A stretch of DNA of 64,000 bases from Flagellimonas aurea (GTDB taxonomy: Bacteria; Bacteroidota; Bacteroidia; Flavobacteriales; Flavobacteriaceae). Made by a program: the position numbers and the translations under genes. Position 1 is the first letter of the stretch. Each line of letters begins with the position of its first letter. This document shows, piece by piece, positions 1 through 64,000 of the stretch. Location: positions 186,001-250,000 of the forward strand of contig NZ_JAFLNL010000006.1 in assembly GCF_017313785.1 (NCBI RefSeq). Direction: 5' to 3'. The notes under the pieces were generated by a model. The model was given only the letters and a program-made list of their open reading frames with translations, did no database searches and was not told the origin of the DNA.

Positions 1-180
1 GATAGAAATGAAAAAGATATGGGATTCACCCATAAACCACAGGACAGGGTGATTATTGAATCCCCTAAACTGGGAATGCTGGTGAATTGGGTCAACTCGG
101 CAGATAAAATTCCCAATTGGAATTTCGGAATCAATGCTTTTGTGGACTACTCCTTAAAACGGTTACAAAAAAAGAACTAA
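1..180 (+). CDS. FAH/AraD1-family protein, C-terminal fragment
   Basis: The first frame is open from base 1 to a TAA at 178-180 and encodes the last 59 residues of a protein whose start lies outside the window. The segment (GFTHKPQDRV, then ESPKLGMLVN, then IPNWNFGINAF) resembles the C-terminus of fumarylacetoacetate-hydrolase-fold proteins of the AraD1 type. Those act as dehydratases or related enzymes on 2-keto-3-deoxy sugar acids. The next gene, 54 bp downstream on the same strand, is an alpha-ketoglutarate-semialdehyde dehydrogenase, the enzyme that usually follows such a dehydratase in oxidative pentose or uronate pathways. The family call is from recalled C-terminal pattern only and is moderately confident; the substrate is unknown. 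Confidence 0.55.
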   Translation, partial: DRNEKDMGFTHKPQDRVIIESPKLGMLVNWVNSADKIPNWNFGINAFVDYSLKRLQKKN

Positions 181-234
181 TGCAACGTATGTTGAAATAC
201 CCTTTACTAATCAATAAGAGAAAAAAATAAAAAA

Positions 235-1818
235 ATGATATCAGGCAAAAACTATATCGGTTCAAAAGTATCGGCGAATGGCGAAAGAACCTTCCATACC
301 TTTGATCCAAAAAGCAACCAAAATACGGCTTGGACCTTTTATGAAGCCTCCTCTACAGAAATTGACGAAGCAGTTCATCTGGCGGAGCAGGCATTTCAGG
401 AGTACAAACAATTTTCCGGTGTTAAAAAAGCAGGTTTTCTAAGGGCCATAGCCAAAGAAATTGAGAATTTGGGCGATGAGTTGATCAAGACCTATACGCA
501 GGAATCCGGGCTTCCCGAAGGCCGTGCCTTGGGAGAACGAGGCCGTACCATGGGACAGCTCAATGCATTTGCCACATTGCTGGAAGAAGGTTCGTGGACC
601 GATGCGACCATAGATACCGCAATTCCCGAACGCACACCTATTCCTAAAGAAGACATACGAAAAATGTTGGTCCCGATAGGCCCTATAGTGGTTTTTGGGT
701 CCAGTAATTTTCCTTTTGCATTTTCTACTGCCGGCGGTGATACGGCAAGTGCCCTGGCTGCGGGGTGTCCTGTCATCGTAAAGAGCCATCCCATGCATGC
801 GGGAACCGGTGAACTTGTTGCGTCGGCAATTATAAAGGCCGCAAAAAGAACAGGAATGCCCGACGGGGTTTTTTCAAACTTGAACAGCAGTGGGATCGAA
901 GTTGGAGAAAGATTGGTCACCCACCCAAAAGTAAAGGGCGTAGGTTTTACGGGAAGTATCCGTGGAGGAACGGCACTTTATAATTTGGGTACACAACGGG
1001 AGGAACCCATACCCGTTTTCGCAGAAATGGGGAGTGTGAACCCTGTTATTGTGCTTCCCTCTGCCTTGGAAGACAAAAAGGATCATTGGGCCTCCCAATA
1101 TGCCGGCTCCATTACGTTGGGGTCTGGCCAATTCTGCACCAATCCCGGCCTGTTGATTGGGCTTAAAGGAAAGGCTTTGGACAATTTTGTTTCCACATTG
1201 GGCGAACAACTGTCGCTTTTGGATCCATCGAGCATGTTGCATCCGAACATCCATGAAAACTATGAAAAGGGACGAAAGGAAATCTCCAGTAATGAAAAAG
1301 TATCCGTTGTGGCGGAATTTGATAAAGAATTGCCACCAAATTATGGCAGGCAGCAATTACTTACGGTGAGCGGAAAGGATTTTTTGGAGAACCCCGTAAT
1401 GCACCAGGAGGTCTTTGGACCGTTGTCCCTGGTTGTACAATGTGCCGATGAGGAGGAGCTCACCAATATCCTTCATAGTTTGGAAGGTCAACTTACCGGA
1501 ACAATATTGGGTGATGAACCGGAGATAAAAAAATATGAAAAGGTGGTAGATGCCTTAAAAAGTAAGGTGGGGCGAATCATTTTCAACAGTGTTCCCACTG
1601 GTGTCGAGGTATGTCCGTCCATGTTTCACGGTGGCCCCTTCCCGGCGACCACAGATAGTAGGTTCACTTCGGTGGGGACATCGGCCATAATTCGATGGGT
1701 ACGTCCCGTCTGTTTCCAAAATTGGCCACAATCCATGCTACCAGCCGAATTACAAAACGACAATCCGTTGGGTATCATGAGAAAAGTGAACGGTACGTTC
1801 ACCTCAAACCCTATCTGA
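235..1818 (+). CDS. alpha-ketoglutarate semialdehyde dehydrogenase (ALDH family)
   Basis: A 527-residue cytoplasmic NAD(P)+-dependent aldehyde dehydrogenase that probably oxidises 2,5-dioxopentanoate to 2-oxoglutarate, the last step of oxidative pentose, hexarate or hydroxyproline routes. The fold is complete: Asn158 in SSNFPFAF, Lys183 in VKSHP, the cofactor-binding GFTGSIRGG near 238-245, general base Glu264 in AEMGSVNP and catalytic Cys301 in GQFCTNP. The C-terminal VRPVCFQNWP...NPLGI segment is typical of the KGSADH clade rather than of betaine or acetaldehyde dehydrogenases. It follows the FAH-like fragment with a 54 bp gap and is probably in the same operon. No LacI-type operator is seen upstream, so it may be regulated apart from the xylan locus. 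Confidence 0.85.
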   Translation: MISGKNYIGSKVSANGERTFHTFDPKSNQNTAWTFYEASSTEIDEAVHLAEQAFQEYKQFSGVKKAGFLRAIAKEIENLGDELIKTYTQESGLPEGRALGERGRTMGQLNAFATLLEEGSWTDATIDTAIPERTPIPKEDIRKMLVPIGPIVVFGSSNFPFAFSTAGGDTASALAAGCPVIVKSHPMHAGTGELVASAIIKAAKRTGMPDGVFSNLNSSGIEVGERLVTHPKVKGVGFTGSIRGGTALYNLGTQREEPIPVFAEMGSVNPVIVLPSALEDKKDHWASQYAGSITLGSGQFCTNPGLLIGLKGKALDNFVSTLGEQLSLLDPSSMLHPNIHENYEKGRKEISSNEKVSVVAEFDKELPPNYGRQQLLTVSGKDFLENPVMHQEVFGPLSLVVQCADEEELTNILHSLEGQLTGTILGDEPEIKKYEKVVDALKSKVGRIIFNSVPTGVEVCPSMFHGGPFPATTDSRFTSVGTSAIIRWVRPVCFQNWPQSMLPAELQNDNPLGIMRKVNGTFTSNPI

Positions 1819-2249
1819 CCAGAAAAAAAGAAGGCATAGCATATCTCAGGAGGTTTTGGGCTCATCGAGATAGAATGAAAGGATAAACAGCTTGCTGGTT
1901 TCCCTATATCAACCTTGGGAAGCAATCTGTACTTGAGGAAATAGGGTTTGTCCGGACCGGTACATTGATAATGGGTCTTTGTTATATGGATAGAGGTCAG
2001 AAAAATCAATGAATTATCTAATGCCCATTCATAAGACCAAATTCCTGTCATCATGACACAATCATCTTTTATTATTTGATGTACCATGTTAGTTTTGTAG
2101 TATACCCACGGTAAAAGAAGCTAAAATTTACAAATGGAAGAAACAGGGAATCAAAACCTCATCTTAAGAAAAATAAACCCCGGCAAGCCAAAAGGCATAA
2201 CGGGGTTTTCTTTTTGAAAAATTATACGGGACCGTGATTTTCTTTCCTT
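1819..2249. other. Intergenic region with possible gene remnant
   Basis: No intact gene is visible between the aldehyde dehydrogenase and the GH43 gene. One short plus-strand open stretch (about 1887-2012) encodes a peptide containing VLEEIGFVRTGTLIMG and CYMDRG with no sensible start. It reads like the eroded C-terminal part of an enzyme, perhaps a GNAT acetyltransferase, but the resemblance is weak. The right part holds a bidirectional terminator (2176-2215). Confidence 0.3.
2176..2215. terminator. Probable bidirectional terminator
   Basis: AACCCCG (2176-2182) pairs with CGGGGTT (2201-2207), and a smaller GCC/GGC stem lies in the loop. A T-rich run follows on the plus strand (to 2215) and another on the minus strand. 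It lies between two converging transcription units and can serve both. Confidence 0.75.
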
Positions 2250-3398
2250 TTAATTTTCATTAGCGACCAATGCATTAATTCTTTGTATAGAGCCATCAGG
2301 GTTATAAGTAAGCTCTGTCATTTTTACGCTTCTTAAGTGCGTTTTCCCACCAGACATGGAACTGTCGTGAAAAAATAGCCACCACTTTCCTTTGTATTCC
2401 ACAATAGAATGGTGGTTCGTCCATCCCAATACAGGATCGAGAACTACTCCTTTGTAGGTAAATGGTCCATACGGACTGTCACCCATAGCGTAAACAATTT
2501 TATGGGTATCCCCTGTGGAATATGACAGGTAATACTTATCATTATATCGGTGTACCCAAGCCGCTTCGAAAAATCTTCTGTCATTGTCTCCGGCAAGAAT
2601 CGATTCTCCATCTTTATCCAAAACCAAGACATCTTTAGGTTCTTCAGCAAAACTTGTCATATCATCGGACATCTTAGCAATCTTAGGGGTCAAAGCCGGT
2701 TCATTATCAGCCGGATATTTATCCTCACCAAGGTACTTGTTTTCGTCCCATTGTTGAAGCTGTCCGCCCCAAATACCCCCGAAGTACATATAATAGGAAC
2801 CATCCATATCCTCAAAAACGGCAGGATCCATACTAAAACTTCCTTCTATTGGCTCCTCCATAGCCTTAAAAGGGCCTTCGGGAACACTACTCTTGGCCAC
2901 ACCTATATGAAAGACATCTTCTTTGTCCTTAACTGGAAAGTATAAGAAATATTCGTCCCCCTTTTTAGCGGCATCCGGAGCCCACATTTGCCTACCTGCC
3001 CAAGGGACATCGTCAATATGTAGCGCCAGTCCATGGTCTGTAACCTCTCCCCCCACACTATCCATCGAAAACACATGATAATCTTCCATGTTAAAATGAC
3101 TTCCCAAATCATCCTCTGGAATTCCTGATTCAAAATCATGTGACGGGTAAACATATAGCTTGCCTTCAAAAACATGTGCAGAAGGGTCCGCAGTATAAAG
3201 TTCAGATGTTAAAGTATATACCGTATCAGGGGCAATTCCAATGGTGTCTACAACAACATCAACATTCCCTTGAACATTTTTGGATTCTTTTTTTTCACGT
3301 TTGCAACCAAAGGTGAAAAGAAATAGAGAAATCAGTAAAAAATAAGAAGAAAGAATGCTTGTTAAGCGAATTTTACGGCTAAAAAATGTGTTTTTCAT
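2250..3398 (-). CDS. GH43 family glycoside hydrolase lipoprotein
   Basis: A 382-residue lipoprotein with a lipobox ending at Cys32 (LFTFGC). The rest is a GH43 five-bladed propeller, the family of beta-xylosidases and alpha-L-arabinofuranosidases. The expected catalytic carboxylates are visible: general base Asp71 in TADPSAHVF, pKa-modulating Asp191 in SFSMDPAVF and general acid Glu278 in RFFEAAWVH. The subtype resembles two-domain-less GH43 xylosidases, so release of xylose or arabinose from xylo-oligosaccharides is the likely role, probably at the outer membrane or in the periplasm. It is transcribed divergently from susC. The shared 275 bp region carries a strong LacI-type operator (3556-3577) and a weaker one (3443-3464) closer to this gene. 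The exact substrate cannot be told from sequence alone. Confidence 0.88.
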   Translation of the reverse strand: MKNTFFSRKIRLTSILSSYFLLISLFLFTFGCKREKKESKNVQGNVDVVVDTIGIAPDTVYTLTSELYTADPSAHVFEGKLYVYPSHDFESGIPEDDLGSHFNMEDYHVFSMDSVGGEVTDHGLALHIDDVPWAGRQMWAPDAAKKGDEYFLYFPVKDKEDVFHIGVAKSSVPEGPFKAMEEPIEGSFSMDPAVFEDMDGSYYMYFGGIWGGQLQQWDENKYLGEDKYPADNEPALTPKIAKMSDDMTSFAEEPKDVLVLDKDGESILAGDNDRRFFEAAWVHRYNDKYYLSYSTGDTHKIVYAMGDSPYGPFTYKGVVLDPVLGWTNHHSIVEYKGKWWLFFHDSSMSGGKTHLRSVKMTELTYNPDGSIQRINALVANEN

Positions 3399-3442
3399 AA
3401 TATGATAAATGGTTTTAATTGTTAAAAATACACATATTTTTT

Positions 3443-3464
3443 AATAAACAATCGTTTGCCTATA
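3443..3464. promoter_or_regulatory. Weak LacI-type operator-like site before GH43
   Basis: The core ACAATCGTTTGC (3448-3459) matches 10 of 12 positions of the core GCAATCGATTGC found at the strong sites. Its centre is 113 bp from the strong operator in the same intergenic region and about 55 bp upstream of the GH43 start, so it could give GH43 its own control or allow looping. It is a weak call. Confidence 0.4.
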
Positions 3465-3555
3465 TCTTCAAAAAAATATATTGTATTGTATATCAGCATT
3501 TTATATTGTTTTAATTGAGTATTCAGAATAATTTCAATGTCAAATCTAAAAAATT

Positions 3556-3577
3556 TTAACGCAACCGATTGCGTTAA
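3556..3577. promoter_or_regulatory. LacI-family operator, susC/GH43
   Basis: Perfect 9-bp arms TTAACGCAA and TTGCGTTAA flank a CCGA centre. This is the most symmetrical copy of the motif repeated before the other catabolic operons of the locus. It lies in the divergent region between the GH43 gene and susC and overlaps the predicted -33 element of susC, so binding would block transcription. The LacI regulator at 28748-29797 is the obvious candidate ligand-responsive binder. Confidence 0.85.
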
Positions 3578-3598
3578 ACGATATATTGTGTATATTTA
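3569..3598 (+). promoter_or_regulatory. Predicted susC promoter
   Basis: TTG at 3569-3571, inside the operator, is followed after 19 bp by TATATTTA (3591-3598). This is one mismatch from the Bacteroidota -7 consensus TAnnTTTG at the usual spacing. The start codon is 75 bp further on. Confidence 0.55.
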
Positions 3599-3673
3599 AC
3601 ACATTCAAAATTACAGGTATGTTTTTTTGCCGTATCTGGATTAATTAACTAAACAAAATCAAAACTTAGTAAC

Positions 3674-6600
3674 ATGACTGAAAAATCATTATTTGTTTTT
3701 ACAAACAGTAAATGGTCCTCGCCTTTGCATTTGTATCTAACAAGCTTTTTGTTATTTATTTTTTGTACTACTGCACTAGCACAGGACATTATCTCGGTAT
3801 CTGGAACAGTGACCGATGAATCGGGTGCACCTATTCCCGGGGTAAGTGTACTTGTACAGAACACAACAAATGGAACATCGACAGACTTTGACGGGAACTA
3901 TGTGCTCGAGGCGGCTTCCAATGCCACCCTTGAGTTTCGCTATCTTGGATTTGTTACGCAAACGATTGAGGTTAATGGAAGGTCAACGATTAACGTTCAA
4001 TTAGCTGAAGACACCCAGCAACTATCAGAAGTTGTGGTAATTGGGTATGGTACCCAAAGTAAAGAGTCCGTAACTGGTTCGGTAGTGTCCATTAAAGCCG
4101 AGGAATTGAACGAAGTACAATCCGCCAACTTCACTCAAGCCCTTGTAGGACGGGCCGCAGGTGTAAATATTTCTTCCACCAGTACACGGCCGGGAGCTGC
4201 ACCACAGATTCAAATTCGTGGCGTACGCTCACTTACAGCATCAAATGATCCACTTATTGTTTTAAATGGGATCCCTTTTTCTGGGGGACTCAGCGACATC
4301 AACCAAAACGACATTGAGAGCTTGGATATCTTAAAGGATGCCTCGGCCACCGCAATTTATGGATCTAGGGGAGCCAACGGGGTAATCCTTATTACAACAA
4401 AGTCAGGTAAAAAGGGACAAAAAGCACAATTCTCTTACAATACTTATTATGGTACCAAGGAAGTGTTTGCCAAGTTACCAGTAATGAATACGGCCCAACT
4501 ATTGGAATTACGTGAGATTGCCGCTGCCAATGGCACCGGAACGCCTACAGGAAATGATGAAAGTGTTGATAATGATACGGATTGGCAAGATTTATTGTTT
4601 GGTTCATCCATGCAAACCTCCCACGATATCACTGTACAAGGAGGTACTGAAAATGGCACCTACAATGTAGGTTTGGGCTATTTTAAAGAGACCTCTCCTG
4701 TTCCCGGCGATTCTTTTCAAAGGTATTCCCTACGTTTTTCACTGGACCAACAAGTGGGTAAATTATTTCGTTACGGGGTAAACTCGGTAATGAACTATAG
4801 TGTTACCAAAAGTATAGTCGGTCCAGCCGGGGTGTATACCGCATCTCCTCTTTTAAGTCCTTATGATGAAAATGGAAACTTTTTGGAATCTGTTAGACTT
4901 ACGGATGGACAAGACCAAGTATTCATCCCTACTCGAAATGAGATCAACCGAATTGGTAAACGAAGAGCAAACGAACAATTGGACTTCGGTACCTATAACA
5001 ACGTTTACGCTGAACTTAAAATGCCCTTTATTGCTGAAGGCCTTAAGTACCGCCTTAACGTTGGTCTTAACCTAAGATCGAGCAGAGATGGCGATTTTAC
5101 TGGTCAGGGTGTCTTTAGTTTTAATCCTGACCAACCTAATTCGGCCAGTTACGGAACTAGTCTTACGCGGGACTATGTAGTTGAGAACCAATTGATTTTC
5201 GACAGGACCTTTGCCGATAAGCATAAAGTGAACTTCGTCGGGCTTTTTTCGGCTCAAGGAAATGATTTTGATAGTTCTTTTATACGGGTCCAAAATATAC
5301 CCGATGAAAACGATTTATGGTATAATACGGATTCAGCTCTATTGGAAGATGTATTGGATTATGATACCAGTTATACAGAATGGGGGCTGTTATCTTTAAT
5401 GGGAAGGGTGTTGTATGAATATGACAACCGTTACCTGCTTACCGCTACCATACGATCAGACGGTTCCTCACGATTGGCGCCAGGGAACAAGTGGTATACC
5501 TATCCTGCGGTATCCGTAGGGTGGAACATTGCCAATGAAGCTTTTATGGACAATTTGGATGCCATTAATCAATTAAAATTAAGAGCGGGCTATGGAGAAA
5601 CCTCCAACCAGGCCATTGATCCTTTTTCAGTTCAAGGACGACTAAATGGTGGGGGTACCAACCCTGCGTATAATTTTGGCGATGTTTTTGCAAATGGTTA
5701 TGTGGTGACCCAATTGCCCAACTCAAACTTAAAATGGGAGTTTTCGAAAACCTATAATTACGGTATTGATTTTGGCCTTTTCAATAATCGCCTTTCTGGA
5801 ACGGTCGAGTATTATGAAACCGAGACTAACAATATTCTGCTTAACCTCGGTCTACCAAGCACTTCTGGTGTAAGCAACGTAACCAGTAATGTAGGTAAAA
5901 CAAAGAGCAATGGGGTGGAGATAGCACTGAATGCTACTCCAATCCAAACTTCGGATTTTACTTGGGATGTAGGTGTTAACCTCTATACCAACAGGACCGA
6001 GATTGTCGAATTGGCATCCGGTCAACAAGAAGATGTAGGTAACCTTTGGTTTGTAGGCCAACCTCTTAGCGTTATCTATGATTATGAACGATTGGGATTG
6101 TGGAATGCCGATGATGAAGGTGCCGAATATCTTGAACAATTTGTACCTGGGGGTAATCTAGGAATGATACGGGTTCGATATACTGGAGAGTATAATCCAG
6201 ATGGTTCACCTGTTCGTCAAATTAATGCTGATGACAGGGTAGTTATAGACCCAACTCCTAATTTCCGAGGAGGGTTCAATACTCGCTTTGCCTATAAGAA
6301 TTTTGATCTTAGTATGGTGGGAGCATTTCAAAGTGGAGGTATATTAGTAAGTACCCTACACAATACTAATGGTAACACCATGAGGCTAAATGGTCGGGGA
6401 AACAACCTTAATGTAGACTACTGGACCCCAACCAACACCGATGCCAAATATCCGGCACCAGGGGGCATAGGCGGGGACCGTCCAGAATATGGTAGCACCT
6501 TGGGATATTTTGATGGTTCTTACCTAAAGGTACGAGCCATGACCTTGGGCTATAGATTTGACCCAGATGTGATCAAGGCAATGGGAGCCAAAAATTTATA

Positions 6601-6820
6601 CATATACGGTACAGTACAAAACCCATTTGTACTATTCTCCGATTTCCACGATGAATCGGGATTAGATCCAGAAATCACAAATTCGGGTGTGGACAACAAC
6701 GGAGTTAGGCAAAATGCAGACATAAATACCAATGGAACTGTTTCCGGTAATATCCCGACCATTGGTACCAACGTACCATCTACGCGAAATTATTTATTTG
6801 GATTAAATATAACTTTCTAA
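3674..6820 (+). CDS. SusC-like TonB-dependent transporter (xylan locus)
   Basis: A 1048-residue outer-membrane barrel that, with its SusD partner, imports oligosaccharides using TonB energy. The order is a signal peptide ending near Ala-Gln 37 (CTTALAQ), a carboxypeptidase-regulatory-like beta-sandwich (about 43-115, SGTVTDESGAPIPGVSV), a TonB-box and plug (from SEVVVIGYGTQ), then the barrel ending in the aromatic terminus NYLFGLNITF. There is no N-terminal STN domain, so signalling through an ECF/FecR pair is not expected. That agrees with control by the LacI operator upstream. susD begins 4 bp after the stop. Context with GH10, GH115 and GH67 suggests decorated xylo-oligosaccharides as cargo; the cargo is inferred. 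Confidence 0.95.
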   Translation: MTEKSLFVFTNSKWSSPLHLYLTSFLLFIFCTTALAQDIISVSGTVTDESGAPIPGVSVLVQNTTNGTSTDFDGNYVLEAASNATLEFRYLGFVTQTIEVNGRSTINVQLAEDTQQLSEVVVIGYGTQSKESVTGSVVSIKAEELNEVQSANFTQALVGRAAGVNISSTSTRPGAAPQIQIRGVRSLTASNDPLIVLNGIPFSGGLSDINQNDIESLDILKDASATAIYGSRGANGVILITTKSGKKGQKAQFSYNTYYGTKEVFAKLPVMNTAQLLELREIAAANGTGTPTGNDESVDNDTDWQDLLFGSSMQTSHDITVQGGTENGTYNVGLGYFKETSPVPGDSFQRYSLRFSLDQQVGKLFRYGVNSVMNYSVTKSIVGPAGVYTASPLLSPYDENGNFLESVRLTDGQDQVFIPTRNEINRIGKRRANEQLDFGTYNNVYAELKMPFIAEGLKYRLNVGLNLRSSRDGDFTGQGVFSFNPDQPNSASYGTSLTRDYVVENQLIFDRTFADKHKVNFVGLFSAQGNDFDSSFIRVQNIPDENDLWYNTDSALLEDVLDYDTSYTEWGLLSLMGRVLYEYDNRYLLTATIRSDGSSRLAPGNKWYTYPAVSVGWNIANEAFMDNLDAINQLKLRAGYGETSNQAIDPFSVQGRLNGGGTNPAYNFGDVFANGYVVTQLPNSNLKWEFSKTYNYGIDFGLFNNRLSGTVEYYETETNNILLNLGLPSTSGVSNVTSNVGKTKSNGVEIALNATPIQTSDFTWDVGVNLYTNRTEIVELASGQQEDVGNLWFVGQPLSVIYDYERLGLWNADDEGAEYLEQFVPGGNLGMIRVRYTGEYNPDGSPVRQINADDRVVIDPTPNFRGGFNTRFAYKNFDLSMVGAFQSGGILVSTLHNTNGNTMRLNGRGNNLNVDYWTPTNTDAKYPAPGGIGGDRPEYGSTLGYFDGSYLKVRAMTLGYRFDPDVIKAMGAKNLYIYGTVQNPFVLFSDFHDESGLDPEITNSGVDNNGVRQNADINTNGTVSGNIPTIGTNVPSTRNYLFGLNITF

Positions 6821-6824
6821 AAAA

Positions 6825-8768
6825 ATGACTGTGAAAATTAATTTTAAAGCTAAAGTGATTACGGTTCTTTCTATTGTCTTTTTGCTGAGTGCATGTACAA
6901 AAGAAATTATAGAAGAGAACCCAAGAGGACAATTTACCCCTGATTTTTTCCAGTCCGAGACTGGTGTTCAGGGCGGTGTGGTGTTCTTATATGAAACCAT
7001 GAGGGATATTTATGGGAACCCCGGATTCTTTAACTCCACGGAATCAGGTACGGATGAATATACCTTTGCAGAGTCTGCAACCGGTGATTTTAAGAACGTG
7101 GACTTATCCGGAGAAGGACAGATCATATCAGATGAAGGTGCAACTGCTGGGGTATGGTTTTCGAGTTTCCCTGCTATCAATACAGCCAATGGTATTTTGG
7201 AAAATGCAGAGGCCGTAGGATTAGACCCTGCCCTTGTTGCCGAAGTAAGGTTTTTTAGAGCATTTTATTACTTTTTATTGGTACAGACCTATGGTGGTGT
7301 GCCATTGGATCTAGGATCTGGGGAATTGGCATTCAATAGATCTGCTGTCAGAACCTCAACACGTAATACAGTTCCGGAAGTATATACAAAGGCAATTTTT
7401 CCTGATTTGGTTACAGCTGTCAACGATTTGCCTGAAAATCCAAGATTGACAGGTACAGTTACCAAAAATGTGGCCAGGCTCATTTTGGCCAAGGCGTATT
7501 TGACCTATGGTTGGTGGTTGGAAAATCCAGAAGGGATTCCAACATATCCTGAAGCTCAAAGAAACGATCCCGATGGAAATGATCCTTCATTTTATTTTCA
7601 AGGGGCATACGATTTGGCCATGGATGGTATACAAAATCCTGGTCCCTACGGTTTGCTGGAGTATTTTTATGATGTTCACGAAGGCTCTAACGATCGACAT
7701 ATGGAGATGATGTTGTATGCCGACCGTACTCCGGAAAACGAACAATTCAATGGTGCGCCGGTAACAGGCTGGGGGACTACTTCCAACAGTTCCAACACAG
7801 CAGTTTGGATGGCAACATCCAATTATACCACCATAAGTGTTGATGGTGTTCCTGCCGTTCAACGGCAATCGGTTCAGAGCCTTGGTAGACCATGGACACG
7901 AATGGCGCCTACAGTTAGCAGTTTAACCGAGACTTTTACCGATAAGGATATAGATTCCCGTTACGACGGTACTTTTACGACCAGTTATCGAGGCAATTGG
8001 GACCAAGGAGGCAATGATACACCATCATTGACCGGTGCCAATGGTCTAGAAATTTTTCCAGGCGATGCCGTCATCTCATTTTTGGACGAGTATAATCCGG
8101 CCGTGGTATATGAAGAGAGTGGAGAGCCCATAAACGGTGCCAATATTGGTGGCGGGGTATTACCAGGAAGAGCAGATTACGTAATCAATCTGAACGAATT
8201 CAATAGAAGATTTTATCCCGGTTTATGGAAGACAGGAACCTACCGTGACGATAATGCTGGAGGCCTGGGCCAGCCCAATGTGCCAAATACGCGCCCTTAT
8301 CCAATAGCTAAGTTTTCAGAGTTCTATTTTATTGCTGCCGAAGCTCGAGTAAAAGGTGCATCTGGAGCAATGAGTGCCAGGGATTTGATAAATGTGATCC
8401 GTGCCCGTGCAGGCAAATGGCGTTTTGATAATGGTGAACAAGAAGAGCGCATTGAAGACAATAGTGCAGCCATGATGGCAGCTACTCCAATGACCATTGA
8501 TATTGATTATATCTTGGATGAGCGTTCTCGTGAGTATTTTGGTGAAAGTGTGAGATGGTATGATCTAGTACGTACCCAGAAATGGATTGAAGTTGCTGGT
8601 TCATTCAAAATAGTAGATGACATCACTGCCACAGTTCATAGTCCTACTGCCACAATTTCCCGGGAAATCCAGCCTTATCATTACTTAAGGCCCATACCGC
8701 AAGGTCAAATAGACAATTTGGATATGACCGATGCTGAAAAAGCCACCTATCAAAACCCCGGATATTAA
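6825..8768 (+). CDS. SusD-like surface glycan-binding lipoprotein (xylan locus)
   Basis: A 647-residue lipoprotein (lipobox LLSAC near residue 24) of the RagB/SusD family that caps the SusC barrel and captures glycan at the cell surface. N-terminal TPR-like helices (AEVRFFRAFYYFLLVQTYGGVPL is the family signature, near 140-160) and the C-terminal SusD region (RDLINVIRARAG, then LDERSREYFGESVRWYDLVRT) are complete. It lies 4 bp after susC and must be co-transcribed. A terminator follows at 8828-8858. It is somewhat longer than typical SusD proteins, with an extended loop region at about 330-450. The ligand is inferred from neighbours as xylan. Confidence 0.94.
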   Translation: MTVKINFKAKVITVLSIVFLLSACTKEIIEENPRGQFTPDFFQSETGVQGGVVFLYETMRDIYGNPGFFNSTESGTDEYTFAESATGDFKNVDLSGEGQIISDEGATAGVWFSSFPAINTANGILENAEAVGLDPALVAEVRFFRAFYYFLLVQTYGGVPLDLGSGELAFNRSAVRTSTRNTVPEVYTKAIFPDLVTAVNDLPENPRLTGTVTKNVARLILAKAYLTYGWWLENPEGIPTYPEAQRNDPDGNDPSFYFQGAYDLAMDGIQNPGPYGLLEYFYDVHEGSNDRHMEMMLYADRTPENEQFNGAPVTGWGTTSNSSNTAVWMATSNYTTISVDGVPAVQRQSVQSLGRPWTRMAPTVSSLTETFTDKDIDSRYDGTFTTSYRGNWDQGGNDTPSLTGANGLEIFPGDAVISFLDEYNPAVVYEESGEPINGANIGGGVLPGRADYVINLNEFNRRFYPGLWKTGTYRDDNAGGLGQPNVPNTRPYPIAKFSEFYFIAAEARVKGASGAMSARDLINVIRARAGKWRFDNGEQEERIEDNSAAMMAATPMTIDIDYILDERSREYFGESVRWYDLVRTQKWIEVAGSFKIVDDITATVHSPTATISREIQPYHYLRPIPQGQIDNLDMTDAEKATYQNPGY

Positions 8769-8827
8769 GAATTAAACTATAATCTTCATAAATAGTTTGA
8801 GTTAGTTAGTTTTAAGTTGCATTCATA

Positions 8828-8858
8828 AAGAGGCTGTCCCCATTGGACGGCCTCTTTT
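8828..8858 (+). terminator. Terminator after susCD
   Basis: AAGAGGCTGTCC (8828-8839) pairs with GGACGGCCTCTT, with one G-T wobble, and ends in TTTT. It closes the susCD unit, so the carbamoyltransferase cassette downstream probably has its own promoter. Confidence 0.8.
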
Positions 8859-8935
8859 AAATGGTAATGGTAACAAAAAACAGGGGTAGATCATGAGTTC
8901 AACCTCTTCCAATTGAAATGAATACCTTTATTTAA

Positions 8936-10735
8936 ATGAAAGTACTTGGGATATCCGCATATTATCACGACTCGGCCGCAGCTCTAATTGTGGATGGCGA
9001 AGTAAGGTATGCTGCCCAAGAAGAACGTTTTTCAAGAATAAAAAATGATGCATCCTTTCCTGAAGAAGCCATAACCTATTGTCTATCTGAATCCGGATTT
9101 GCACTCGAGGATTTAGATTACATCGCCTTTTACGACAAACCATTCCTAAAGTTTGAGCGACTTTTGGAAACGTATTATGCCTTTGCGCCCAAAGGATTCC
9201 GATCATTTGCCATGGCCATGGCCATTTGGTTGAAGGAGAAACTTTTTACAAAACAAATCATTCGGAAAAGTCTAAAAAAAATAGGAGGGTCACATGCCCG
9301 AAAAATTCCCATTGTATTTCCGGAGCATCATCTGTCCCATGCGGCCAGTACCTTTTATACCTCTCCTTTCGCCAAAAGTGCATTTTTGACCATTGATGGG
9401 GTTGGTGAATGGACCACAACCTCCTATGGTTTGGCTTTAGGCAACAAAGGAATCGAAGTACTTGGGGAACTACATTTTCCCGATTCAATAGGCTTGCTGT
9501 ATTCATCCTTCACTTATTTTTTAGGGTTCAAGGTGAATTCAGGGGAATACAAAATGATGGGACTTGCCCCTTACAGGAGTCATCAATCCAAAAAAGTACA
9601 GGGTTTCATCGACATCATCAAAGAAAAATTAGTGGACATCAAGGAAGATGGTTCCATCAAACTGAACAAAGCGTATTTTGAATATCCCGTTGGGCTTCGG
9701 ATGGTGAATCCAAAAAAGTGGGAATCACTTTTCGGATTCAAGAAACGGGGAGCCAATGAGCCCATGACGCAAATACATGCAGATTTGGCCTTCGCAGCCC
9801 AAAAGGTTTTGGAAGAGATTATCGTGAAGCTGGCCCATCATATTAAAAAGGAAACCGATGCGGACTATTTGTGTTTGGCCGGGGGTGTTGCCCTCAATTG
9901 TGTGGCCAATTCTGTTTTATATAATGAGGGGATTTTTGAAGATATTTATGTGCAGCCTGCAGCAGGTGATGCTGGAGGAGCCATCGGGGCTGCCTTGGCC
10001 GCGGCGTATTTAAAGCAGGATTTGAACTTTACGGGACTCAAGAAACCGTTCAATCCTTATCTAGGCCCCTGTACATCCCATCAAAAAATTGAGAGACTGT
10101 TGCGAAGGCACAAATGCCCATATCATTATTTTGAATCCACTGAGGAACTTTTAGGCGCAGTAGCGGATCATTTGGCTGAAAAAAAAGTAGTCGGGTGGTT
10201 CAGGGGACGGACAGAATTTGGTCCAAGGGCATTGGGAAATCGGAGCATCCTCGCCGACCCTTCAGATCCAGAAATGCAATCCAAGCTTAATATGAAAATT
10301 AAGTTCAGGGAAAGTTTTAGACCCTTTGCCCCAGCAGTTTGTGAAGAAGATTATGACTCCTATTTTGAGCCCGGCAAACAATCAAATTATATGTTGTTCA
10401 CAAATCCTGTGAAGGCATCCATCAGAAAAGCATTGCCTAAAAATTTTCACGAGCTTAGTCTAGAGGGAAAACGCAAAATACCAAAATCCGATTTGCCAGC
10501 CATTACCCACGTAGACTATTCGGCAAGGGTACAAGTAGTAAAACAAGGAGTCAATCCCACATTTTGGGGTCTATTGCAGACCTTTAAAAAATTGACAGGT
10601 ACCGGAGTGCTCATCAACACCAGTTTCAATGTTAAGGATGAACCCATTGTAAACACACCCGAAGATGCCTACCATTGTTTTATAAACTCAGGCATGGATG
10701 TTCTGGTTTTGGAAAATTATCTAATTGTTAAGTAA
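8936..10735 (+). CDS. NodU/CmcH-family carbamoyltransferase
   Basis: A 599-residue O-carbamoyltransferase with both expected parts. The N-terminal Kae1-like domain starts MKVLGISAYYHDSAAAL and carries the metal-binding HHLSHA signature near 127-133. The C-terminal YrdC-like domain contains GRTEFGPRALGNRSI. Family members use carbamoyl phosphate and ATP to carbamoylate a sugar hydroxyl or a natural-product scaffold; the acceptor here is unknown. It overlaps nothing, follows the susCD terminator, and is followed immediately by DUF5989 and SxtJ-like genes. That set is a recurrent cassette in diverse bacteria. No LacI-type operator is upstream, so it may be independent of the xylan regulon even though it sits inside it. 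Confidence 0.92.
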   Translation: MKVLGISAYYHDSAAALIVDGEVRYAAQEERFSRIKNDASFPEEAITYCLSESGFALEDLDYIAFYDKPFLKFERLLETYYAFAPKGFRSFAMAMAIWLKEKLFTKQIIRKSLKKIGGSHARKIPIVFPEHHLSHAASTFYTSPFAKSAFLTIDGVGEWTTTSYGLALGNKGIEVLGELHFPDSIGLLYSSFTYFLGFKVNSGEYKMMGLAPYRSHQSKKVQGFIDIIKEKLVDIKEDGSIKLNKAYFEYPVGLRMVNPKKWESLFGFKKRGANEPMTQIHADLAFAAQKVLEEIIVKLAHHIKKETDADYLCLAGGVALNCVANSVLYNEGIFEDIYVQPAAGDAGGAIGAALAAAYLKQDLNFTGLKKPFNPYLGPCTSHQKIERLLRRHKCPYHYFESTEELLGAVADHLAEKKVVGWFRGRTEFGPRALGNRSILADPSDPEMQSKLNMKIKFRESFRPFAPAVCEEDYDSYFEPGKQSNYMLFTNPVKASIRKALPKNFHELSLEGKRKIPKSDLPAITHVDYSARVQVVKQGVNPTFWGLLQTFKKLTGTGVLINTSFNVKDEPIVNTPEDAYHCFINSGMDVLVLENYLIVK

Positions 10736-10885
10736 ATGGAGTTTTTAAAAGAATTCTTTCGGTTTCTAAAGGAGCGAAAAAAATGGTGGTTGGTACCCTT
10801 GATCATCATATTTGTGCTTTTTGGCATACTTATTTTTTTAACCAGTAGCTCGGCTCTGGCGCCTTTTATTTATACCTTATTTTGA
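10736..10885 (+). CDS. DUF5989-like small membrane protein
   Basis: A 49-residue protein whose ATG directly follows the carbamoyltransferase stop codon. It has a charged N-terminal amphipathic stretch (MEFLKEFFRFLKERKKWW), one hydrophobic transmembrane segment (about 19-36), then SSSALAPFIYTLF. This size, the WW-P junction and the conserved SSALAPFIY tail are what I recall of DUF5989, a family found next to carbamoyltransferases and SxtJ proteins. The stop codon overlaps the next start (TGATG at 10883-10887), which argues for translational coupling. It is likely a membrane subunit or anchor of the carbamoyltransferase system; no activity is known to me. Confidence 0.85.
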   Translation: MEFLKEFFRFLKERKKWWLVPLIIIFVLFGILIFLTSSSALAPFIYTLF

Positions 10886-11244
10886 TGGAAAGGGAAAAAG
10901 CTTTTGAGACCATAATTGTTCTGGCACTGGCCTCGCTTATTTTTTCAGTGTGGCTACATGTGGAGTGGTTGGTATATGCAGCCATGACTTTTTTGGTCAT
11001 AGGTATTGTTTCCCAAAGGGCTTCGAAAGTTATTGCCAAAGTATGGTTAGGGTTTTCCAATTATTTGGGCGTGGTGATGAATTTTGTGTTGATGTTCATT
11101 ATTTTCCATTGCATACTGATTCCCTTAGCAGGGTTGCAACGTTTGTTTGGAAATAATCAGATTCGACGTAAAACTACCGGGAATTCCTATTTTCTTCAAC
11201 GGAAGCACCTGTACACGGGCAAGGATATCGACAATCCTTGGTAA
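10885..11244 (+). CDS. SxtJ-family membrane protein
   Basis: A 119-residue protein with three or four hydrophobic segments (about 10-27, 28-46, 58-82) and a basic hydrophilic tail ending in GKDIDNPW. It matches the small SxtJ-like membrane proteins that accompany carbamoyltransferases, named after the saxitoxin cluster. I chose the ATG at 10885 because it overlaps the preceding stop as TGATG; a TTG one codon earlier is also in frame. It is the last gene of the three-gene cassette and ends 12 bp from the 3' end of the convergent SGNH hydrolase gene. The biochemical role is unknown. Confidence 0.75.
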   Translation: MEREKAFETIIVLALASLIFSVWLHVEWLVYAAMTFLVIGIVSQRASKVIAKVWLGFSNYLGVVMNFVLMFIIFHCILIPLAGLQRLFGNNQIRRKTTGNSYFLQRKHLYTGKDIDNPW

Positions 11245-11256
11245 AAGCTATAATGT

Positions 11257-12927
11257 TCACTCTTGCGAAGCTTTCAGATTTTTAAGGTAGTTGCTCTTCT
11301 TAAAATAATATTCAGCATACGCATCATCCTTTAACATACGGCACATCTCCCCTGCCATTTCATATACTTTATACTGTTCGGGGAACTCAAAAATCAGGGT
11401 CTGGGCTACTTTTAGCGCTTTTTTATAATCTCTGTCCTCATTGTATTTGTGGTATGCCTGTGCCATTACATACTGCCATTGCTCCTGATGCCTGTATAGA
11501 TTAATGGCCGTTTTTTCCTCGAAGGTTGGGTTTTGTGTTACATAACTGTATCCAACGGGCGTTGTTCCAGACATACTCAGGTCATAAGGCCACGACTTTT
11601 TAAGGATTTCCACCGCTACTTTTCCTCTTATGGAATCGATTTGGGTCATCGGAATATCGTCAAATGCCTCTTCATAAGTAACATAGTTGCCCCAACCTTC
11701 CAGCAGTCTCAGTTCTTTGATTTTCTCATAAAACGCATCCGCCATCATAAAATAGCCCTCGACGTTGGGGTGTACATGCTCCGTTATCAATTCATTCCCT
11801 AGAATTCCAAGAGGGCTTCTGGATTCAAATATTTTCTTCATATCTACCAGGGGCAGACCATAAGCACTGGCCTTCTCAACAATAATATCATTTATGGTAT
11901 CGGGAGCCCTAAAACGAAGTAAATCAAGTTCCTTGGCCAAATGAAGGTATTTTTTTGCGGAATCGGCTTCATGGTCTAGATAGTATCGGCCCAAAGTGTA
12001 AGCTGCATCTGCATTTTTTTGGGCCAAACGGTAAACATCAAGACTTTTATGCTGCATGGATTCCTTATACCCAGCCATATCCAAACTATCACTGATGAAT
12101 GGTTCTATATCCTTTTCATTTGAGACCAAGGTAGATAGTATGACAGGAACATCGTGTTTTTTATACTTGTCCAGAATTCTTTTCAGATTCTCATCAAACT
12201 GGGTAATCCCGGCTTTATAGACCTCGGAGTTGAAGGGTATCTCCTGGTTCTTCGCCATTACCTCCATCAAGGTAGTTTCTGAAATAGAAGAATTAGTTGA
12301 AGAACTTGGCTTCATTATCCCTCTGAACCCATTCTCTATCAATTGAAAAAAGCGAAAGTCTTTGAGTTTAAGATAGGCCCTGACCAAGGCAGGATGACTA
12401 CCAACAGATGCCGAGGAACCAGATCCGAGAGCTCCGTAGTATTCGTTATGGCCCGCATAAATGATAACTACATCGGGTTTTTGATCAATTATTTTATCCG
12501 TTACATCCCAAAGTGTATAGGAATTCACCGCTGTAATCGCAGTATTGACCACTTCTATATTTTTATCAGGAAAAGTTCGGGAGAGTCTGTGCTTTAACAA
12601 TCTAGGAAAAGAGCCACCTTTATAAAAAGGATAGCCCACCGCTGTGGAAGCTCCTTGAACAAAAACCCGAAAGGTACTGTCGGTTTTTTTTCTGAGAAAC
12701 AAATCGGATTGACTATCAGATTGGAATTCGGTATCCTTGAAATACTTTTTGGACACATCGGAGTTTACTACAAGATATTCTTTCCCATTTTCTCCTATTA
12801 CCCGATTGAACAGTTGATAATTTTCACCATATCCAAATATCCTTAAAACCAGTTCCATGATTAAGATGACAATCAATGGGAGCGTTGCGGCTATGATTTT
12901 AAAAAGTATGTTCTTCTTCAATTTCAA
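11257..12927 (-). CDS. Membrane-anchored SGNH/GDSL hydrolase-like protein
   Basis: A 556-residue protein with an N-terminal transmembrane anchor (about 7-28) followed by an SGNH-type fold. Block I is degenerate GDS (VQGASTAVGYPF), block II is NTAITAVNSYT, block III is YAGHNEYYG and block V is TEHVHPNVEGY with the catalytic His. The C-terminal third (from about 480) looks like TPR-type helices (YKKALKVAQTLIFEFPEQYKVYEMAGEM). Such proteins often accompany carbamoyltransferase cassettes. Acyl or acetyl esterase action on a glycan is plausible but unproven. The gene converges with the SxtJ gene and diverges from the GH10 gene. The LacI-type operator at 13010-13031 lies 82 bp upstream of its start and could also control it. 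Confidence 0.75.
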   Translation of the reverse strand: MKLKKNILFKIIAATLPLIVILIMELVLRIFGYGENYQLFNRVIGENGKEYLVVNSDVSKKYFKDTEFQSDSQSDLFLRKKTDSTFRVFVQGASTAVGYPFYKGGSFPRLLKHRLSRTFPDKNIEVVNTAITAVNSYTLWDVTDKIIDQKPDVVIIYAGHNEYYGALGSGSSASVGSHPALVRAYLKLKDFRFFQLIENGFRGIMKPSSSTNSSISETTLMEVMAKNQEIPFNSEVYKAGITQFDENLKRILDKYKKHDVPVILSTLVSNEKDIEPFISDSLDMAGYKESMQHKSLDVYRLAQKNADAAYTLGRYYLDHEADSAKKYLHLAKELDLLRFRAPDTINDIIVEKASAYGLPLVDMKKIFESRSPLGILGNELITEHVHPNVEGYFMMADAFYEKIKELRLLEGWGNYVTYEEAFDDIPMTQIDSIRGKVAVEILKKSWPYDLSMSGTTPVGYSYVTQNPTFEEKTAINLYRHQEQWQYVMAQAYHKYNEDRDYKKALKVAQTLIFEFPEQYKVYEMAGEMCRMLKDDAYAEYYFKKSNYLKNLKASQE

Positions 12928-13009
12928 TGGATATTATTTATTCAAGATCAAAAAATTTAAACAAATAACTATCAACAATGTTGACTCTTTTCAAAACAGC
13001 TATTATAAT

Positions 13010-13031
13010 TTAACGCAATCGATTGCATTTT
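13010..13031. promoter_or_regulatory. LacI-family operator, GH10 operon/SGNH
   Basis: The core AACGCAATCGATTGCATT is centred between 13020 and 13021. It differs from the best palindrome in one arm base and has the TCGA centre. It covers the -33 region of the predicted GH10 promoter and lies in the divergent region shared with the SGNH hydrolase gene. Confidence 0.85.
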
Positions 13032-13053
13032 GCTAATTTATTAATTATTTTTG
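13023..13053 (+). promoter_or_regulatory. Predicted GH10 operon promoter
   Basis: TTG at 13023-13025, inside the operator, and TATTTTTG at 13046-13053, an exact TAnnTTTG match, are separated by 20 bp. This gives a leader of about 50 nt before the GTG at 13109. Confidence 0.65.
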
Positions 13054-13108
13054 GTTCAAATCGTTATAACCTCCAAATAAAGGTGGTTATTTCAACAAAT
13101 AATTAATC

Positions 13109-14224
13109 GTGAACAAACTTGTCTTTTTGATTCTATCTACAGTAATACTTGTAGGAAATCAATCCTTTGCCCAAAAAAAAATAACGCTCAAGGAAGCTTT
13201 CAAGGATAAGTTCTTGATTGGCGTTGCAGTTAACCGGTCGCAAATAAACCAAAGCAATCAGGAAGAAACGAAACTGATCACTTCTCAATTTAACGCGTTG
13301 ACCGCGGAAAACGACATGAAATGGATGTACATTCATCCAAAGGAAGACACTTTCAATTTTGAACAGGCCGATAAATTGGTGGAACTGGCAAAAGCAAACG
13401 ACATGTTTGTGGTGGGTCACACCCTAGTATGGCACAGCCAATTGGCGCCCTGGGTGTTTAAAACCGATAAAGGGGACACCATTAATAATGCAGAGTTGAC
13501 CAGCCGCTTAAAAAAACACATATCCACCATTGTAGAAAAATATAAGGGCAAAATAGATGCTTGGGATGTGGTCAATGAAGCCTTGGCTGAGGATGGTTCT
13601 TATAGGAAGTCACCATTTTATACCATTGGTGGGGAATCCTTTATAGAAAATGCATTTAGGTTTGCACATACGGCGGACCCGGAAGCCGAGCTATACTATA
13701 ACGACTATAATCTCATCAACGCAGAAAAGAGGGATGGGGCCATTCGAATTATCAATAATCTTAAAAGCAAAAACATTAAAATAGACGGTGTTGGAATCCA
13801 AGCCCATTGGAGTTTAGAAGAGCCCACTATTGAGGAGATTGAGACTGCCATCAAAATGTATTCGGAAACTGGCGTAAAAGTGATGTTCACTGAACTTGAC
13901 ATTTCAGTTTTACCCAGTCCATGGAACTCCCCTACTGCAGATGTTTCCGTAAGTTTTGAAAATAATCCTACCATGAATCCATATCCCAATGGTTTGCCCG
14001 ACTCGGTTCAAACTCAATTAGCAAAACGGTATGCCGCAATTTTTGAGCTTTTCAACAAACATGCCGATAAAATCGGAAGGGTCACCTTTTGGGGATTGCA
14101 CGATGGCCTATCTTGGAAAAATAATTTCCCCATTCGAGGAAGAACGGATTACACCTTGCTTTTCGATAGGGCAATGGAGCCCAAAAAAGCATTTAATGCT
14201 GTCATCGATACAGTAAACGACTAA
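13109..14224 (+). CDS. GH10 endo-beta-1,4-xylanase
   Basis: A 371-residue secreted xylanase that cleaves the xylan backbone. The signal peptide ends at about residue 22 (NQSFAQ). A single (beta/alpha)8 GH10 domain follows, with acid/base Glu157 in WDVVNEAL and nucleophile Glu262 in MFTELDIS; the WHSQ motif near 108-111 and the WGLHDG segment near the end line the active site. There is no carbohydrate-binding module and no lipobox, so the enzyme is probably periplasmic, acting on imported oligosaccharides, or released. The start codon is GTG; no in-frame ATG lies between it and the upstream stop. It heads the GH10-GH115-esterase operon and its promoter is covered by a LacI-type operator. Confidence 0.96.
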   Translation: MNKLVFLILSTVILVGNQSFAQKKITLKEAFKDKFLIGVAVNRSQINQSNQEETKLITSQFNALTAENDMKWMYIHPKEDTFNFEQADKLVELAKANDMFVVGHTLVWHSQLAPWVFKTDKGDTINNAELTSRLKKHISTIVEKYKGKIDAWDVVNEALAEDGSYRKSPFYTIGGESFIENAFRFAHTADPEAELYYNDYNLINAEKRDGAIRIINNLKSKNIKIDGVGIQAHWSLEEPTIEEIETAIKMYSETGVKVMFTELDISVLPSPWNSPTADVSVSFENNPTMNPYPNGLPDSVQTQLAKRYAAIFELFNKHADKIGRVTFWGLHDGLSWKNNFPIRGRTDYTLLFDRAMEPKKAFNAVIDTVND

Positions 14225-14239
14225 CTTTAGTAAACATTC

Positions 14240-17221
14240 ATGAAAATACCTTCGGACCTTAAATACATAAGCCCTGGTTGCCTATCAGCCTTGGCCCTGC
14301 TTCTACTCCTTACCTCCTGTAAGCAAGAACCATCGGAAACAAGTACTGAAACGAATAATTTAGCACGGGTTCTCACTTTACACACTGAAGACTCCTTTCC
14401 ACAAAACTCAATGCTTACCACCCAGAAAGCAGAAAGTGGATTCGCCATTGTTGAAAACAGTATTGCTAGCGATATTCTGGTCAGTGAATCGGACCATAAA
14501 GGTGTTCAACGGATTGCCGGAATGTTTCAAAAAGACTTGGAACATGTTTCAGGTAAAGCACCTGAATTGATTGTTGGGGAGACTCATCGATCCAATAACT
14601 TGATCATCGTTGGTACCATGGGCAAAAGTACTCTAATCGATGGCTTGGCCCAAAAAGGTAAAATAGATGTTTCTGAACTTGAAGGAAAGTGGGAGCAATT
14701 TTTGATTACTCCCGTTAAAAACCCCATGGAAGGTGTGGACAACGCCTTGGTAATCGTTGGGAGTGACAAACGAGGGACTATTTTTGGAATGTTCGACCTT
14801 TCCGAGCAAATGGGCGTTTCTCCATGGTATTGGTGGGCCGATGTTCCCATAAAGGTCCGAGAAAACATCTACGCTAAACCAGAAACCTACACCCTTGGCG
14901 AGCCGAAGGTAAAATACAGGGGTATTTTCATCAATGATGAAGCACCGGCACTATCGGGTTGGGTAACAGAAAAATACGGTGATTTCAACAAACAGTTTTA
15001 CGAAAAGGTGTTCGAATTGATTCTCCGAATGAAAGGAAACTACCTGTGGCCCGCCATGTGGGGGCGCTCCCTTTGGGACGACGACCCCACCACTGCCCCT
15101 TTGGCCGATGAGATGGGTGTGGTTTTGGCCACATCGCACCACGAACCGTTGATGCGTTCGCATGTGGAATGGGACCGCTATGGGGAAGGTCCTTGGGATT
15201 ATGATAAAAACCCTAATAAACTAAAGGATTTTTGGAGAGAAGGCATGGAGCGTACCAAAGGACAGGAAAAGGTGGTCACTCTTGCTATGCGCGGTGATGG
15301 CGATGAGGCCATGAGCGAAGGAACAAATATTGGTCTCCTAGAAAAAATAGTAAAAGACCAAAGAGAAATCATCAAAGAAGTTACCGGAAAACCCATTGAA
15401 GATACTCCGCAAGTATGGGCGCTTTATAAAGAAGTTCAGGAGTATTGCGATAAAGGCATGCGTGTACCCGACGATGTAACTTTATTGCTTTGTGATGATA
15501 ACTGGGGACAGGTTCGCGTTTTGCCCGCTTTGGACACCGAACCTCGCTCAGGCGGCTATGGCATGTACTATCATTTTGATTTTGTTGGAGGCCCAAGAAG
15601 CTACAAATGGTTGAACACAACACAAATTGAGCGTGTTTGGGAACAAATGAACCTCACATATTCCTACGGAGTGGATGAGATTTGGTTGGTGAACGTGGGA
15701 GATATCAAGCCCATGGAATTTCCCATCAGTTTCTTTTTGGAATATGCATGGAACCCAGAGGACTTTCCGGCCGAACAGTTGCCCGCATATTATACTACAT
15801 GGGCACAAGAGCAATTTGGTAACGAGCATGCCCAAGAAATCGGTGATATCATCTCTCTCTACACCAAATACAACTCTCGAAGAAAACCCGAATTGATAGA
15901 ACCCACCACCTACAGTCTTCAAAATTTTAATGAAGCCGAAAAAATGGTGGAAGATTACAAAGCTTTGGTAGGGCGTGCAAAAAATGTGAAGGAACAGTTA
16001 CCCAAAGAAACCCATGACGCCTTTTATCAGTTAGTGCAATATCCCGTTGAAGCATGTGCCAATCTGAATGAGATGTACGTGGCAGCCGGAAAAAACGGAC
16101 TGTACAGATTTCAAAACAGGACATCTACCAACTATTATGCGGACAAAACAAAGGAATTGTTCTTCAAAGATGCTGAATTCACTACATACTACCACAATTC
16201 AGTCTCCAACGGCAAATGGAACCATATGATGTCCCAAACCCACATGGGGCACACCACTTGGAGCGATCCTGCTTACAACAAAATGCCTGCCGTATCCTAT
16301 ATACAATCAGGAAACAATGCCAATTTAGGATATGTGGTGGAACAGGGAGTAAGCAGGTTTCAATGGATGCACAGCGGATTGAATAGCCATAGCTTTTCAA
16401 CATTTGACCCTGTAAACGATCAGAATTATTATGTAGAAGTCTTTAATATGGGCACGGAAAAGTTGACTTATACGATAACCACAGAAAACGATTGGATACA
16501 ATTATCCTCTGGTGGTGGAACCATTCAATATGATGAAAAAATAGTTGTGAGCATTGATTGGGAAAAAGCTCCCAATGGTCAGGATGTCGGAGAAATTGTG
16601 ATTAAAGCTGATAATTCAGAAGAAGGAACCACGGTTAGTGTACCTATTCGAAATGACCTTTCAGAAGATATTAAAGGTTTTGTTGAGAATCAAGGCATAG
16701 TTAGTATTGATGCCGTTAACTATCACAACGCCATAGAATCAGCAGAGGTTTCTTGGCAAACCATACCCAACTTGGGCCGCACGGGCTCGGCAATAACCAC
16801 CTCGCCTGTTACAGCATCCAAGCAAAACCCTAACAATGATGGCCCTTATTTGGAATATGAAATCTATCTACTTGATTCAGGCACCTATAATCTAACAACA
16901 TATTTTTCACCTACACTTAATTTTCAGAAGGATGAAGGTTTGATCTATGCCGTGTCCATTGATGGGGATACACCAAAAATGATGAACTTGCACAAAGATG
17001 CCTCAGCTCCCGATTGGACCTACCCTACATGGTGGAATGAAGCGGTAAAGAACAATATCATGACCCAAACCGTACTTGAAAAGGAACTTTCAGCAGGTGC
17101 ACACACCATAAAATACTGGGTAGTCGACCCAGGCTTGGTATTGCAAAAAATGGTGTTGCAAAAAGAAGGTGCCAATACAGAGAGCTATTTGGGACCTCCG
17201 CAAAGCAAACTGATAAAGTAA
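14240..17221 (+). CDS. GH115 alpha-glucuronidase lipoprotein
   Basis: A 993-residue lipoprotein (Cys27 in LLLTSCK) of GH115, the family that removes (4-O-methyl)glucuronic acid from internal as well as terminal xylose residues of glucuronoxylan. Recognisable family segments are the YRGIFINDEAPALSGW block (about 224-239), NYLWPAMWGRS, ATSHHEPLMRSHVEWDRYGEGPWDY and the LLCDDNWGQVR block. A C-terminal beta-rich region (about 700-990) completes the usual multi-domain length. It lies 15 bp after the GH10 gene and 34 bp before the esterase gene, in one operon. Together with the GH67 enzyme this gives the locus two different debranching activities. Catalytic residues are not individually assigned here. 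Confidence 0.94.
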   Translation: MKIPSDLKYISPGCLSALALLLLLTSCKQEPSETSTETNNLARVLTLHTEDSFPQNSMLTTQKAESGFAIVENSIASDILVSESDHKGVQRIAGMFQKDLEHVSGKAPELIVGETHRSNNLIIVGTMGKSTLIDGLAQKGKIDVSELEGKWEQFLITPVKNPMEGVDNALVIVGSDKRGTIFGMFDLSEQMGVSPWYWWADVPIKVRENIYAKPETYTLGEPKVKYRGIFINDEAPALSGWVTEKYGDFNKQFYEKVFELILRMKGNYLWPAMWGRSLWDDDPTTAPLADEMGVVLATSHHEPLMRSHVEWDRYGEGPWDYDKNPNKLKDFWREGMERTKGQEKVVTLAMRGDGDEAMSEGTNIGLLEKIVKDQREIIKEVTGKPIEDTPQVWALYKEVQEYCDKGMRVPDDVTLLLCDDNWGQVRVLPALDTEPRSGGYGMYYHFDFVGGPRSYKWLNTTQIERVWEQMNLTYSYGVDEIWLVNVGDIKPMEFPISFFLEYAWNPEDFPAEQLPAYYTTWAQEQFGNEHAQEIGDIISLYTKYNSRRKPELIEPTTYSLQNFNEAEKMVEDYKALVGRAKNVKEQLPKETHDAFYQLVQYPVEACANLNEMYVAAGKNGLYRFQNRTSTNYYADKTKELFFKDAEFTTYYHNSVSNGKWNHMMSQTHMGHTTWSDPAYNKMPAVSYIQSGNNANLGYVVEQGVSRFQWMHSGLNSHSFSTFDPVNDQNYYVEVFNMGTEKLTYTITTENDWIQLSSGGGTIQYDEKIVVSIDWEKAPNGQDVGEIVIKADNSEEGTTVSVPIRNDLSEDIKGFVENQGIVSIDAVNYHNAIESAEVSWQTIPNLGRTGSAITTSPVTASKQNPNNDGPYLEYEIYLLDSGTYNLTTYFSPTLNFQKDEGLIYAVSIDGDTPKMMNLHKDASAPDWTYPTWWNEAVKNNIMTQTVLEKELSAGAHTIKYWVVDPGLVLQKMVLQKEGANTESYLGPPQSKLIK

Positions 17222-17255
17222 TTTTTAAAACGAATTCTACACTAAAATAATAAAT

Positions 17256-19214
17256 GTGAAAAGTAGCAAAGTATTGGTGGCCCTCATTGTAATAATGTGC
17301 TCCTTCACCACTGGTATATCCCAAGTAACACTTCCCGAAATTATTAGGGACAGCATGGTAATACAGCGTAACGCAAAGATTACCATCTGGGGATGGGCAT
17401 CACCAAGTGAAAGAATTACCGCCACGTTCAATGGCAAGCAAAGAAAAGCCACTGCCAACAACCAAGGAGATTGGCGTGTGGAATTTCCAAAAATGAAAGC
17501 AGGCGGTCCTTATACCTTAAAAATTTCAGGAAAAAATGAGATTATCTTGGAAGATATACTCATCGGAGATGTTTGGTTGTGCTCTGGCCAATCGAATATG
17601 GTACATCAAATGGACATCCATGATGTTACCTACGCAGAGGATATTGCCAATGCCAACTATCCTGAAATACGACATTTTAAAGTACCCCAAAAAACAGACC
17701 TGCGGGGACCCAGCAAACATTTAAATGGTGGTTCGTGGGAGGTAGCCATATCCGATGAAATTCGTCCGTTCTCCGCGGTTGCTTACTTCTTCGCCCGTAA
17801 ATTATATAAGAAATATGGGGTCCCCATTGGATTGATCAATGCCAGTGTGGGCGGCACTCCCATTGAAGCATGGATAAACGAAGAAGGCTATCAGGACTTT
17901 GAAGATAAATTAAAGATTATTAAAGAAAATAAGGATACCGCTTTTGTAAACAGCCATTCCAGAAACAAGTTTTCCAATAACCAACAATCTCAAAAACCTA
18001 AAGATAAGGGTCTTATTGGCGAAACACTTTGGTACGATATTAGCTTTGAACCCAAAAACTGGCGCAGAATCAATATTCCAGGTTATTGGGAAGATCAAGG
18101 GGCCAGAGACCTCAATGGAGTGGTCTGGTACAGAAAGGAAATCAACTTGCCACAATCAATGAATAGTAAAGAAGCTACTGTGTTTTTAGGAAGAATTGTA
18201 GATGCAGACGAATTATATATTAACGGTGAAAAAGTGGGGAATACCACCTACCAATATCCTCAAAGAAGGTACGATGTGCCTTCCAACATACTTAAATCAG
18301 GGAAAAATACCTTTGTTATACGTGTGACCAACAATTACGGAAAGGGGGGTTTTGTTCCCGATAAGCCCTATTATGTTTTCACGGATAAGGATACCGTCGA
18401 TTTAAAGGGCTACTGGCAATATAAAGTAGGAGAGGTTTATCCACCCGTAGATTTTTCCTCTTTTTCCAAAAATGGCAACAAGCCCCAAGAAAGAACCATC
18501 AATCCTCAAAACGAGCCCACCGCATTATACAATGGTATGGTGGCTCCATACATACAGCTCCCTATAAAAGGGGTGTTATGGTATCAGGGTGAGAGCAATG
18601 CCGGTAGACCTGAAGAATATTTGGATTTAATGCATGCCCTTATCAACGGGTGGAGAGGCGTTTACAAGAATCCGGAATTGCCCTTCATCTACGCACAACT
18701 CCCAAACTTTGGAGATGTAACCTATTCCCCGACAGAAAGCAATTGGGCCAGACTCAGGGAAGCGCAATTAAAGGCATGGGATGATGCGAATATTGCAATG
18801 ACCGTAAACATTGATTTAGGGGAATGGAACGATATTCATCCAGATAACAAAAAAGACGTAGGAGAACGTATGGCGTTGGCCGCCCAAAACATTGTCTACG
18901 GGGAAGATCTTGTCTACTCTGGGCCAATTTATGAATCCTCCCAGGTAAAAGATGATAAAATTGTTATATCCTTTTCACATATTGGCGGTGGGTTGATTAC
19001 CAATGATGGCGAAACCCTAGATAGTTTTGAGATTGCAGGGGAGGATAAGAATTTTGTATGGGCCAAGGCAAAAATTGAAGGAGATAAAGTAATTGTTTGG
19101 AGCGATAAAGTCGCAAATCCAAAATATGTTCGCTATGCTTGGGCAGACAATCCCTACAATCCCAATTTATATAACAAAGAAGGGCTACCTGCATCTCCAT
19201 TCAGGACAGAATAA
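17256..19214 (+). CDS. Sialate O-acetylesterase-like carbohydrate esterase
   Basis: A 652-residue SGNH-fold esterase with an N-terminal signal peptide (about 1-22). The nucleophile is Ser113 in CSGQSNM, and other family blocks are VLWYQGESNAG and the HPDNKKDVGERMA segment with the catalytic His. A jelly-roll insert (about 305-375, LGRIVDADELYINGEKVGN) splits the catalytic domain, as in SASA-domain (CE20-like) enzymes. Genuine sialic acid genes are absent and the gene is in the GH10-GH115 operon, so deacetylation of acetylated xylan is the likely role; this is inference. The start is GTG at 17256: the ATG two bases earlier is out of frame and runs straight into TGA. The 3' end faces uxuA. Confidence 0.88.
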   Translation: MKSSKVLVALIVIMCSFTTGISQVTLPEIIRDSMVIQRNAKITIWGWASPSERITATFNGKQRKATANNQGDWRVEFPKMKAGGPYTLKISGKNEIILEDILIGDVWLCSGQSNMVHQMDIHDVTYAEDIANANYPEIRHFKVPQKTDLRGPSKHLNGGSWEVAISDEIRPFSAVAYFFARKLYKKYGVPIGLINASVGGTPIEAWINEEGYQDFEDKLKIIKENKDTAFVNSHSRNKFSNNQQSQKPKDKGLIGETLWYDISFEPKNWRRINIPGYWEDQGARDLNGVVWYRKEINLPQSMNSKEATVFLGRIVDADELYINGEKVGNTTYQYPQRRYDVPSNILKSGKNTFVIRVTNNYGKGGFVPDKPYYVFTDKDTVDLKGYWQYKVGEVYPPVDFSSFSKNGNKPQERTINPQNEPTALYNGMVAPYIQLPIKGVLWYQGESNAGRPEEYLDLMHALINGWRGVYKNPELPFIYAQLPNFGDVTYSPTESNWARLREAQLKAWDDANIAMTVNIDLGEWNDIHPDNKKDVGERMALAAQNIVYGEDLVYSGPIYESSQVKDDKIVISFSHIGGGLITNDGETLDSFEIAGEDKNFVWAKAKIEGDKVIVWSDKVANPKYVRYAWADNPYNPNLYNKEGLPASPFRTE

Positions 19215-19268
19215 TACAATTTTCCTACTATATCAAAAAGGTTTATAGCACTTTAATATCCTTGTTTT

Positions 19269-20450
19269 TTAAGCTTGTTTCTGTTGATCCAATTTATAAC
19301 AGATTCCAAGTTCCAACCCTCTGATCTCGGCCAGTCCTTTTAGCCTTCCAATCAATGAATACCCAGGATACTTTTCCTTGCCCTCAAAAGAGTGTAGAAA
19401 TCCATGGTCGGGCCTCATCGGAAGGGCTATATTGTTTTTGTTCATGAGTAACAAAAGTTTTTCAATAATCTCTTCCATAGGATTATCCCCTTTTAGGTGT
19501 TCAGACTCTCTAAACCGTTTTCCGTCTTCTCGTTTTACATTCCTCAAATGCAAAAAATGAATGCGATCTCCGTGTTGATCAATAACCCGAACCAAGTCGT
19601 TGTTCGGCCGGGCACCCAATGAACCGGTACAATAACAAAGTCCATTGGCGTTTTCCGGAACTGCGGACAAAATATACTCGATATCCTTCTCCGTTGAAAC
19701 GACCCGTGGAAGTCCCAAGACGGAAAAAGGAGGGTCATCTGGGTGAATGGCCAATTTTACTCCCAGTTCTTCCGCCACTGGAGCAACTTCTGAAAGAAAA
19801 TGGACCAGATTCTTGCGCAAAGCATCATCATCGATACCCTGATAAGCGTTCAAAAGTTCCAACATCTTTTCTGGCGTAAACCTTTCATCACTTCCCGGCA
19901 ATCCCAACAGCACGTTTTTAAAGAGTTTTTCTTTTTCCGACTGGTCTAAAGAGTTTCCATAGTTTTTTGCTTCAATCAATTGGTCTTTGGAGTAATCGTT
20001 CTCTGCGCCCGGTCTTTTCAGTAAATACACGTCAAAAAATATAAAGGCCACCTCATCGAACAACAGTGCTTTTGTCCCATCAGCATTGATATGGGCATGA
20101 TCTGTACGCACCCAGTCCAAAATGGGCATAAAATTGTAGGCAACCACCTTGATGCCGCACTCGGCCAAGTTTTTCAAACTCTCTTTATAGTTTTGAATGT
20201 ATTGCTCGAAATTACCACCACGTCTCTTGATATCTTCGTGTACCGGCAAACTTTCTACTACCATCCATTCCATACCTTCTTCACGAATAACTTGCTGGCG
20301 TTCTTGAATATCCTGTACCTGCCATACTTCCCCTACCGGAATCTGGTGCAAAGCGGTAACAATTCCGGTTACACCACACTCCCTGATATCCCGAAGGGAA
20401 ACACCATCGTTAGGGCCATACCAACGCATGGTCTGCTGCATTGTGATCAT
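19269..20450 (-). CDS. uxuA: Mannonate dehydratase
   Basis: A 393-residue UxuA that dehydrates D-mannonate to 2-keto-3-deoxy-D-gluconate in the cytoplasm. The N-terminal QTMRWYGPNDGVSLRDIRECGVTG region and the metal-site stretches LAIHPDDPPF, LCYCTGSLGA, FLHLRNV and MRPDHG are all present at full length. The first ATG (20450) gives MITMQQT; the internal ATG three codons later (20441) matches the usual UxuA N-terminus better, so the start is uncertain by 9 bp. It is the last gene of the leftward GH67-SDR-uxuA operon, 16 bp after the SDR gene, and converges with the esterase gene. Confidence 0.96.
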   Translation of the reverse strand: MITMQQTMRWYGPNDGVSLRDIRECGVTGIVTALHQIPVGEVWQVQDIQERQQVIREEGMEWMVVESLPVHEDIKRRGGNFEQYIQNYKESLKNLAECGIKVVAYNFMPILDWVRTDHAHINADGTKALLFDEVAFIFFDVYLLKRPGAENDYSKDQLIEAKNYGNSLDQSEKEKLFKNVLLGLPGSDERFTPEKMLELLNAYQGIDDDALRKNLVHFLSEVAPVAEELGVKLAIHPDDPPFSVLGLPRVVSTEKDIEYILSAVPENANGLCYCTGSLGARPNNDLVRVIDQHGDRIHFLHLRNVKREDGKRFRESEHLKGDNPMEEIIEKLLLLMNKNNIALPMRPDHGFLHSFEGKEKYPGYSLIGRLKGLAEIRGLELGICYKLDQQKQA

Positions 20451-20466
20451 ACTCTGTCCTCTATAA

Positions 20467-21207
20467 TTAAAAACCTATACTATTACCTCCATCAACGGGA
20501 AGTACCGTTCCAGTAACAAATTTGGCCTCCTTGGAACACATAAAGAACACGGCATCGGCAATATCCTCTGGAAGTCCCATTTTGCCCATCGGTGTTCTTG
20601 AGAACACTTTCTCCTTTCTTGGAGGGTCTGAATCCAGTGCTTTAGCGGTCATTTTGGTCTTGATAAAGCCCGGAGCGATGCAATTTGTCCTAATATTATA
20701 TTGGGCCAAGTCTACGGCCATTGCTCGTGTCATACCTTCTATGGCGGTTTTACTGGCGGAATAGGCAACTACCTTGGGCATACCGTACTGGGCTGCCATG
20801 GAACTAATGTTCACAATGCTTCCGCCACCTGTTTCCTTCATTTTTTTGACCACCTCCCTACTAATGGAAAAAACGCTAAAAAGGTTGGTGTGCAGGATGT
20901 TTTCAAATTCGGCATCCGTGACTTCGATAAACTCTTTCTTCATATTGATACCTGCATTGTTGACCAGAATATCAATCTGCCCTTCCTTATCAAAAATATC
21001 TTGGATCATTCCGGGGATTTTGTCCAAATTCGTCAGATCAAAAATCAATGGTACGGCATTGTCCCCTATTTCCGCACAAGCATTGACCGTGCGTTCCTTG
21101 GTTCGCCCAATAACATAGGTTTTGATACCGTTATCGCAGAATTTCTTTGCTGTTGCATATCCCAATCCAGAGTTTCCCCCGGTTACTATGGCTATTTTTT
21201 TATCCAT
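20467..21207 (-). CDS. SDR oxidoreductase, probable fructuronate reductase
   Basis: A 246-residue classical short-chain dehydrogenase. It has TGGNSGLG (about 9-16) for cofactor binding, NNAG at about 87-90, the catalytic Ser in NISSMAAQYG and YSASK near 155-159. The typical long-chain UxuB mannonate oxidoreductase is missing from the locus. This gene lies between GH67 and uxuA, so reduction of D-fructuronate to D-mannonate by an SDR-type enzyme is the economical reading. Such non-orthologous replacement of UxuB is known in other bacteria. Generic annotation would be gluconate 5-dehydrogenase or 3-oxoacyl-ACP reductase-like; the assignment rests on context. Confidence 0.8.
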   Translation of the reverse strand: MDKKIAIVTGGNSGLGYATAKKFCDNGIKTYVIGRTKERTVNACAEIGDNAVPLIFDLTNLDKIPGMIQDIFDKEGQIDILVNNAGINMKKEFIEVTDAEFENILHTNLFSVFSISREVVKKMKETGGGSIVNISSMAAQYGMPKVVAYSASKTAIEGMTRAMAVDLAQYNIRTNCIAPGFIKTKMTAKALDSDPPRKEKVFSRTPMGKMGLPEDIADAVFFMCSKEAKFVTGTVLPVDGGNSIGF

Positions 21208-21228
21208 TAATATGTGTGTTGGTGATTT

Positions 21229-23424
21229 TTAATCCCATTGCGGCCGAATACCTGGCGCATAAGGGAACTTTAAAGACTGATAATGTTGCAATGTATTTTC
21301 CGGGGATTCCATTTCCTTTGGAAAATCCATTTTTGAGAATGTCTGAAAATAGAGCATACAAGCATCTCGCCACCATTTGGCCTCTTTGAGCTGTATGCCC
21401 AATAACATACTCACTTGATTGTGTCTATATTCATCCACGTAGGGTTCCATGTTTTCCCATGTATTGATCATTTGCTTTACTTGGTCCACCCCTTGCTGGT
21501 ATTTGATTCCCAAACCGTCCCAGAGTGTTCTTCCGCTCTTAAGCTGGTAATCCCACGGTAAATGATGAAACCATAGGAGGTATTCCTCTGGACAGGTTTT
21601 CGGATTTCCAAATTTTTCCTCGAATTCTGGTGCGTATTGTGATAGTGCATTACTCCCTGTTTTGGTCCTATCAAAACCGATTCCGTCTTCATCCGCTTTA
21701 TGATAGTATACAGGGTTCCATTCTGGACGGGATAGATTGCCTACCCAAGGTCCGGGACCATAATGATGGCTTGTATCAAATAAATGATGTAATCCGAGTG
21801 GGTTCATATAGTTTACAACGGCCTCTCTTGACTCCAGCATCATTTTCTTTACGGGCTTTATAAACTTTTCGTTGTTGCCAAAGGTACATCGCAACCATTC
21901 GTCAGCAATTGCTTCGGATTCCATGGAGGGGTCCCATGCCAATCGACCAAAGCCATACCAATCTGCTTGGCCGAATGGGTGTCCGGTCCAGTTGGCATCT
22001 GTTCCTATATTGGAAACCCCTGCCATTCCCGTCAACTTTTTATTATACAGGGAACCATCCACCACTTTGGCCACCGTGGACCCTTTCCCTTTTTGATAGG
22101 TATCGCTCTTTAGTACCTCTTCAAATAACTTGGGGAGATAGACCAAATGTGTGGCAAAGCCCAAATATTCCTTGGTTATCTGAAACTCCATCATAAGTGG
22201 GGTATTTGGCATGGCACCGAACATAGGATGGAACGGTTCTCTTGGCTGAAAATCAATGGGTCCATTCTTTACCTGGATAAGAACATTGTCCGGATACTTC
22301 CCATCATCGGGAACAAATTCACTGTATGCTTGTTTTGCCCTGTCATCGGCATCGTGTTCGGAATAAACAAATGCACGCCAAATTACGGTTCCATTGTGTG
22401 GGGCAAGGGCGTTGGCCAGTACCTTTGCGCCATCCAAGTGGGTTCGTCCATAATTTTGCGGGCCGGGCTGTCCTTCTGAGTTTGCCTTCACCAAAAAACC
22501 TCCAAAATCAGGAATGCTCTTATAAATTTCCGTCGTCTTTTCCTTCCACCATTGGATTACCTTCGGGTCCAAAGGGTCTGCTGTTTCCAAGCCTCCTATT
22601 TCCAAGGGTGCGGAAAACCGGGCGGTGAGATACACTTTTAGGCCATATGGGCGGAACACATCGGCAAGAGCCTTCACCTTTTCCAAATATTGAGGTGTTA
22701 AAATAAGCGCATTCGCGTTCACATTGGTCAATGCTGTACCATTGATTCCGATTGATGCGTTCGCCCTGGCGTAGTCTATATAGCGCTGATCTATATAATC
22801 GGGAAGTGTTTGCCAATTCCAGATGGAGAATCCGGAGTATCCTCTTTCAATGGTTCTGTCCAAATTGTCCCAGTGATTCAACATACGGATATCAACTTTT
22901 GGGGATTCTTCCGCGTCCATTGCATCCAGTGATTGATGCATTTTTAAAGCACGTAAAAAATGAAAAGTTCCATAGAGCAATCCAATTTCTTCCTTACCTG
23001 TAATAATTAAATAGTCCTTTCCACTTTTTTCGATATGCTTTATAATATAGCCTTCACTATTAAGGTTATCAATATTGATGTCTTCTTTAAAGTCCTTCGG
23101 CAAACTACCATATTTGGAAACAACCAATTGATTCCCTGAAGATGGAAGGGATTCGAACCGAATTTCCAAATCCAATAGGCCTCCCAAACCCATTTCCAAC
23201 TCCTTCCTAATGGCTTGCATTGTCGCGCCACCTTCTTCCACAAAGACGCTTTGAAGCTGGTTTTGATACGTTTTTAAGACAGTATCATCTGATATTTTAT
23301 CGTAATTTAACCATAGCTCATATCCATTGGACAAGGCGAACGACATACTGCACAGCAGTACAAAAAAGCTGAAAAAAAATGTTTTTTTAAGTCTAAAGGG
23401 ATGTTTCATCATTTGGAAATTCAC
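21229..23424 (-). CDS. aguA: GH67 alpha-glucuronidase
   Basis: A 731-residue GH67 enzyme that removes (4-O-methyl)glucuronic acid from the non-reducing terminal xylose of aldouronic acids. An N-terminal signal peptide (about 12-33, FFFSFFVLLCSMSFALS) with no lipobox implies a periplasmic enzyme. The three usual regions are visible: the small N-terminal alpha/beta domain, the (beta/alpha)8 barrel starting at WDNLDRTIERGYSGFSIW, and the helical C-terminal domain with LLWFHHLPWDY. It lies first in a leftward operon with the SDR and uxuA, and its upstream region holds the operator shared with uxaC plus a second weak site. It works after GH10 and GH115 have made short decorated oligosaccharides. 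Confidence 0.96.
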   Translation of the reverse strand: MNFQMMKHPFRLKKTFFFSFFVLLCSMSFALSNGYELWLNYDKISDDTVLKTYQNQLQSVFVEEGGATMQAIRKELEMGLGGLLDLEIRFESLPSSGNQLVVSKYGSLPKDFKEDINIDNLNSEGYIIKHIEKSGKDYLIITGKEEIGLLYGTFHFLRALKMHQSLDAMDAEESPKVDIRMLNHWDNLDRTIERGYSGFSIWNWQTLPDYIDQRYIDYARANASIGINGTALTNVNANALILTPQYLEKVKALADVFRPYGLKVYLTARFSAPLEIGGLETADPLDPKVIQWWKEKTTEIYKSIPDFGGFLVKANSEGQPGPQNYGRTHLDGAKVLANALAPHNGTVIWRAFVYSEHDADDRAKQAYSEFVPDDGKYPDNVLIQVKNGPIDFQPREPFHPMFGAMPNTPLMMEFQITKEYLGFATHLVYLPKLFEEVLKSDTYQKGKGSTVAKVVDGSLYNKKLTGMAGVSNIGTDANWTGHPFGQADWYGFGRLAWDPSMESEAIADEWLRCTFGNNEKFIKPVKKMMLESREAVVNYMNPLGLHHLFDTSHHYGPGPWVGNLSRPEWNPVYYHKADEDGIGFDRTKTGSNALSQYAPEFEEKFGNPKTCPEEYLLWFHHLPWDYQLKSGRTLWDGLGIKYQQGVDQVKQMINTWENMEPYVDEYRHNQVSMLLGIQLKEAKWWRDACMLYFQTFSKMDFPKEMESPENTLQHYQSLKFPYAPGIRPQWD

Positions 23425-23443
23425 AAAAAAAATCGATTAATTA

Positions 23444-23465
23444 GTTAATCAATCAATTGCGCCCA
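23444..23465. promoter_or_regulatory. Weak second LacI-type site before GH67
   Basis: CAATCAATTGCG (23450-23461) differs by one base from the operator core CAATCGATTGCG, but the flanking arms are poor. It is centred 59 bp from the strong site and 30 bp upstream of the GH67 start. Confidence 0.4.
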
Positions 23466-23502
23466 GTAAAATAAGTAAAAAATTCATAGATTAACAAAAT
23501 GT

Positions 23503-23524
23503 TTAACGCAATCGATTGCAAAAA
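23503..23524. promoter_or_regulatory. LacI-family operator, GH67/uxaC
   Basis: TTAACGCAATCGATTGCA with the TCGA centre at 23513/23514 carries a perfect left arm; the right arm decays to A's. It lies in the divergent region between GH67 (leftward) and the small ORF-uxaC operon (rightward) and overlaps the predicted rightward -33 element. Confidence 0.85.
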
Positions 23525-23545
23525 TGAAAATTTTTACGAAATTTG
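23516..23545 (+). promoter_or_regulatory. Predicted promoter of the uxaC operon
   Basis: TTG at 23516-23518 and GAAATTTG at 23538-23545, one mismatch from TAnnTTTG, are separated by 19 bp. The first start codon downstream is the ATG of the small ORF at 23585. Confidence 0.5.
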
Positions 23546-23584
23546 GAATCTATTTAAAGAAAAAATAATCTAAATAAATAAGTA

Positions 23585-23875
23585 ATGAAATCTTTTAAGG
23601 TTCCCCTGTTTCGTTTTCCGGCCTTTACATTTTTCTCCTTTTACAAGAAGAAAATAGAAAGAGTCATGGTCTTGGACCTTGAAGCCGATTTAAAATATTT
23701 CAACACAAATACTTCCAAAAACAGTACCTTCACTTTGGAGCCGAACGTTTTACAACTTGTAATTCCCAAGGGTAAACAGGTTTTAGGATCTGTAAAGTTT
23801 GAGGTATGTTTTGAGGATAGTTCCCTACTGACCACGGTATTTCCGCCCAGCCATAAAACTGTCGTCATAAACTAA
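23585..23875 (+). CDS. Small hypothetical protein heading the uxaC operon
   Basis: A 96-residue product that I do not recognise. The first 27 residues are basic and aromatic (MKSFKVPLFRFPAFTFFSFY, then KKK). The rest is predicted beta-rich, with alternating hydrophobic residues (LQLVIPKGKQVLGSVKFEV), two cysteines at most and no clear transmembrane segment. It starts about 40 bp after the predicted LacI-controlled promoter and ends 22 bp before uxaC, so it would be co-transcribed with it. It could be a regulatory or accessory peptide of glucuronate metabolism, or a non-conserved ORF. A 75-codon antisense ORF overlaps it but has no supporting context. Confidence 0.5.
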   Translation: MKSFKVPLFRFPAFTFFSFYKKKIERVMVLDLEADLKYFNTNTSKNSTFTLEPNVLQLVIPKGKQVLGSVKFEVCFEDSSLLTTVFPPSHKTVVIN

Positions 23876-23897
23876 ACCCTTCCTTAGAAACCAACAC

Positions 23898-25328
23898 ATG
23901 AAAAAATTTATACACGATGACTTTTTGCTGGAAACTGATTACGCTAAGGAGCTATATCACAATTATGCAGAGAGTCAGCCTATCATCGATTTTCATTGTC
24001 ATCTTCCGGTCAACGAAATCGCGGATAATAAGAACTTTGCCAATATGACCCGGATTTGGATTGAAGGCGATCATTATAAGTGGAGGGCTATGCGAGCCTT
24101 GGGCATAGAGGAAAAGTACATTACAGGCGACGCTACAGATGAGGAAAAGTTCCTTAAATGGGCAGAAACCGTACCCTACACGTTAAGGAATCCTTTATAC
24201 CATTGGACGCATATGGAACTGAGCCGATATTTTGGAGTCGATAAAATTCTGTCTCCAAAGACTGCATCGGAAATTTATGGAATATGTAATGAAAAACTGA
24301 ACACTTCAGATTTTTCGACCCAACAGCTCCTTGAACGGATGCATGTAAAGGTGGTGTGCACCACGGATGACCCGTTGGACAATCTCTCCGATCATGCCAA
24401 ATTGGGTGATTCAGGTTTTAGCACCGAAGTTCTGCCAACGTTTAGACCGGATGGTCTCATTGATATTGAGAAAGATGATTTTCTGGATTACCTAAAGCGC
24501 CTATCCGAAATCACGGATATTGAAATCACCGATTTCGAATCCCTAAAGGAAGCCATCGGTGTTAGGGTTGATTTTTTCCATACACATGGATGTAGACTTT
24601 CAGACCATGGATTGACGCATGCTTTTGGAGAATCATTTACTCCGGACCAAATTAATGGAATACTGAGGCTTCGCTTAGATGGGAAATCAATTTCCAAAAT
24701 TGAAGTCACTAAGTACAAATCGGCGATAATGCATACGCTGGGCGAGTTTTATGCCAACAAAAATTGGGTGATGCAATTGCATTTAGGCCCCATCCGGGAC
24801 ACCAACCAAGCCGTTCTTTCCAAAATAGGAATCAATGCGGGAGTGGACAGTATTGGCGATTATCAACAAGCGGAACAATTGGCCAGCTTTTTGAACCATC
24901 TAAACAGCAATGAAAGCCTGCCCAAAACCATTTTATACAATTCCAATCCTTCGGACAATGAGGTGTTCGCCACTATGGCCGGTAATTTTACGGGAGAGGG
25001 AATCAAAAGTAAAGTACAATTCGGGGCTGCTTGGTGGTTTTTAGATCAAAAAGATGGTATCGAGGACCAATTGAATGTCCTTTCCAATATGGGCTTGCTC
25101 AGTTGCTCGGTGGGCATGCTTACGGACAGTAGAAGTTTTCTATCTTTTCCAAGGCACGAATACTATAGGAGGGTATTGTGCAATATGCTCGGCAACGACC
25201 TTAAAGCTGGATTGCTTCCGAATGACATGGAGTGGATAGGACAAATCGTAAAAGACATAACATATAACAACGCCAAAGCATTTTTTCAATTCCCGAGCGT
25301 AATGAAAAATGAAAGCGTAAAAACATAA
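23898..25328 (+). CDS. uxaC: Glucuronate isomerase
   Basis: A 476-residue UxaC that isomerises D-glucuronate to D-fructuronate (and galacturonate to tagaturonate) in the cytoplasm. The family N-terminus KFIHDDFLLETDYAKELYHNYA, the metal-binding IIDFHCHLP at about 30-38, MQLHLGPIRD and the C-terminal LTDSRSFLSFPRHEYYRR are all present at normal length. It is followed by eda (39 bp) and the TRAP genes, so uronate uptake and the first and last catabolic steps are in one transcript. Expression is probably derepressed through the operator at 23503-23524. Confidence 0.97.
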   Translation: MKKFIHDDFLLETDYAKELYHNYAESQPIIDFHCHLPVNEIADNKNFANMTRIWIEGDHYKWRAMRALGIEEKYITGDATDEEKFLKWAETVPYTLRNPLYHWTHMELSRYFGVDKILSPKTASEIYGICNEKLNTSDFSTQQLLERMHVKVVCTTDDPLDNLSDHAKLGDSGFSTEVLPTFRPDGLIDIEKDDFLDYLKRLSEITDIEITDFESLKEAIGVRVDFFHTHGCRLSDHGLTHAFGESFTPDQINGILRLRLDGKSISKIEVTKYKSAIMHTLGEFYANKNWVMQLHLGPIRDTNQAVLSKIGINAGVDSIGDYQQAEQLASFLNHLNSNESLPKTILYNSNPSDNEVFATMAGNFTGEGIKSKVQFGAAWWFLDQKDGIEDQLNVLSNMGLLSCSVGMLTDSRSFLSFPRHEYYRRVLCNMLGNDLKAGLLPNDMEWIGQIVKDITYNNAKAFFQFPSVMKNESVKT

Positions 25329-25367
25329 AGGGACTCACAACCCCTGAACTAAACAAACATATCGCAC

Positions 25368-26039
25368 ATGAAAAAATACACCCGTCTCGAGGTTTTTAAA
25401 GCTATGGGGGACACTGGGTTTGTTCCCTTGTTCTACAATTCCGACCCCAAAATGGTACAGCAAGTAGTAAAAGCCTGCTATAATGGGGGCGCTAGACTTT
25501 TTGAATTTACCCATAGAGGGGAAAACGCCGAAAAGGTATTTTCTGAACTAGTTGATTTCTGCAATAAAGAATGTCCCGATATGATATTGGGCGTTGGCTC
25601 TGTTACTGATGCCGCTACTGCTTCCAACTTTATTAATATGGGTGCTTCTTTCGTGGTTACTCCTGTGCTACGGGAGGACATTGCCATTGTGTGCAACCGT
25701 AAAAAGATTTTTTGGTCTCCCGGATGCGGTACGCTTACCGAAATTACAAGGGCCGAGGAACTTGGCTGTGAAGTGGTAAAATTATTTCCTGCGGAAGTGT
25801 ACGGTCCCCAATTTATCAAGGCCGTTAAGGGACCTCAACCGTGGACCAACATAATGCCTACTGGCGGGGTGGACACTACCCAAGAAAACCTGACCGCTTG
25901 GTTTGAAGCTGGCGCCACCTGTGTGGGGATGGGCTCCAAACTCATAGACAAACAAGCTCTGGTTCAAGGAAACTTTGATTTGATCACCCAAAAGGTAAAA
26001 GACGTTATAAAGATCATCCAAGAGATAAAATCAGTATGA
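25368..26039 (+). CDS. eda: KDPG/4-hydroxy-2-oxoglutarate aldolase
   Basis: A 223-residue class I aldolase that splits 2-keto-3-deoxy-6-phosphogluconate into pyruvate and glyceraldehyde 3-phosphate. The Schiff-base lysine is Lys138 in EVVKLFPAEVYGPQF; Glu46 in RLFEFTHRG, TPVL (about 98-101) and PTGGV complete the active site. The Thr-Pro-rich loop SPGCGTLTEI is typical of the bacterial Eda fold. The stop overlaps the dctP start (ATGA at 26036-26039), so the two are translationally coupled. It completes the hexuronate route with KdgK. Confidence 0.95.
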   Translation: MKKYTRLEVFKAMGDTGFVPLFYNSDPKMVQQVVKACYNGGARLFEFTHRGENAEKVFSELVDFCNKECPDMILGVGSVTDAATASNFINMGASFVVTPVLREDIAIVCNRKKIFWSPGCGTLTEITRAEELGCEVVKLFPAEVYGPQFIKAVKGPQPWTNIMPTGGVDTTQENLTAWFEAGATCVGMGSKLIDKQALVQGNFDLITQKVKDVIKIIQEIKSV

Positions 26040-27010
26040 AAACCTGGTTTTTCATCCTTTTCGCCATACTTCTCTTGAGCTGTAAGCCAGATGAGGAAAA
26101 TGTAAATTCCATAAAACTGGCACATAGTCTTGGTGTAAGCCATCCTGTGCACGAAGCCATGGTATACATGGCAGATCTAATTGCGGAAAAATCAAAGGGG
26201 AAACTCAAAATTGAAATTTATCCCAGTAGCCAATTGGGTTCCGAGAAACAGTCCTTGGAACTGCTCCAAATAGGTAGTTTGGGCATGACCAAGGTATCGG
26301 CAGCGGTAATGGAAAATTTTTCGCCCGACCTTAAGGTATTGGGGTACCCCTACATATTTAAAGATGATGCGCATCGTTTCAAAATATATGATGGTGAAAT
26401 CGGGAAAAAGCTTCTTTCCGGTTCGGAACAGTTTTGGCTAAAGGGTTTGACCTACTTTGACGCCGGAAATCGTTCATTCTACACAAAGGATACCCCCATT
26501 GATAGTCCAAAAGACTTGGAGGGTCTTAAATTACGGGTAATGCAGAGTCCCACGGCCATAGAAATGGTGAAGGATTTCGGTGGGTCCCCTACTCCCATTT
26601 CTTGGGCGGAACTATACACTTCACTTCAACAAGGCGTGGTGGATGGTGCAGAAAACAACCTTCCCAGTTTTTATACCTCGAAACATTATGAGGTCTGTAA
26701 GTATTTTTCCAAAAACGAACATACCTCAATCCCTGATATTTTAGTCATTGGCACATTGACGTGGAACAAGCTGAGCGAACAGGAAAAAGGATGGTTAATG
26801 GAAGCTGTGGAAGAAGCTACTGTTTTACAGCGAAAATTATGGGAAGACGCGGAACGTGAAGCCTTGACGGAAATTAAAAAAGCGGGCGTTCAGATTATAT
26901 ACCCAGATAAATCACTTTTCGAAGAAAAAGCAAAACCCATGCTCCAATCCCTGAAAGAAAAAAATGGACATTTGTACAAACTCGTTCAAGAAATTAAGAG
27001 CACCGAATAA
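26036..27010 (+). CDS. dctP: TRAP transporter solute-binding lipoprotein
   Basis: A 324-residue DctP-family periplasmic binding protein whose leader ends in a lipobox (LLLSC, Cys16), so it is membrane-tethered rather than free. Family features are LAHSLGVSHPVHE at the N-terminus, the carboxylate-clamping Arg167 in LKLRVMQSP and SLQQGVVDGAENN. TRAP systems import organic acids with Na+. Genes on both sides are for glucuronate breakdown, so D-glucuronate or a related uronate is the probable ligand. It overlaps eda upstream and dctQ downstream. Confidence 0.93.
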   Translation: MKTWFFILFAILLLSCKPDEENVNSIKLAHSLGVSHPVHEAMVYMADLIAEKSKGKLKIEIYPSSQLGSEKQSLELLQIGSLGMTKVSAAVMENFSPDLKVLGYPYIFKDDAHRFKIYDGEIGKKLLSGSEQFWLKGLTYFDAGNRSFYTKDTPIDSPKDLEGLKLRVMQSPTAIEMVKDFGGSPTPISWAELYTSLQQGVVDGAENNLPSFYTSKHYEVCKYFSKNEHTSIPDILVIGTLTWNKLSEQEKGWLMEAVEEATVLQRKLWEDAEREALTEIKKAGVQIIYPDKSLFEEKAKPMLQSLKEKNGHLYKLVQEIKSTE

Positions 27011-27486
27011 TGAAAAACCATGTGAACAGCTTTTTGGAATGGGCCATGGCATTTTTGTTGGGAGTTATGGTGCTGGATGTGTTTTGGGGGGTAATTACAC
27101 GATATCTATTGGAAAGTCAGAGCTCTTGGACAGATGAACTTGCCCGTTTTTTACTGGTATGGCTCAGTATTTTGGGCGCGGCCTACGCTTCAGGCAAAAA
27201 GTTGCATATTGCCATTGACTTACTGCCACAACACCTTAACCAAAAGCAACAAAACTACTTGGATATTGTTATCCATCTACTTGTATTGTTATTTGCTGTG
27301 GCCGTTTTTTTGATCGGTGGTATTAGGTACGTCTATATTTCGTTTGCACTGGGCCAAACATCTCCTGCCCTGCAATTGCCCATTGGATTTGTTTATATGG
27401 TGCTGCCCATATCCGGAGCTTTTATCCTCTATTTCAAATTATCAGAGCTTTTCACCATCATAAAAAAAATCAAAAATGGAAATTAG
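27010..27486 (+). CDS. dctQ: TRAP transporter small permease
   Basis: A 158-residue four-helix inner-membrane subunit of the TRAP transporter, with the family motif SSWTDELARFLLVWLSILGAAYASGKKLHIAIDLL in its second and third segments. Its ATG shares one base with the dctP stop (TAATG) and its end overlaps dctM by 11 bp, so the three subunits are made as a set. Confidence 0.93.
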   Translation: MKNHVNSFLEWAMAFLLGVMVLDVFWGVITRYLLESQSSWTDELARFLLVWLSILGAAYASGKKLHIAIDLLPQHLNQKQQNYLDIVIHLLVLLFAVAVFLIGGIRYVYISFALGQTSPALQLPIGFVYMVLPISGAFILYFKLSELFTIIKKIKNGN

Positions 27487-28762
27487 CATTCTTATCCTTA
27501 GTTTTCTCATTTTGATTTCGATTCGTGTTCCTGTGGCCTGGGCTTTAGGGATATCATCCTTACTTACTTTAATGGTAAGTGTAGATACTTTCCCTGCAGT
27601 TACTACCATTGCACAGAGACTTGTAACCGGATTGGACAGTTTTTCTATCTTGGCGATACCATTCTTTATTTTGGCCGGTCATATTATGAACAAGGGGGGC
27701 ATTGCCGAACGTTTGATTGCTTTCGCCAAAAGTTTGGTGGGTGCGTTACCCGGCGGGTTGGCCCACGTGAACATTGTTGCGGCCATGTTATTCGGTGCCA
27801 TTGCAGGGTCTGCCGGAGCCGCCGCAGCGGCCATTGGAGGTTTTATGTCGGAAAAAATGGAAGAATCCGGGTATGATAAAGGTTTTGGAGTGGCTGTTAA
27901 CGTAACATCCGCCACGACCGGACTGGTAATTCCACCCAGTAATATTTTTATCATTTATTCCGTAGCCAGTGGTGGGGTGAGTATTGGCGCCCTATTTTTA
28001 GCAGGATATCTTCCCGGTATTATCACAGGAATATTCCTAATGATAGTTGCTTATATCTGGGCCAGAAAAAAAGGATATCCCACCGCGGACCGTAGTTCAT
28101 TTAAAATGATACTTAGCACTTTTTTAGATGCATTGCCCAGTCTCTTCCTATTGATAGTGGTTATAGGAGGTATTGTGGCAGGAATATTCACCGCGACCGA
28201 AGCATCTTCAGTAGCAGTAATCTATTGTTTGGTACTGGCAATGATCTACAAGGAAATTTCTATCAAGGACATTCGCCCTATTTTAGTGGAGTCCTCCTCT
28301 ACCATTGCCATAGTCATGTTACTGATTGCGGTTTCCATTGCGATGTCGTGGGTGCTTTCGTATGAAAATATCCCACAAGCGGTCACTCAAGCACTCTTGA
28401 GTTTGAGCGACAACAAGATTATGGTCATCATCTTGATCAATATAATTCTTCTTATCGTAGGAATTTTTATGGACATGACCCCTGCTGTATTGATATTCAC
28501 TCCCATATTTTTGCCCGTGGTGATGGAACTTGGTATAGACCCTGTCCATTTTGGAATTATAATGGTGCTGAACCTTTGCATTGGCCTATGTACACCGCCT
28601 GTTGGGGCCGTATTGTTCATAGGGGTCGGGGTGGCCAAGACAACGATTCAAAAAGTAGTACGTCCACTGTTACCCTTATTTTTAGCAATGATTCTGGCCT
28701 TGGTTTTTGTAAGTATTTTTCCTGAACTTAGCCTTTGGCTGCCTAGCTTATTCGGACTCTAA
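27476..28762 (+). CDS. dctM: TRAP transporter large permease
   Basis: A 428-residue DctM subunit with 11-12 transmembrane helices that carries the Na+/substrate path. It has the AIAGSAGAAAAAIGGFM loop, the SATTGLVIPPSNIFIIYSV motif of the first helical hairpin and the FMDMTPAVLIFTPIFLPV motif of the second. With dctP and dctQ it forms a complete TRAP system for the uronate released by the alpha-glucuronidases. Its last 15 bp overlap the 3' end of the convergent lacI-family gene, leaving no space for a terminator between them. Confidence 0.94.
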   Translation: MEISILILSFLILISIRVPVAWALGISSLLTLMVSVDTFPAVTTIAQRLVTGLDSFSILAIPFFILAGHIMNKGGIAERLIAFAKSLVGALPGGLAHVNIVAAMLFGAIAGSAGAAAAAIGGFMSEKMEESGYDKGFGVAVNVTSATTGLVIPPSNIFIIYSVASGGVSIGALFLAGYLPGIITGIFLMIVAYIWARKKGYPTADRSSFKMILSTFLDALPSLFLLIVVIGGIVAGIFTATEASSVAVIYCLVLAMIYKEISIKDIRPILVESSSTIAIVMLLIAVSIAMSWVLSYENIPQAVTQALLSLSDNKIMVIILINIILLIVGIFMDMTPAVLIFTPIFLPVVMELGIDPVHFGIIMVLNLCIGLCTPPVGAVLFIGVGVAKTTIQKVVRPLLPLFLAMILALVFVSIFPELSLWLPSLFGL

Positions 28763-29797
28763 AACTTTGGTTCTCTTTAAAGAGGAATCCCTGGCAATGA
28801 TCTCTGTCCCGAGTACAGTGACTTCAGAAACTCCTGTATCGTAAGTGTTGATGGAATGATCTAAGATTCTTTTTGCCGAAATTGCTCCCATTTTGCTTGC
28901 AGGGTGGGATACGGTAGACAGCGATGGTTGCACAATGGATGCAATGGGGTCATCATTAAACCCGATTACCGCCAATTGTTCGGGCACTTCAACTCCCATT
29001 TTCTTGGCACACATAATGGCACTCACCGCAGCGGTATCGTTGGCGGAAAAAATGCCATCCGGTGGATTGGCCGACTTCAGGAGTTTTTTGGTGGCTTTGT
29101 TGCCCTCCTCAAAACTCAGGGTCTTAAAATTAACCATTAGGTTATCCTCTATGGGCAGACCATGCTCTCGAAGGGCATCCAGATACCCCTTTTTACGTTC
29201 CCGGTATACATTTCTATGCTGCGCTCCTGCAAAATGTGCAATTCGTTTACAACCTTGCTCTATCAAATGCTTGGTTGCGGAATAACCTGCAGTATAGTTA
29301 TCGATGACGACTTTGTAGGAATTGAAATTATCCGGTACCCTATCCACAAAGACAATTGGTATGCCCTTGTCCACAAACTTTTGGAAATGTTCCATTTCCA
29401 CAGTTTCCATGGAAAGCGAAACAATCAACCCGGTTATTCTGCTATCGTAAAGTGTATTGCAATTGCTTATTTCATTCTCATACTTATCATTGGATTGACT
29501 GATAAGTACATTGTATCCGGCCTTCCGGGCAGTCTCTTCAATTCCACTGATTAACGAGGCCATGAATGGACGGTTGATTCTGGAAATGAGGACACCGATG
29601 GTGTTGCTCTTATTATTTCTGAGTCCCGCTGCCAAGTTATTGGGGCGATACCCCATCTCTTCCGCCGCCTCTTTGATCAGCTTAATGGTCTTTTTGCTGA
29701 TACTTTTATGATTATTCAGGGCTCTCGAAATCGTCGAGGGGGAATAGTTCAATTCTTTGGCAAGATCGTAGATGGTAACCTCCTTTTTGATCTTCAT
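28748..29797 (-). CDS. LacI/GalR-family transcriptional regulator
   Basis: A 349-residue one-component regulator. The N-terminal HTH (about 7-30, TIYDLAKELNYSPSTISRALN) is followed by the hinge helix RPNNLAAGLRNNKSNTIG and a periplasmic-binding-like sensor domain with NDDPIASIVQPSLSTVSHP near the C-terminus. LacI proteins bind CG-centred palindromes. Five copies of a motif with core CAATCGATTG lie in the same locus, four of them over promoters, so this is almost certainly their regulator. The effector is probably a uronate-pathway intermediate or xylo-oligosaccharide; that is inference. It is transcribed away from the SSS transporter; the shared 438 bp region carries one of the operators. Confidence 0.94.
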   Translation of the reverse strand: MKIKKEVTIYDLAKELNYSPSTISRALNNHKSISKKTIKLIKEAAEEMGYRPNNLAAGLRNNKSNTIGVLISRINRPFMASLISGIEETARKAGYNVLISQSNDKYENEISNCNTLYDSRITGLIVSLSMETVEMEHFQKFVDKGIPIVFVDRVPDNFNSYKVVIDNYTAGYSATKHLIEQGCKRIAHFAGAQHRNVYRERKKGYLDALREHGLPIEDNLMVNFKTLSFEEGNKATKKLLKSANPPDGIFSANDTAAVSAIMCAKKMGVEVPEQLAVIGFNDDPIASIVQPSLSTVSHPASKMGAISAKRILDHSINTYDTGVSEVTVLGTEIIARDSSLKRTKVLESE

Positions 29798-30004
29798 TGT
29801 TCAGACTTCGGTTAGGTTATTCAAGTCGCGGAATTGTAACAGACCTGAGTTTTCATGTTGCTAAATTAACTTTTAGTTTCAGTTTTGTATAATTATTTGA
29901 AATCGATTTTTAAATTTCGCGCTATTTAGGCTCATTCCGATCAAGAGCAAAAACTTTATCTCCCTAGAAATGTTTGCGTCAACACAAAGAAATTTAAAAA
30001 TTAA

Positions 30005-30026
30005 TTTACGCAATCGATTCCGTTAA
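30005..30026. promoter_or_regulatory. LacI-family operator, SSS transporter
   Basis: The core TACGCAATCGATTCCGTTA carries the TCGA centre at 30015/30016 and one mismatch in the right half-site. It lies between the predicted -33 and -7 elements of the SSS transporter promoter, the position expected for a repressor site. It is about 208 bp from the lacI start, so autoregulation is possible. Confidence 0.8.
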
Positions 30027-30035
30027 CTATATTTG
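30005..30035 (+). promoter_or_regulatory. Predicted SSS transporter promoter
   Basis: TATATTTG at 30028-30035 is an exact TAnnTTTG -7 element. TTTA at 30005-30008, 19 bp upstream, is a weak -33 element. The operator occupies the spacer. Confidence 0.55.
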
Positions 30036-30235
30036 AAAAAAGATATAAAAAAAACATGTACTTTTTAATATATGTGCCTGCCAAGTGTTCAAATAATCAT
30101 TTGCCAGCACCTATAATATATACAAACAGAGTGGGATCAAGTTGTGAAAAATGACAATATAGAAAGGTCGTAACATTAAGAATATACATCAAACCAATAT
30201 AATAAAAACACTTCGTTAACTAATCAAACTTAATT

Positions 30236-31888
30236 ATGGAATCAGTTTTAGAAAGGCCGGATTGGATAGTTCTGGGCATTTATTTTTTGGCCTTGATCGG
30301 TGTGGCCGTGTGGGTGGTATCCCAGAAGAACAAAAATACCGAAGACTATTTTTTGGCCGGTAGAAATGTAGGCTGGTTTGTGATAGGCGCCTCCATTTTT
30401 GCCTCCAACATTGGGTCGGAGCATGTTGTGGGTCTGGCAGGTACCGGATTTGAAACAGGAACCCCGATGGCACACTATGAACTGCATGCTTGGATCGTAC
30501 TTTTGCTTGGCTGGTTGTTTTTACCATTCTACATAAGAAGTGGAGCCTTTACCATGCCGGAGTTTTTGGAAAAAAGGTTCGATAGCCGTTCACGGTGGTT
30601 TTTGTCCATTTTTTCCTTGGTCGCCTATGTATTGACCAAGGTTTCGGTAACCATCTATGCCGGAGGAATCGTTGTTTCAGAACTTTTGGGAATACCTTTT
30701 TGGTACGGCGCCATTGGTGTGGTAATCTTTACTGGTATTTATACCGTGGTTGGAGGAATGAAAGCCGTAATTTATACCGAAACCTTACAGACCGTTATCC
30801 TGATTTTGGGCTCTTTGGTGATTACTTACCTAGGACTGAAAGAGGTAGGTGGTTGGGGACAATTACATGAAACGGTAACATCTGTAAGCCCGGACCATTT
30901 TAATATGTGGAGACCAATGAACGACCCGGATTTCCCATGGACAGGATTGTTATTTGGAGGAACCATTGTTGGAATTTGGTATTGGTGTACTGATCAATAT
31001 ATTGTACAACGAACGTTGGCGGCCAATAATATTAAAATTGGTAGACGAGGGGCCATTTTTGGAGCATATCTAAAATTGATGCCTATTTTGATTTTCTTGA
31101 TTCCCGGTATCATTGCCTTTGCACTCACCATTCAAAATCCTGAGGTTTTTAGTGTAGATAGAGCTGATAGAGCCTTCCCTATGTTGGTAAAAACCCTGCT
31201 GCCTGTTGGATTAAAAGGTTTGGTCGCAGGTGGTCTTATGGCCGCATTGATGAGCTCTTTGGCATCCGTGTTCAATTCATGCTCCACAATCTTCACCATT
31301 GATATATACAAAAAACTACGTCCGGAAAAATCTGAACGGGAACTTTTGACCATTGGCAAGATTGCCACTGGTATTATTGTTGTGCTGGGCATCATATGGA
31401 TTCCGATCATGGACAAAATTGGAGGCGGGGTTATGTACCAATACCTTCAAAATGTACAATCCTACATTGCACCGCCGGTGACAACGGTATTTTTATTGGG
31501 AATCATCTGGAAAAGGGTAAACTCCAAAGCGGCGATTACCACCTTATTGGCGGGATTGGTTTTATTGATCCTGCGTTTGGGATCAGAGATTTATTACCAA
31601 CCTGAGATTGCAGCAGGAACAGAGGTATCTGGATTTCTGTTTGCGTTTGCTACGGTAAACTTTGCTCACATGGCTATCTTTATGTTTCTTTTTTCCGTAG
31701 CGTTGTGCATTGCCGTCACTTTGGCAACCGCTCCACCAAACTATGCAACCATAAAAGGACTGTCCTTTGGGACACTTTCCCCCGAGGACCGTATAAATTC
31801 AAAAGGTAGTTATAGTACCATCGATATTGTACTTTCGGTGCTCTTGGTGGTGATAGTAATAGGTATCCTTTCTTACTTTACTGGATAA
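30236..31888 (+). CDS. SSS-family Na+/solute symporter (SglT-like)
   Basis: A 550-residue inner-membrane symporter of the sodium:solute family, with about 14 helices. The N-terminal EDYFLAGRNVGWFVIGASIFASNIGSEH signature and GLMAALMSSLASVFNSCSTIFTIDIYK in the helix-8 region are typical of SGLT-like sugar carriers. It probably imports xylose, short xylosides or uronate released in the periplasm by the GH enzymes; the substrate is inferred. It has its own LacI-type operator and promoter and is followed by a perfect-palindrome terminator, so it is a single-gene unit of the regulon. Confidence 0.9.
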   Translation: MESVLERPDWIVLGIYFLALIGVAVWVVSQKNKNTEDYFLAGRNVGWFVIGASIFASNIGSEHVVGLAGTGFETGTPMAHYELHAWIVLLLGWLFLPFYIRSGAFTMPEFLEKRFDSRSRWFLSIFSLVAYVLTKVSVTIYAGGIVVSELLGIPFWYGAIGVVIFTGIYTVVGGMKAVIYTETLQTVILILGSLVITYLGLKEVGGWGQLHETVTSVSPDHFNMWRPMNDPDFPWTGLLFGGTIVGIWYWCTDQYIVQRTLAANNIKIGRRGAIFGAYLKLMPILIFLIPGIIAFALTIQNPEVFSVDRADRAFPMLVKTLLPVGLKGLVAGGLMAALMSSLASVFNSCSTIFTIDIYKKLRPEKSERELLTIGKIATGIIVVLGIIWIPIMDKIGGGVMYQYLQNVQSYIAPPVTTVFLLGIIWKRVNSKAAITTLLAGLVLLILRLGSEIYYQPEIAAGTEVSGFLFAFATVNFAHMAIFMFLFSVALCIAVTLATAPPNYATIKGLSFGTLSPEDRINSKGSYSTIDIVLSVLLVVIVIGILSYFTG

Positions 31889-31910
31889 TAATAGAAAAAT
31901 TATATGTTGA

Positions 31911-31938
31911 AAAGCCCCGGAATTCCGGGGCTTTTCTT
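31911..31938. terminator. Bidirectional terminator after SSS transporter
   Basis: AAAGCCCCGG-AATT-CCGGGGCTTT (31911-31934) is a perfect GC-rich hairpin with T's following on both strands. It separates the SSS gene from the convergent kdgK gene. Confidence 0.9.
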
Positions 31939-31971
31939 ATTCATGCTGTTCGGTTAATTTTTCTTCATCGA

Positions 31972-31993
31972 TTTACACAATCGATTGTATAGA
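31972..31993. promoter_or_regulatory. LacI-type operator-like site between convergent genes
   Basis: TTTACACAATCGATTGTATA includes the perfect 12-bp core palindrome ACAATCGATTGT, but the outer arms differ from the other copies (CACAAT instead of CGCAAT). It lies 84 bp after the SSS stop and 16 bp beyond the kdgK stop, where no promoter is expected. It may be an auxiliary looping site or a relic. Confidence 0.5.
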
Positions 31994-32008
31994 TAGGTAA
32001 ATAAAAAA

Positions 32009-33046
32009 TTATCTTGCCACTCTTCCTGAAGCATCGCCTTCCATAAGCTTTTCTACCTCTGCAACGGTAACAAGATTCGCATCACCGTAAATGGTATGCT
32101 TCAAACAGGATGCCGCTACAGCAAATTCCAAAGCTTTCTGATCATCGTTGTACGTGTTCAAACCATATATCAGACCGCCCATAAAACTATCGCCGCCTCC
32201 TACTCTATCCACAATATGTGTAATTTGGTAGGTTGGCGACTTGTACATTTTTTTACCATCGTACATTACCCCAGCCCATGTGTTGTGCGACGCACTAATG
32301 GAACCTCTTAGAGTGGTTATGACTTTTTTGGCCCTTGGAAATTTTTCCATCATTTGCTCACAGACAGATAAAAATGCTTCTGCCGTAACATCTTTACCAT
32401 CTTTATGGACATCCAGTCCTTTGGGATGAATACCAAAATGTTTGTGGGCATCCTCTTCGTTACCGAGTATCACATCACAATACGAAACCAAAGGTGTCAT
32501 GATGGTTTCTGGTTCCACGCCATACTTCCATAATTTTGCTCGATAGTTCAAATCCGTTGAAATGGTGAGTCCCATTTCACTGGCTACTTTAACTGCTTCT
32601 AAACACGCATCTGCGGCGCCTTGTGAAATTGCCGGAGTAATTCCGGTCCAATGGAACCAATGGGCATCTTTGAAAACTTCTTTCCAATCTATCATTCCTG
32701 GTTGAATCTCTGCCATGGCAGAATGGGCTCTATCGTAAACTACTTTGCTTCCTCGACTGACGGCCCCCGTTTCCAAGAAATAGATTCCAAGTCTATCGCC
32801 ACCATAAACAATGTGATTGGTACCTACGTTTCGCTTTCTCATTTCCATAAGTGCACATTCACCTATATCATTTTTGGGCAAACGCGTAACGAATTCAACG
32901 GGAAGGCCATAATTGGCCAAGGATACCGCTACATTGGATTCCCCTCCCCCATAAATGGCATTAAACTCCGAAGCCTGAGAAAACCTGAGGTTTTCCTTAG
33001 GGGCCAAACGGAGCATAATCTCTCCAAATGTTACTATTTTTTTCAT
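32009..33046 (-). CDS. kdgK: 2-keto-3-deoxygluconate kinase
   Basis: A 345-residue PfkB-family kinase that phosphorylates 2-keto-3-deoxygluconate to KDPG. The N-terminal KKIVTFGEIMLRLAP, the YGGGESNVAVSLANYG substrate region and the C-terminal DRVGGGDSFMGGLIYGL with the catalytic Asp are clear. I chose the ATG at 33046 (MKKIVTFGE) over the ATG seven codons upstream because family members start here. It supplies the one step of the uronate route not encoded in the two operons around uxaC. It has no recognisable operator upstream; a site lies instead at its 3' end. Confidence 0.92.
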   Translation of the reverse strand: MKKIVTFGEIMLRLAPKENLRFSQASEFNAIYGGGESNVAVSLANYGLPVEFVTRLPKNDIGECALMEMRKRNVGTNHIVYGGDRLGIYFLETGAVSRGSKVVYDRAHSAMAEIQPGMIDWKEVFKDAHWFHWTGITPAISQGAADACLEAVKVASEMGLTISTDLNYRAKLWKYGVEPETIMTPLVSYCDVILGNEEDAHKHFGIHPKGLDVHKDGKDVTAEAFLSVCEQMMEKFPRAKKVITTLRGSISASHNTWAGVMYDGKKMYKSPTYQITHIVDRVGGGDSFMGGLIYGLNTYNDDQKALEFAVAASCLKHTIYGDANLVTVAEVEKLMEGDASGRVAR

Positions 33047-33233
33047 TTTATTTGTTTTGTTAAACATAGTTTAGTACACCTAGCAAACTACTATATTCTT
33101 GGCAAATACCGTTGTTATTCATTCAAGAATTTCTAACAAATCCATGGTTTATTTTGATATGCAAAAAAAAGAAGCTGACCATATGGATATGAGTATAAAA
33201 ATCTCCAATTAGCCTCCTAGCATTAAATGGTAT

Positions 33234-33905
33234 ATGTTGGTTATCTTTAAACTTTTAATCGCTATTATTCCCTTGGAAAAATACATCGACCATACCAATT
33301 TAAAGCCCACAGCCACCACTGCGGATATTGAAGTATTGTGCAAAGAGGCCATTGAGTATAATTTTTATGCCGTTTGCGTTAACGGCTGTTATGTATCCTC
33401 CGCTAAAAATGTACTGAGGGGTACACATGTAAAAATTGCTGCCGTAGTTGGTTTTCCATTGGGCGCCATGTCTTCCAAGGCAAAAGTACTAGAAGCGGTC
33501 GACTGTATTGAAAATGGAGCGGATGAAATAGATATGGTAATCAATATTGGATGGTTGAAATCGAAAGATTATGATGCCGTTAGAGCTGAAATCGAAGCGA
33601 TAAAAAAAGCCATAGGCGACCATGTATTAAAAGTAATTATCGAAACATGCCTCCTTACGAATGAGGAAAAAGAAATAGCCTGTACTTTAGCAGTTGAAGC
33701 AAAGGCGGATTTTCTAAAAACCTCTACAGGATTTGGAACTGGGGGCGCCACTTTGGAAGATGTCGCACTCATGAAAAGAATTGTGGGCGATAACGCAAAA
33801 ATCAAAGCTTCAGGAGGAATTAAAACTCATGAACAGGCCTTAAAATTTATAGAACTCGGTGTTTCACGAATTGGAACCTCATCCGGGCCATCATTAATCC
33901 AATAA
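33234..33905 (+). CDS. deoC: Deoxyribose-phosphate aldolase
   Basis: A 223-residue class I aldolase that cleaves 2-deoxyribose 5-phosphate to acetaldehyde and glyceraldehyde 3-phosphate. The Schiff-base Lys162 lies in DFLKTSTGFG, the acidic partner in EIDMVINIG and the second lysine in IKASGGIKT. The family start (EKYIDHTNLKPTAT) is at about residue 15; the 14 preceding residues are hydrophobic and unusual, so the true start may be a non-ATG codon downstream. It sits 9 bp before deoD, a nucleoside-catabolism pair that flanks the xylan locus. Confidence 0.93.
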   Translation: MLVIFKLLIAIIPLEKYIDHTNLKPTATTADIEVLCKEAIEYNFYAVCVNGCYVSSAKNVLRGTHVKIAAVVGFPLGAMSSKAKVLEAVDCIENGADEIDMVINIGWLKSKDYDAVRAEIEAIKKAIGDHVLKVIIETCLLTNEEKEIACTLAVEAKADFLKTSTGFGTGGATLEDVALMKRIVGDNAKIKASGGIKTHEQALKFIELGVSRIGTSSGPSLIQ

Positions 33906-33914
33906 AAACATATA

Positions 33915-34619
33915 ATGAGCACCCATATTGAAGCCAAACAAGGAGAGATTGCCGACACGGTCTTAATGCCGGGAGATCCCCTCCGTGCCAAATGGATTGC
34001 GGAAACTTTTCTTGAAGATGCCTTTTGCTATAATAAAATACGTGGTATGCTCGGTTACACGGGAACGTACAAGGGCCAAAGAATATCAGTACAAGGCAGT
34101 GGTATGGGTATGCCCTCGGCGATGATCTATTTTCACGAACTGATTCAAGATTATGGGGTCAAGAACATTATCCGCGTGGGTTCTGCAGGGTCTTATCAAG
34201 AAGAAGTAAAAATAAACGATGTGGTATTGGCCATGGCCGCCTCAACTACCTCGGGTATGAACAACTCCAAGTTTATCAACTCTGACTATTCCCCTACCGC
34301 CAATTTTGAGCTTTTTATAAAAGCTGTAAACTATGCGCAAGAGCATAAAATTCCTATAAAAGCGGGCAATGTACTTTCTTCCGACGAATTTTATGTAGAT
34401 GACCCCGAGGAATACAAACTGTGGGCCCAATACGGTGTTCTATGTGTGGAAATGGAAACAGCTGGACTTTATACCATAGCTGCAAAATACAACATAAGAG
34501 CATTGAGCATTCTTACCATTTCGGATTCATTGGTGACGAAGGAAAGATTATCGGCCCAGGCCCGTGAAAGTTCTTTTAAGGATATGGTGGAAATTGCTTT
34601 GGCCGCCGCTTTGCCCTAA
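33915..34619 (+). CDS. deoD: Purine nucleoside phosphorylase
   Basis: A 234-residue hexameric-type DeoD that splits purine (deoxy)nucleosides with phosphate into base and (deoxy)ribose 1-phosphate. It has MPGDPLRAKWIAETFL at 18-33, RVGSAGSYQ, the VEMETAGLY substrate motif and the catalytic Asp in ISDSLVTKE. It probably shares a transcript with deoC. Its stop lies only 3 bp from the 3' end of the convergent MscS gene, with no terminator visible. Confidence 0.95.
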   Translation: MSTHIEAKQGEIADTVLMPGDPLRAKWIAETFLEDAFCYNKIRGMLGYTGTYKGQRISVQGSGMGMPSAMIYFHELIQDYGVKNIIRVGSAGSYQEEVKINDVVLAMAASTTSGMNNSKFINSDYSPTANFELFIKAVNYAQEHKIPIKAGNVLSSDEFYVDDPEEYKLWAQYGVLCVEMETAGLYTIAAKYNIRALSILTISDSLVTKERLSAQARESSFKDMVEIALAAALP

Positions 34620-34622
34620 AAA

Positions 34623-35894
34623 TCAGGATTTAGGTTCGTCTTCCTCGACAGGAACAAAATCTTTTGTAACAGGAAGCTCAAAAAGCTCCAAAGAAAAATA
34701 TGGTAGAGCAGCGAGCAGATGATCAAATATATCGGCCATTACATATTCATAATTTTCCCATCTTTTGTCAGAACTGAACGCATAAATTTCCAAAGGAATG
34801 CCCTGTGGGGTTGGCTGTAACTGCCTTACCATCAAGGTCATGCTCTTATTGATAGCAGAATGACCCTCCAAATAAGTCGTCACATACTTCCGGAAAACAC
34901 CGAAATTGGTGAGATTCCTTCCGTTCACCAATAATTCTTTATTGATTTTGTTATCTTGGTTGTAGGCTTTGATCTGTTCGTTTCTGGCACCAATATAAGC
35001 TTCCACCAATTGTATTTTCTTAAGCTTCTCCACTTCTTCTTCGGTCAAGAAACGAATGCTCTTTTGCCTTATGATCAAGGACCTTTTGATTCGCCTTCCC
35101 CCTGAAACCTGCATGCTCCTCCAGTTCTTGAAAGAATCGGAAATCAATGCATAGGTGGGAATGGTAGTAATGGTCATGTCAAAATTCCTGACTTTGACCG
35201 TTGCCAAGCTAATCTCTACCACATCGCCATCGGCTCCATATTTTTCAAAAGTAATCCAGTCCCCGATACGGACCATATCGTTTATGGTCACCTGGATACT
35301 GGCCACCAGGCCTAAAATGGAGTCCTTGAAAATAAGCAGTACCACTGCTGATGCCGCACCCAATGCCGTAAAAAATTTCCAAACGGTAGTACCGGTAACA
35401 ATGGCAAAAATGGTAAGTATCCCCACGATCCATGCGAAGATCATAAATACCTGCACGTAACTGTTTATGGGCTTATCCTTAAACTTGGGGCGGGTTTTTA
35501 AATAGTCATTTACACTTTTAAAAAACTTACGGAATATGACCAAGACCAGAAGAACAAAAAGAATCTTAATGGTCTTGAGTGCTATCATTTCGGCGTAATC
35601 AAAATCTTCGAACGCTACGGGCACAAACTCCAATAAAATGGTGAGCGGAACTACATGTGCCACGTACCTCGGAACCCTATGGGCAACCAAAAAATTATCG
35701 AAATTATTCTTGGACTTTCTGGCCAAGCGAACGGAAACCCCCCTTAGAATCTTCCAAATCAGTACATCGAGTAAGAGCACCAGTATTAGGACCACCAACA
35801 TCAGCACAATCAAATTGATGTAAGTTGCAATGCCTTCTGCCATTCCCAACTCAATCAGATAGTTATAAAGCAAACGACCTAAATCCTTGTCCAT
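34623..35894 (-). CDS. MscS-family mechanosensitive channel (YbdG-like)
   Basis: A 423-residue inner-membrane channel that opens on membrane tension during osmotic downshift. About five helices lie in the N-terminal half. The pore helix region FFTALGAASAVVLLIFKDSILGLVASIQV and the beta-domain GDWITFEKYGADGDVVEISLATVKVRNFD are clear. The TIPTYALISDSFKNWRSM segment is typical of the YbdG (MscM) branch rather than of short MscS. It ends 3 bp from deoD and is unrelated to the neighbouring catabolic clusters. Confidence 0.9.
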   Translation of the reverse strand: MDKDLGRLLYNYLIELGMAEGIATYINLIVLMLVVLILVLLLDVLIWKILRGVSVRLARKSKNNFDNFLVAHRVPRYVAHVVPLTILLEFVPVAFEDFDYAEMIALKTIKILFVLLVLVIFRKFFKSVNDYLKTRPKFKDKPINSYVQVFMIFAWIVGILTIFAIVTGTTVWKFFTALGAASAVVLLIFKDSILGLVASIQVTINDMVRIGDWITFEKYGADGDVVEISLATVKVRNFDMTITTIPTYALISDSFKNWRSMQVSGGRRIKRSLIIRQKSIRFLTEEEVEKLKKIQLVEAYIGARNEQIKAYNQDNKINKELLVNGRNLTNFGVFRKYVTTYLEGHSAINKSMTLMVRQLQPTPQGIPLEIYAFSSDKRWENYEYVMADIFDHLLAALPYFSLELFELPVTKDFVPVEEDEPKS

Positions 35895-36010
35895 AGTTTT
35901 TCTTTGAAAGAAATATGGTACAAAATTAAGGAATCTAATCCTGCTCCCAATAGTTACGATTCATGATTTTATTTCAGAGCACAGGGTGTTGACTTGATAA
36001 TGTGTCTTGG

Positions 36011-36049
36011 AAAAAATCAAGGACATCTTTGAACAAAGATGTCCTTGAT
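36011..36049 (-). terminator. Strong terminator of the phosphatase cluster
   Basis: A 16-bp perfect stem (36016-36031 with 36034-36049, ATCAAGGACATCTTTG arm) is followed on the minus strand by six T's. It lies just after the stop of the GDPD-phosphatase fusion gene, so it ends the leftward susCD-phosphatase transcript. Confidence 0.92.
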
Positions 36050-36055
36050 CTTATG

Positions 36056-37825
36056 CTACTTCAAAGAATCCAAGATTTTTTTAAAGATCTCTGTATTTTC
36101 ATAAACCCCGTTAAAATTAATGGCTCCAGGTCCATAGGCAAATACGGGCACCATGATTCCCGTATGGTCTACTGTTAAGAAATCCCCCTGTACCGTACCT
36201 TTTTCCAAATCACCTCCCACAATTCCAAAACCAGAGGTCTCATGGTCCGCAGTTATGATGATCAGGGTATTCTTATTGGAGTCCGCAAATTTTATAGCTT
36301 CAGCAATGGCAAGGTCAAAGTCCAACATTTCAAGAACAATATCGCTGGTACTGTTGGAGTGTCCACCGTTATCAATTTGGGCCGCTTCCACCATTAAAAA
36401 GAAAGGATTGTTCTTTGCCCCCAAAACCTGAAGCGTTTTGGCAACACTTTTGGGAAGTGCATTTCCTCTACCATTTGCCTTGGATGGCGCCTTATTGTCC
36501 CCTAGATAGATTGCTATTGGTTCGTCCAATCCACTGAAAGAAGAAAGGTCAGTGGTGGAAAATTTTTCTTCAATACTTTTCTTCTCTCCTTCACCACCGG
36601 CAACAAAAAGATTTAACTGACTGCGTTTTAAATCGTCTACCAGACCCGGGGTGTCATCCCGTTCTACCCTGTGGGCATAGAAAGATGATGGCGTGGCACC
36701 ATAAATAGCATCTGTTGAAACTATGGCGGTGTTAAAATCTTTCTTGCTCAGCTCATCGGTTAAATTGGGTAAACTTTCACCATTTGGTCCCACACCAATT
36801 GCACGGTTATTGGTCTTTTTCCCTGTGGCCATAGCGGTAGCCCCGGCCGCCGAATCGGTAACCAAGTCGTCATAAGAAGCCGTCTTGGACAACCCGATGT
36901 TTTTTAATGAAGTCATGGTAAGATGCCCCCTATTGGCAATCATGGCCGATGAAATCTGGGCAAGACCGTTTCCATCTCCTATCATTAAAATGATATTGGC
37001 AGGTTTGGAATCGGCATCATATTCATATTTGGGTGTATAAACCTCAACTGGCGATTCCAATGTAAAAGTGTTTTTGTCCACATCGTCCAAATATTGTTTT
37101 GCCAGTGCCGGTTTGTCCGTATTGATGAAATCTACTCCCAATTTGGCCAAACGTGCCCAGGCAGTCTTTGTATCCGGTGTGGCCCAGAACCTGAATGGTT
37201 TTCCGGATGCCTTGGCCATGGAAATCACATCTTTTACTTTGGCCAAATCCGGGCCGGTCATTCTTCCATAGCCGTTCCATACCGAATAGTTTTTATAGCT
37301 CGTGCTCACCAATGCGACCTTGCTCAAATCGATAGTAGCAAGGTCATCCAAATTTTGATGGTCGAACCAAATAAAATCAGGATAGTTTTTGTACTCTTCT
37401 GGTTTTGGTCGATTTCCTGAAATCACAAACTTTACGTTGTCGCCATCAATAAGTGCCGGGTACTCCTTCAATACTTCCTCCAACTTTTTCAAGGTGGCGT
37501 ATGTTTCTGATTTAATATCGATAAGCAATTGAAGTTCCCTAAGTTTTCCGGATGTTTCCAGATTACTGAGTTGATTCAAATATAGTTTGTCCAAAGTATA
37601 CCCTTCCACAATTTCTTCTTCCGCATGGGCAACATAAAGCTCATTGTTCCTCAAAAAAATATCAGCTTCGATGGATGATGCTCCGCTACTGTATGCATAC
37701 CAGAATGGCAATTCTTGTGCGTAGTCGTTATGCGAGTGGATTTTGTAACTGTTCTGGGCAAAAACTTTTCCGGAAATGAACAGCACTAATCCGGCAATAA
37801 CCAACAAACAGGCTCTTTTTCTCAT
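36056..37825 (-). CDS. GDPD/PLC-like plus alkaline phosphatase fusion
   Basis: A 589-residue secreted protein with two catalytic-type domains. After a signal peptide (about 1-23), residues 27-245 form a GDPD/PI-PLC-like TIM barrel with His30 and His32 (IHSHNDY), Glu53 and Asp55 (SIEADIF) and His67 (VAHAEEE). Residues 275-589 form a PhoA-type alkaline phosphatase with Asp284 (MIGDGNG), nucleophile Ser325 in VTDSAAGAT and TADHETSG for metal binding. One chain could thus hydrolyse a phosphodiester and then remove the terminal phosphate. The start overlaps the stop of the upstream phosphatase gene (37822-37825). The phosphodiesterase half is the less certain part, as no biochemical substrate can be read from it. 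Confidence 0.88.
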   Translation of the reverse strand: MRKRACLLVIAGLVLFISGKVFAQNSYKIHSHNDYAQELPFWYAYSSGASSIEADIFLRNNELYVAHAEEEIVEGYTLDKLYLNQLSNLETSGKLRELQLLIDIKSETYATLKKLEEVLKEYPALIDGDNVKFVISGNRPKPEEYKNYPDFIWFDHQNLDDLATIDLSKVALVSTSYKNYSVWNGYGRMTGPDLAKVKDVISMAKASGKPFRFWATPDTKTAWARLAKLGVDFINTDKPALAKQYLDDVDKNTFTLESPVEVYTPKYEYDADSKPANIILMIGDGNGLAQISSAMIANRGHLTMTSLKNIGLSKTASYDDLVTDSAAGATAMATGKKTNNRAIGVGPNGESLPNLTDELSKKDFNTAIVSTDAIYGATPSSFYAHRVERDDTPGLVDDLKRSQLNLFVAGGEGEKKSIEEKFSTTDLSSFSGLDEPIAIYLGDNKAPSKANGRGNALPKSVAKTLQVLGAKNNPFFLMVEAAQIDNGGHSNSTSDIVLEMLDFDLAIAEAIKFADSNKNTLIIITADHETSGFGIVGGDLEKGTVQGDFLTVDHTGIMVPVFAYGPGAINFNGVYENTEIFKKILDSLK

Positions 37826-38949
37826 TTTGCTTGATTTAAGGTTTTTAACATTTTATGGTAAATCTCGTTGTTCTCGTAAATTCCCTGAAAGTTTTCCGCT
37901 CCCTGGCCATTGGCAAAAACCGGAATTAACTCGCCACTGTGCTGATCGGTATTGAAATATACCGATACTTTTTCGGGAACCTCCTTTTTTTCTCCCGTAC
38001 TTTCATCCATCTGGTAGTGTTTGCCTATGCTCACTCCGCCTGTTTCATGATCTGCGGTGACCACCAACAGCGTATTGGGATTTGCTTTCACATAATCCAA
38101 TACAACACCGAGGGTCTTATCAAAATCCAACACTTCGGATATCATCATTTCTGCATCTTTGGCATGGCCGCCCCAGTCTATGTATGATCCTTCCACCATC
38201 ATAAAAAATGGTGCTTCTTTCCGGTTGAAATAATCCAAGGCCATTTTGGTGGCTTCGGACAAATAATCGCCCCTGCCTTCAATTTTTGAAGGGATTCCTT
38301 CATCTGCCAGCACATAGGCATTTTTTTTACCGGTTTCAGGTTTTGAAAGCTCCAAGGTATCCAAATGATAGTTCTTGGATAGTAATTCTGCGAAAAGATC
38401 TTTGCCATCTTCTCTTTGGTTGAAGAACTTTTTACCTCCACCTGCAAAAAAATCGACTTCGACATCTATCAACTGAGCTGCAATTTCCTCGTGCATATCA
38501 CGGTCAGTGACGTGTGCATAAAAACTGGCAGGTGTTGCATGTGTTATGGTGGTGAGACTTATTAACCCGGTTTGGTATCCTTGCTCCTGGAGTTGCTCCA
38601 AAATAGTTTCCCTTGGAAGGGAATCCGAAGACACTCCTATGGCTCTTTTATAGGTTTTCTCACCAGTGGAGAAGGCCGTGGCCCCTGCGGCCGAATCGGT
38701 AATGGTGTAATCCGTTGCCGATGTTTGATGAAATCCAATTTGTTTGAACCGTGAAAAATTCGGCAAGCTGTCGCCAAAATAATAGGCGGATGAGACTTGT
38801 GGCACACCCATTCCGTCACCAATCATAAAAATGATGCTCAAGGGTTCTTTGGAAGCTACTTGTTTCTGTTCTTGCTCTTTTTTAGTACTACAGCCCACCG
38901 GGCCTAAAACAGCCATTGCCGCAATAACCATTCGATATAAAATCTTCAT
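37822..38949 (-). CDS. Alkaline phosphatase lipoprotein
   Basis: A 375-residue PhoA-family phosphatase anchored by a lipobox (LGPVGC, Cys20). Metal Asp45 in FMIGDGMG, nucleophile Ser86 in ITDSAAGAT and VTADHETGG for metal and phosphate binding are present. I chose the ATG at 38949 because it begins directly with the lipoprotein leader; the longer frame adds 25 residues without a signal. It lies between susD (upstream) and the GDPD-phosphatase fusion, with a 4-bp overlap to the latter. It probably releases phosphate from esters captured by the adjacent SusCD pair. Confidence 0.92.
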   Translation of the reverse strand: MKILYRMVIAAMAVLGPVGCSTKKEQEQKQVASKEPLSIIFMIGDGMGVPQVSSAYYFGDSLPNFSRFKQIGFHQTSATDYTITDSAAGATAFSTGEKTYKRAIGVSSDSLPRETILEQLQEQGYQTGLISLTTITHATPASFYAHVTDRDMHEEIAAQLIDVEVDFFAGGGKKFFNQREDGKDLFAELLSKNYHLDTLELSKPETGKKNAYVLADEGIPSKIEGRGDYLSEATKMALDYFNRKEAPFFMMVEGSYIDWGGHAKDAEMMISEVLDFDKTLGVVLDYVKANPNTLLVVTADHETGGVSIGKHYQMDESTGEKKEVPEKVSVYFNTDQHSGELIPVFANGQGAENFQGIYENNEIYHKMLKTLNQAK

Positions 38950-39030
38950 GCTCTTTTTTTGTTGTTTATAAAAATGTAAGCGACAAGTGGAAAAACCAAC
39001 TTGCCGCTCAGCTAAAAAATACACCTGATT

Positions 39031-40776
39031 TTAATAACCTTCGTTCTGTTTCAAATATCCTGCAACATTGGATGCTCCATCTATTGCATCTTGTGGGATC
39101 GGGAACAATCTGTGATATACGTTGTCATCCGTTTTTTCTGTCCAAGTGTCCTCGTAGTGCCCAAATCGAATCTGGTCTCCTCTTCTGAAACCTTCCCAGT
39201 AGAGTTCAAATCCCCTTTCACGGAACAAAATTTCCAAATCAATCGCTGGTAATGCTGCCGGAGTTTGAGCCGGACGTGCTGTCCTTGAAGTTCTTACGGT
39301 ATTCACATCGGCAAGGGCACCTGCATTGTCGCCCAATCTCAGTTTTGCTTCTGCACGCATCAAATAAATTTCCGCCAAACGCATCAATACCAAATCAACA
39401 CTGCTATAGTTGTTTCCATTTGGAGATGTACGGCTAAACTGATACTTGGAAACACGGTAACCATTTTTGTGCAATCTGCCCTCGTTGGTAAAATCCACCT
39501 GCAAATTATGGTTCACATAATCCACATCCCTGTCAGGGCCATTTCCTTTTCTTTGAATCACTGGATAAATACGGTAACCTTCATCACAAGTATAAAAAGC
39601 ACCGTTCTCGTCCTTACGAGGTCCCCAAATTACTCCTCGGATGATACCTCTATTGATTTCAAAATCGTCAGCGGAAACACAGTAATAGTGGTCTTCATCA
39701 TTCTCGGGAGAAACTCCTGTCAAGTCCTGAAGCTCTGCTGGAATCATTTGATTTTCCTGATAGAATCTTGCATCTGCCTCTGCCGGATCTACATTCCCGT
39801 AGGCATCTACCCAAGTTTGATAAAAATCGGATGTAATTGCCGGGCCATCGGTTCCATCAGCACTTGGATGCTCTGGTCGAGGATACCAAGAACCTGCCAA
39901 GGACCAATAGGCCCAACGGCTATGTTCGTTGTTCATTACGCCACGCTGGTCCAGTGCAAAAATCAACTCTGGATTGTCGTGGTTATCATCGTTGAAGAGT
40001 TCAAAATACTCTGGGGACAATGAAAACATTCCTGAATTGATAATGTTATCGGTATACTCGATTACATTGTTCATATCTTCGGTAGTAAAATCCGGAGTTC
40101 CATATGGGTCGCGATACACTGCGGCGTTCAAGCTCAATCGTGCCAAAAAGCCCCAAACGGCAGCCTGGGTAATCCTTCCTGGGCCCCTGCTTGTATTGAT
40201 TACATCCACAACGGACAGTAATTCACTTTCAATATAATCGATGGCTTCTTGCCCTCTTAAAATCTCCGATAGTTCACCTGAAATTTCTTTCCTAAAGGCC
40301 AATCCCCAACTATCCAAGGTCAGCATGTTCAAATAGGCCCTCAATGCGATCATTTCGTACAGAGCTCCCTCTGCTTGTGTATCCCCGGCCTCGGCAAGAG
40401 GTTGCAACACTTCTATTGCCGTAATGGTTCTGGAAATATTTCGGGTCACTTCGTTCCAAGAGCTTCCCACAAGATCATTGCTGGGCGCGATGTCGTGTGA
40501 ATGGGCATCCAAAAACTTCCCGTTGTCATACCAATCCGTTCCGCCACGGTACGGCAATATGGCCTCATCTGCGGGAATCAGTTGCAATCCATAGTAGTTG
40601 GTATGCCTCCAAGTCCATGCTATTTGCCCATAGGCAGGGGCAATGGCACCGCTGATTGCTTCTGCCTGACCGCTACCCTCAAGGGATTCATCAATAACTT
40701 CTTCTTCAAGATCTGTACAGCTTATGTTGGTGAGCAAGCCTATTCCAAATAATGCTATTATTATTTTATTCTTCAT
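39031..40776 (-). CDS. SusD-like lipoprotein (phosphatase cluster)
   Basis: A 581-residue RagB/SusD-family surface lipoprotein (Cys20 in LLTNISC). Characteristic segments are MIALRAYLNMLTLDSWGLAF in the TPR-like helices, LVLMRLAEIYLMRAEAKLRLGDNAGALADVNTVRTSR and LFRERGFELYWEGFRRGDQIRFG. It follows susC by 20 bp and precedes the phosphatase genes by 81 bp. Its ligand is unknown; no glycoside hydrolase is linked, only phosphatases, so a phosphorylated compound is the best guess. Confidence 0.93.
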   Translation of the reverse strand: MKNKIIIALFGIGLLTNISCTDLEEEVIDESLEGSGQAEAISGAIAPAYGQIAWTWRHTNYYGLQLIPADEAILPYRGGTDWYDNGKFLDAHSHDIAPSNDLVGSSWNEVTRNISRTITAIEVLQPLAEAGDTQAEGALYEMIALRAYLNMLTLDSWGLAFRKEISGELSEILRGQEAIDYIESELLSVVDVINTSRGPGRITQAAVWGFLARLSLNAAVYRDPYGTPDFTTEDMNNVIEYTDNIINSGMFSLSPEYFELFNDDNHDNPELIFALDQRGVMNNEHSRWAYWSLAGSWYPRPEHPSADGTDGPAITSDFYQTWVDAYGNVDPAEADARFYQENQMIPAELQDLTGVSPENDEDHYYCVSADDFEINRGIIRGVIWGPRKDENGAFYTCDEGYRIYPVIQRKGNGPDRDVDYVNHNLQVDFTNEGRLHKNGYRVSKYQFSRTSPNGNNYSSVDLVLMRLAEIYLMRAEAKLRLGDNAGALADVNTVRTSRTARPAQTPAALPAIDLEILFRERGFELYWEGFRRGDQIRFGHYEDTWTEKTDDNVYHRLFPIPQDAIDGASNVAGYLKQNEGY

Positions 40777-40796
40777 TTTTTGAAGTGTTTTTTTGA

Positions 40797-43700
40797 TTAG
40801 AATGATACGTTTAAGCCAAAAACAAGGGTTCTTGTTTTGGGATAGTTGAAGTAATCTATACCAAAGGTCTGTATCCCGTCAATCGTCAAGTTTGAATTGA
40901 TCTCTGGGTCAAATCCACTATAATCGGTGATTACGAATAGGTTTTGTCCGGTTATGGACAAGCGAATGGCATTCACCAATCCATCCAGCCCTATCAACGC
41001 CGGGTTTAGGTTGTATCCCAATGTGGCATTGTTCAACCTCAAGAAATCACCGTCCTCCAAGTATCTTGTGGATACGGCATTGGAGTTGGTAATATCCTCC
41101 TCTGGAAACTGTGTGGCAATGGACGTGGTGTTAAAGTTGGAAGTCAGGAGTCCTTTGCTGAACAAGGACATTGCTGTATGGTTGTACACCTTGTTCCCGG
41201 ACACTCCATTAAAATTCAACCCTAGGTCAAAATTCTTATAGTTGAAGTTTAGGTAAAAGGCATAGATCAAATCTGGCAATGCACTACCAACCACTTTTCT
41301 GTCATCTGATAAAATACTAAGTCCGTCATCTCCGATTCCCAGGAATTCCTGCATGTAGAAGGCACCGATAGGCTCCCCATTGATGTTTCCATTAATGGTC
41401 GCATCTGTCTGTCCGGCCCCTTGTGCCGCTCCCGTGGTCAACACTTCATAAGGCGAATTGGACACCTCGTTCTTGGTATAGGCCAGGTTACCACCGATGT
41501 TATAGGAAAAATCTTTGCTATAGTCGCTATGGTAATCCAGAGAGAATTCAATACCGCTGTTCTTGATTTCCATATCCGGAATATTGGTCCAATATTTATC
41601 GGTAGGTTGAACAGGGTCTGCCGGGGTCACTTCCAACAAAATGTTTTCGGATACTTTGTTAAAGTAATCCAAGGTACCGGACAAACGGTTGTTGAACAGG
41701 CCAAAATCGAGACCAAAATCCAATTGTTCCGACACTTCCCACTGAATATCTGGATTTGCCAAACGCGTAAATATGGTGCCGTAAGGATAGTCTGCCAAAG
41801 TGCTTTCGTCACCATTTATCGGATAAGAGTCGTTATTGTCCCTGCTATCGGTAAAACTTCTTTTGGTAATTTTTGAAGGTATCTCCTGGTTACCTGTTCT
41901 ACCCCAACTCGCTCTTAACTTCAAGTTGTTGATGGTTGAATTGGAGCTCAAGAATTCCTCGTTCATAATGTTCCAACCGGCAGCTACAGAAGGGAAATAC
42001 CCATATTTATTGTTGCCTCCAAATTTGGATGACCCGTCCGCTCTCATTGTGGCTGTTAACATGTACCTATTGTCAAACACATAATTGGCCCTTCCAAAAA
42101 AGGATTGCAGCTCGTTCTCGGTTGCATAGGTGTTCATATAGGTGGGCATATCCTCGGAGCTGATCTGATCTTGATATTTTGGATCGATCCCGTTATCGGA
42201 GAAATCCTCCATTTCAAAACTTTTCTGGTGCACAAAGGTTTCTTGATAGGTGTGTCCGACCAAGAAGGTAAAGTTGTGCCTGTCAGTCATCAAATTGTAA
42301 GTCAAAGTGTTTTCAATAAGACTGTTCTTATTGGTCGTATAGATGCTGTTCAGTTCGCCCCTGACAAAATCTTCCAACAGCGAGTATGGTTTTAGCTGTA
42401 TGTCCCTAGCGGTAGAAGAGTAGTCCACACCCAAGTTCAATTTATAGGTAAGGCCTTTTACGATTTCTACCGATGGTGCCAAATTGGCCAGAATACGATG
42501 GTTCACGGCATCATCGCTATAGATTCGCTCTCGTGTCAACGGGTTTAGCATGTTGTCCAACAAAGCTGGCTCTCCATCTACATACAATGGCAGTGTAGGG
42601 TTCAATTGGAGCATATCCCTTACTATGGCATCAGAATCGGCACGAAGGTTCTCCGTTCTGGTAGCGGTCATATTGAACTCGATTTTTAATCGATCATTGA
42701 ATGCTTTTTGAGTTAAGTTCAATCGACCTGAATAACGCTTTAGGTCGTTGCCCCTAAGAATTCCTTCTTGGTCGTTAACTCCCAAAGAAGCTCGGTATGA
42801 GAATTGCTCGGATGCTCCGCTCATGGCCAAGTTAACATTTTTGGTGAAACCGGTTCTGCTAAGGGCATCTTGCCAATTGGTATTGGCCCCGCCATCATCC
42901 AAAGTACCACCTGCGGCAACAACCTCTTGTCTAAACTGATTTGCGGAGAAAACATCTACCTGATTGGCCAAGCTTGAAAAGCCTGTAGAAACATTCAGAT
43001 CCATTTGGGTCCTTCCGGCCTTGCCTCTTTTTGTGGTAATCACGATTACCCCGTTGGCGGCCCTTGCCCCATAAATGGCGGCAGCAGAGGCATCCTTTAG
43101 CACATCTATGCTTTTAATATCCTGTGGATTGATGAAGTTCAATGGGTTGGTCGGCACCCCGGTGCTGGTGTTGTCCAGGGCAAATCCGTCAATTACATAT
43201 AAGGGTGTTGTCCCGGAACGAAGACTACCAACACCCCTTATGATTACATCCTGCTGTGCACCCGGTTCTCCGCTTACGTTGGAAATATTTACACCGGCAA
43301 CCTTACCTTGTAAAAGCTGACCTGGGTTCATTACAATTCCTTTGTTAAAATCCTCGCTATCCACGGAAGAGATTGAACCGGTCACATCTGTCTTTCTTTG
43401 AGTACCGTAACCAACCACAACAACATCTTCCAACATGGTCGCATCTTGCTCCAATTGTATGTTAATGGTGCTTTGTCCGTTTACCGCAACTTCTTGTGAC
43501 TTGTATCCCAAATAGGAAACCTGAAGCACGGCATCATCCTCGACCTCAATGGTATAGTTTCCATCAAAATCGGTAATGGTACCGTTGCCCTTGCCTTTTT
43601 CCATTACGGATGCACCTGCCAAGGGAACTCCGTTTTCATCGGTTACCTGCCCGGTAACTGTCAGAAAAACCACTTCAACCACTCTTTTAGGGGCTTTTGG

Positions 43701-44051
43701 CTTTACATCTATGGAAATGGTATTGTTTATTCTTCTAAAAGTAAGGTCGGCGTCTTTGGCCATCAATTCCAAAACAGATTTCAATGAAACGTTTTGGTAT
43801 GCAATGTTATAGGTATTCTGTAACCTATCCACTTTGCGGTCATATACAAATTTGAAATCGGTTTGATCTTCAATTTGTCTCAGCACATCTACTACGGTGG
43901 CGTCGTCCACAGACAGATCCACCTTAAAACTTTCCAAGTTCTGACCTCTGGCATCGGCAGCAAGCACCGGATTCAGCAGGGACAAAACAATCAGAAAGCA
44001 AAATGTATGGAATGTCAACTTGATTAATTGTTTAATAGTTAGTGAATTCAT
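40797..44051 (-). CDS. SusC-like TonB-dependent transducer with STN domain
   Basis: A 1084-residue outer-membrane transporter. After the signal peptide (to about 32) comes an STN domain (about 50-115, VDVLRQIEDQTDFKFVYDRK) of the type that signals to a FecR anti-sigma factor. A carboxypeptidase-regulatory-like domain (about 127-205), TonB-box/plug (LEDVVVVGYGTQRKTDVTGS) and the barrel ending NYPKTRTLVFGLNVSF follow. The fecR-ecf pair lies just upstream on the same strand, so the cluster is probably autoinduced by its ligand from the cell surface, unlike the LacI-controlled SusC of the xylan locus. Confidence 0.95.
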   Translation of the reverse strand: MNSLTIKQLIKLTFHTFCFLIVLSLLNPVLAADARGQNLESFKVDLSVDDATVVDVLRQIEDQTDFKFVYDRKVDRLQNTYNIAYQNVSLKSVLELMAKDADLTFRRINNTISIDVKPKAPKRVVEVVFLTVTGQVTDENGVPLAGASVMEKGKGNGTITDFDGNYTIEVEDDAVLQVSYLGYKSQEVAVNGQSTINIQLEQDATMLEDVVVVGYGTQRKTDVTGSISSVDSEDFNKGIVMNPGQLLQGKVAGVNISNVSGEPGAQQDVIIRGVGSLRSGTTPLYVIDGFALDNTSTGVPTNPLNFINPQDIKSIDVLKDASAAAIYGARAANGVIVITTKRGKAGRTQMDLNVSTGFSSLANQVDVFSANQFRQEVVAAGGTLDDGGANTNWQDALSRTGFTKNVNLAMSGASEQFSYRASLGVNDQEGILRGNDLKRYSGRLNLTQKAFNDRLKIEFNMTATRTENLRADSDAIVRDMLQLNPTLPLYVDGEPALLDNMLNPLTRERIYSDDAVNHRILANLAPSVEIVKGLTYKLNLGVDYSSTARDIQLKPYSLLEDFVRGELNSIYTTNKNSLIENTLTYNLMTDRHNFTFLVGHTYQETFVHQKSFEMEDFSDNGIDPKYQDQISSEDMPTYMNTYATENELQSFFGRANYVFDNRYMLTATMRADGSSKFGGNNKYGYFPSVAAGWNIMNEEFLSSNSTINNLKLRASWGRTGNQEIPSKITKRSFTDSRDNNDSYPINGDESTLADYPYGTIFTRLANPDIQWEVSEQLDFGLDFGLFNNRLSGTLDYFNKVSENILLEVTPADPVQPTDKYWTNIPDMEIKNSGIEFSLDYHSDYSKDFSYNIGGNLAYTKNEVSNSPYEVLTTGAAQGAGQTDATINGNINGEPIGAFYMQEFLGIGDDGLSILSDDRKVVGSALPDLIYAFYLNFNYKNFDLGLNFNGVSGNKVYNHTAMSLFSKGLLTSNFNTTSIATQFPEEDITNSNAVSTRYLEDGDFLRLNNATLGYNLNPALIGLDGLVNAIRLSITGQNLFVITDYSGFDPEINSNLTIDGIQTFGIDYFNYPKTRTLVFGLNVSF

Positions 44052-44103
44052 AATTTCACATAATGTTTAAATGGTTATGATTATTTGTAATTATTGAACT
44101 ATC

Positions 44104-44142
44104 GACAGCCTATTTCCGCTCGCCAAAGTGTAATGGGCTGTC
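44104..44142. other. Stem-loop between fecR and susC
   Basis: GACAGCC (44104-44110) pairs with GGCTGTC (44136-44142) around a 25-nt loop. A T-run follows on the plus strand only, so on the minus strand, where the genes run, it is not a classical terminator. It could affect mRNA processing or separate fecR from susC expression. Confidence 0.4.
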
Positions 44143-44202
44143 TCTTTTTTTAATGAGTTTGTTTTTATGTCATAGTTTGTTGATGTTTGATTTAAGTTGG
44201 TT

Positions 44203-45159
44203 TTAGTCTGTACATTTTCCCATTAATTGAATTTTTTTGCTGCTCAGGAACTCATAGCTGATTCCCTTTTTCGCATAAACGATGCTTTCTAGGACGGCAC
44301 TCAACCTTTCGTTATTATAGGATGCGGTTAGATGGCAATCCCCTATGTTTTCATTATCCACTTCAAAGGTCACTCCATACCATCGCTCCAAAGTCTCGAG
44401 TACTTTGGAAAGTTCAGCATCTTCAAAATGAATGATACCATCTTTCCAATGTAGTAAGGCTGCGATATCAATTTTCTTCTTTGAAATGGACTTTGATTGC
44501 TTATCGAACACACCTTGTTCGTTTGGCATCAAGAAGATTTCCTTTTCCTTAGAAGCCACCTTTACTTTTCCCGTGGCTACGGTTACGGCCACTTGATTGC
44601 TTTCGGAATAGGTATTTACATTGAAAGATGTTCCCAAAACTGTGGTCTCCACCTCTCCAGATTTTATGATGAAAGGTTTATCAGGGTTTTCTGCCACATC
44701 AAAAAAGGCTTCACCATCCAACTCCACTACCCGCTTATCGGCTTCGAATAGTTTAGGGAACTTTATGGTACTGCCCGAGTTTAGGTACACTTCGGTGCCA
44801 TCGGCCAAAACCAGATTCAATTTTTGTCCCCAATCCGTACTTTTAGTTACCTCCTCGTAAGATTCCACTACCTCATGTTCTACAGTATTGGTGTAAATAA
44901 AATAATTGAGTCCCATTAACAGGGTGAGTGATGCGGCAACTTGTGCCCATTTTAGCAAAGGATTCCTTCTCTTGGAATTATTGATGCTTTTGGCCAGCTT
45001 TTGACCGATGCTGTTTTTATGCTTGGAGTTTTTAAATACGTTTTGATGATTCTTTGAGAGCAGTTTATAATCAAACTCTTCCAACAGAGATTCTTCCTCC
45101 TTGGTAATGGTACCATTGAGGTATTTCTTCATCAAGACTTTGATCTCATTTTCAGTCAT
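44203..45159 (-). CDS. FecR-family anti-sigma factor
   Basis: A 318-residue single-pass inner-membrane regulator. A short cytoplasmic helical region (about 1-65) that binds sigma is followed by one transmembrane helix (about 70-88) and a periplasmic FecR domain (GQKLNLVLADGTEVYLNSGSTIKFP, then FDVAENPDKPFIIKS and TTVLGTSFNVNTY). The C-terminal DUF4974-like part is FEDAELSKVLETLERWYGV. It lies between the ECF sigma gene and the STN-bearing susC, the canonical trans-envelope order. On ligand binding, susC is expected to trigger its release of sigma. Confidence 0.94.
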   Translation of the reverse strand: MTENEIKVLMKKYLNGTITKEEESLLEEFDYKLLSKNHQNVFKNSKHKNSIGQKLAKSINNSKRRNPLLKWAQVAASLTLLMGLNYFIYTNTVEHEVVESYEEVTKSTDWGQKLNLVLADGTEVYLNSGSTIKFPKLFEADKRVVELDGEAFFDVAENPDKPFIIKSGEVETTVLGTSFNVNTYSESNQVAVTVATGKVKVASKEKEIFLMPNEQGVFDKQSKSISKKKIDIAALLHWKDGIIHFEDAELSKVLETLERWYGVTFEVDNENIGDCHLTASYNNERLSAVLESIVYAKKGISYEFLSSKKIQLMGKCTD

Positions 45160-45280
45160 TGCACGTTCGTTACATCTACAAGTACCGGAAATGCACAGGG
45201 ACGCACATTCAAAAAATGCGGTTTAATGATTACTTAAACTTAACGGGCAGTGCTTAACCTTTAGCTAAAAAAGAAGTCGC

Positions 45281-45841
45281 TTAAAGGAACATTGACTTAA
45301 CAATGGAAAGGTCCTTACGAAGACGCCTAAGCGCAAAAGAAATCTGGTTTTCGACCGATCGATGGGAGATATTGAGCTGGTTTGCAATCTCTTTATTACT
45401 GATATTGTGGATTCGGCTCAACCTAAAAACTTCCTGACACCGTTGCGGAAGATTGGCCATACTCCTATCGATACGTTTTGAAAGTTCGAGCACATCTTCT
45501 TCCTGTTCAATTTCGGAGACCACACAAATAGAATCGGCAACATCGATTTGTGTTTTGTTGAACTTTGTATCCCTTAATGAGTTATAACACTTATAGCGAA
45601 TAGCTTTGAACAAATAAGACTTGATGTTTTCCACCTCAATATGTTCCCTTCGCTGCCAATAATCTATCCAAATATCCTGAACAAGGTCCTTGGCAAGGGA
45701 ATTATTCATGATCAAGGAAGCTGCATAGGTATACATAGGCTCCCACAACATGGAAAACAACGAATTGAAGGCTTCCCTATCCGAGTCTTGGACACGAAGG
45801 GCAAGTTCTTGCTGCGCTTCATTTGTATGGGGGTGTTTCAT
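45281..45841 (-). CDS. ECF-type RNA polymerase sigma factor
   Basis: A 186-residue sigma-70 family factor of the FecI-like Bacteroidota group. Region 2 is seen in NNSLAKDLVQDIWIDYWQRR and SYLFKAIRYKCYNSLRD, and region 4 in LPQRCQEVFRLSRIHNISNKEIANQLNISHRSVENQISFALRRL. I chose the ATG at 45841 (MKHPHTNEAQ); the longer frame uses a TTG three codons upstream. It is 121 bp before fecR and probably drives susC and the phosphatase genes. Confidence 0.94.
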   Translation of the reverse strand: MKHPHTNEAQQELALRVQDSDREAFNSLFSMLWEPMYTYAASLIMNNSLAKDLVQDIWIDYWQRREHIEVENIKSYLFKAIRYKCYNSLRDTKFNKTQIDVADSICVVSEIEQEEDVLELSKRIDRSMANLPQRCQEVFRLSRIHNISNKEIANQLNISHRSVENQISFALRRLRKDLSIVKSMFL

Positions 45842-46006
45842 CAAAAGCAAATTTCATAAAAATATAAGTGGACAGATATTATGATTTTGTAAACTTTGTG
45901 CAAAGTCGAACCGGTCGTTACCCCAAAAACCAACCATCACAAAAAGCCATTAAATCCCTCTCCTTTTGTACAAAAAAATTATATTTGCACACTTAAAATT
46001 CCAAAG

Positions 46007-46090
46007 GCCCACGTGGTGGAATTGGTAGACACGCTACCTTGAGGGGGTAGTGTTCGTAAGGACGTGCTGGTTCGACTCCAGTCGTGGGCA
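46007..46090 (+). tRNA. tRNA-Leu (GAG)
   Basis: The acceptor stem GCCCACG (46007-46013) pairs with CGTGGGC (46083-46089), with A as the discriminator. The anticodon stem CTACC/GGTAG encloses the loop TTGAGGG with anticodon GAG at 46041-46043. The long variable arm (TGTTCGTAAGGACGTG region) fits class II tRNA-Leu. CCA is not encoded. Confidence 0.96.
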
Positions 46091-46095
46091 CAAAA

Positions 46096-46123
46096 AAAAA
46101 CCGCAATTGCTTGCGGTTTTTTT
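46096..46123 (+). terminator. Terminator after tRNA-Leu
   Basis: AAACCGCAA-TTGC-TTGCGGTTTTTTT: a 6-bp CCGCAA/TTGCGG stem (46101-46106 with 46111-46116), extended by A-T pairs, then seven T's. Confidence 0.88.
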
Positions 46124-46247
46124 GTTTTAATGCTCCTGTCAACACATTGAACGAGCGTCATTTTTTTACTTTCTGCTTTTTTACCTATTTTCCAGTTTAT
46201 TCCTAAATAATTGAAATTGTATAAACCTTTCTTAAAGTAACGTTTGC

Positions 46248-47348
46248 ATGGATACTCAAGTTTCACATGAAATTTCCATGTTTTATGGTTGGTGGCAGCT
46301 CTCTGTATGCTTGTTCGCTTTTCTTTCCTTAATGTCCATTTGGTACCATATTGGGAAAAAGCAGCACGATTATGGTCCGGTTTGGCTTGCTCTCTCCGTG
46401 TTGTGTTGGGCATTTTCGGGTCTAACTGAAATTGTGTTCAACAACACCCCAGCCTATTCACATTACAAAGACGGACTCACAAGTATGCTTTCATTGACCA
46501 ACAGTTTATTTATCTTAATGGCGCTGCCATGGTTCAAATACTTACCTGCACCTTTTACCCCGTTGATCAAGTCGAAATTATGGCCCCTTATCATAGGCAT
46601 CCCATTTGCTTTTGCCCTGTTTCCTACATTGTTCAAAATGTTCTTGGTACGTGAAGCCTATGTTATCAACGAACTGGATGTGGTTTATGCACTTTTGACC
46701 TTGATTTTCTTGGGTTTCGTACTTTGGGAATCTTTTATTAAAAGAAGATTGCTCTTATTGGGCGGGTTGGCCTTGATCACCATATTGGTCACCTTAATGG
46801 CACAGATTTATAAGTTAATGGACAACAACATTAATTTATTGTTGTTCTCGGCCATATTTAAAACCTCCTTGATCATGTTGTTTTTTGCCCTCGCACTGAG
46901 CTGGGTCAAAGAACTTACAGAAACCTTGATACCGGATCCATTCCAATTGAAAATAAAGTTTATCAAAAAGAAGACCCAAAAATCAACTACAATGGCCAAC
47001 TCCGTTTCCTTGATCGGGTTCCCTGGTGATAAGGACCGTATTGTACAACTAACACCTGCCCTATATCGCCTTTTCAAGGAATTTGCCCAGCGTAAAAAGG
47101 ACATGACAGATGGTTGGCTGGAAATAAAACCAAAAAACTTTGATGTCGCAAAAGACTATGACATAAGTGACCATAACGAGTTAAAAAGATTACTGGAAGC
47201 CATCCTTAATGGCCTTTTTGGCAAAAAGAACTGGACCAAGGACAAGCACTATGAGCCCCTAAAAGCTACATTGTTCGAGATGTCGGAAAATAGGGAAAGG
47301 AAAATTAGGCTTCGTATTCCAAAAGAGAACATACACATTGATTATTAA
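46248..47348 (+). CDS. Seven-helix membrane protein of unknown function
   Basis: A 366-residue protein I do not recognise. The first 220 residues hold about seven hydrophobic segments (near 14-33, 45-62, 78-96, 108-128, 142-160, 166-186, 198-218). A basic linker (FIKKKTQKSTT) leads to a soluble C-terminal domain of about 130 residues (VSLIGFPGDKDRIVQLTPALYRLFKEFAQ, then HYEPLKATLFEMSENRERKIRLRIPKENI), predicted cytoplasmic by positive-inside logic. The layout resembles 7TM sensory proteins with an output domain, but no known output motif was recognised. It stands alone between the tRNA and the AGCS symporter. Confidence 0.7.
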   Translation: MDTQVSHEISMFYGWWQLSVCLFAFLSLMSIWYHIGKKQHDYGPVWLALSVLCWAFSGLTEIVFNNTPAYSHYKDGLTSMLSLTNSLFILMALPWFKYLPAPFTPLIKSKLWPLIIGIPFAFALFPTLFKMFLVREAYVINELDVVYALLTLIFLGFVLWESFIKRRLLLLGGLALITILVTLMAQIYKLMDNNINLLLFSAIFKTSLIMLFFALALSWVKELTETLIPDPFQLKIKFIKKKTQKSTTMANSVSLIGFPGDKDRIVQLTPALYRLFKEFAQRKKDMTDGWLEIKPKNFDVAKDYDISDHNELKRLLEAILNGLFGKKNWTKDKHYEPLKATLFEMSENRERKIRLRIPKENIHIDY

Positions 47349-47457
47349 ATGGTTACATTGATTTTGTCTGACTTAGGATTACCGACATTTATAAATCCAT
47401 TCCGACAAAACGCTTCATAATTAAACCTAAAATCGAAATTCAGGCAAACTTTCGATT

Positions 47458-49074
47458 ATGGTCAACATACTTTACAACAACACTTTAGCTGTTTTTTCAC
47501 CACTATATTTTGTATCAGCATCCAATCAAGGACTGGATGAAAAGATCAATGATGCCTTTATGCCATTTGCTGTTTGGTGGGAGAATTTAATTTTGGCGGA
47601 AATTCCCCTATTCGGGCAAGGGATTCCATTGATTCTAATCATATTGATGGGAGGAGCATTGTTCTTCACTATTTATTTTGGTTTTGTCAACGTCCGTCAT
47701 TTCACCACTGCCATACAAGTGGTCCGGGGAAAATATGATGAACTCGAAAAAATCCGACCCGAGTTAAAACCACAGGTTCAAACGGTAGATGGTGATTTGG
47801 TAGATACAATAAAGGATGAAGGTCATTTAGGAGAAGTCAACCATTTTCAGGCATTGGCCACGGCAGTTTCGGGGACGGTGGGACTGGGTAATATTGCCAT
47901 GGTTGCGGTGGCTATTTCCTTTGGGGGACCCGGCGCAACATTTTGGATGATCCTTGCCGGTCTACTGGGCATGTCCACAAAATTTGTGGAGTGCACCTTA
48001 GGAGTAAAATATAGGGACATTGACGGTAAGGGAAATGTATATGGTGGCCCTATGTATTACCTCTCCAAGGGAATCGCGCAGAGGGGGTTTTCCAAACTAG
48101 GAAAATTCTTGGCCGTTCTATTTGCCATTTTGTGCGTGGGCGCATCATTTGGTGGAGGCAATGCATTTCAGAGCAATCAAGCAGCGGCCCAGATTATAGA
48201 AAATTTTGGCCTTACCGGAGATGCAACGGGCAGCATAATTGGGCTGGTTTTTGCTCTTTTGGCCGGAATCGTAATCATTGGCGGCATAAAAAGAATTGCC
48301 AAAGTTACCGAGAAAGTGGTTCCTTTTATGGCCATACTTTATGTGGGTGCCGCTATTTTCATAATTATTTCCAAGGTAGAATGGGTAGATGATGCCTTGG
48401 CATTGATCTTCAAAAATGCGTTTACACCCGAGGCCACCGTTTCCGGTGGATTTGTGGGTGTAATGATACAAGGCTTTAGGCGAGCGGCATTTTCAAATGA
48501 GGCCGGCGCGGGATCGGCCGCCATAGCACATTCAGCGGTGAATACCGCCTACCCTGCATCCGAAGGATTGGTAGGTCTGCTCGAACCTTTTATAGATACA
48601 GTTCTTGTATGCACAATGACGGCAATTGTCATCATTCTGTTCAATATGGACGGGGTATTTGTTTATGGAAATGTTGTGGATGGACAAGCTCTGCTATATG
48701 ATGGCAGCAGATTAGGTGGGGTCAATATTACTTCAATGGCCTTTGAAAACTCCATACATGGTTCTTCATGGGTATTGATGCTGGCCGTATGCCTTTTTGC
48801 GTTCAGCACCATCCTATCTTGGTCGTATTATGGATTACAGGCTTGGAAATATCTCTTTGGAAGAAGCAGAGCAATGGATCTTTCATACAAGATCATATAC
48901 TTAATGTTCACCGTTTTGGGCGCAGCCATTACTTTGGATGCCGTGATCAAATTTTCAGATGCCATGATATTGGCTCTGGTATTTCCCAACATGTTGGGCC
49001 TTTTTATACTGTTCCCCTATGTAAAAAGCGAATTCTCCTCTTATAAAAAATTGATTTTCAGAAAAACGAACTAG
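47458..49074 (+). CDS. AGCS-family alanine/glycine:Na+ symporter
   Basis: A 538-residue inner-membrane carrier with about 11 helices that imports alanine or glycine with Na+. Family signatures are ALATAVSGTVGLGNIAMVAVAISFGGPGATFWMI, GMSTKFVECTLGVKYR and FRRAAFSNEAGAGSAAIAHSA. The N-terminal 45 residues before the first conserved helix are typical. It is a monocistronic gene 109 bp after the unknown membrane protein. Confidence 0.93.
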   Translation: MVNILYNNTLAVFSPLYFVSASNQGLDEKINDAFMPFAVWWENLILAEIPLFGQGIPLILIILMGGALFFTIYFGFVNVRHFTTAIQVVRGKYDELEKIRPELKPQVQTVDGDLVDTIKDEGHLGEVNHFQALATAVSGTVGLGNIAMVAVAISFGGPGATFWMILAGLLGMSTKFVECTLGVKYRDIDGKGNVYGGPMYYLSKGIAQRGFSKLGKFLAVLFAILCVGASFGGGNAFQSNQAAAQIIENFGLTGDATGSIIGLVFALLAGIVIIGGIKRIAKVTEKVVPFMAILYVGAAIFIIISKVEWVDDALALIFKNAFTPEATVSGGFVGVMIQGFRRAAFSNEAGAGSAAIAHSAVNTAYPASEGLVGLLEPFIDTVLVCTMTAIVIILFNMDGVFVYGNVVDGQALLYDGSRLGGVNITSMAFENSIHGSSWVLMLAVCLFAFSTILSWSYYGLQAWKYLFGRSRAMDLSYKIIYLMFTVLGAAITLDAVIKFSDAMILALVFPNMLGLFILFPYVKSEFSSYKKLIFRKTN

Positions 49075-49094
49075 TCTTAAATTGATAAACAAAG

Positions 49095-49135
49095 GTTGAA
49101 ATATTCACAAATCATTTCCCAAATCGTTGAAATAT
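49095..49135. repeat. 10-bp direct repeat upstream of the carH-like gene
   Basis: GTTGAAATAT occurs at 49095-49104 and again at 49126-49135, 31 bp apart (about three helical turns), 85-125 bp before the start of the MerR-type regulator gene. Repeated boxes on one face of the DNA are what a multimeric regulator would bind. This is suggestive only. Confidence 0.4.
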
Positions 49136-49219
49136 ATAAGGAACAATCTAAATTTTATGATAAAAAACTAGGATGGCATCTTTTAAATTGTAAATTTGTT
49201 TAACGTTTAATTCAAAAAG

Positions 49220-50122
49220 ATGAACAGTGTAAAAACTTCCTTTAGTATTCGCGATATGGAGAACCTCTCCGGTATAAAGGCACATACCATTCGAATTTGG
49301 GAAAAGCGATATAACTTGTTCAGCCCAGAAAGAACCGATACCAATATCCGTACCTATAATCTTGAAAGTCTACAAAAATTATTGAACGTTACGCTATTGT
49401 ACAACAACGGCTACAAGATTTCCAAGATAGCCAAAATGGGCGAGGAAAAAATTCCTGTCCTGGTAAACGAGATTATTGCCGAAAAAAGTGAAAAAAGCCA
49501 TGCCCTCAACTCGTTGAAATTGGCAATGCTCAACTTCGATCAATCCCTTTTCCTTAAGACCTACAATAGCCTTATGGAAGAAAAGTCCTTTACACAGATT
49601 TTTAACGAGGTTTTTATACCACTATTGAACGAACTGGGACTATTATGGCAGACCAATACCATAAGTCCTGCACATGAGCATTTTATATCCAACTTGATCA
49701 AACAGAAAATCTACATCCATACCGAAAAACTTCAATTTGAAGCACCTACCAAAAAGGATGAGGTATTTGTCCTGTTTTTACCGGAGAACGAAATACACGA
49801 ATTGGGATTGTTATATATCAACTATCAATTGGCATTGCAAGGCTATAAAACCATTTATTTGGGACAGACCATGCCCATTGAAAGTTTGGAGGATTTGCTC
49901 AAATATTACAACAATATCAGGTTTGTCTCCTATTTTACCGTTGCTCCAACAAAGGATGAAATCGATGATTATTTTGAGCGGTTCCGTGAAGTACTGAAAA
50001 AATCCCCTGGCTCCAAACTCTATGTTTTGGGACATCAAATACAAGAAATTGGCGAGCAAAAACCTCTCGAGGGGTCCATTAGAATATTTAAATCCATTAA
50101 CCAATTGGTAGATATCCTCTAA
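49220..50122 (+). CDS. carH: CarH-like MerR regulator with cobalamin-binding domain
   Basis: A 300-residue regulator. A MerR-type winged HTH (5-75, FSIRDMENLSGIKAHTIRIWEKRYNLFSPERTDTN) is followed by a helical bundle (about 95-170) and a Rossmann-like B12-binding domain (180-300). The helical part carries Trp143-x9-Glu153-His154, the Wx9EH motif that caps adenosylcobalamin in CarH photoreceptors. The next domain carries Glu191-x-His193-x-x-Gly196, matching the lower axial His loop. Known CarH proteins repress carotenoid genes in the dark and release DNA in light. The gene lies 6 bp before crtI, as expected for a light-dependent switch of the crt operon. Cobalamin binding is inferred from motifs only. 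Confidence 0.88.
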   Translation: MNSVKTSFSIRDMENLSGIKAHTIRIWEKRYNLFSPERTDTNIRTYNLESLQKLLNVTLLYNNGYKISKIAKMGEEKIPVLVNEIIAEKSEKSHALNSLKLAMLNFDQSLFLKTYNSLMEEKSFTQIFNEVFIPLLNELGLLWQTNTISPAHEHFISNLIKQKIYIHTEKLQFEAPTKKDEVFVLFLPENEIHELGLLYINYQLALQGYKTIYLGQTMPIESLEDLLKYYNNIRFVSYFTVAPTKDEIDDYFERFREVLKKSPGSKLYVLGHQIQEIGEQKPLEGSIRIFKSINQLVDIL

Positions 50123-50128
50123 ACACAA

Positions 50129-51589
50129 ATGAAAAAAGTAATTGTCATTGGATCCGGTTTTTCTTCCCTATCCGCTTCTTGCTATCTGGCAAAAGCTGGG
50201 TTTGAGGTAGAACTATTCGAAAAGAACGATACTGTGGGCGGTAGGGCCAGACAATTGGTGAAGGATGGTTTTACTTTTGACATTGGCCCAAGTTGGTATT
50301 GGATGCCCGATATTTTTGATAAGTTTTTCGCCGACTTCAACAAAGAAACATCCGACTATTACCAATTGGACAAACTAAATCCGGCCTATAAAATTTTCTT
50401 TGAGGACGATACCATTACGATTGGCGATTGCATGGAAAAGATATGTGCCGAATTTGAGCGCATTGAATCCGGTAGCAGCAAGCATCTCAAACAATTCATT
50501 GGTGAAGCTCAGGAAAATTATGATATCGCCATAAACAAAGTTGTCCTAAGACCCGGGCTTTCACCATTAGAGTTGGTGACCAAGGAAACGGTACTAAAAG
50601 TTGACCAGTTTTTTAAAACAATTAGTCAACAAGTCCGTAAAAGGTTCAAAAACCCAAAACTAATTTCAACTTTGGAGTTTCCTGTACTTTTTCTCGGAGC
50701 AAAACCCAGCAAGACCCCTTCCTTCTATAATTTTATGAACTTCGCAGACTTTGGCCTGGGAACATGGCATCCAAAGGGGGGCATGTACGAAATCATCAAG
50801 GCGATGAAAAGTTTGGCCGAAGAATTGGGTGTAACCATTCACACCAATAGTCCCGCATCCCATATTTTGGTATCGGACGGTGACGTTTTGGGCATTCGAA
50901 GTAACGGAACCAATCATTTGGCCGATTATGTGGTCAGCGGTGCCGACTATCACCACTCCGAGACCTTACTGGACAAAAAATATAGGCAATACTCCGAGGA
51001 GTATTGGGACAGAAAGACCTATGCGCCTTCTTCTTTATTGTTCTATATTGGCTTTGACAAAAAGTTGATCAACATTGAACACCACAACTTGTTCTTCGAC
51101 ACGGATTTTGAGAAACATGCCCAAGAAATATATGACAACCCACAATGGCCCAGCAATCCATTGTTCTATGCCAATTTCCCATCGGTGACAGATGCATCCA
51201 TGGCACCAGAAGGCAATGAAACCGGTTTTTTTCTGGTACCGATCGCTCCGGGATTGGAAGATACACCTCAGCTCAGGGACCAGTATTTTGACATTGTGAT
51301 GGACCGATTTGAAAAATTGACCCATCAATCTGTAAAAAAATCAGTAATTTTTAAGGAAAGTTTCTGTGTAAACGATTTTGTGGAACAGTACAATTCCTAT
51401 AAGGGAAATGCTTACGGATTGGCCAACACATTGAGCCAGACCGCTTTTTTAAGACCTAACCTCAAAAGTAGCAAGGTAAAAAACTTGTTCTTTACCGGTC
51501 AGTTGACCGTACCCGGCCCAGGGGTCCCACCATCCCTGATATCCGGTAAACTGGTGGCTGATTTAATCATTAAAGAAGTTAACAAATGA
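50129..51589 (+). CDS. crtI: Phytoene desaturase
   Basis: A 486-residue FAD-dependent desaturase that converts phytoene to lycopene in successive steps. It has an N-terminal Rossmann motif VIGSGFSSLSASCYLAKAGFEVELFEKND, then GGRARQLVKDGFTFDIGPSWYWMP, and the C-terminal FTGQLTVPGPGVPPSLISGK region typical of CrtI. It starts 6 bp after the regulator gene and overlaps crtB by 4 bp (ATGA at 51586). Confidence 0.96.
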   Translation: MKKVIVIGSGFSSLSASCYLAKAGFEVELFEKNDTVGGRARQLVKDGFTFDIGPSWYWMPDIFDKFFADFNKETSDYYQLDKLNPAYKIFFEDDTITIGDCMEKICAEFERIESGSSKHLKQFIGEAQENYDIAINKVVLRPGLSPLELVTKETVLKVDQFFKTISQQVRKRFKNPKLISTLEFPVLFLGAKPSKTPSFYNFMNFADFGLGTWHPKGGMYEIIKAMKSLAEELGVTIHTNSPASHILVSDGDVLGIRSNGTNHLADYVVSGADYHHSETLLDKKYRQYSEEYWDRKTYAPSSLLFYIGFDKKLINIEHHNLFFDTDFEKHAQEIYDNPQWPSNPLFYANFPSVTDASMAPEGNETGFFLVPIAPGLEDTPQLRDQYFDIVMDRFEKLTHQSVKKSVIFKESFCVNDFVEQYNSYKGNAYGLANTLSQTAFLRPNLKSSKVKNLFFTGQLTVPGPGVPPSLISGKLVADLIIKEVNK

Positions 51590-52428
51590 AAACTATTTTT
51601 GACGATGTATCTTATCATTGCAGCAAGATTGTAACCAAATCTTACAGCACCTCATTCTCTATGGCCACAAAAATGTTGGCTCCTTCCATAAGGGCGGATA
51701 TTTATAACATTTACGGTTTTGTTCGTTTTGCCGATGAAATTGTAGATACCTTTCATGATTATGACAAGGCCAAATTGTTCGATGACTTTGAAAAGGATAT
51801 GGAGCAGGCCATTGCTGACAAAATAAGTTTAAACCCTATTCTAAATTCCTTTCAGGATACCTATCATAAATATGACATCCCACATCACTTGGTAGCGTCG
51901 TTCATGAAGAGTATGCGCATGGATCTGACCAAAAAAAATTATGAGACTTTTGATGAATATCGCGAATACATCTATGGCTCTGCTGATGTGGTGGGCCTGA
52001 TGTGCCTTTGTGTATTCGTTAAAGGGGACAAAGAAAAGTACGAAGAGTTAAAGGAATCCGCCATGGCTTTGGGATCTGCTTTCCAAAAGGTAAATTTCCT
52101 ACGCGACCTTAAGGCAGATTACGAAGATCTGAACAGGACGTACTTTCCCAACACCAATCTGTTGGAACTGGACGAGGAGTCCAAAAAACGCATCGTAAAC
52201 GAAATAAAGGCCGATTTTGCCCTTGGCTATTCAGGAATAGTGCAATTACCGGAACAGGCTAAATTTGGGGTATATACCGCATACTGCTATTACAAAAAAT
52301 TGCTTCAAAAATTGCAGAGCACCCCTCCTTTGGAAATTAAGAACACAAGAATTCGTGTGCCCAACTACCAAAAATTTGGTCTGCTGGCGCAATCTTATGT
52401 AAATTATAAACTACAACTGGTACAATGA
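51586..52428 (+). CDS. crtB: Phytoene synthase
   Basis: A 280-residue trans-isoprenyl diphosphate synthase that condenses two geranylgeranyl diphosphates into phytoene. The first Asp-rich motif DEIVD lies in YGFVRFADEIVDTFHDYD, the second in NFLRDLKADYEDLNRTYFP, and the YIYGSADVVGLMCL segment is conserved. It is coupled by ATGA overlaps to crtI upstream and crtZ downstream (52425). Confidence 0.96.
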   Translation: MKTIFDDVSYHCSKIVTKSYSTSFSMATKMLAPSIRADIYNIYGFVRFADEIVDTFHDYDKAKLFDDFEKDMEQAIADKISLNPILNSFQDTYHKYDIPHHLVASFMKSMRMDLTKKNYETFDEYREYIYGSADVVGLMCLCVFVKGDKEKYEELKESAMALGSAFQKVNFLRDLKADYEDLNRTYFPNTNLLELDEESKKRIVNEIKADFALGYSGIVQLPEQAKFGVYTAYCYYKKLLQKLQSTPPLEIKNTRIRVPNYQKFGLLAQSYVNYKLQLVQ

Positions 52429-52880
52429 AAGTAGCACTCTGGATATTAATTTTTTTGGCAACCTTCTGCTTTATGGAATTTATGGCTTGGTTTACCCATA
52501 AATATGTGATGCATGGTTTTCTGTGGAGTTTACACAGAGACCACCATAAAAAAGACCACGATTCATGGTTTGAGCGGAATGATGCCTTTTTTATCTTTTA
52601 CGCCATCGTAAGCATGACCTTATTCTATTTGGGCAGTTATACATCCTTTTGGTATGGTTGGCCCTTAGGTTTTGGTATTTTGGCCTATGGAATAGCTTAT
52701 TTTACCGTTCATGACATTTTTATTCATCAGCGCTTTAAAATGTTCCGCAATGCCAACAATTGGTATGCACGCGGTGTTCGAAGAGCCCATAAAATGCACC
52801 ACAAACATTTGGGCAAAGATGACGGGGAATGCTTTGGTATGTTAGTGGTTCCGTTTAAGTATTTCAAGAAGAAGTATTAA
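52425..52880 (+). CDS. crtZ: Beta-carotene hydroxylase
   Basis: A 151-residue membrane di-iron hydroxylase that adds 3-OH groups to the beta rings of carotenoids, giving zeaxanthin. The histidine clusters are complete: H25/H30 (HKYVMH), H37/H40/H41 (HRDHH), H96/H101 (HDIFIH) and H122/H125/H126 (HKMHH). It is the last gene of the operon. Its product needs beta-carotene, but no lycopene cyclase is in this window. It overlaps the 3' end of the convergent thioredoxin-like gene by 4 bp. Confidence 0.96.
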   Translation: MKVALWILIFLATFCFMEFMAWFTHKYVMHGFLWSLHRDHHKKDHDSWFERNDAFFIFYAIVSMTLFYLGSYTSFWYGWPLGFGILAYGIAYFTVHDIFIHQRFKMFRNANNWYARGVRRAHKMHHKHLGKDDGECFGMLVVPFKYFKKKY

Positions 52881-53443
52881 TCGGCCAGTAATTTGTCCAA
52901 CATGCTTCGAGTTTTCTCCGAATTCCAATTCGCTGCGCCGGTTTTGTTCACCACAATTCCACCCTCTTTGTCTATGATGTAGGTAACGGGGATACTTCCG
53001 CTTTCCAATTCTTTAGGTGTTGCGGATGCTTGAAGGTAAACTGGTAATCGATATTCCTTTTTCTCTAAAAAAGCAATTACCCTATCCTTCTCATCATTGG
53101 CCACAAATACAAATGTGACCTTATCCTTATAATCTGAATACAATTCGACAAAACCGGGAAGCTCGGCTACACATGGTGGACACCAAGTGGCCCAAACATT
53201 TACCAAGATCACATGTCCTTTTTTAGATTGAAGATTGATTGATTCTCCTTCTAAATCAATCAAGTTCCAATGGTAATCGGCCAACGTTGCTTGCTCTTTC
53301 TCATCCACGGCACTTGGACTGATTACAGCTGCAACTACTTTATTCACAAGAACCCTCGCATGAAAACCTATTGGAGTAAATAGAATGAGCAATATGGCCA
53401 ATATCCATATACCATTACCGATTTGTTCCTTGGTCAGTTTCAT
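52877..53443 (-). CDS. TlpA-like membrane-anchored thioredoxin
   Basis: A 188-residue thiol-disulfide oxidoreductase held by one N-terminal helix (about 10-27), with the catalytic domain in the periplasm. The active site is intact: Trp87-Cys88-Pro-Pro-Cys91 in NVWATWCPPCVAELP, and the cis-Pro is in SGSIPVTYIID. It probably reduces periplasmic disulfides or cytochrome c apoproteins. It overlaps the upstream paralogue (53440) by 4 bp, so the two are co-translated. Confidence 0.93.
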   Translation of the reverse strand: MKLTKEQIGNGIWILAILLILFTPIGFHARVLVNKVVAAVISPSAVDEKEQATLADYHWNLIDLEGESINLQSKKGHVILVNVWATWCPPCVAELPGFVELYSDYKDKVTFVFVANDEKDRVIAFLEKKEYRLPVYLQASATPKELESGSIPVTYIIDKEGGIVVNKTGAANWNSEKTRSMLDKLLAD

Positions 53444-54000
53444 TCGACAATCAATTCATCCAACACCTTGTAGACCTTTCTTGTACTCCAATCCGAAATT
53501 CCCTCTTCATGGATTACAATGTTTCCAGATTTATCTATCAAATAGGATGACGGTACTTTATCCGTCTTTATTGGCATTTTTTCACCTATGATCAAGTAGG
53601 TCACCGGAAAAGTAAATCCATGTTTTTCCATAAATGCCTCAACGGGTTCCCGCTCTTCATTGGTGATGATGTAGAAATCCATCGTGCCCTTGTATTTGTC
53701 GTACAGTTCCTGAATACTTGCGAGTTCAGCTTCCGAAGGCAATCGCCATGATGCCCACAGATTGATGAATACCATCTTGCCCTTGGATTTCTCAAAATTG
53801 AAAAAGTTCCACTCTTCATCCTTAAGTCGCCAATCATAATCGGTGATCTTTTGTTGTTCCGATTGCTCGATCACCGAAGGCGAAAAGGAAAACAATCTGT
53901 TCAACCATATCTTTCCATAGTACCCGATGGGCGTTACGAAAAAAGAGAGAACAAAAAGAATCAATACAACATTGAGAATGGTCTTTTTACTGATCTTCAT
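53440..54000 (-). CDS. TlpA-like thioredoxin lacking active-site cysteines
   Basis: A 186-residue paralogue of the next gene, with the same topology (one N-terminal helix, then FVTPIGYYGKIWLNRLF) and the thioredoxin fold including the cis-Pro loop (KVPSSYLIDKSGNIVIHEEG). At the active site, where WCPPC is expected, it reads Trp85-Arg86-Leu-Pro-Ser89 (NLWASWRLPSEAEL), so both catalytic cysteines are gone. The frame is intact and the gene is translationally coupled to the catalytic paralogue, so it is probably a working non-redox partner rather than a pseudogene. Confidence 0.88.
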   Translation of the reverse strand: MKISKKTILNVVLILFVLSFFVTPIGYYGKIWLNRLFSFSPSVIEQSEQQKITDYDWRLKDEEWNFFNFEKSKGKMVFINLWASWRLPSEAELASIQELYDKYKGTMDFYIITNEEREPVEAFMEKHGFTFPVTYLIIGEKMPIKTDKVPSSYLIDKSGNIVIHEEGISDWSTRKVYKVLDELIVE

Positions 54001-54023
54001 TGAATATTATTTCTCAAAAATTA

Positions 54024-54059
54024 AAAACTCCTGACATCTTTTACAATATCAGGAGTTTT
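54024..54059 (-). terminator. Terminator after aconitase
   Basis: An 11-bp stem, AAAACTCCTGA (54024-54034) with TCAGGAGTTTT (54049-54059), has T's following on the minus strand, just beyond the aconitase stop. It also separates aconitase from the thioredoxin-like pair. Confidence 0.85.
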
Positions 54060-54080
54060 CGCAGATTATTATAGATACAA

Positions 54081-56348
54081 TTAAGCATTCTGCTTTTTAA
54101 TCAGGTTCAGGGCCGAGCCTTCGTTGAACCACTTGATCTGTGCATCGTTATAGGAATGGTTCGCTATGATGGTATCTTTGCTTCCATCTGCGTGCACCAC
54201 TTCAATGGTCAATGGCTTGTCCGGAGCAAACTCAGCGGCATCCACCATATTGAAGGTGTCGTCCTCTTGAATAAGATCGTAATCGTTCTCATTGGCAAAG
54301 GTCAACGCCAACATACCTTGTTTTTTAAGGTTGGTCTCGTGTATCCTTGCGAACGATTTTACCAATACAACTGCAACACCCAAGTGTCTTGGTTGCATAG
54401 CAGCATGCTCTCTGGATGAACCTTCACCGTAGTTATGGTCTCCGACCACTACGGTCTTGATTCCTTTTTTCTTGTATTCACGTTGAGTATCCGGCACCCC
54501 TCCGTACTCACCTGTCAATTGGCTTTTCACCAAGTTGGTTTTCTGGTTGAAGGCGTTTACTGCCCCGATCAAGGTGTTGTTGGCAATATTGTCCAAATGC
54601 CCCCTGAATCGCAACCATGGCCCTGCCATGGAAATGTGGTCGGTGGTACATTTTCCAAAGGCCTTGATCAACAACTTCATACCTTGAAGATCGTTGGCGG
54701 TGATAGGTTCAAATGGTTCAAGCAGTTGCAAACGTTCTGAACCTTTTGCAACGATTACCTCTACTCCACTTCCATCCTCTACGGGATCTTCGTATCCATT
54801 TTCTTTGACCTCAAATCCTTTTGGCGGCAATTCCCATCCTGTTGGCTCATCCAACATTACTTCTTCTCCATCCTCGTTGATCAATTTATCCGTCAAAGGG
54901 TTAAAGTCCAAACGACCTGCGATTGCAATGGCAGCTGTCATTTCTGGAGATGCCACGAATGCGTGGGTATTTGGGTTTCCATCCGCACGCTTCGCAAAGT
55001 TACGGTTAAAGGAGTGAACGATACTGTTCTTAGGAGCGTTCTTGGGATCTTCGTAACGTCCCCACTGACCGATACATGGCCCACAGGCATTGGTGAAAAT
55101 CTTCGCATCCAATTTTTCAAATATTTCTAGGATACCATCACGCTCGGTGGTATATCTTACTTGTTCCGACCCTGGATTGATTCCAAATTCGGCTTTTGTT
55201 TTCAGTTTTTTGTCCAGCGCTTGTTGTGCTATGGATGATGCTCTTGACAAATCTTCATAGGAAGAGTTGGTACAAGATCCTATCAATCCCCACTCAACGG
55301 CCAACGGCCATCCGTTCTCGGTGGCTTTCTCGGTCATACTGCCGACTTCGGTAGCCAAATCCGGTGTAAATGGACCATTCAAAAGTGGCTTTAATTCGGA
55401 CAAATTGATTTCGATGACCTGGTCAAAATATTGCTCTGGGTTGGCATATACTTCGGGATCTGCGGTCAAGTGTTCTTTCACTTTATTGGCGGCATCGGCA
55501 ACATCTTCCCTGTCGGTTGCCCTTAGGTAACGTTCCATGGATTCATCGTAACCAAAAGTCGATGTGGTCGCTCCTATCTCGGCACCCATGTTACAAATGG
55601 TTCCTTTTCCTGTACAGGACATGGAGGTGGCTCCAGGCCCAAAATATTCTACAATGGCACCTGTTCCACCTTTTACGGTTAGAATTTCGGCCACTTTAAG
55701 GATTACATCTTTAGGGGCGGTCCAACCGGATAATTTTCCGGTCAATTTAACGCCGATAAGTTTTGGGAATTTTAGTTCCCAGGCCATTCCGGCCATTACG
55801 TCCACTGCATCGGCACCACCAACTCCAATGGCCACCATTCCCAATCCACCAGCATTAACGGTGTGGGAATCGGTTCCGATCATCATACCACCTGGGAAAG
55901 CATAGTTTTCCAATACTACTTGGTGGATGATACCTGCTCCTGGTTTCCAAAACCCAATACCGTATTTATTGGATACAGACCCCAAAAAGTCAAAAACTTC
56001 CTTGCTGGTCTCATTGGCATGTTTTAAATCTGCCGCAGCACCATCTTTGGCTTGAATCAAGTGATCACAGTGAACTGTGGTCGGTACTGCTACTTTATCC
56101 TTTCCAGCCTGCATAAATTGCAAAAGGGCCATCTGCGCCGTTGCATCTTGACAGGCGATCCTGTCCGGGGCAAAATCAACATAGTCCTTGCCTCTTACAT
56201 ATGCTTTTTCGGTTTTACCGTCCCACAGGTGGGAGTATAAAATCTTTTCGGAAAGTGTTAGTGGCTTGCCCACCAGTTCACGGGCTTTTTCTACGCGTTC
56301 CCCCATGGAAGCATAGACACCCTTAATCATGTCTATATCAAATGCCAT
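54081..56348 (-). CDS. acn: Aconitate hydratase
   Basis: A 755-residue TCA-cycle aconitase that isomerises citrate to isocitrate. The [4Fe-4S] ligands lie in [14 protein letters not shown] and in [12 protein letters not shown]. The substrate-binding [28 protein letters not shown] and the C-terminal swivel domain [17 protein letters not shown] are present. Length and domain order match the mitochondrial-type enzyme that Bacteroidota use. It is a single-gene unit with its own terminator. Confidence 0.97.
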
Positions 56349-56452
56349 TATACAATTGAGTTTTTAAGATTTTTGTAATTCGGTAAATTTACTAAAACAA
56401 GAAGGAATTTGGAATTAGAATCGCACTAAATAAGTGTTGCCCTTCTTATTTT

Positions 56453-57406
56453 TTACAACAATTCCGTGATAATTTTTTCTTCGGTGATGCCTTCTGCCTC
56501 AGCTTTATAGTTTTTGAGAATCCTATGGCGGAGTATTCCAAGACTCACTGCTTTTACATCTTCGATGTCGGGCGAGAATTTGCCATGGGTGGCTGCATGG
56601 GCCTTGGCAGCTAAAATCAGGTTCTGTGAAGCTCTTGGTCCAGCACCCCAATCAATGTAGTTTTGAACGTATTCCGATGCCCCTTCTTGCCCTGGTCTTG
56701 TTCTATTTACAAGCCTTACCGCATAATCCACAACATTGTCCGGAACGGGTATGCGCCTGATCAAGTGTTGTACCTCAATAATTTCATCTGCGGTAAACAA
56801 GGTATCAATTGTAGCTTGATTATCACTAGTGGTTGATTTCACTACTTGGATTTCCTCCTCGACCGATGGGTACTTTAGTTCAATAGCGAACATAAAACGG
56901 TCCAACTGGGCTTCTGGCAACGGATATGTACCTTCTTGCTCAATTGGGTTTTGGGTGGCCAGCACAAAATATGGTTGATTAAGCTTGTATTGGTTTCCCG
57001 CAATGGTCACCGCTCTTTCCTGCATGGCCTCCAATAATGCCGCTTGTGTTTTGGGAGGGGTCCTGTTAATTTCGTCGGCTAGGATGATATTTCCAAAAAC
57101 CGGCCCCTTTATAAACTTAAAGTTGCGGTTTTGATCCAAGACTTCACTTCCCAAAATATCGCTTGGCATCAAATCGGGGGTAAACTGGATTCTTTTAAAG
57201 TCCAGTCCCAAGGTTTGCGCAATCGTATTGACCATTAACGTTTTTGCCAGACCTGGCACACCTATGAGCAGTGAATGGCCTCCAGTGTAAATGGATAACA
57301 GTATTTGTTCGATTACCTCTTCTTGACCCACAATGACCTTGGCAATCTCCTTTTTTAAGTCCTGGTGTTTTTTTACCAGATTTTCTACTGCAGTTACGTC
57401 CGACAT
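56453..57406 (-). CDS. MoxR-family AAA+ ATPase
   Basis: A 317-residue MoxR chaperone-like ATPase with Walker A GVPGLAKT (about 54-61), Walker B ILADEINR (about 107-114), sensor and arginine-finger regions and the C-terminal lid ending RHRILKNYKAEAEGITEEKII. Such ATPases help mature or insert partner proteins, often ones with VWA domains. It lies 4 bp after the SurA-like gene, so it is probably in an operon with the two periplasmic folding factors upstream. Confidence 0.94.
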   Translation of the reverse strand: MSDVTAVENLVKKHQDLKKEIAKVIVGQEEVIEQILLSIYTGGHSLLIGVPGLAKTLMVNTIAQTLGLDFKRIQFTPDLMPSDILGSEVLDQNRNFKFIKGPVFGNIILADEINRTPPKTQAALLEAMQERAVTIAGNQYKLNQPYFVLATQNPIEQEGTYPLPEAQLDRFMFAIELKYPSVEEEIQVVKSTTSDNQATIDTLFTADEIIEVQHLIRRIPVPDNVVDYAVRLVNRTRPGQEGASEYVQNYIDWGAGPRASQNLILAAKAHAATHGKFSPDIEDVKAVSLGILRHRILKNYKAEAEGITEEKIITELL

Positions 57407-57410
57407 ACGG

Positions 57411-58808
57411 TTATTCCTTTACCCAATTGTTAGCAAAATCACATCCTCTGCTTTCTGGGTCCACGTGGATATAGGTATCATCGATATGTTCTTCCATCCA
57501 TTCCTTTATGGCATTGAACTGTTTTTCACGAAGTGCCAGTTCTTGGATTTTCATGTAGTCCTTGGCAAAATCCGCCTCGTGCTCATCATAACGGTTGGAA
57601 ATCTTCATGATCTTGAACTTGGGTGGTCCACCTCTTTGGTCATCTTCACGAATGGGGCGAGATATTTCACCGTCCTTAAGGTTCCTGACCTGGTTGTATA
57701 GGGTGGGGTCCATTTTTGTAAGCTCAAATCTGGAATCAAAGTTCACGGGATTACGTAGCAGTCCTCCATCAAACTTGGTCTCCTTTTCATCGGAAAAATT
57801 CAAGGCTGCTTCGGCAAATGTGTACTTACCATCCAAAACCTGCTGGCGAATGGAGTCCAATTCTTTTGTTGCTTTATCAATAGCGCTTTGTGGGATATCT
57901 GGAATCATAAGAATATGTCTCAAATCCAATTCTTGTCCTCTGATTTTTTCAATATAGATTATATGATATCCAAAACTTGTTTCAAAAGGTTGAGATATCT
58001 CTCCCTCTCTCAAGCTAAAGGCAACATCTTTAAATTCCTTCACAAAAGGAGTTTCCTTCGTCATGCTATAAAAACCTCCCTTGGACTTTGATCCTGGATC
58101 TTGAGAATACAAAATAGCTTTCACATTGAAGCTAGCATCATTCTCTAATACATCTTGACGGATTTCCTTAAGCTGGTTGATCACTTTTTGCTTTTCTTCC
58201 TCGGGAGCTTCGGGCTGCTTTACAATTTGGGCAATTTCCAATTCCGCACCAAAAACAGGTCGTTCATCTTCTGGAATTTTATTGAAAAACTGACGGACCT
58301 CTTCCGGGGTCACTTCAATCTCCTCTACTATTTTTCCCTGCATCTTTTCGGAAAGCATTCGTAGTTTATTGATTTCAAAAAGCTCCTCACGGAAACTTTC
58401 CATGTCGGGCTTTTTATAGTAGCTGAGCATTTTTTCAACACTTCCAATCTGTTGCGTCAATTGTTGGATCTGCCTATCGCTTTGGGCGTTCACCATATCA
58501 TCGGACACCAACAAACTATCCTGCACCGCTTGATGGGCATACAACCTGTCCTCCATAAGCTTGCCCAAAAGTCCGCAACGGGTAACATCTTCGGTGGAGG
58601 CACCTTGGTTACGAAGATCGATCAAGGTTTTGTCTATATCCGATTCCAAGATCACATAATCTCCCACTACTGCTGCAATTCCATCAAGCTTTATCCTTTT
58701 GGTGTTGCTCGTAGTATCCACACTCATTGCTTGGTCTGCTTCCTGTGCCTGGACCATTCCTATTATTGCAAAAAATGCAATCGAAAGTCCTTTAATTTTC
58801 TTTGTCAT
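57411..58808 (-). CDS. SurA-like peptidylprolyl isomerase
   Basis: A 465-residue periplasmic foldase that assists outer-membrane proteins. After the signal peptide (about 1-22, ending VQAQE) comes the SurA N-terminal helical domain (VGDYVILESDIDKTLIDL), then two parvulin domains. The first is marked by SKGGFYSMTKETPFVKEFKDVAFSLREGEISQPFETSFGYHIIYI, the second by ILMIPDIPQSAIDKATKELD and FDGGLLRNP. I chose the ATG at 58808 (MTKKIKGLS) because the longer frame adds residues without a leader and overlaps the upstream gene more. Even so it overlaps that gene by 17 bp. Confidence 0.92.
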   Translation of the reverse strand: MTKKIKGLSIAFFAIIGMVQAQEADQAMSVDTTSNTKRIKLDGIAAVVGDYVILESDIDKTLIDLRNQGASTEDVTRCGLLGKLMEDRLYAHQAVQDSLLVSDDMVNAQSDRQIQQLTQQIGSVEKMLSYYKKPDMESFREELFEINKLRMLSEKMQGKIVEEIEVTPEEVRQFFNKIPEDERPVFGAELEIAQIVKQPEAPEEEKQKVINQLKEIRQDVLENDASFNVKAILYSQDPGSKSKGGFYSMTKETPFVKEFKDVAFSLREGEISQPFETSFGYHIIYIEKIRGQELDLRHILMIPDIPQSAIDKATKELDSIRQQVLDGKYTFAEAALNFSDEKETKFDGGLLRNPVNFDSRFELTKMDPTLYNQVRNLKDGEISRPIREDDQRGGPPKFKIMKISNRYDEHEADFAKDYMKIQELALREKQFNAIKEWMEEHIDDTYIHVDPESRGCDFANNWVKE

Positions 58809-59673
58809 AAACCTCAAATTCATTCTTCTTAATGGCTTCATCTATAATTTCGGTCTCCAATTGTTTAATGTAATTTAAACGTCTTCTATTCAAAATCAGT
58901 TGCCGAATATCAGGTTCCACATAATCAAACGGGGCTGTTTCATTGACTTCCAACACATTGGTTACCAACCCCAAATATACCTCTAACGAATCTTGTAGCT
59001 CAAAAAATTGTGATTTTTTTAAGTGGGATTCCTCATTTGCCTGTGTTAATGGGGGTATTTCTTGAATAACCCTTGACGCGCTTACCCAAATAGAATCGTT
59101 GAAATGTATTTTTTTGAATTGTACGGCAATGGAATCCAAATACCTTCTATCTGAATCTTCCCACCTCTTAATTTTTGACTCAACCCCGTCCCTATCCAAA
59201 AATTGTCCGGACATGCCAACAAACCTTAACTGCACCAATTTTTCGTTGAGTTTGAAATTTTCTTTTTCTCTCTCGTAAAATTCCTGCAATTGACTTTTGG
59301 TAACGGACGTATCCTGGGATTGATTGACCAACGCTTCTATGTAGGCACGCGTGTACAGATCGGCACGATAATCGGACACCAATCGATCAAACTCCGCCAA
59401 CTTTTCTTCGGGCAGGTTTATTTTGGATTTTGACAACAACAACTGTTTTGATGCCCAATTATTTATATAATTGTTCACAAATATGGTACTATCCTGCGTC
59501 GTCATATCATCCCCGATCAAGGAAGCAATATCTTCTTTGTACAAAAAAGTGTCGCCCACCCTCGCCAGAGGTTCCTTTTCTTCCTCCTCATTGAACAGAC
59601 CTTCACAGGAGGAAACAAGAATTGCCACAAAAGTGCCTAAAAGGAAAAGTGTGTGTTTTTGGAGCTTAAGCAT
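58792..59673 (-). CDS. SurA-like chaperone lipoprotein without parvulin domain
   Basis: A 293-residue lipoprotein (lipobox VSSC, Cys23) with an acidic linker (NEEEEKEP) and a SurA-type helical body (VGDTFLYKEDIASLIG, then NNYINNWASKQLLLSKSKINL). The parvulin GGF and QPF motifs seen in the next gene are missing and the protein is too short to hold a full isomerase domain, so it is probably a chaperone-only paralogue. It overlaps the SurA-like gene by 17 bp and is the first gene of the foldase-moxR operon. Confidence 0.78.
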   Translation of the reverse strand: MLKLQKHTLFLLGTFVAILVSSCEGLFNEEEEKEPLARVGDTFLYKEDIASLIGDDMTTQDSTIFVNNYINNWASKQLLLSKSKINLPEEKLAEFDRLVSDYRADLYTRAYIEALVNQSQDTSVTKSQLQEFYEREKENFKLNEKLVQLRFVGMSGQFLDRDGVESKIKRWEDSDRRYLDSIAVQFKKIHFNDSIWVSASRVIQEIPPLTQANEESHLKKSQFFELQDSLEVYLGLVTNVLEVNETAPFDYVEPDIRQLILNRRRLNYIKQLETEIIDEAIKKNEFEVYDKEN

Positions 59674-59789
59674 TTCGCAAAAATAACAATTACAAAGTCC
59701 CTTACAAGAAGCTTCTCATTTCATTAACAGATTTTTTGTGCCCGATAGATGCCCAGAAATTGCTACTTTAGTGCAAAACCAAACCAAAT

Positions 59790-60242
59790 ATGAAGTACAC
59801 TACGGAAATTGTTGTTGATGTACCCAGGGAGGAATTTATTAAAAAAATGGATGACCCCGACAACATGAAGCATTGGCAACAAGGACTTATCGGCTACGAG
59901 CAATTATCCGCCAGTCCCGGACAAGAGGGTTCTCGCATGAGTCTAAGTTACGAAATGGGAAAACGGAAAATGGATTTGGTGGAAACCATCATTAAAAAAG
60001 ACCTACCCGAAGAAATACACATGACTTACGAAACCAAGGGAGTACACAATATTCAAAAAAACTATTTTAAGGAAGAGGGCGAAAAAACCCGTTGGGTATC
60101 CGAATCGGAATTTCAATTTTCTGGGTTTGGGATGAAACTTATGGGATTTTTAATGCCCGGAGCCTTCAAAAAGCAGTCCCTCAAATACATGCAAGATTTT
60201 AAGGCATTTGCCGAAAATGGCACATCTGTGCTCAACTCATAA
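59790..60242 (+). CDS. SRPBCC-family protein
   Basis: A 150-residue small protein with the START/Bet v1-like pattern: TTEIVVDVPREEFIKKMDDPDNMKHWQQGL, then a run of strands and a long C-terminal helix ending SLKYMQDFKAFAENG. Such proteins bind hydrophobic ligands or act as cyclases; no ligand is evident here. It diverges from the foldase operon and is followed 5 bp later by the next small gene. Confidence 0.8.
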   Translation: MKYTTEIVVDVPREEFIKKMDDPDNMKHWQQGLIGYEQLSASPGQEGSRMSLSYEMGKRKMDLVETIIKKDLPEEIHMTYETKGVHNIQKNYFKEEGEKTRWVSESEFQFSGFGMKLMGFLMPGAFKKQSLKYMQDFKAFAENGTSVLNS

Positions 60243-60247
60243 CAACA

Positions 60248-60505
60248 ATGGAAAAACTTTTGGACAGAAAAATAAAGATTATCTGGGACTTTAGGGGCCC
60301 AACCGCATCACATACGGCCGAGCATTACCTTAAACACCTTAAAGAATTTGCTGAAGTCGAGGAACTAAAATACGACCTTGAAGGCTTGGAACATTTTAGC
60401 CCTACACATAGTATCGCCTATTTGGTGGTGGACGAGGTCGAACTTAAAGAGGTAAGAAGCATTCTTAAACCTCATCGGGGCCAAGTGTATTCAGGGAAAA
60501 TTTAA
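60248..60505 (+). CDS. Small conserved-looking hypothetical protein
   Basis: An 85-residue cytoplasmic protein that I do not recognise. It has no signal or membrane segment and begins KIKIIWDFRGPTASHTAEHYLKHLKEFAE, with several histidines (HTAEHYLKH, then HFSPTHS). The gene is 5 bp after the SRPBCC gene and 10 bp before the beta-lactamase-fold gene, so it is part of a three-gene unit, which supports it being real. Confidence 0.72.
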   Translation: MEKLLDRKIKIIWDFRGPTASHTAEHYLKHLKEFAEVEELKYDLEGLEHFSPTHSIAYLVVDEVELKEVRSILKPHRGQVYSGKI

Positions 60506-60515
60506 TTTTTTATCT

Positions 60516-61658
60516 ATGTGGCTTAGAGTTGCTGTATTGAGCTTGCTCTTGTGGGGCACATCTTGTGCAAAAAACAACCCTACCGACCCTCTGGCCAATG
60601 CCCTTTCTTCCGAAGACCCAAAAATTAAAAAGGTAATGGATCATCTGGACAATCACGAAGTCCAGGTCCGATATACCCGGATAGACCGAAAAAATGACAG
60701 CATTATTTTTACGGATTTTGATTTTCAGGTGGATAAAAACAACTATTTCTACCCTGCAAGTACCGTAAAATTTCCCGCGGCGGTCGCAGCCTTGGAAAAG
60801 CTCAACACAATTGATTCCCTATCCATGGAAACCCGATTTTTTGTTGAAGGTGACTCCGTGGAAACAACTCTTGCCAAAGCTATTTCAGAAATTTTTGCTG
60901 TCTCGGACAATGCAGCCAACAATCGTTTGGTGGAATTTTTGGGGCAAGATGATATAAACGCTAGAATGCAAGAACGAGGGGTATCGCCTATTCGAATTGC
61001 CCATCGGTTATCCACTGACAATGCCGATGATATTACAACAAAACCTATTGTTTTTTACCTCAATGATTCTACTACCACCTTAAGCAATCCCATCATAAAT
61101 TCGCCCATAAGACCTATTGATTTGAACGGCATCAAAAAAGGGAAAGGGTATATTGCCGATGAATCTTTACAGACTGGACCTTTTGATTTCGCATTGAAAA
61201 ATTATTATCCAATCGAAGCTCAAACCGCTCTTTTAAAACGTATCATTTTTCCCGAAGCATTTCCGAAAGACGAACGTTTTAACCTCAGCAATGGTCAGCG
61301 CACTTATCTGTTGTATGCCATGCACACCATACCACCCCAGTTAGGGTACGACCCAGAAGAGTTTTACGACAGCTACGTGAAGTTTTTTATGTTCGGTGAC
61401 ACTACCGATCCCATGCCGGAACATATCAAAATCTATAACAAAGTAGGTTATGCCTATGGTACATTAACCGACTGTGCTTACATAAAGGATACCGAAAACA
61501 ATATTGATTTTATGCTCACGGCCACAATCTTGGTGAACAGCAATGGTATTTTTAACGATAACACCTACGAATATGACGAGGTCGGCATACCTTTCTTGGC
61601 TCAGCTGGGGAGAGAAATTTACAATTATGAGCTAAACCGTACACGCGGTAAAAGGTAG
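60516..61658 (+). CDS. Class A beta-lactamase-fold serine hydrolase, lipoprotein
   Basis: A 380-residue lipoprotein (Cys17 in LLWGTSC) with a penicillin-binding/class A fold. The SxxK motif is Ser82-Thr-Val-Lys85 (PASTVKFP), the SDN motif is Ser129-Asp-Asn131 (AVSDNAANNRL), and KVGYAYG near 309-315 stands for KTG. The Omega-loop Glu of true beta-lactamases is not obvious and the protein is longer, so a peptidase or hydrolase role is as likely as antibiotic resistance. It ends 80 bp from the convergent Gfo/Idh gene. Confidence 0.85.
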   Translation: MWLRVAVLSLLLWGTSCAKNNPTDPLANALSSEDPKIKKVMDHLDNHEVQVRYTRIDRKNDSIIFTDFDFQVDKNNYFYPASTVKFPAAVAALEKLNTIDSLSMETRFFVEGDSVETTLAKAISEIFAVSDNAANNRLVEFLGQDDINARMQERGVSPIRIAHRLSTDNADDITTKPIVFYLNDSTTTLSNPIINSPIRPIDLNGIKKGKGYIADESLQTGPFDFALKNYYPIEAQTALLKRIIFPEAFPKDERFNLSNGQRTYLLYAMHTIPPQLGYDPEEFYDSYVKFFMFGDTTDPMPEHIKIYNKVGYAYGTLTDCAYIKDTENNIDFMLTATILVNSNGIFNDNTYEYDEVGIPFLAQLGREIYNYELNRTRGKR

Positions 61659-61737
61659 TGGGACATTACCCGCTGAAAAAATTCCATTTAAGCAACGTCC
61701 CACCCTCCGGACTAAAGTCCATAAAAATCAAGAAACC

Positions 61738-63354
61738 TCACCCAACCATTTCTGGTTGTATGTTCCAATTTTCGTTGGCCAAGAGTACTTGGTCAAAGTC
61801 TATACCTTCAATAGGTTTCAACGTTTGGCTAGGAGCATCCCATTCTATTTTTCTGCCAAGTTTCCAAGAAAGTCCAGCCATATGGGCCGAGATGGCCTCA
61901 TCAAAACCTTCCTTGATACCACAACTCACCTTACCTCCATTTTTTATGACGCTCAGCCATTCCCTCATATGCAGAAAGGTTGAATCCACGCGGACTCCAT
62001 CAATATAGGTCCACATCAAACCCTTATCGGCAAAATATTGTGAAGTAGCCGACGAAACGGCATCCGTGCTGGTAGCAGCAGGGTCGTATTGATAAATAGG
62101 CACGTTGGGAAGCATCTTTTCGGCTTCCAGCATATCGGCATATCGGGTGGAAGCGCCATCGGGCCAAACGGTCAATCTATTGCCCAATTCCATGGTGGCA
62201 TCGTGTCCCATTAAAATGGTGGGGCGGTTGAAACCATTCCCCAGGGTGGCACTATAACAGAAGGTCATACCCTTTTCCTTGCCCCTGGTTTGACTGCTTC
62301 CCGTACTGAAATCGGGGAACTCCATATTTACTTGGATCACATCGGGAACATTTCGTCCGTCGTTGTGAGTGTATATGCCACCCGATGCACTGACAGAAGC
62401 AGGAATACCCATGTTCAGCACACAATTTAAACGGTCGTAATCGTGGGTCAACAGGTCACCAGACAATCCTGAGCCGTAAGCCCACCATTTGCGCCATCTA
62501 AAAAAGTGATTTTTATTGAACGGCACTTTTGGTGCGGAGCCCAAAAACTGCTCCCAATCAATGGTCTCGGGACTGGCTTTCTCATGGATATCGTAGTTCC
62601 AGGCACCGTTGTCATCGTTCCTGTTGGTATTTGTTTGAATCAATGATACGTGCCCAAGTGTTCCCTTTTCCACAATATCACGCGCAGTACTAAAACTCAG
62701 GGTCTGCCTATGCTGGTGCCCCACGGCGAACACCGCATCGGATTTTTCGGCCGCTTCACGCAAGGTATAGGTCTCGCCAACGGTATGTGTCATAGGTTTT
62801 TCCACATATACGTGCACATTGTTGTTCAAAGCTTCGATGGACATGGGGGCATGCCAGTGGTCCGGTGTTGCAATCACAACGGCATCCACGTCTCCACTCT
62901 GGATCATTTCCTTATAGGTCAAATATCTTTTGATTTTATTATCATCCGTAGAAAACGAATTGATGAATTTCTCCGCACGTACATCGAACACATCACAAAT
63001 GCCCACTAATTTCACATTGAGGGGTTCTTGAGACTCGAAATCTTCCAATCGTTTGTTGTTGGGATCTTCTTCTGCTGCCAAACGCATTTCTTCCTTCCAC
63101 TCATCCGTTGCAAAACCCAAGGCCCGCGTCAATTGTTCGCCCCGAATACCAAAACCGATCACCCCGATTCTCACGGGTTCTCCCCCAATTCCCGGAACTG
63201 CAGGAGGTAATGATGGCTTTATGTTGAGCTGTTCCAATATTTCCGAACGTTTCTTTCTGGAGCCAACAGAGCTGGCAGCTCCAGCCCACCATACAGCTCC
63301 CAGTATGGGCAGGCCTCCCAATCCTATTAAAAGGTCTCTTCTAGTCCATTTCAT
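61738..63354 (-). CDS. Gfo/Idh/MocA-family oxidoreductase with Tat-like leader
   Basis: A 538-residue dehydrogenase-type protein. The leader MKWTRRDLLIGLGGLPILGAVWW has a twin-arginine pair followed by a hydrophobic stretch, so it is probably exported folded by Tat. The NAD(P)-binding GVIGFGIRG (64-72) and the EKPM motif (VYVEKPMTHTVGETY) mark the Gfo/Idh fold. Exported members in Bacteroidota act on sugars or related metabolites, but the substrate cannot be told. It overlaps the DoxX gene by 4 bp (63351-63354). Confidence 0.9.
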   Translation of the reverse strand: MKWTRRDLLIGLGGLPILGAVWWAGAASSVGSRKKRSEILEQLNIKPSLPPAVPGIGGEPVRIGVIGFGIRGEQLTRALGFATDEWKEEMRLAAEEDPNNKRLEDFESQEPLNVKLVGICDVFDVRAEKFINSFSTDDNKIKRYLTYKEMIQSGDVDAVVIATPDHWHAPMSIEALNNNVHVYVEKPMTHTVGETYTLREAAEKSDAVFAVGHQHRQTLSFSTARDIVEKGTLGHVSLIQTNTNRNDDNGAWNYDIHEKASPETIDWEQFLGSAPKVPFNKNHFFRWRKWWAYGSGLSGDLLTHDYDRLNCVLNMGIPASVSASGGIYTHNDGRNVPDVIQVNMEFPDFSTGSSQTRGKEKGMTFCYSATLGNGFNRPTILMGHDATMELGNRLTVWPDGASTRYADMLEAEKMLPNVPIYQYDPAATSTDAVSSATSQYFADKGLMWTYIDGVRVDSTFLHMREWLSVIKNGGKVSCGIKEGFDEAISAHMAGLSWKLGRKIEWDAPSQTLKPIEGIDFDQVLLANENWNIQPEMVG

Positions 63355-63830
63355 TGTTCCTGAGTTTTAAGTTTGTTCTTTCTAAGATGATCTAGGCCAA
63401 AATAAGACCCGGTTGGTAATTGATAGATTACGATACAGGCCACGAGCTCTATCAAATTTTTATTGACGATCCAGTAGCTCCCCTCAACATTCATTTGTGT
63501 AAGCCCAGGAAAGGGTGGATGAGCCAAAAAATACATAGCCAAAAGACCGGCACCTACAATGGCTCCGACTCGTTCAAAAATTCCTAGGGTAAAGGTAAAG
63601 CCGACCAACATCAAAGCGATAATATTGAGCGTGTCCACCCAACCTATGGTTGCATCGCCTATCAACATGGTGAAAAACCAGTCAAAAGGTCCTTGTGCGG
63701 TAGCCAAATATCCAAATGAAGTCCATTCGGGATTGTACATCTTCACCACACCTTCAAATAAAAAGTGCCACCCGATAAATATGCGAAGCAGGGTAACACT
63801 TGCTTTCAGTTTATTTTGGTTTAGGTTCAT
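63351..63830 (-). CDS. DoxX-family membrane protein
   Basis: A 159-residue protein with four transmembrane helices (about 10-28, 50-68, 75-92 and 125-143) of the DoxX type: RIFIGWHFLFEGVVKMYNPEW, then LNIIALMLVGFTFTLGIFERVGAIVGAGLLAMYFLAHPP. DoxX-like proteins are often paired with exported Gfo/Idh oxidoreductases, and here the two genes overlap by 4 bp, which suggests an electron-transfer partner role; this is inference. Confidence 0.88.
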   Translation of the reverse strand: MNLNQNKLKASVTLLRIFIGWHFLFEGVVKMYNPEWTSFGYLATAQGPFDWFFTMLIGDATIGWVDTLNIIALMLVGFTFTLGIFERVGAIVGAGLLAMYFLAHPPFPGLTQMNVEGSYWIVNKNLIELVACIVIYQLPTGSYFGLDHLRKNKLKTQEQ

Positions 63831-63958
63831 AATTGCTATAGTTAATGATAAATATTCAATGCTGCTCCATTCAAGAGGAGGATGTGTGCCAAATTAACGA
63901 TATAACAGGTCAAAAGAAATTGATACACTAAAAGTATCTTAAAGGGAGAGTATAAACC

Positions 63959-64000
63959 ATGACCAATGTCATTTTCAGTAGTTTATGGTGGAAGGAGGTA
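63959..64000 (+). CDS. Possible start of a gene at the right edge
   Basis: An ATG at 63959 opens a frame (MTNVIFSSLWWKEV) that runs off the window. It follows a purine-rich AAAGGGAGAG 9 bp upstream. Only 14 codons are visible, so this is a weak call. Confidence 0.3.
   Translation, partial: MTNVIFSSLWWKEV

Follow-up and report, generated by a model that had tools for sequence, protein, structure and literature searches.

The regulators best known from polysaccharide utilization loci (PULs) in Bacteroidota detect glycans at the cell envelope. The XylR-type LacI proteins of Xanthomonas and Caulobacter, which belong to other phyla and to systems without susCD, act as single repressors at palindromic operators of dispersed xylan and xylose genes. 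A review, in its available part, names two LacI-family proteins, AraR and XylR, that repress the genes for xylanases and arabinanases (PMC10766802). Within Bacteroides, according to the accessible sections of PMC3878776, PULs answer mostly to hybrid two-component systems (HTCS) or SusR-like regulators, the AraC-type hybrid systems of gut species being two-component sensors with direct-repeat sites. In the same sections, LacI regulators of uronate use (KdgR, UxaR, UxmR and UxuR) are predicted by comparative genomics, and monosaccharide regulons consist largely of enzymes of the cytoplasm and transporters of the inner membrane, few of their genes being extracellular. In Flavobacteriaceae, the figure legend of the Gramella flava xylan PUL includes lacI, xylA, xylB, xylE, susC, susD and aguA, with no operator or regulon described in the accessible part of that paper (PMC5306329). 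The available portions of PMC3878776, PMC12125979, PMC5306329, PMC10766802 and PMC7409140 contained no description of operators for a LacI-controlled xylan regulon in this family.

The locus analysed here lies in a 64,000-nucleotide stretch of the Flagellimonas aurea genome (the window). It resembles the Gramella flava PUL in family and in having lacI among its genes, and the Bacteroides KdgR, UxaR, UxmR and UxuR systems in phylum, regulator family and a predicted role in regulating the catabolism of glucuronate, galacturonate or mannuronate (PMC3878776, accessible sections). Unlike those uronate regulons, a single LacI is predicted to govern susCD, the xylanase and the esterases as well as debranching, uronate catabolism and transport; gut Bacteroides hybrid two-component systems and this LacI would be alike in controlling polysaccharide loci. 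The initial annotation had called such an arrangement unusual for a Bacteroidota polysaccharide locus, which was overstated, as the same LacI family was detected in 31 of 396 other genomes of the family (E<=1e-100), beside xylan/uronate genes in many, and precedents occur in the accessible parts of PMC5306329 and PMC3878776. The presence of lacI in a xylan PUL and predicted LacI uronate regulators were already on record; new are the map of the operators, its closure across the whole genome and the pentonate module found at a distance. Genes were assigned by Pfam family matches (NCBIfam where stated), with enzyme substrates given by family, and operators by motif scans of window and genome:

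235..1818, + strand, aldehyde dehydrogenase (ALDH; best NCBIfam match 2,5-dioxovalerate dehydrogenase, far below cut-off)
2250..3398, - strand, GH43 enzyme, oriented away from operator 1
3556..3577, operator 1, GH43/susC intergenic region
3674..6820, + strand, SusC TonB-dependent transporter
6825..8768, + strand, SusD lipoprotein
8936..10735, + strand, NodU-type carbamoyltransferase after susD (both Pfam domains; NCBIfam NodU far below cut-off)
11257..12927, - strand, GDSL esterase, oriented away from operator 2
13010..13031, operator 2, GDSL esterase/GH10 intergenic region
13109..14224, + strand, GH10 xylanase
14240..17221, + strand, GH115 alpha-glucuronidase
17256..19214, + strand, SASA-type carbohydrate esterase
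19269..20450, - strand, uxuA mannonate dehydratase
20467..21207, - strand, SDR (Pfam), likely fructuronate reductase from its context
21229..23424, - strand, GH67 alpha-glucuronidase (three Pfam domains), first gene left of operator 3
23503..23524, operator 3, GH67/uxaC intergenic region
23898..25328, + strand, uxaC glucuronate isomerase (NCBIfam above cut-off)
25368..26039, + strand, eda KDPG aldolase (NCBIfam above cut-off)
26036..28762, + strand, dctP-dctQ-dctM TRAP transporter, likely for uronate
28748..29797, - strand, LacI-family regulator, 349 aa (Pfam LacI + Peripla_BP), proposed owner of the operators
30005..30026, operator 4, lacI/SSF symporter intergenic region
30236..31888, + strand, SSF sodium/sugar symporter
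32009..33067, - strand, pfkB-family kinase, likely KDG kinase (best NCBIfam models an aldolase/sugar-kinase fusion and KDG kinases, all below cut-off)

The locus has the composition of a PUL, with susC adjoining susD and accompanied by CAZymes (Pfam), and by family it has a glucuronoxylan degradation set of xylanase, alpha-glucuronidases and the genes leading from glucuronate to KDPG (GH10, GH115, GH67, uxaC, SDR, uxuA, pfkB kinase and eda). The symporter likely carries xylose, since xylA adjoins lacI on the SSF side in 10 of 15 relatives (defined below), the SSF gene being seen directly after xylA in seven. No AraC-type hybrid two-component system was seen by Pfam among the scanned locus genes. 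The regulator gene, previously placed in the middle of the locus, in fact lies towards its right end.

Scanning the window with the 18-mer AACGCAATCGATTGCGTT (<=3 mismatches) returned four matches, at 3558-3575, 13012-13029, 23505-23522 and 30007-30024, each forming the core of one of the four 22-mers proposed as operators in the initial annotation; 0.05 matches were expected by shuffle, and four were reached in 0 of 100 shuffles. Their description as near-identical is fair with respect to mismatches (1, 1, 3 and 2, respectively), but their symmetry differs, with 16, 16, 12 and 14 of 18 core positions self-complementary and one arm of operator 3 decayed. The identities previously given to the genes behind them were upheld by Pfam, with the addition that all operators lie between divergent genes, the first two also facing GH43 and the GDSL esterase. 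The window scan revealed no operator before the start of the pfkB-family kinase, nor before the FAA-ALDH pair at the left end of the window, in which a FAA-hydrolase-fold gene with its start outside the window precedes the ALDH gene. In the whole 4.48-Mb genome, the same 18-mer search found five places, compared with none for the reversed pattern; the only match beyond the locus (C25:148372-148389, on another contig) precedes a sugar-acid dehydratase and a permease. Many equal matches before unrelated genes, named in the initial annotation as grounds for refuting its reading, were not found. All five sites share a central CG, lie in divergent intergenic regions and face a sugar-use gene in one direction or both.

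Short palindromes are common, and a similar one lies at 31972-31993 between convergent gene ends, as would be expected if these elements were terminators, structural repeats or chance occurrences rather than regulator sites. Such an origin is hardly credible given the excess in the window, the location of every operator before divergent gene starts and none at gene ends, and the conservation of operator position and sequence in relatives. The palindrome at 31972-31993 (17.7 bits, beside a terminator-like hairpin) was itself left out, because 1 of 20 letter-shuffles of the window reached 18 bits in the matrix scan; it is retained in genus genomes G067 and G066.

The LacI protein combines an N-terminal LacI helix-turn-helix (PF00356, 44 bits, cut-off 27) with a periplasmic-binding-protein-like effector domain (PF00532, PF13377), and its recognition helix, SPSTISRAL, is identical in 16/16 orthologs. 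Conservation was examined in 71 genomes of the genus, 16 carrying this LacI (the own genome and 15 relatives) and 55 lacking it. At <=2 mismatches, the motif was present in all 16 carriers vs 5/55 non-carriers (Fisher 6e-12), the reversed pattern occurring in 1/71; a 3-mismatch scan was judged too loose, matching 61/71 genomes, with 0 to 6 matches in each non-carrier. GH67 occurs in all 16 carriers and in none of the other 55 genomes. The second condition named in the initial annotation, absence of the motif beside the orthologous regulator, did not hold either: in fetched stretches around the loci, scored with a matrix built from the five own sites (the relatives being close), each of the 15 relatives had one site at the start of GH67 and one upstream of lacI (18-31 bits). 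A site before GH43 was found in 11 relatives, 96 bp before susC in nine, as in the own genome; the stretches covered in G017, G019, G015 and G027 did not show GH43 and susC as a divergent pair. Equivalents of operator 2 were strong in G067, G007, G064 and G052 and weak in G044, G010 and G066, the G027 and G010 loci lying on short contigs. A remote GH115 is preceded at ~56 bp by a site in four genomes of the genus. Because a single linked island holds LacI, GH67 and the majority of the sites, much of this co-occurrence is not independent; the distant ilvD (see below) and GH115 sites constitute its independent part. In G017, the sites of a further xylan-type cluster (L094) are all weak (14-21 bits).

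The own genome holds four LacI genes, one adjoining xylA (C24:12184), so the operators could belong to another of these, with the LacI of the window a bystander or sharing the sites. Another LacI of the genus may indeed use a similar palindrome, AACGAAATCGATTTCGTT, which is carried by four of the five motif-positive non-carriers. Ownership by another LacI is nevertheless quite improbable, as the motif (<=2 mismatches) is absent from 50 of the 55 genomes without the ortholog, 45 of the 55 holding another LacI relative (E<=1e-60), and as a site precedes the window-type lacI in every relative. The same distinction emerged in other genera, where the scan took in every LacI match at E<=1e-100 (35, own genome excluded) together with ~20 kb of surrounding sequence, less in two cases. 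Sites of at least 18 bits were found at 22/23 loci with a LacI of 60% identity or more vs 4/12 with lower identity, 11/12 of the latter having another recognition helix, ATSTISR; shuffling the letters of every locus once gave a single match over all 35. L217, with a site and a LacI of 59% or 60% identity depending on the scan, changes these counts to 23/24 and 3/11 if regrouped, and the 19.9-kb stretch of L207 (LacI 67% identical) contained no site. LacI proteins at least 60% identical were seen in 18 other genera. The LacI encoded at 28748-29797 is very probably the regulator of these operators.

Promoter-like TTG-N17-23-TAnnTTTG pairs (TTG plus at least 5 of 6) were identified near an operator in 5/10 directions vs 1.7 expected (P=0.012), and their boxes are kept for susC in 12/12, SSF/xylB in 15/16 and GH10 in 5/7 genomes (own genome counted). 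Some LacI-family proteins activate, and the LacI of the window could own the sites and yet act mainly as an activator or dual regulator, a reading that fits the lack of a good pair in the other five operator-facing directions of this box search. In addition, a transcriptome study, in its accessible part, takes the co-upregulation of LacI genes that lie close to GH clusters as a sign of activation (PMC7409140). This is unlikely in view of the repressor-like geometry: a -33-like TTG lies inside the operator at susC, GH10, uxaC and lacI, the operator ends one base ahead of a -7-like TATATTTG at SSF/xylB (15/16), and the ilvD operator is positioned 11 bp ahead of the start codon. Several operators coincide with or adjoin promoter-like boxes, so that the mechanism favoured here is repression through promoter occlusion.

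The computed evidence thus comprises site distribution, regulator co-occurrence, conserved positions and promoter-box overlap at several sites. From it we infer binding, repression and an inducer, and assign a probability of about 0.84 to a complete regulon, local plus one distant unit, in which this LacI would repress units at five divergent intergenic palindromes. The proposed single switch for xylan capture, debranching, uronate transport and catabolism is supported as a strong prediction from sequence. LacI would bind 18-22-bp palindromes in the five regions and, without inducer, block the promoters there. Its predicted targets would serve the capture of glucuronoxylan (susCD, GH43); the attack on its backbone and side chains (GH10, GH115, esterases); and the last debranching step with the catabolism and import of uronate (GH67-SDR-uxuA; uxaC-eda-dctPQM). 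They further include the sugar symporter together with lacI itself, operator 4 being positioned for a proposed autoregulation; and, at a distance, a dehydratase of the pentonate type along with a GntP permease. LacI would be released by a product of xylan breakdown inside the cell, whether xylose, xylobiose or an intermediate derived from glucuronate.

The distant operator lies 11 bp before the start codon of the IlvD/EDD dehydratase gene (ilvD), with the permease gene (gntP) in the same unit. The closest named solved relative of the dehydratase is L-arabinonate dehydratase (9evv, 772 bits, vs 433 for 5oyn, a D-xylonate dehydratase), and the dehydratase of the own genome just misses NCBIfam model PRK13016 (864 vs cut-off 882). 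All three Weimberg-type families (pentonate dehydratase, FAA-fold dehydratase and KGSA dehydrogenase) occur in the own genome, split over two places, and ilvD-gntP-FAA-ALDH is contiguous in G019, L215 and L216, with FAA identities of only 27-36%. At L215 and L216, from two other genera, ilvD-gntP-ALDH (with the weak FAA match) shares the locus with lacI. Within the genus, ilvD was detected (E<=1e-150) in 9/71 genomes, eight of them LacI carriers (Fisher 1e-5), and an operator precedes ilvD in 7/7 relatives with both genes (20-30 bits), the sites of G045, G027 and G039 being weak (20.2 bits). The ilvD-gntP cluster may well be an oxidative pentonate route, and the operator would assign it to xylan use.

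A regulon with five strong genome sites would connect capture at the outer membrane with the breakdown of uronate and pentonate in the cytoplasm and make PUL regulation in marine flavobacteria directly testable, with an operator code that could be tried on the 18 other genera with such a LacI. We lean slightly towards a Flavobacteriaceae-wide extension, in which one cytoplasmic LacI repressor rather than an envelope sensor (HTCS, ECF/FecR) would be the master switch from glucuronoxylan capture to uronate and pentose/pentonate catabolism, while targets (xylBA, second GH115, ilvD-gntP) enter or leave the locus, keeping or acquiring the same operator. If true, one operator code could be traced through the remodelling of a PUL regulon.

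Among further candidates, a lac-O2-like auxiliary operator within susC (window 3953-3974, ~400 bp from operator 1) scored at least 13 bits in 8/9 relatives of the susC alignment. It was rejected because coding constraint suffices to explain it, its 7-codon window ranking 179th lowest of 1022 for synonymous constraint (10-sequence alignment). A degenerate 16-mer (<=1 mismatch) matched nine genome places (reversed pattern, two), namely the five operators and four others, all within ORFs. The 14-mer core at exactly 2 mismatches matched four, two within ORFs, one within susC and one at window 46102-46115; its looser scan gave 119 places vs 25 for the reversed pattern, 110 of the 119 being at exactly 3 mismatches.

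All four palindromic sites that the initial annotation had placed before xylan and uronate genes were located at the positions it gave by a mismatch search of the window, which spans C26:186001-250000, and a scan of the whole 4.48-Mb, 29-contig genome with their 18-mer core, at up to three mismatches, retrieved five places, compared with none for a reversed-pattern control. The five sites and the LacI-family gene proposed to own them are as follows.

3556-3577, site at GH43/susC
13010-13031, site at the GDSL esterase/GH10 genes
23503-23524, site at GH67/uxaC
30005-30026, site at lacI/SSF
C25:148370-148391 (another contig), fifth site, in front of an IlvD/EDD sugar-acid dehydratase gene, 11 bp from its start codon
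28748-29797, minus strand, LacI-family gene

The 14-mer core at looser stringency matched 110 further places in this genome; closure of the operator set applies to the five strong places.

Pfam searches bore out the earlier gene calls for the xylan/uronate locus and added a GDSL esterase, a NodU-type carbamoyltransferase, a pfkB kinase and an aldehyde dehydrogenase (ALDH) to the window. The carbamoyltransferase gene (8936-10735) lies downstream of susCD within the xylan locus, and was also found adjoining the GDSL esterase gene in six genomes of the genus (G067, G017, G045, G007, G064 and G052) and at one locus of another genus (L202).

The genome encodes four LacI proteins; the nearest named relatives of the one in the window were from Allomuricauda chongwuensis (97%), followed by other Allomuricauda, Flagellimonas and Muricauda, which places the source organism, by sequence, among the marine flavobacteria of that group. 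Orthologues at 86-100% identity were present in 16 of the 71 genus genomes. At up to two mismatches, the motif was found in all 16 carriers and in 5 of the 55 non-carriers (Fisher 6e-12), counts that are not independent since these genomes are closely related; the reversed-pattern control matched 1 of the 71, while at up to three mismatches the scan matched 61 and was too loose to tell carriers from non-carriers. One of the five motif-bearing non-carriers has a single odd match, and the other four (G024, G029, G034 and G051; loci L141-L144) each contain one copy of the perfect palindrome AACGAAATCGATTTCGTT, which looks like the site of another regulator, a sister LacI perhaps. GH67 was present in exactly the 16 LacI-bearing genomes, an agreement that mainly reflects an island travelling as a unit.

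Footprints were counted with a matrix built from the five sites on stretches fetched from the 15 genus relatives, some loci being covered in part. Sites occurred in 15/15 relatives both at the GH67 start (18-29 bits; the longest ORF call overruns the site in three) and upstream of lacI (18-31 bits). A site preceded GH43 in 11 relatives (25-31 bits), with susC 96 bp off on the opposite side in nine of these, and GH10 in seven (four at ≥23 bits, three at 14-17 bits). All seven relatives having ilvD carried a site upstream of it (three at ~29-30 bits, G069 at 24.8 and three at 20.2), and four genomes carried one ~56 bp upstream of a distant second GH115 (27.6-30.2 bits). Extra sites adjoin GH2, GH30-like and CBM4_9/TIG genes in some relatives. 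In G017, a second xylan-type cluster near the first (L094:1-17000) has a separate LacI gene, whose product is 57% identical and carries the recognition helix ATSTISRGL; the cluster is perhaps a duplicated locus whose regulator may have diverged in specificity.

Beyond the genus, LacI matches at E≤1e-100 were obtained in 32 of 397 sampled family genomes, including this one. Among all 35 such matches outside this genome, 22 of the 23 loci with a LacI at least 60% identical contained one or more sites scoring ≥18 bits, compared with 4 of the 12 below 60%; one letter-shuffle per locus gave a single match over all 35. The recognition helix read ATSTISR in 11 of the 12 low-identity proteins and SPS in the other group, with some STS, SAS, SSS or APS variants, a contrast suggesting that motif loss accompanies helix change, though not perfectly. 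In these genera, the neighbourhood of lacI repeatedly includes GH67, uxuA, SDR, uxaC, TRAP and xylBA genes.

At the fifth site, the dehydratase gene is followed by a GntP-family permease gene, with a serine hydrolase gene across the site. The closest solved structure to the dehydratase was 8ej0 (831 bits), named simply dihydroxyacid dehydratase, followed by 5j83 (773 bits) and the L-arabinonate dehydratase 9evv (772 bits); 5oyn, a D-xylonate dehydratase, scored 433 bits. D-xylonate and L-arabinonate are candidate substrates. The left edge of the window encodes an FAA-fold protein and an ALDH, which belong to the families of the two enzymes that come next in an oxidative pentose route. These four genes are contiguous in G019 (ilvD-gntP-FAA-ALDH), ALDH lies shortly downstream of ilvD-gntP in G045, G027, G039 and G069, and in two other genera (L215 and L216) one locus combines lacI, GH10, ilvD, gntP, ALDH and a weak FAA match (27-28%), making the distant ilvD-gntP cluster a credible regulon member. 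The dehydratase, unlinked to the island in this genome, occurs in 9 of the 71 genus genomes, eight of them LacI carriers; the ninth (G006) has a fragment at a contig edge (74% identity). The matrix scan revealed no candidate operator before the FAA-ALDH pair or the pfkB kinase gene, so the predicted regulon is imperfectly closed over both pathways.

Earlier reports describe regulation of uronate use by LacI-family proteins in Bacteroides (PMC3878776) and LacI-type XylR regulators of xylan use outside this group (PMC10766802), and list lacI in a flavobacterial xylan PUL (PMC5306329). A literature search retrieved no report of the operator set, of its five-place closure or of a regulon extending from susCD to a remote pentonate cluster. 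For a known kind of regulator, the predicted regulon would have an unusually wide reach.

LacI proteins are repressors as a rule, and the Bacteroidota-type promoter consensus is TTG, 17-23 bases, TAnnTTTG. Promoter-like pairs of this type lie close to the operators in 5 of the 10 directions, compared with 1.7 in shuffled flanks (P=0.012). In the pairs of susC, GH10, uxaC and lacI, the TTG falls within the operator; the remaining pair, at SSF, lies further out. On the SSF/xylB side, a TATATTTG box starts one base past the 22-mer in 15/16 genomes, without a good TTG partner. The simplest reading is that LacI bound at these operators would occlude polymerase. The inducer is likely a xylan-derived cytoplasmic sugar, as the steadiest lacI neighbours are uronate genes, followed by xylBA. 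The SSF symporter, in turn, is likely to serve xylose uptake, since xylA adjoins lacI on the symporter side in 10/15 relatives (SSF directly after xylA in seven; the pair checked as xylB-xylA in G017). In the present genome, xylA is located elsewhere, adjoining another LacI gene.

At the susC start (3674-3715), 7-codon windows from codons 1-8 showed synonymous change of 0.03-0.15 versus 0.43 gene-wide (10 orthologues), which may point to a regulatory or translation-start element, or to a misplaced start. Adjoining the xylan locus, 36056-45850 encodes a susCD pair, two alkaline phosphatases and an ECF sigma/FecR pair, an envelope-sensing control different in type from the neighbouring proposed LacI regulon. 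A near-palindrome, AAACCGCAATTGCTTGCGGTTT (46098-46119; 12.8 bits), lies upstream of an ORF without a Pfam match (46248-47348), and could be a terminator or the site of another regulator.
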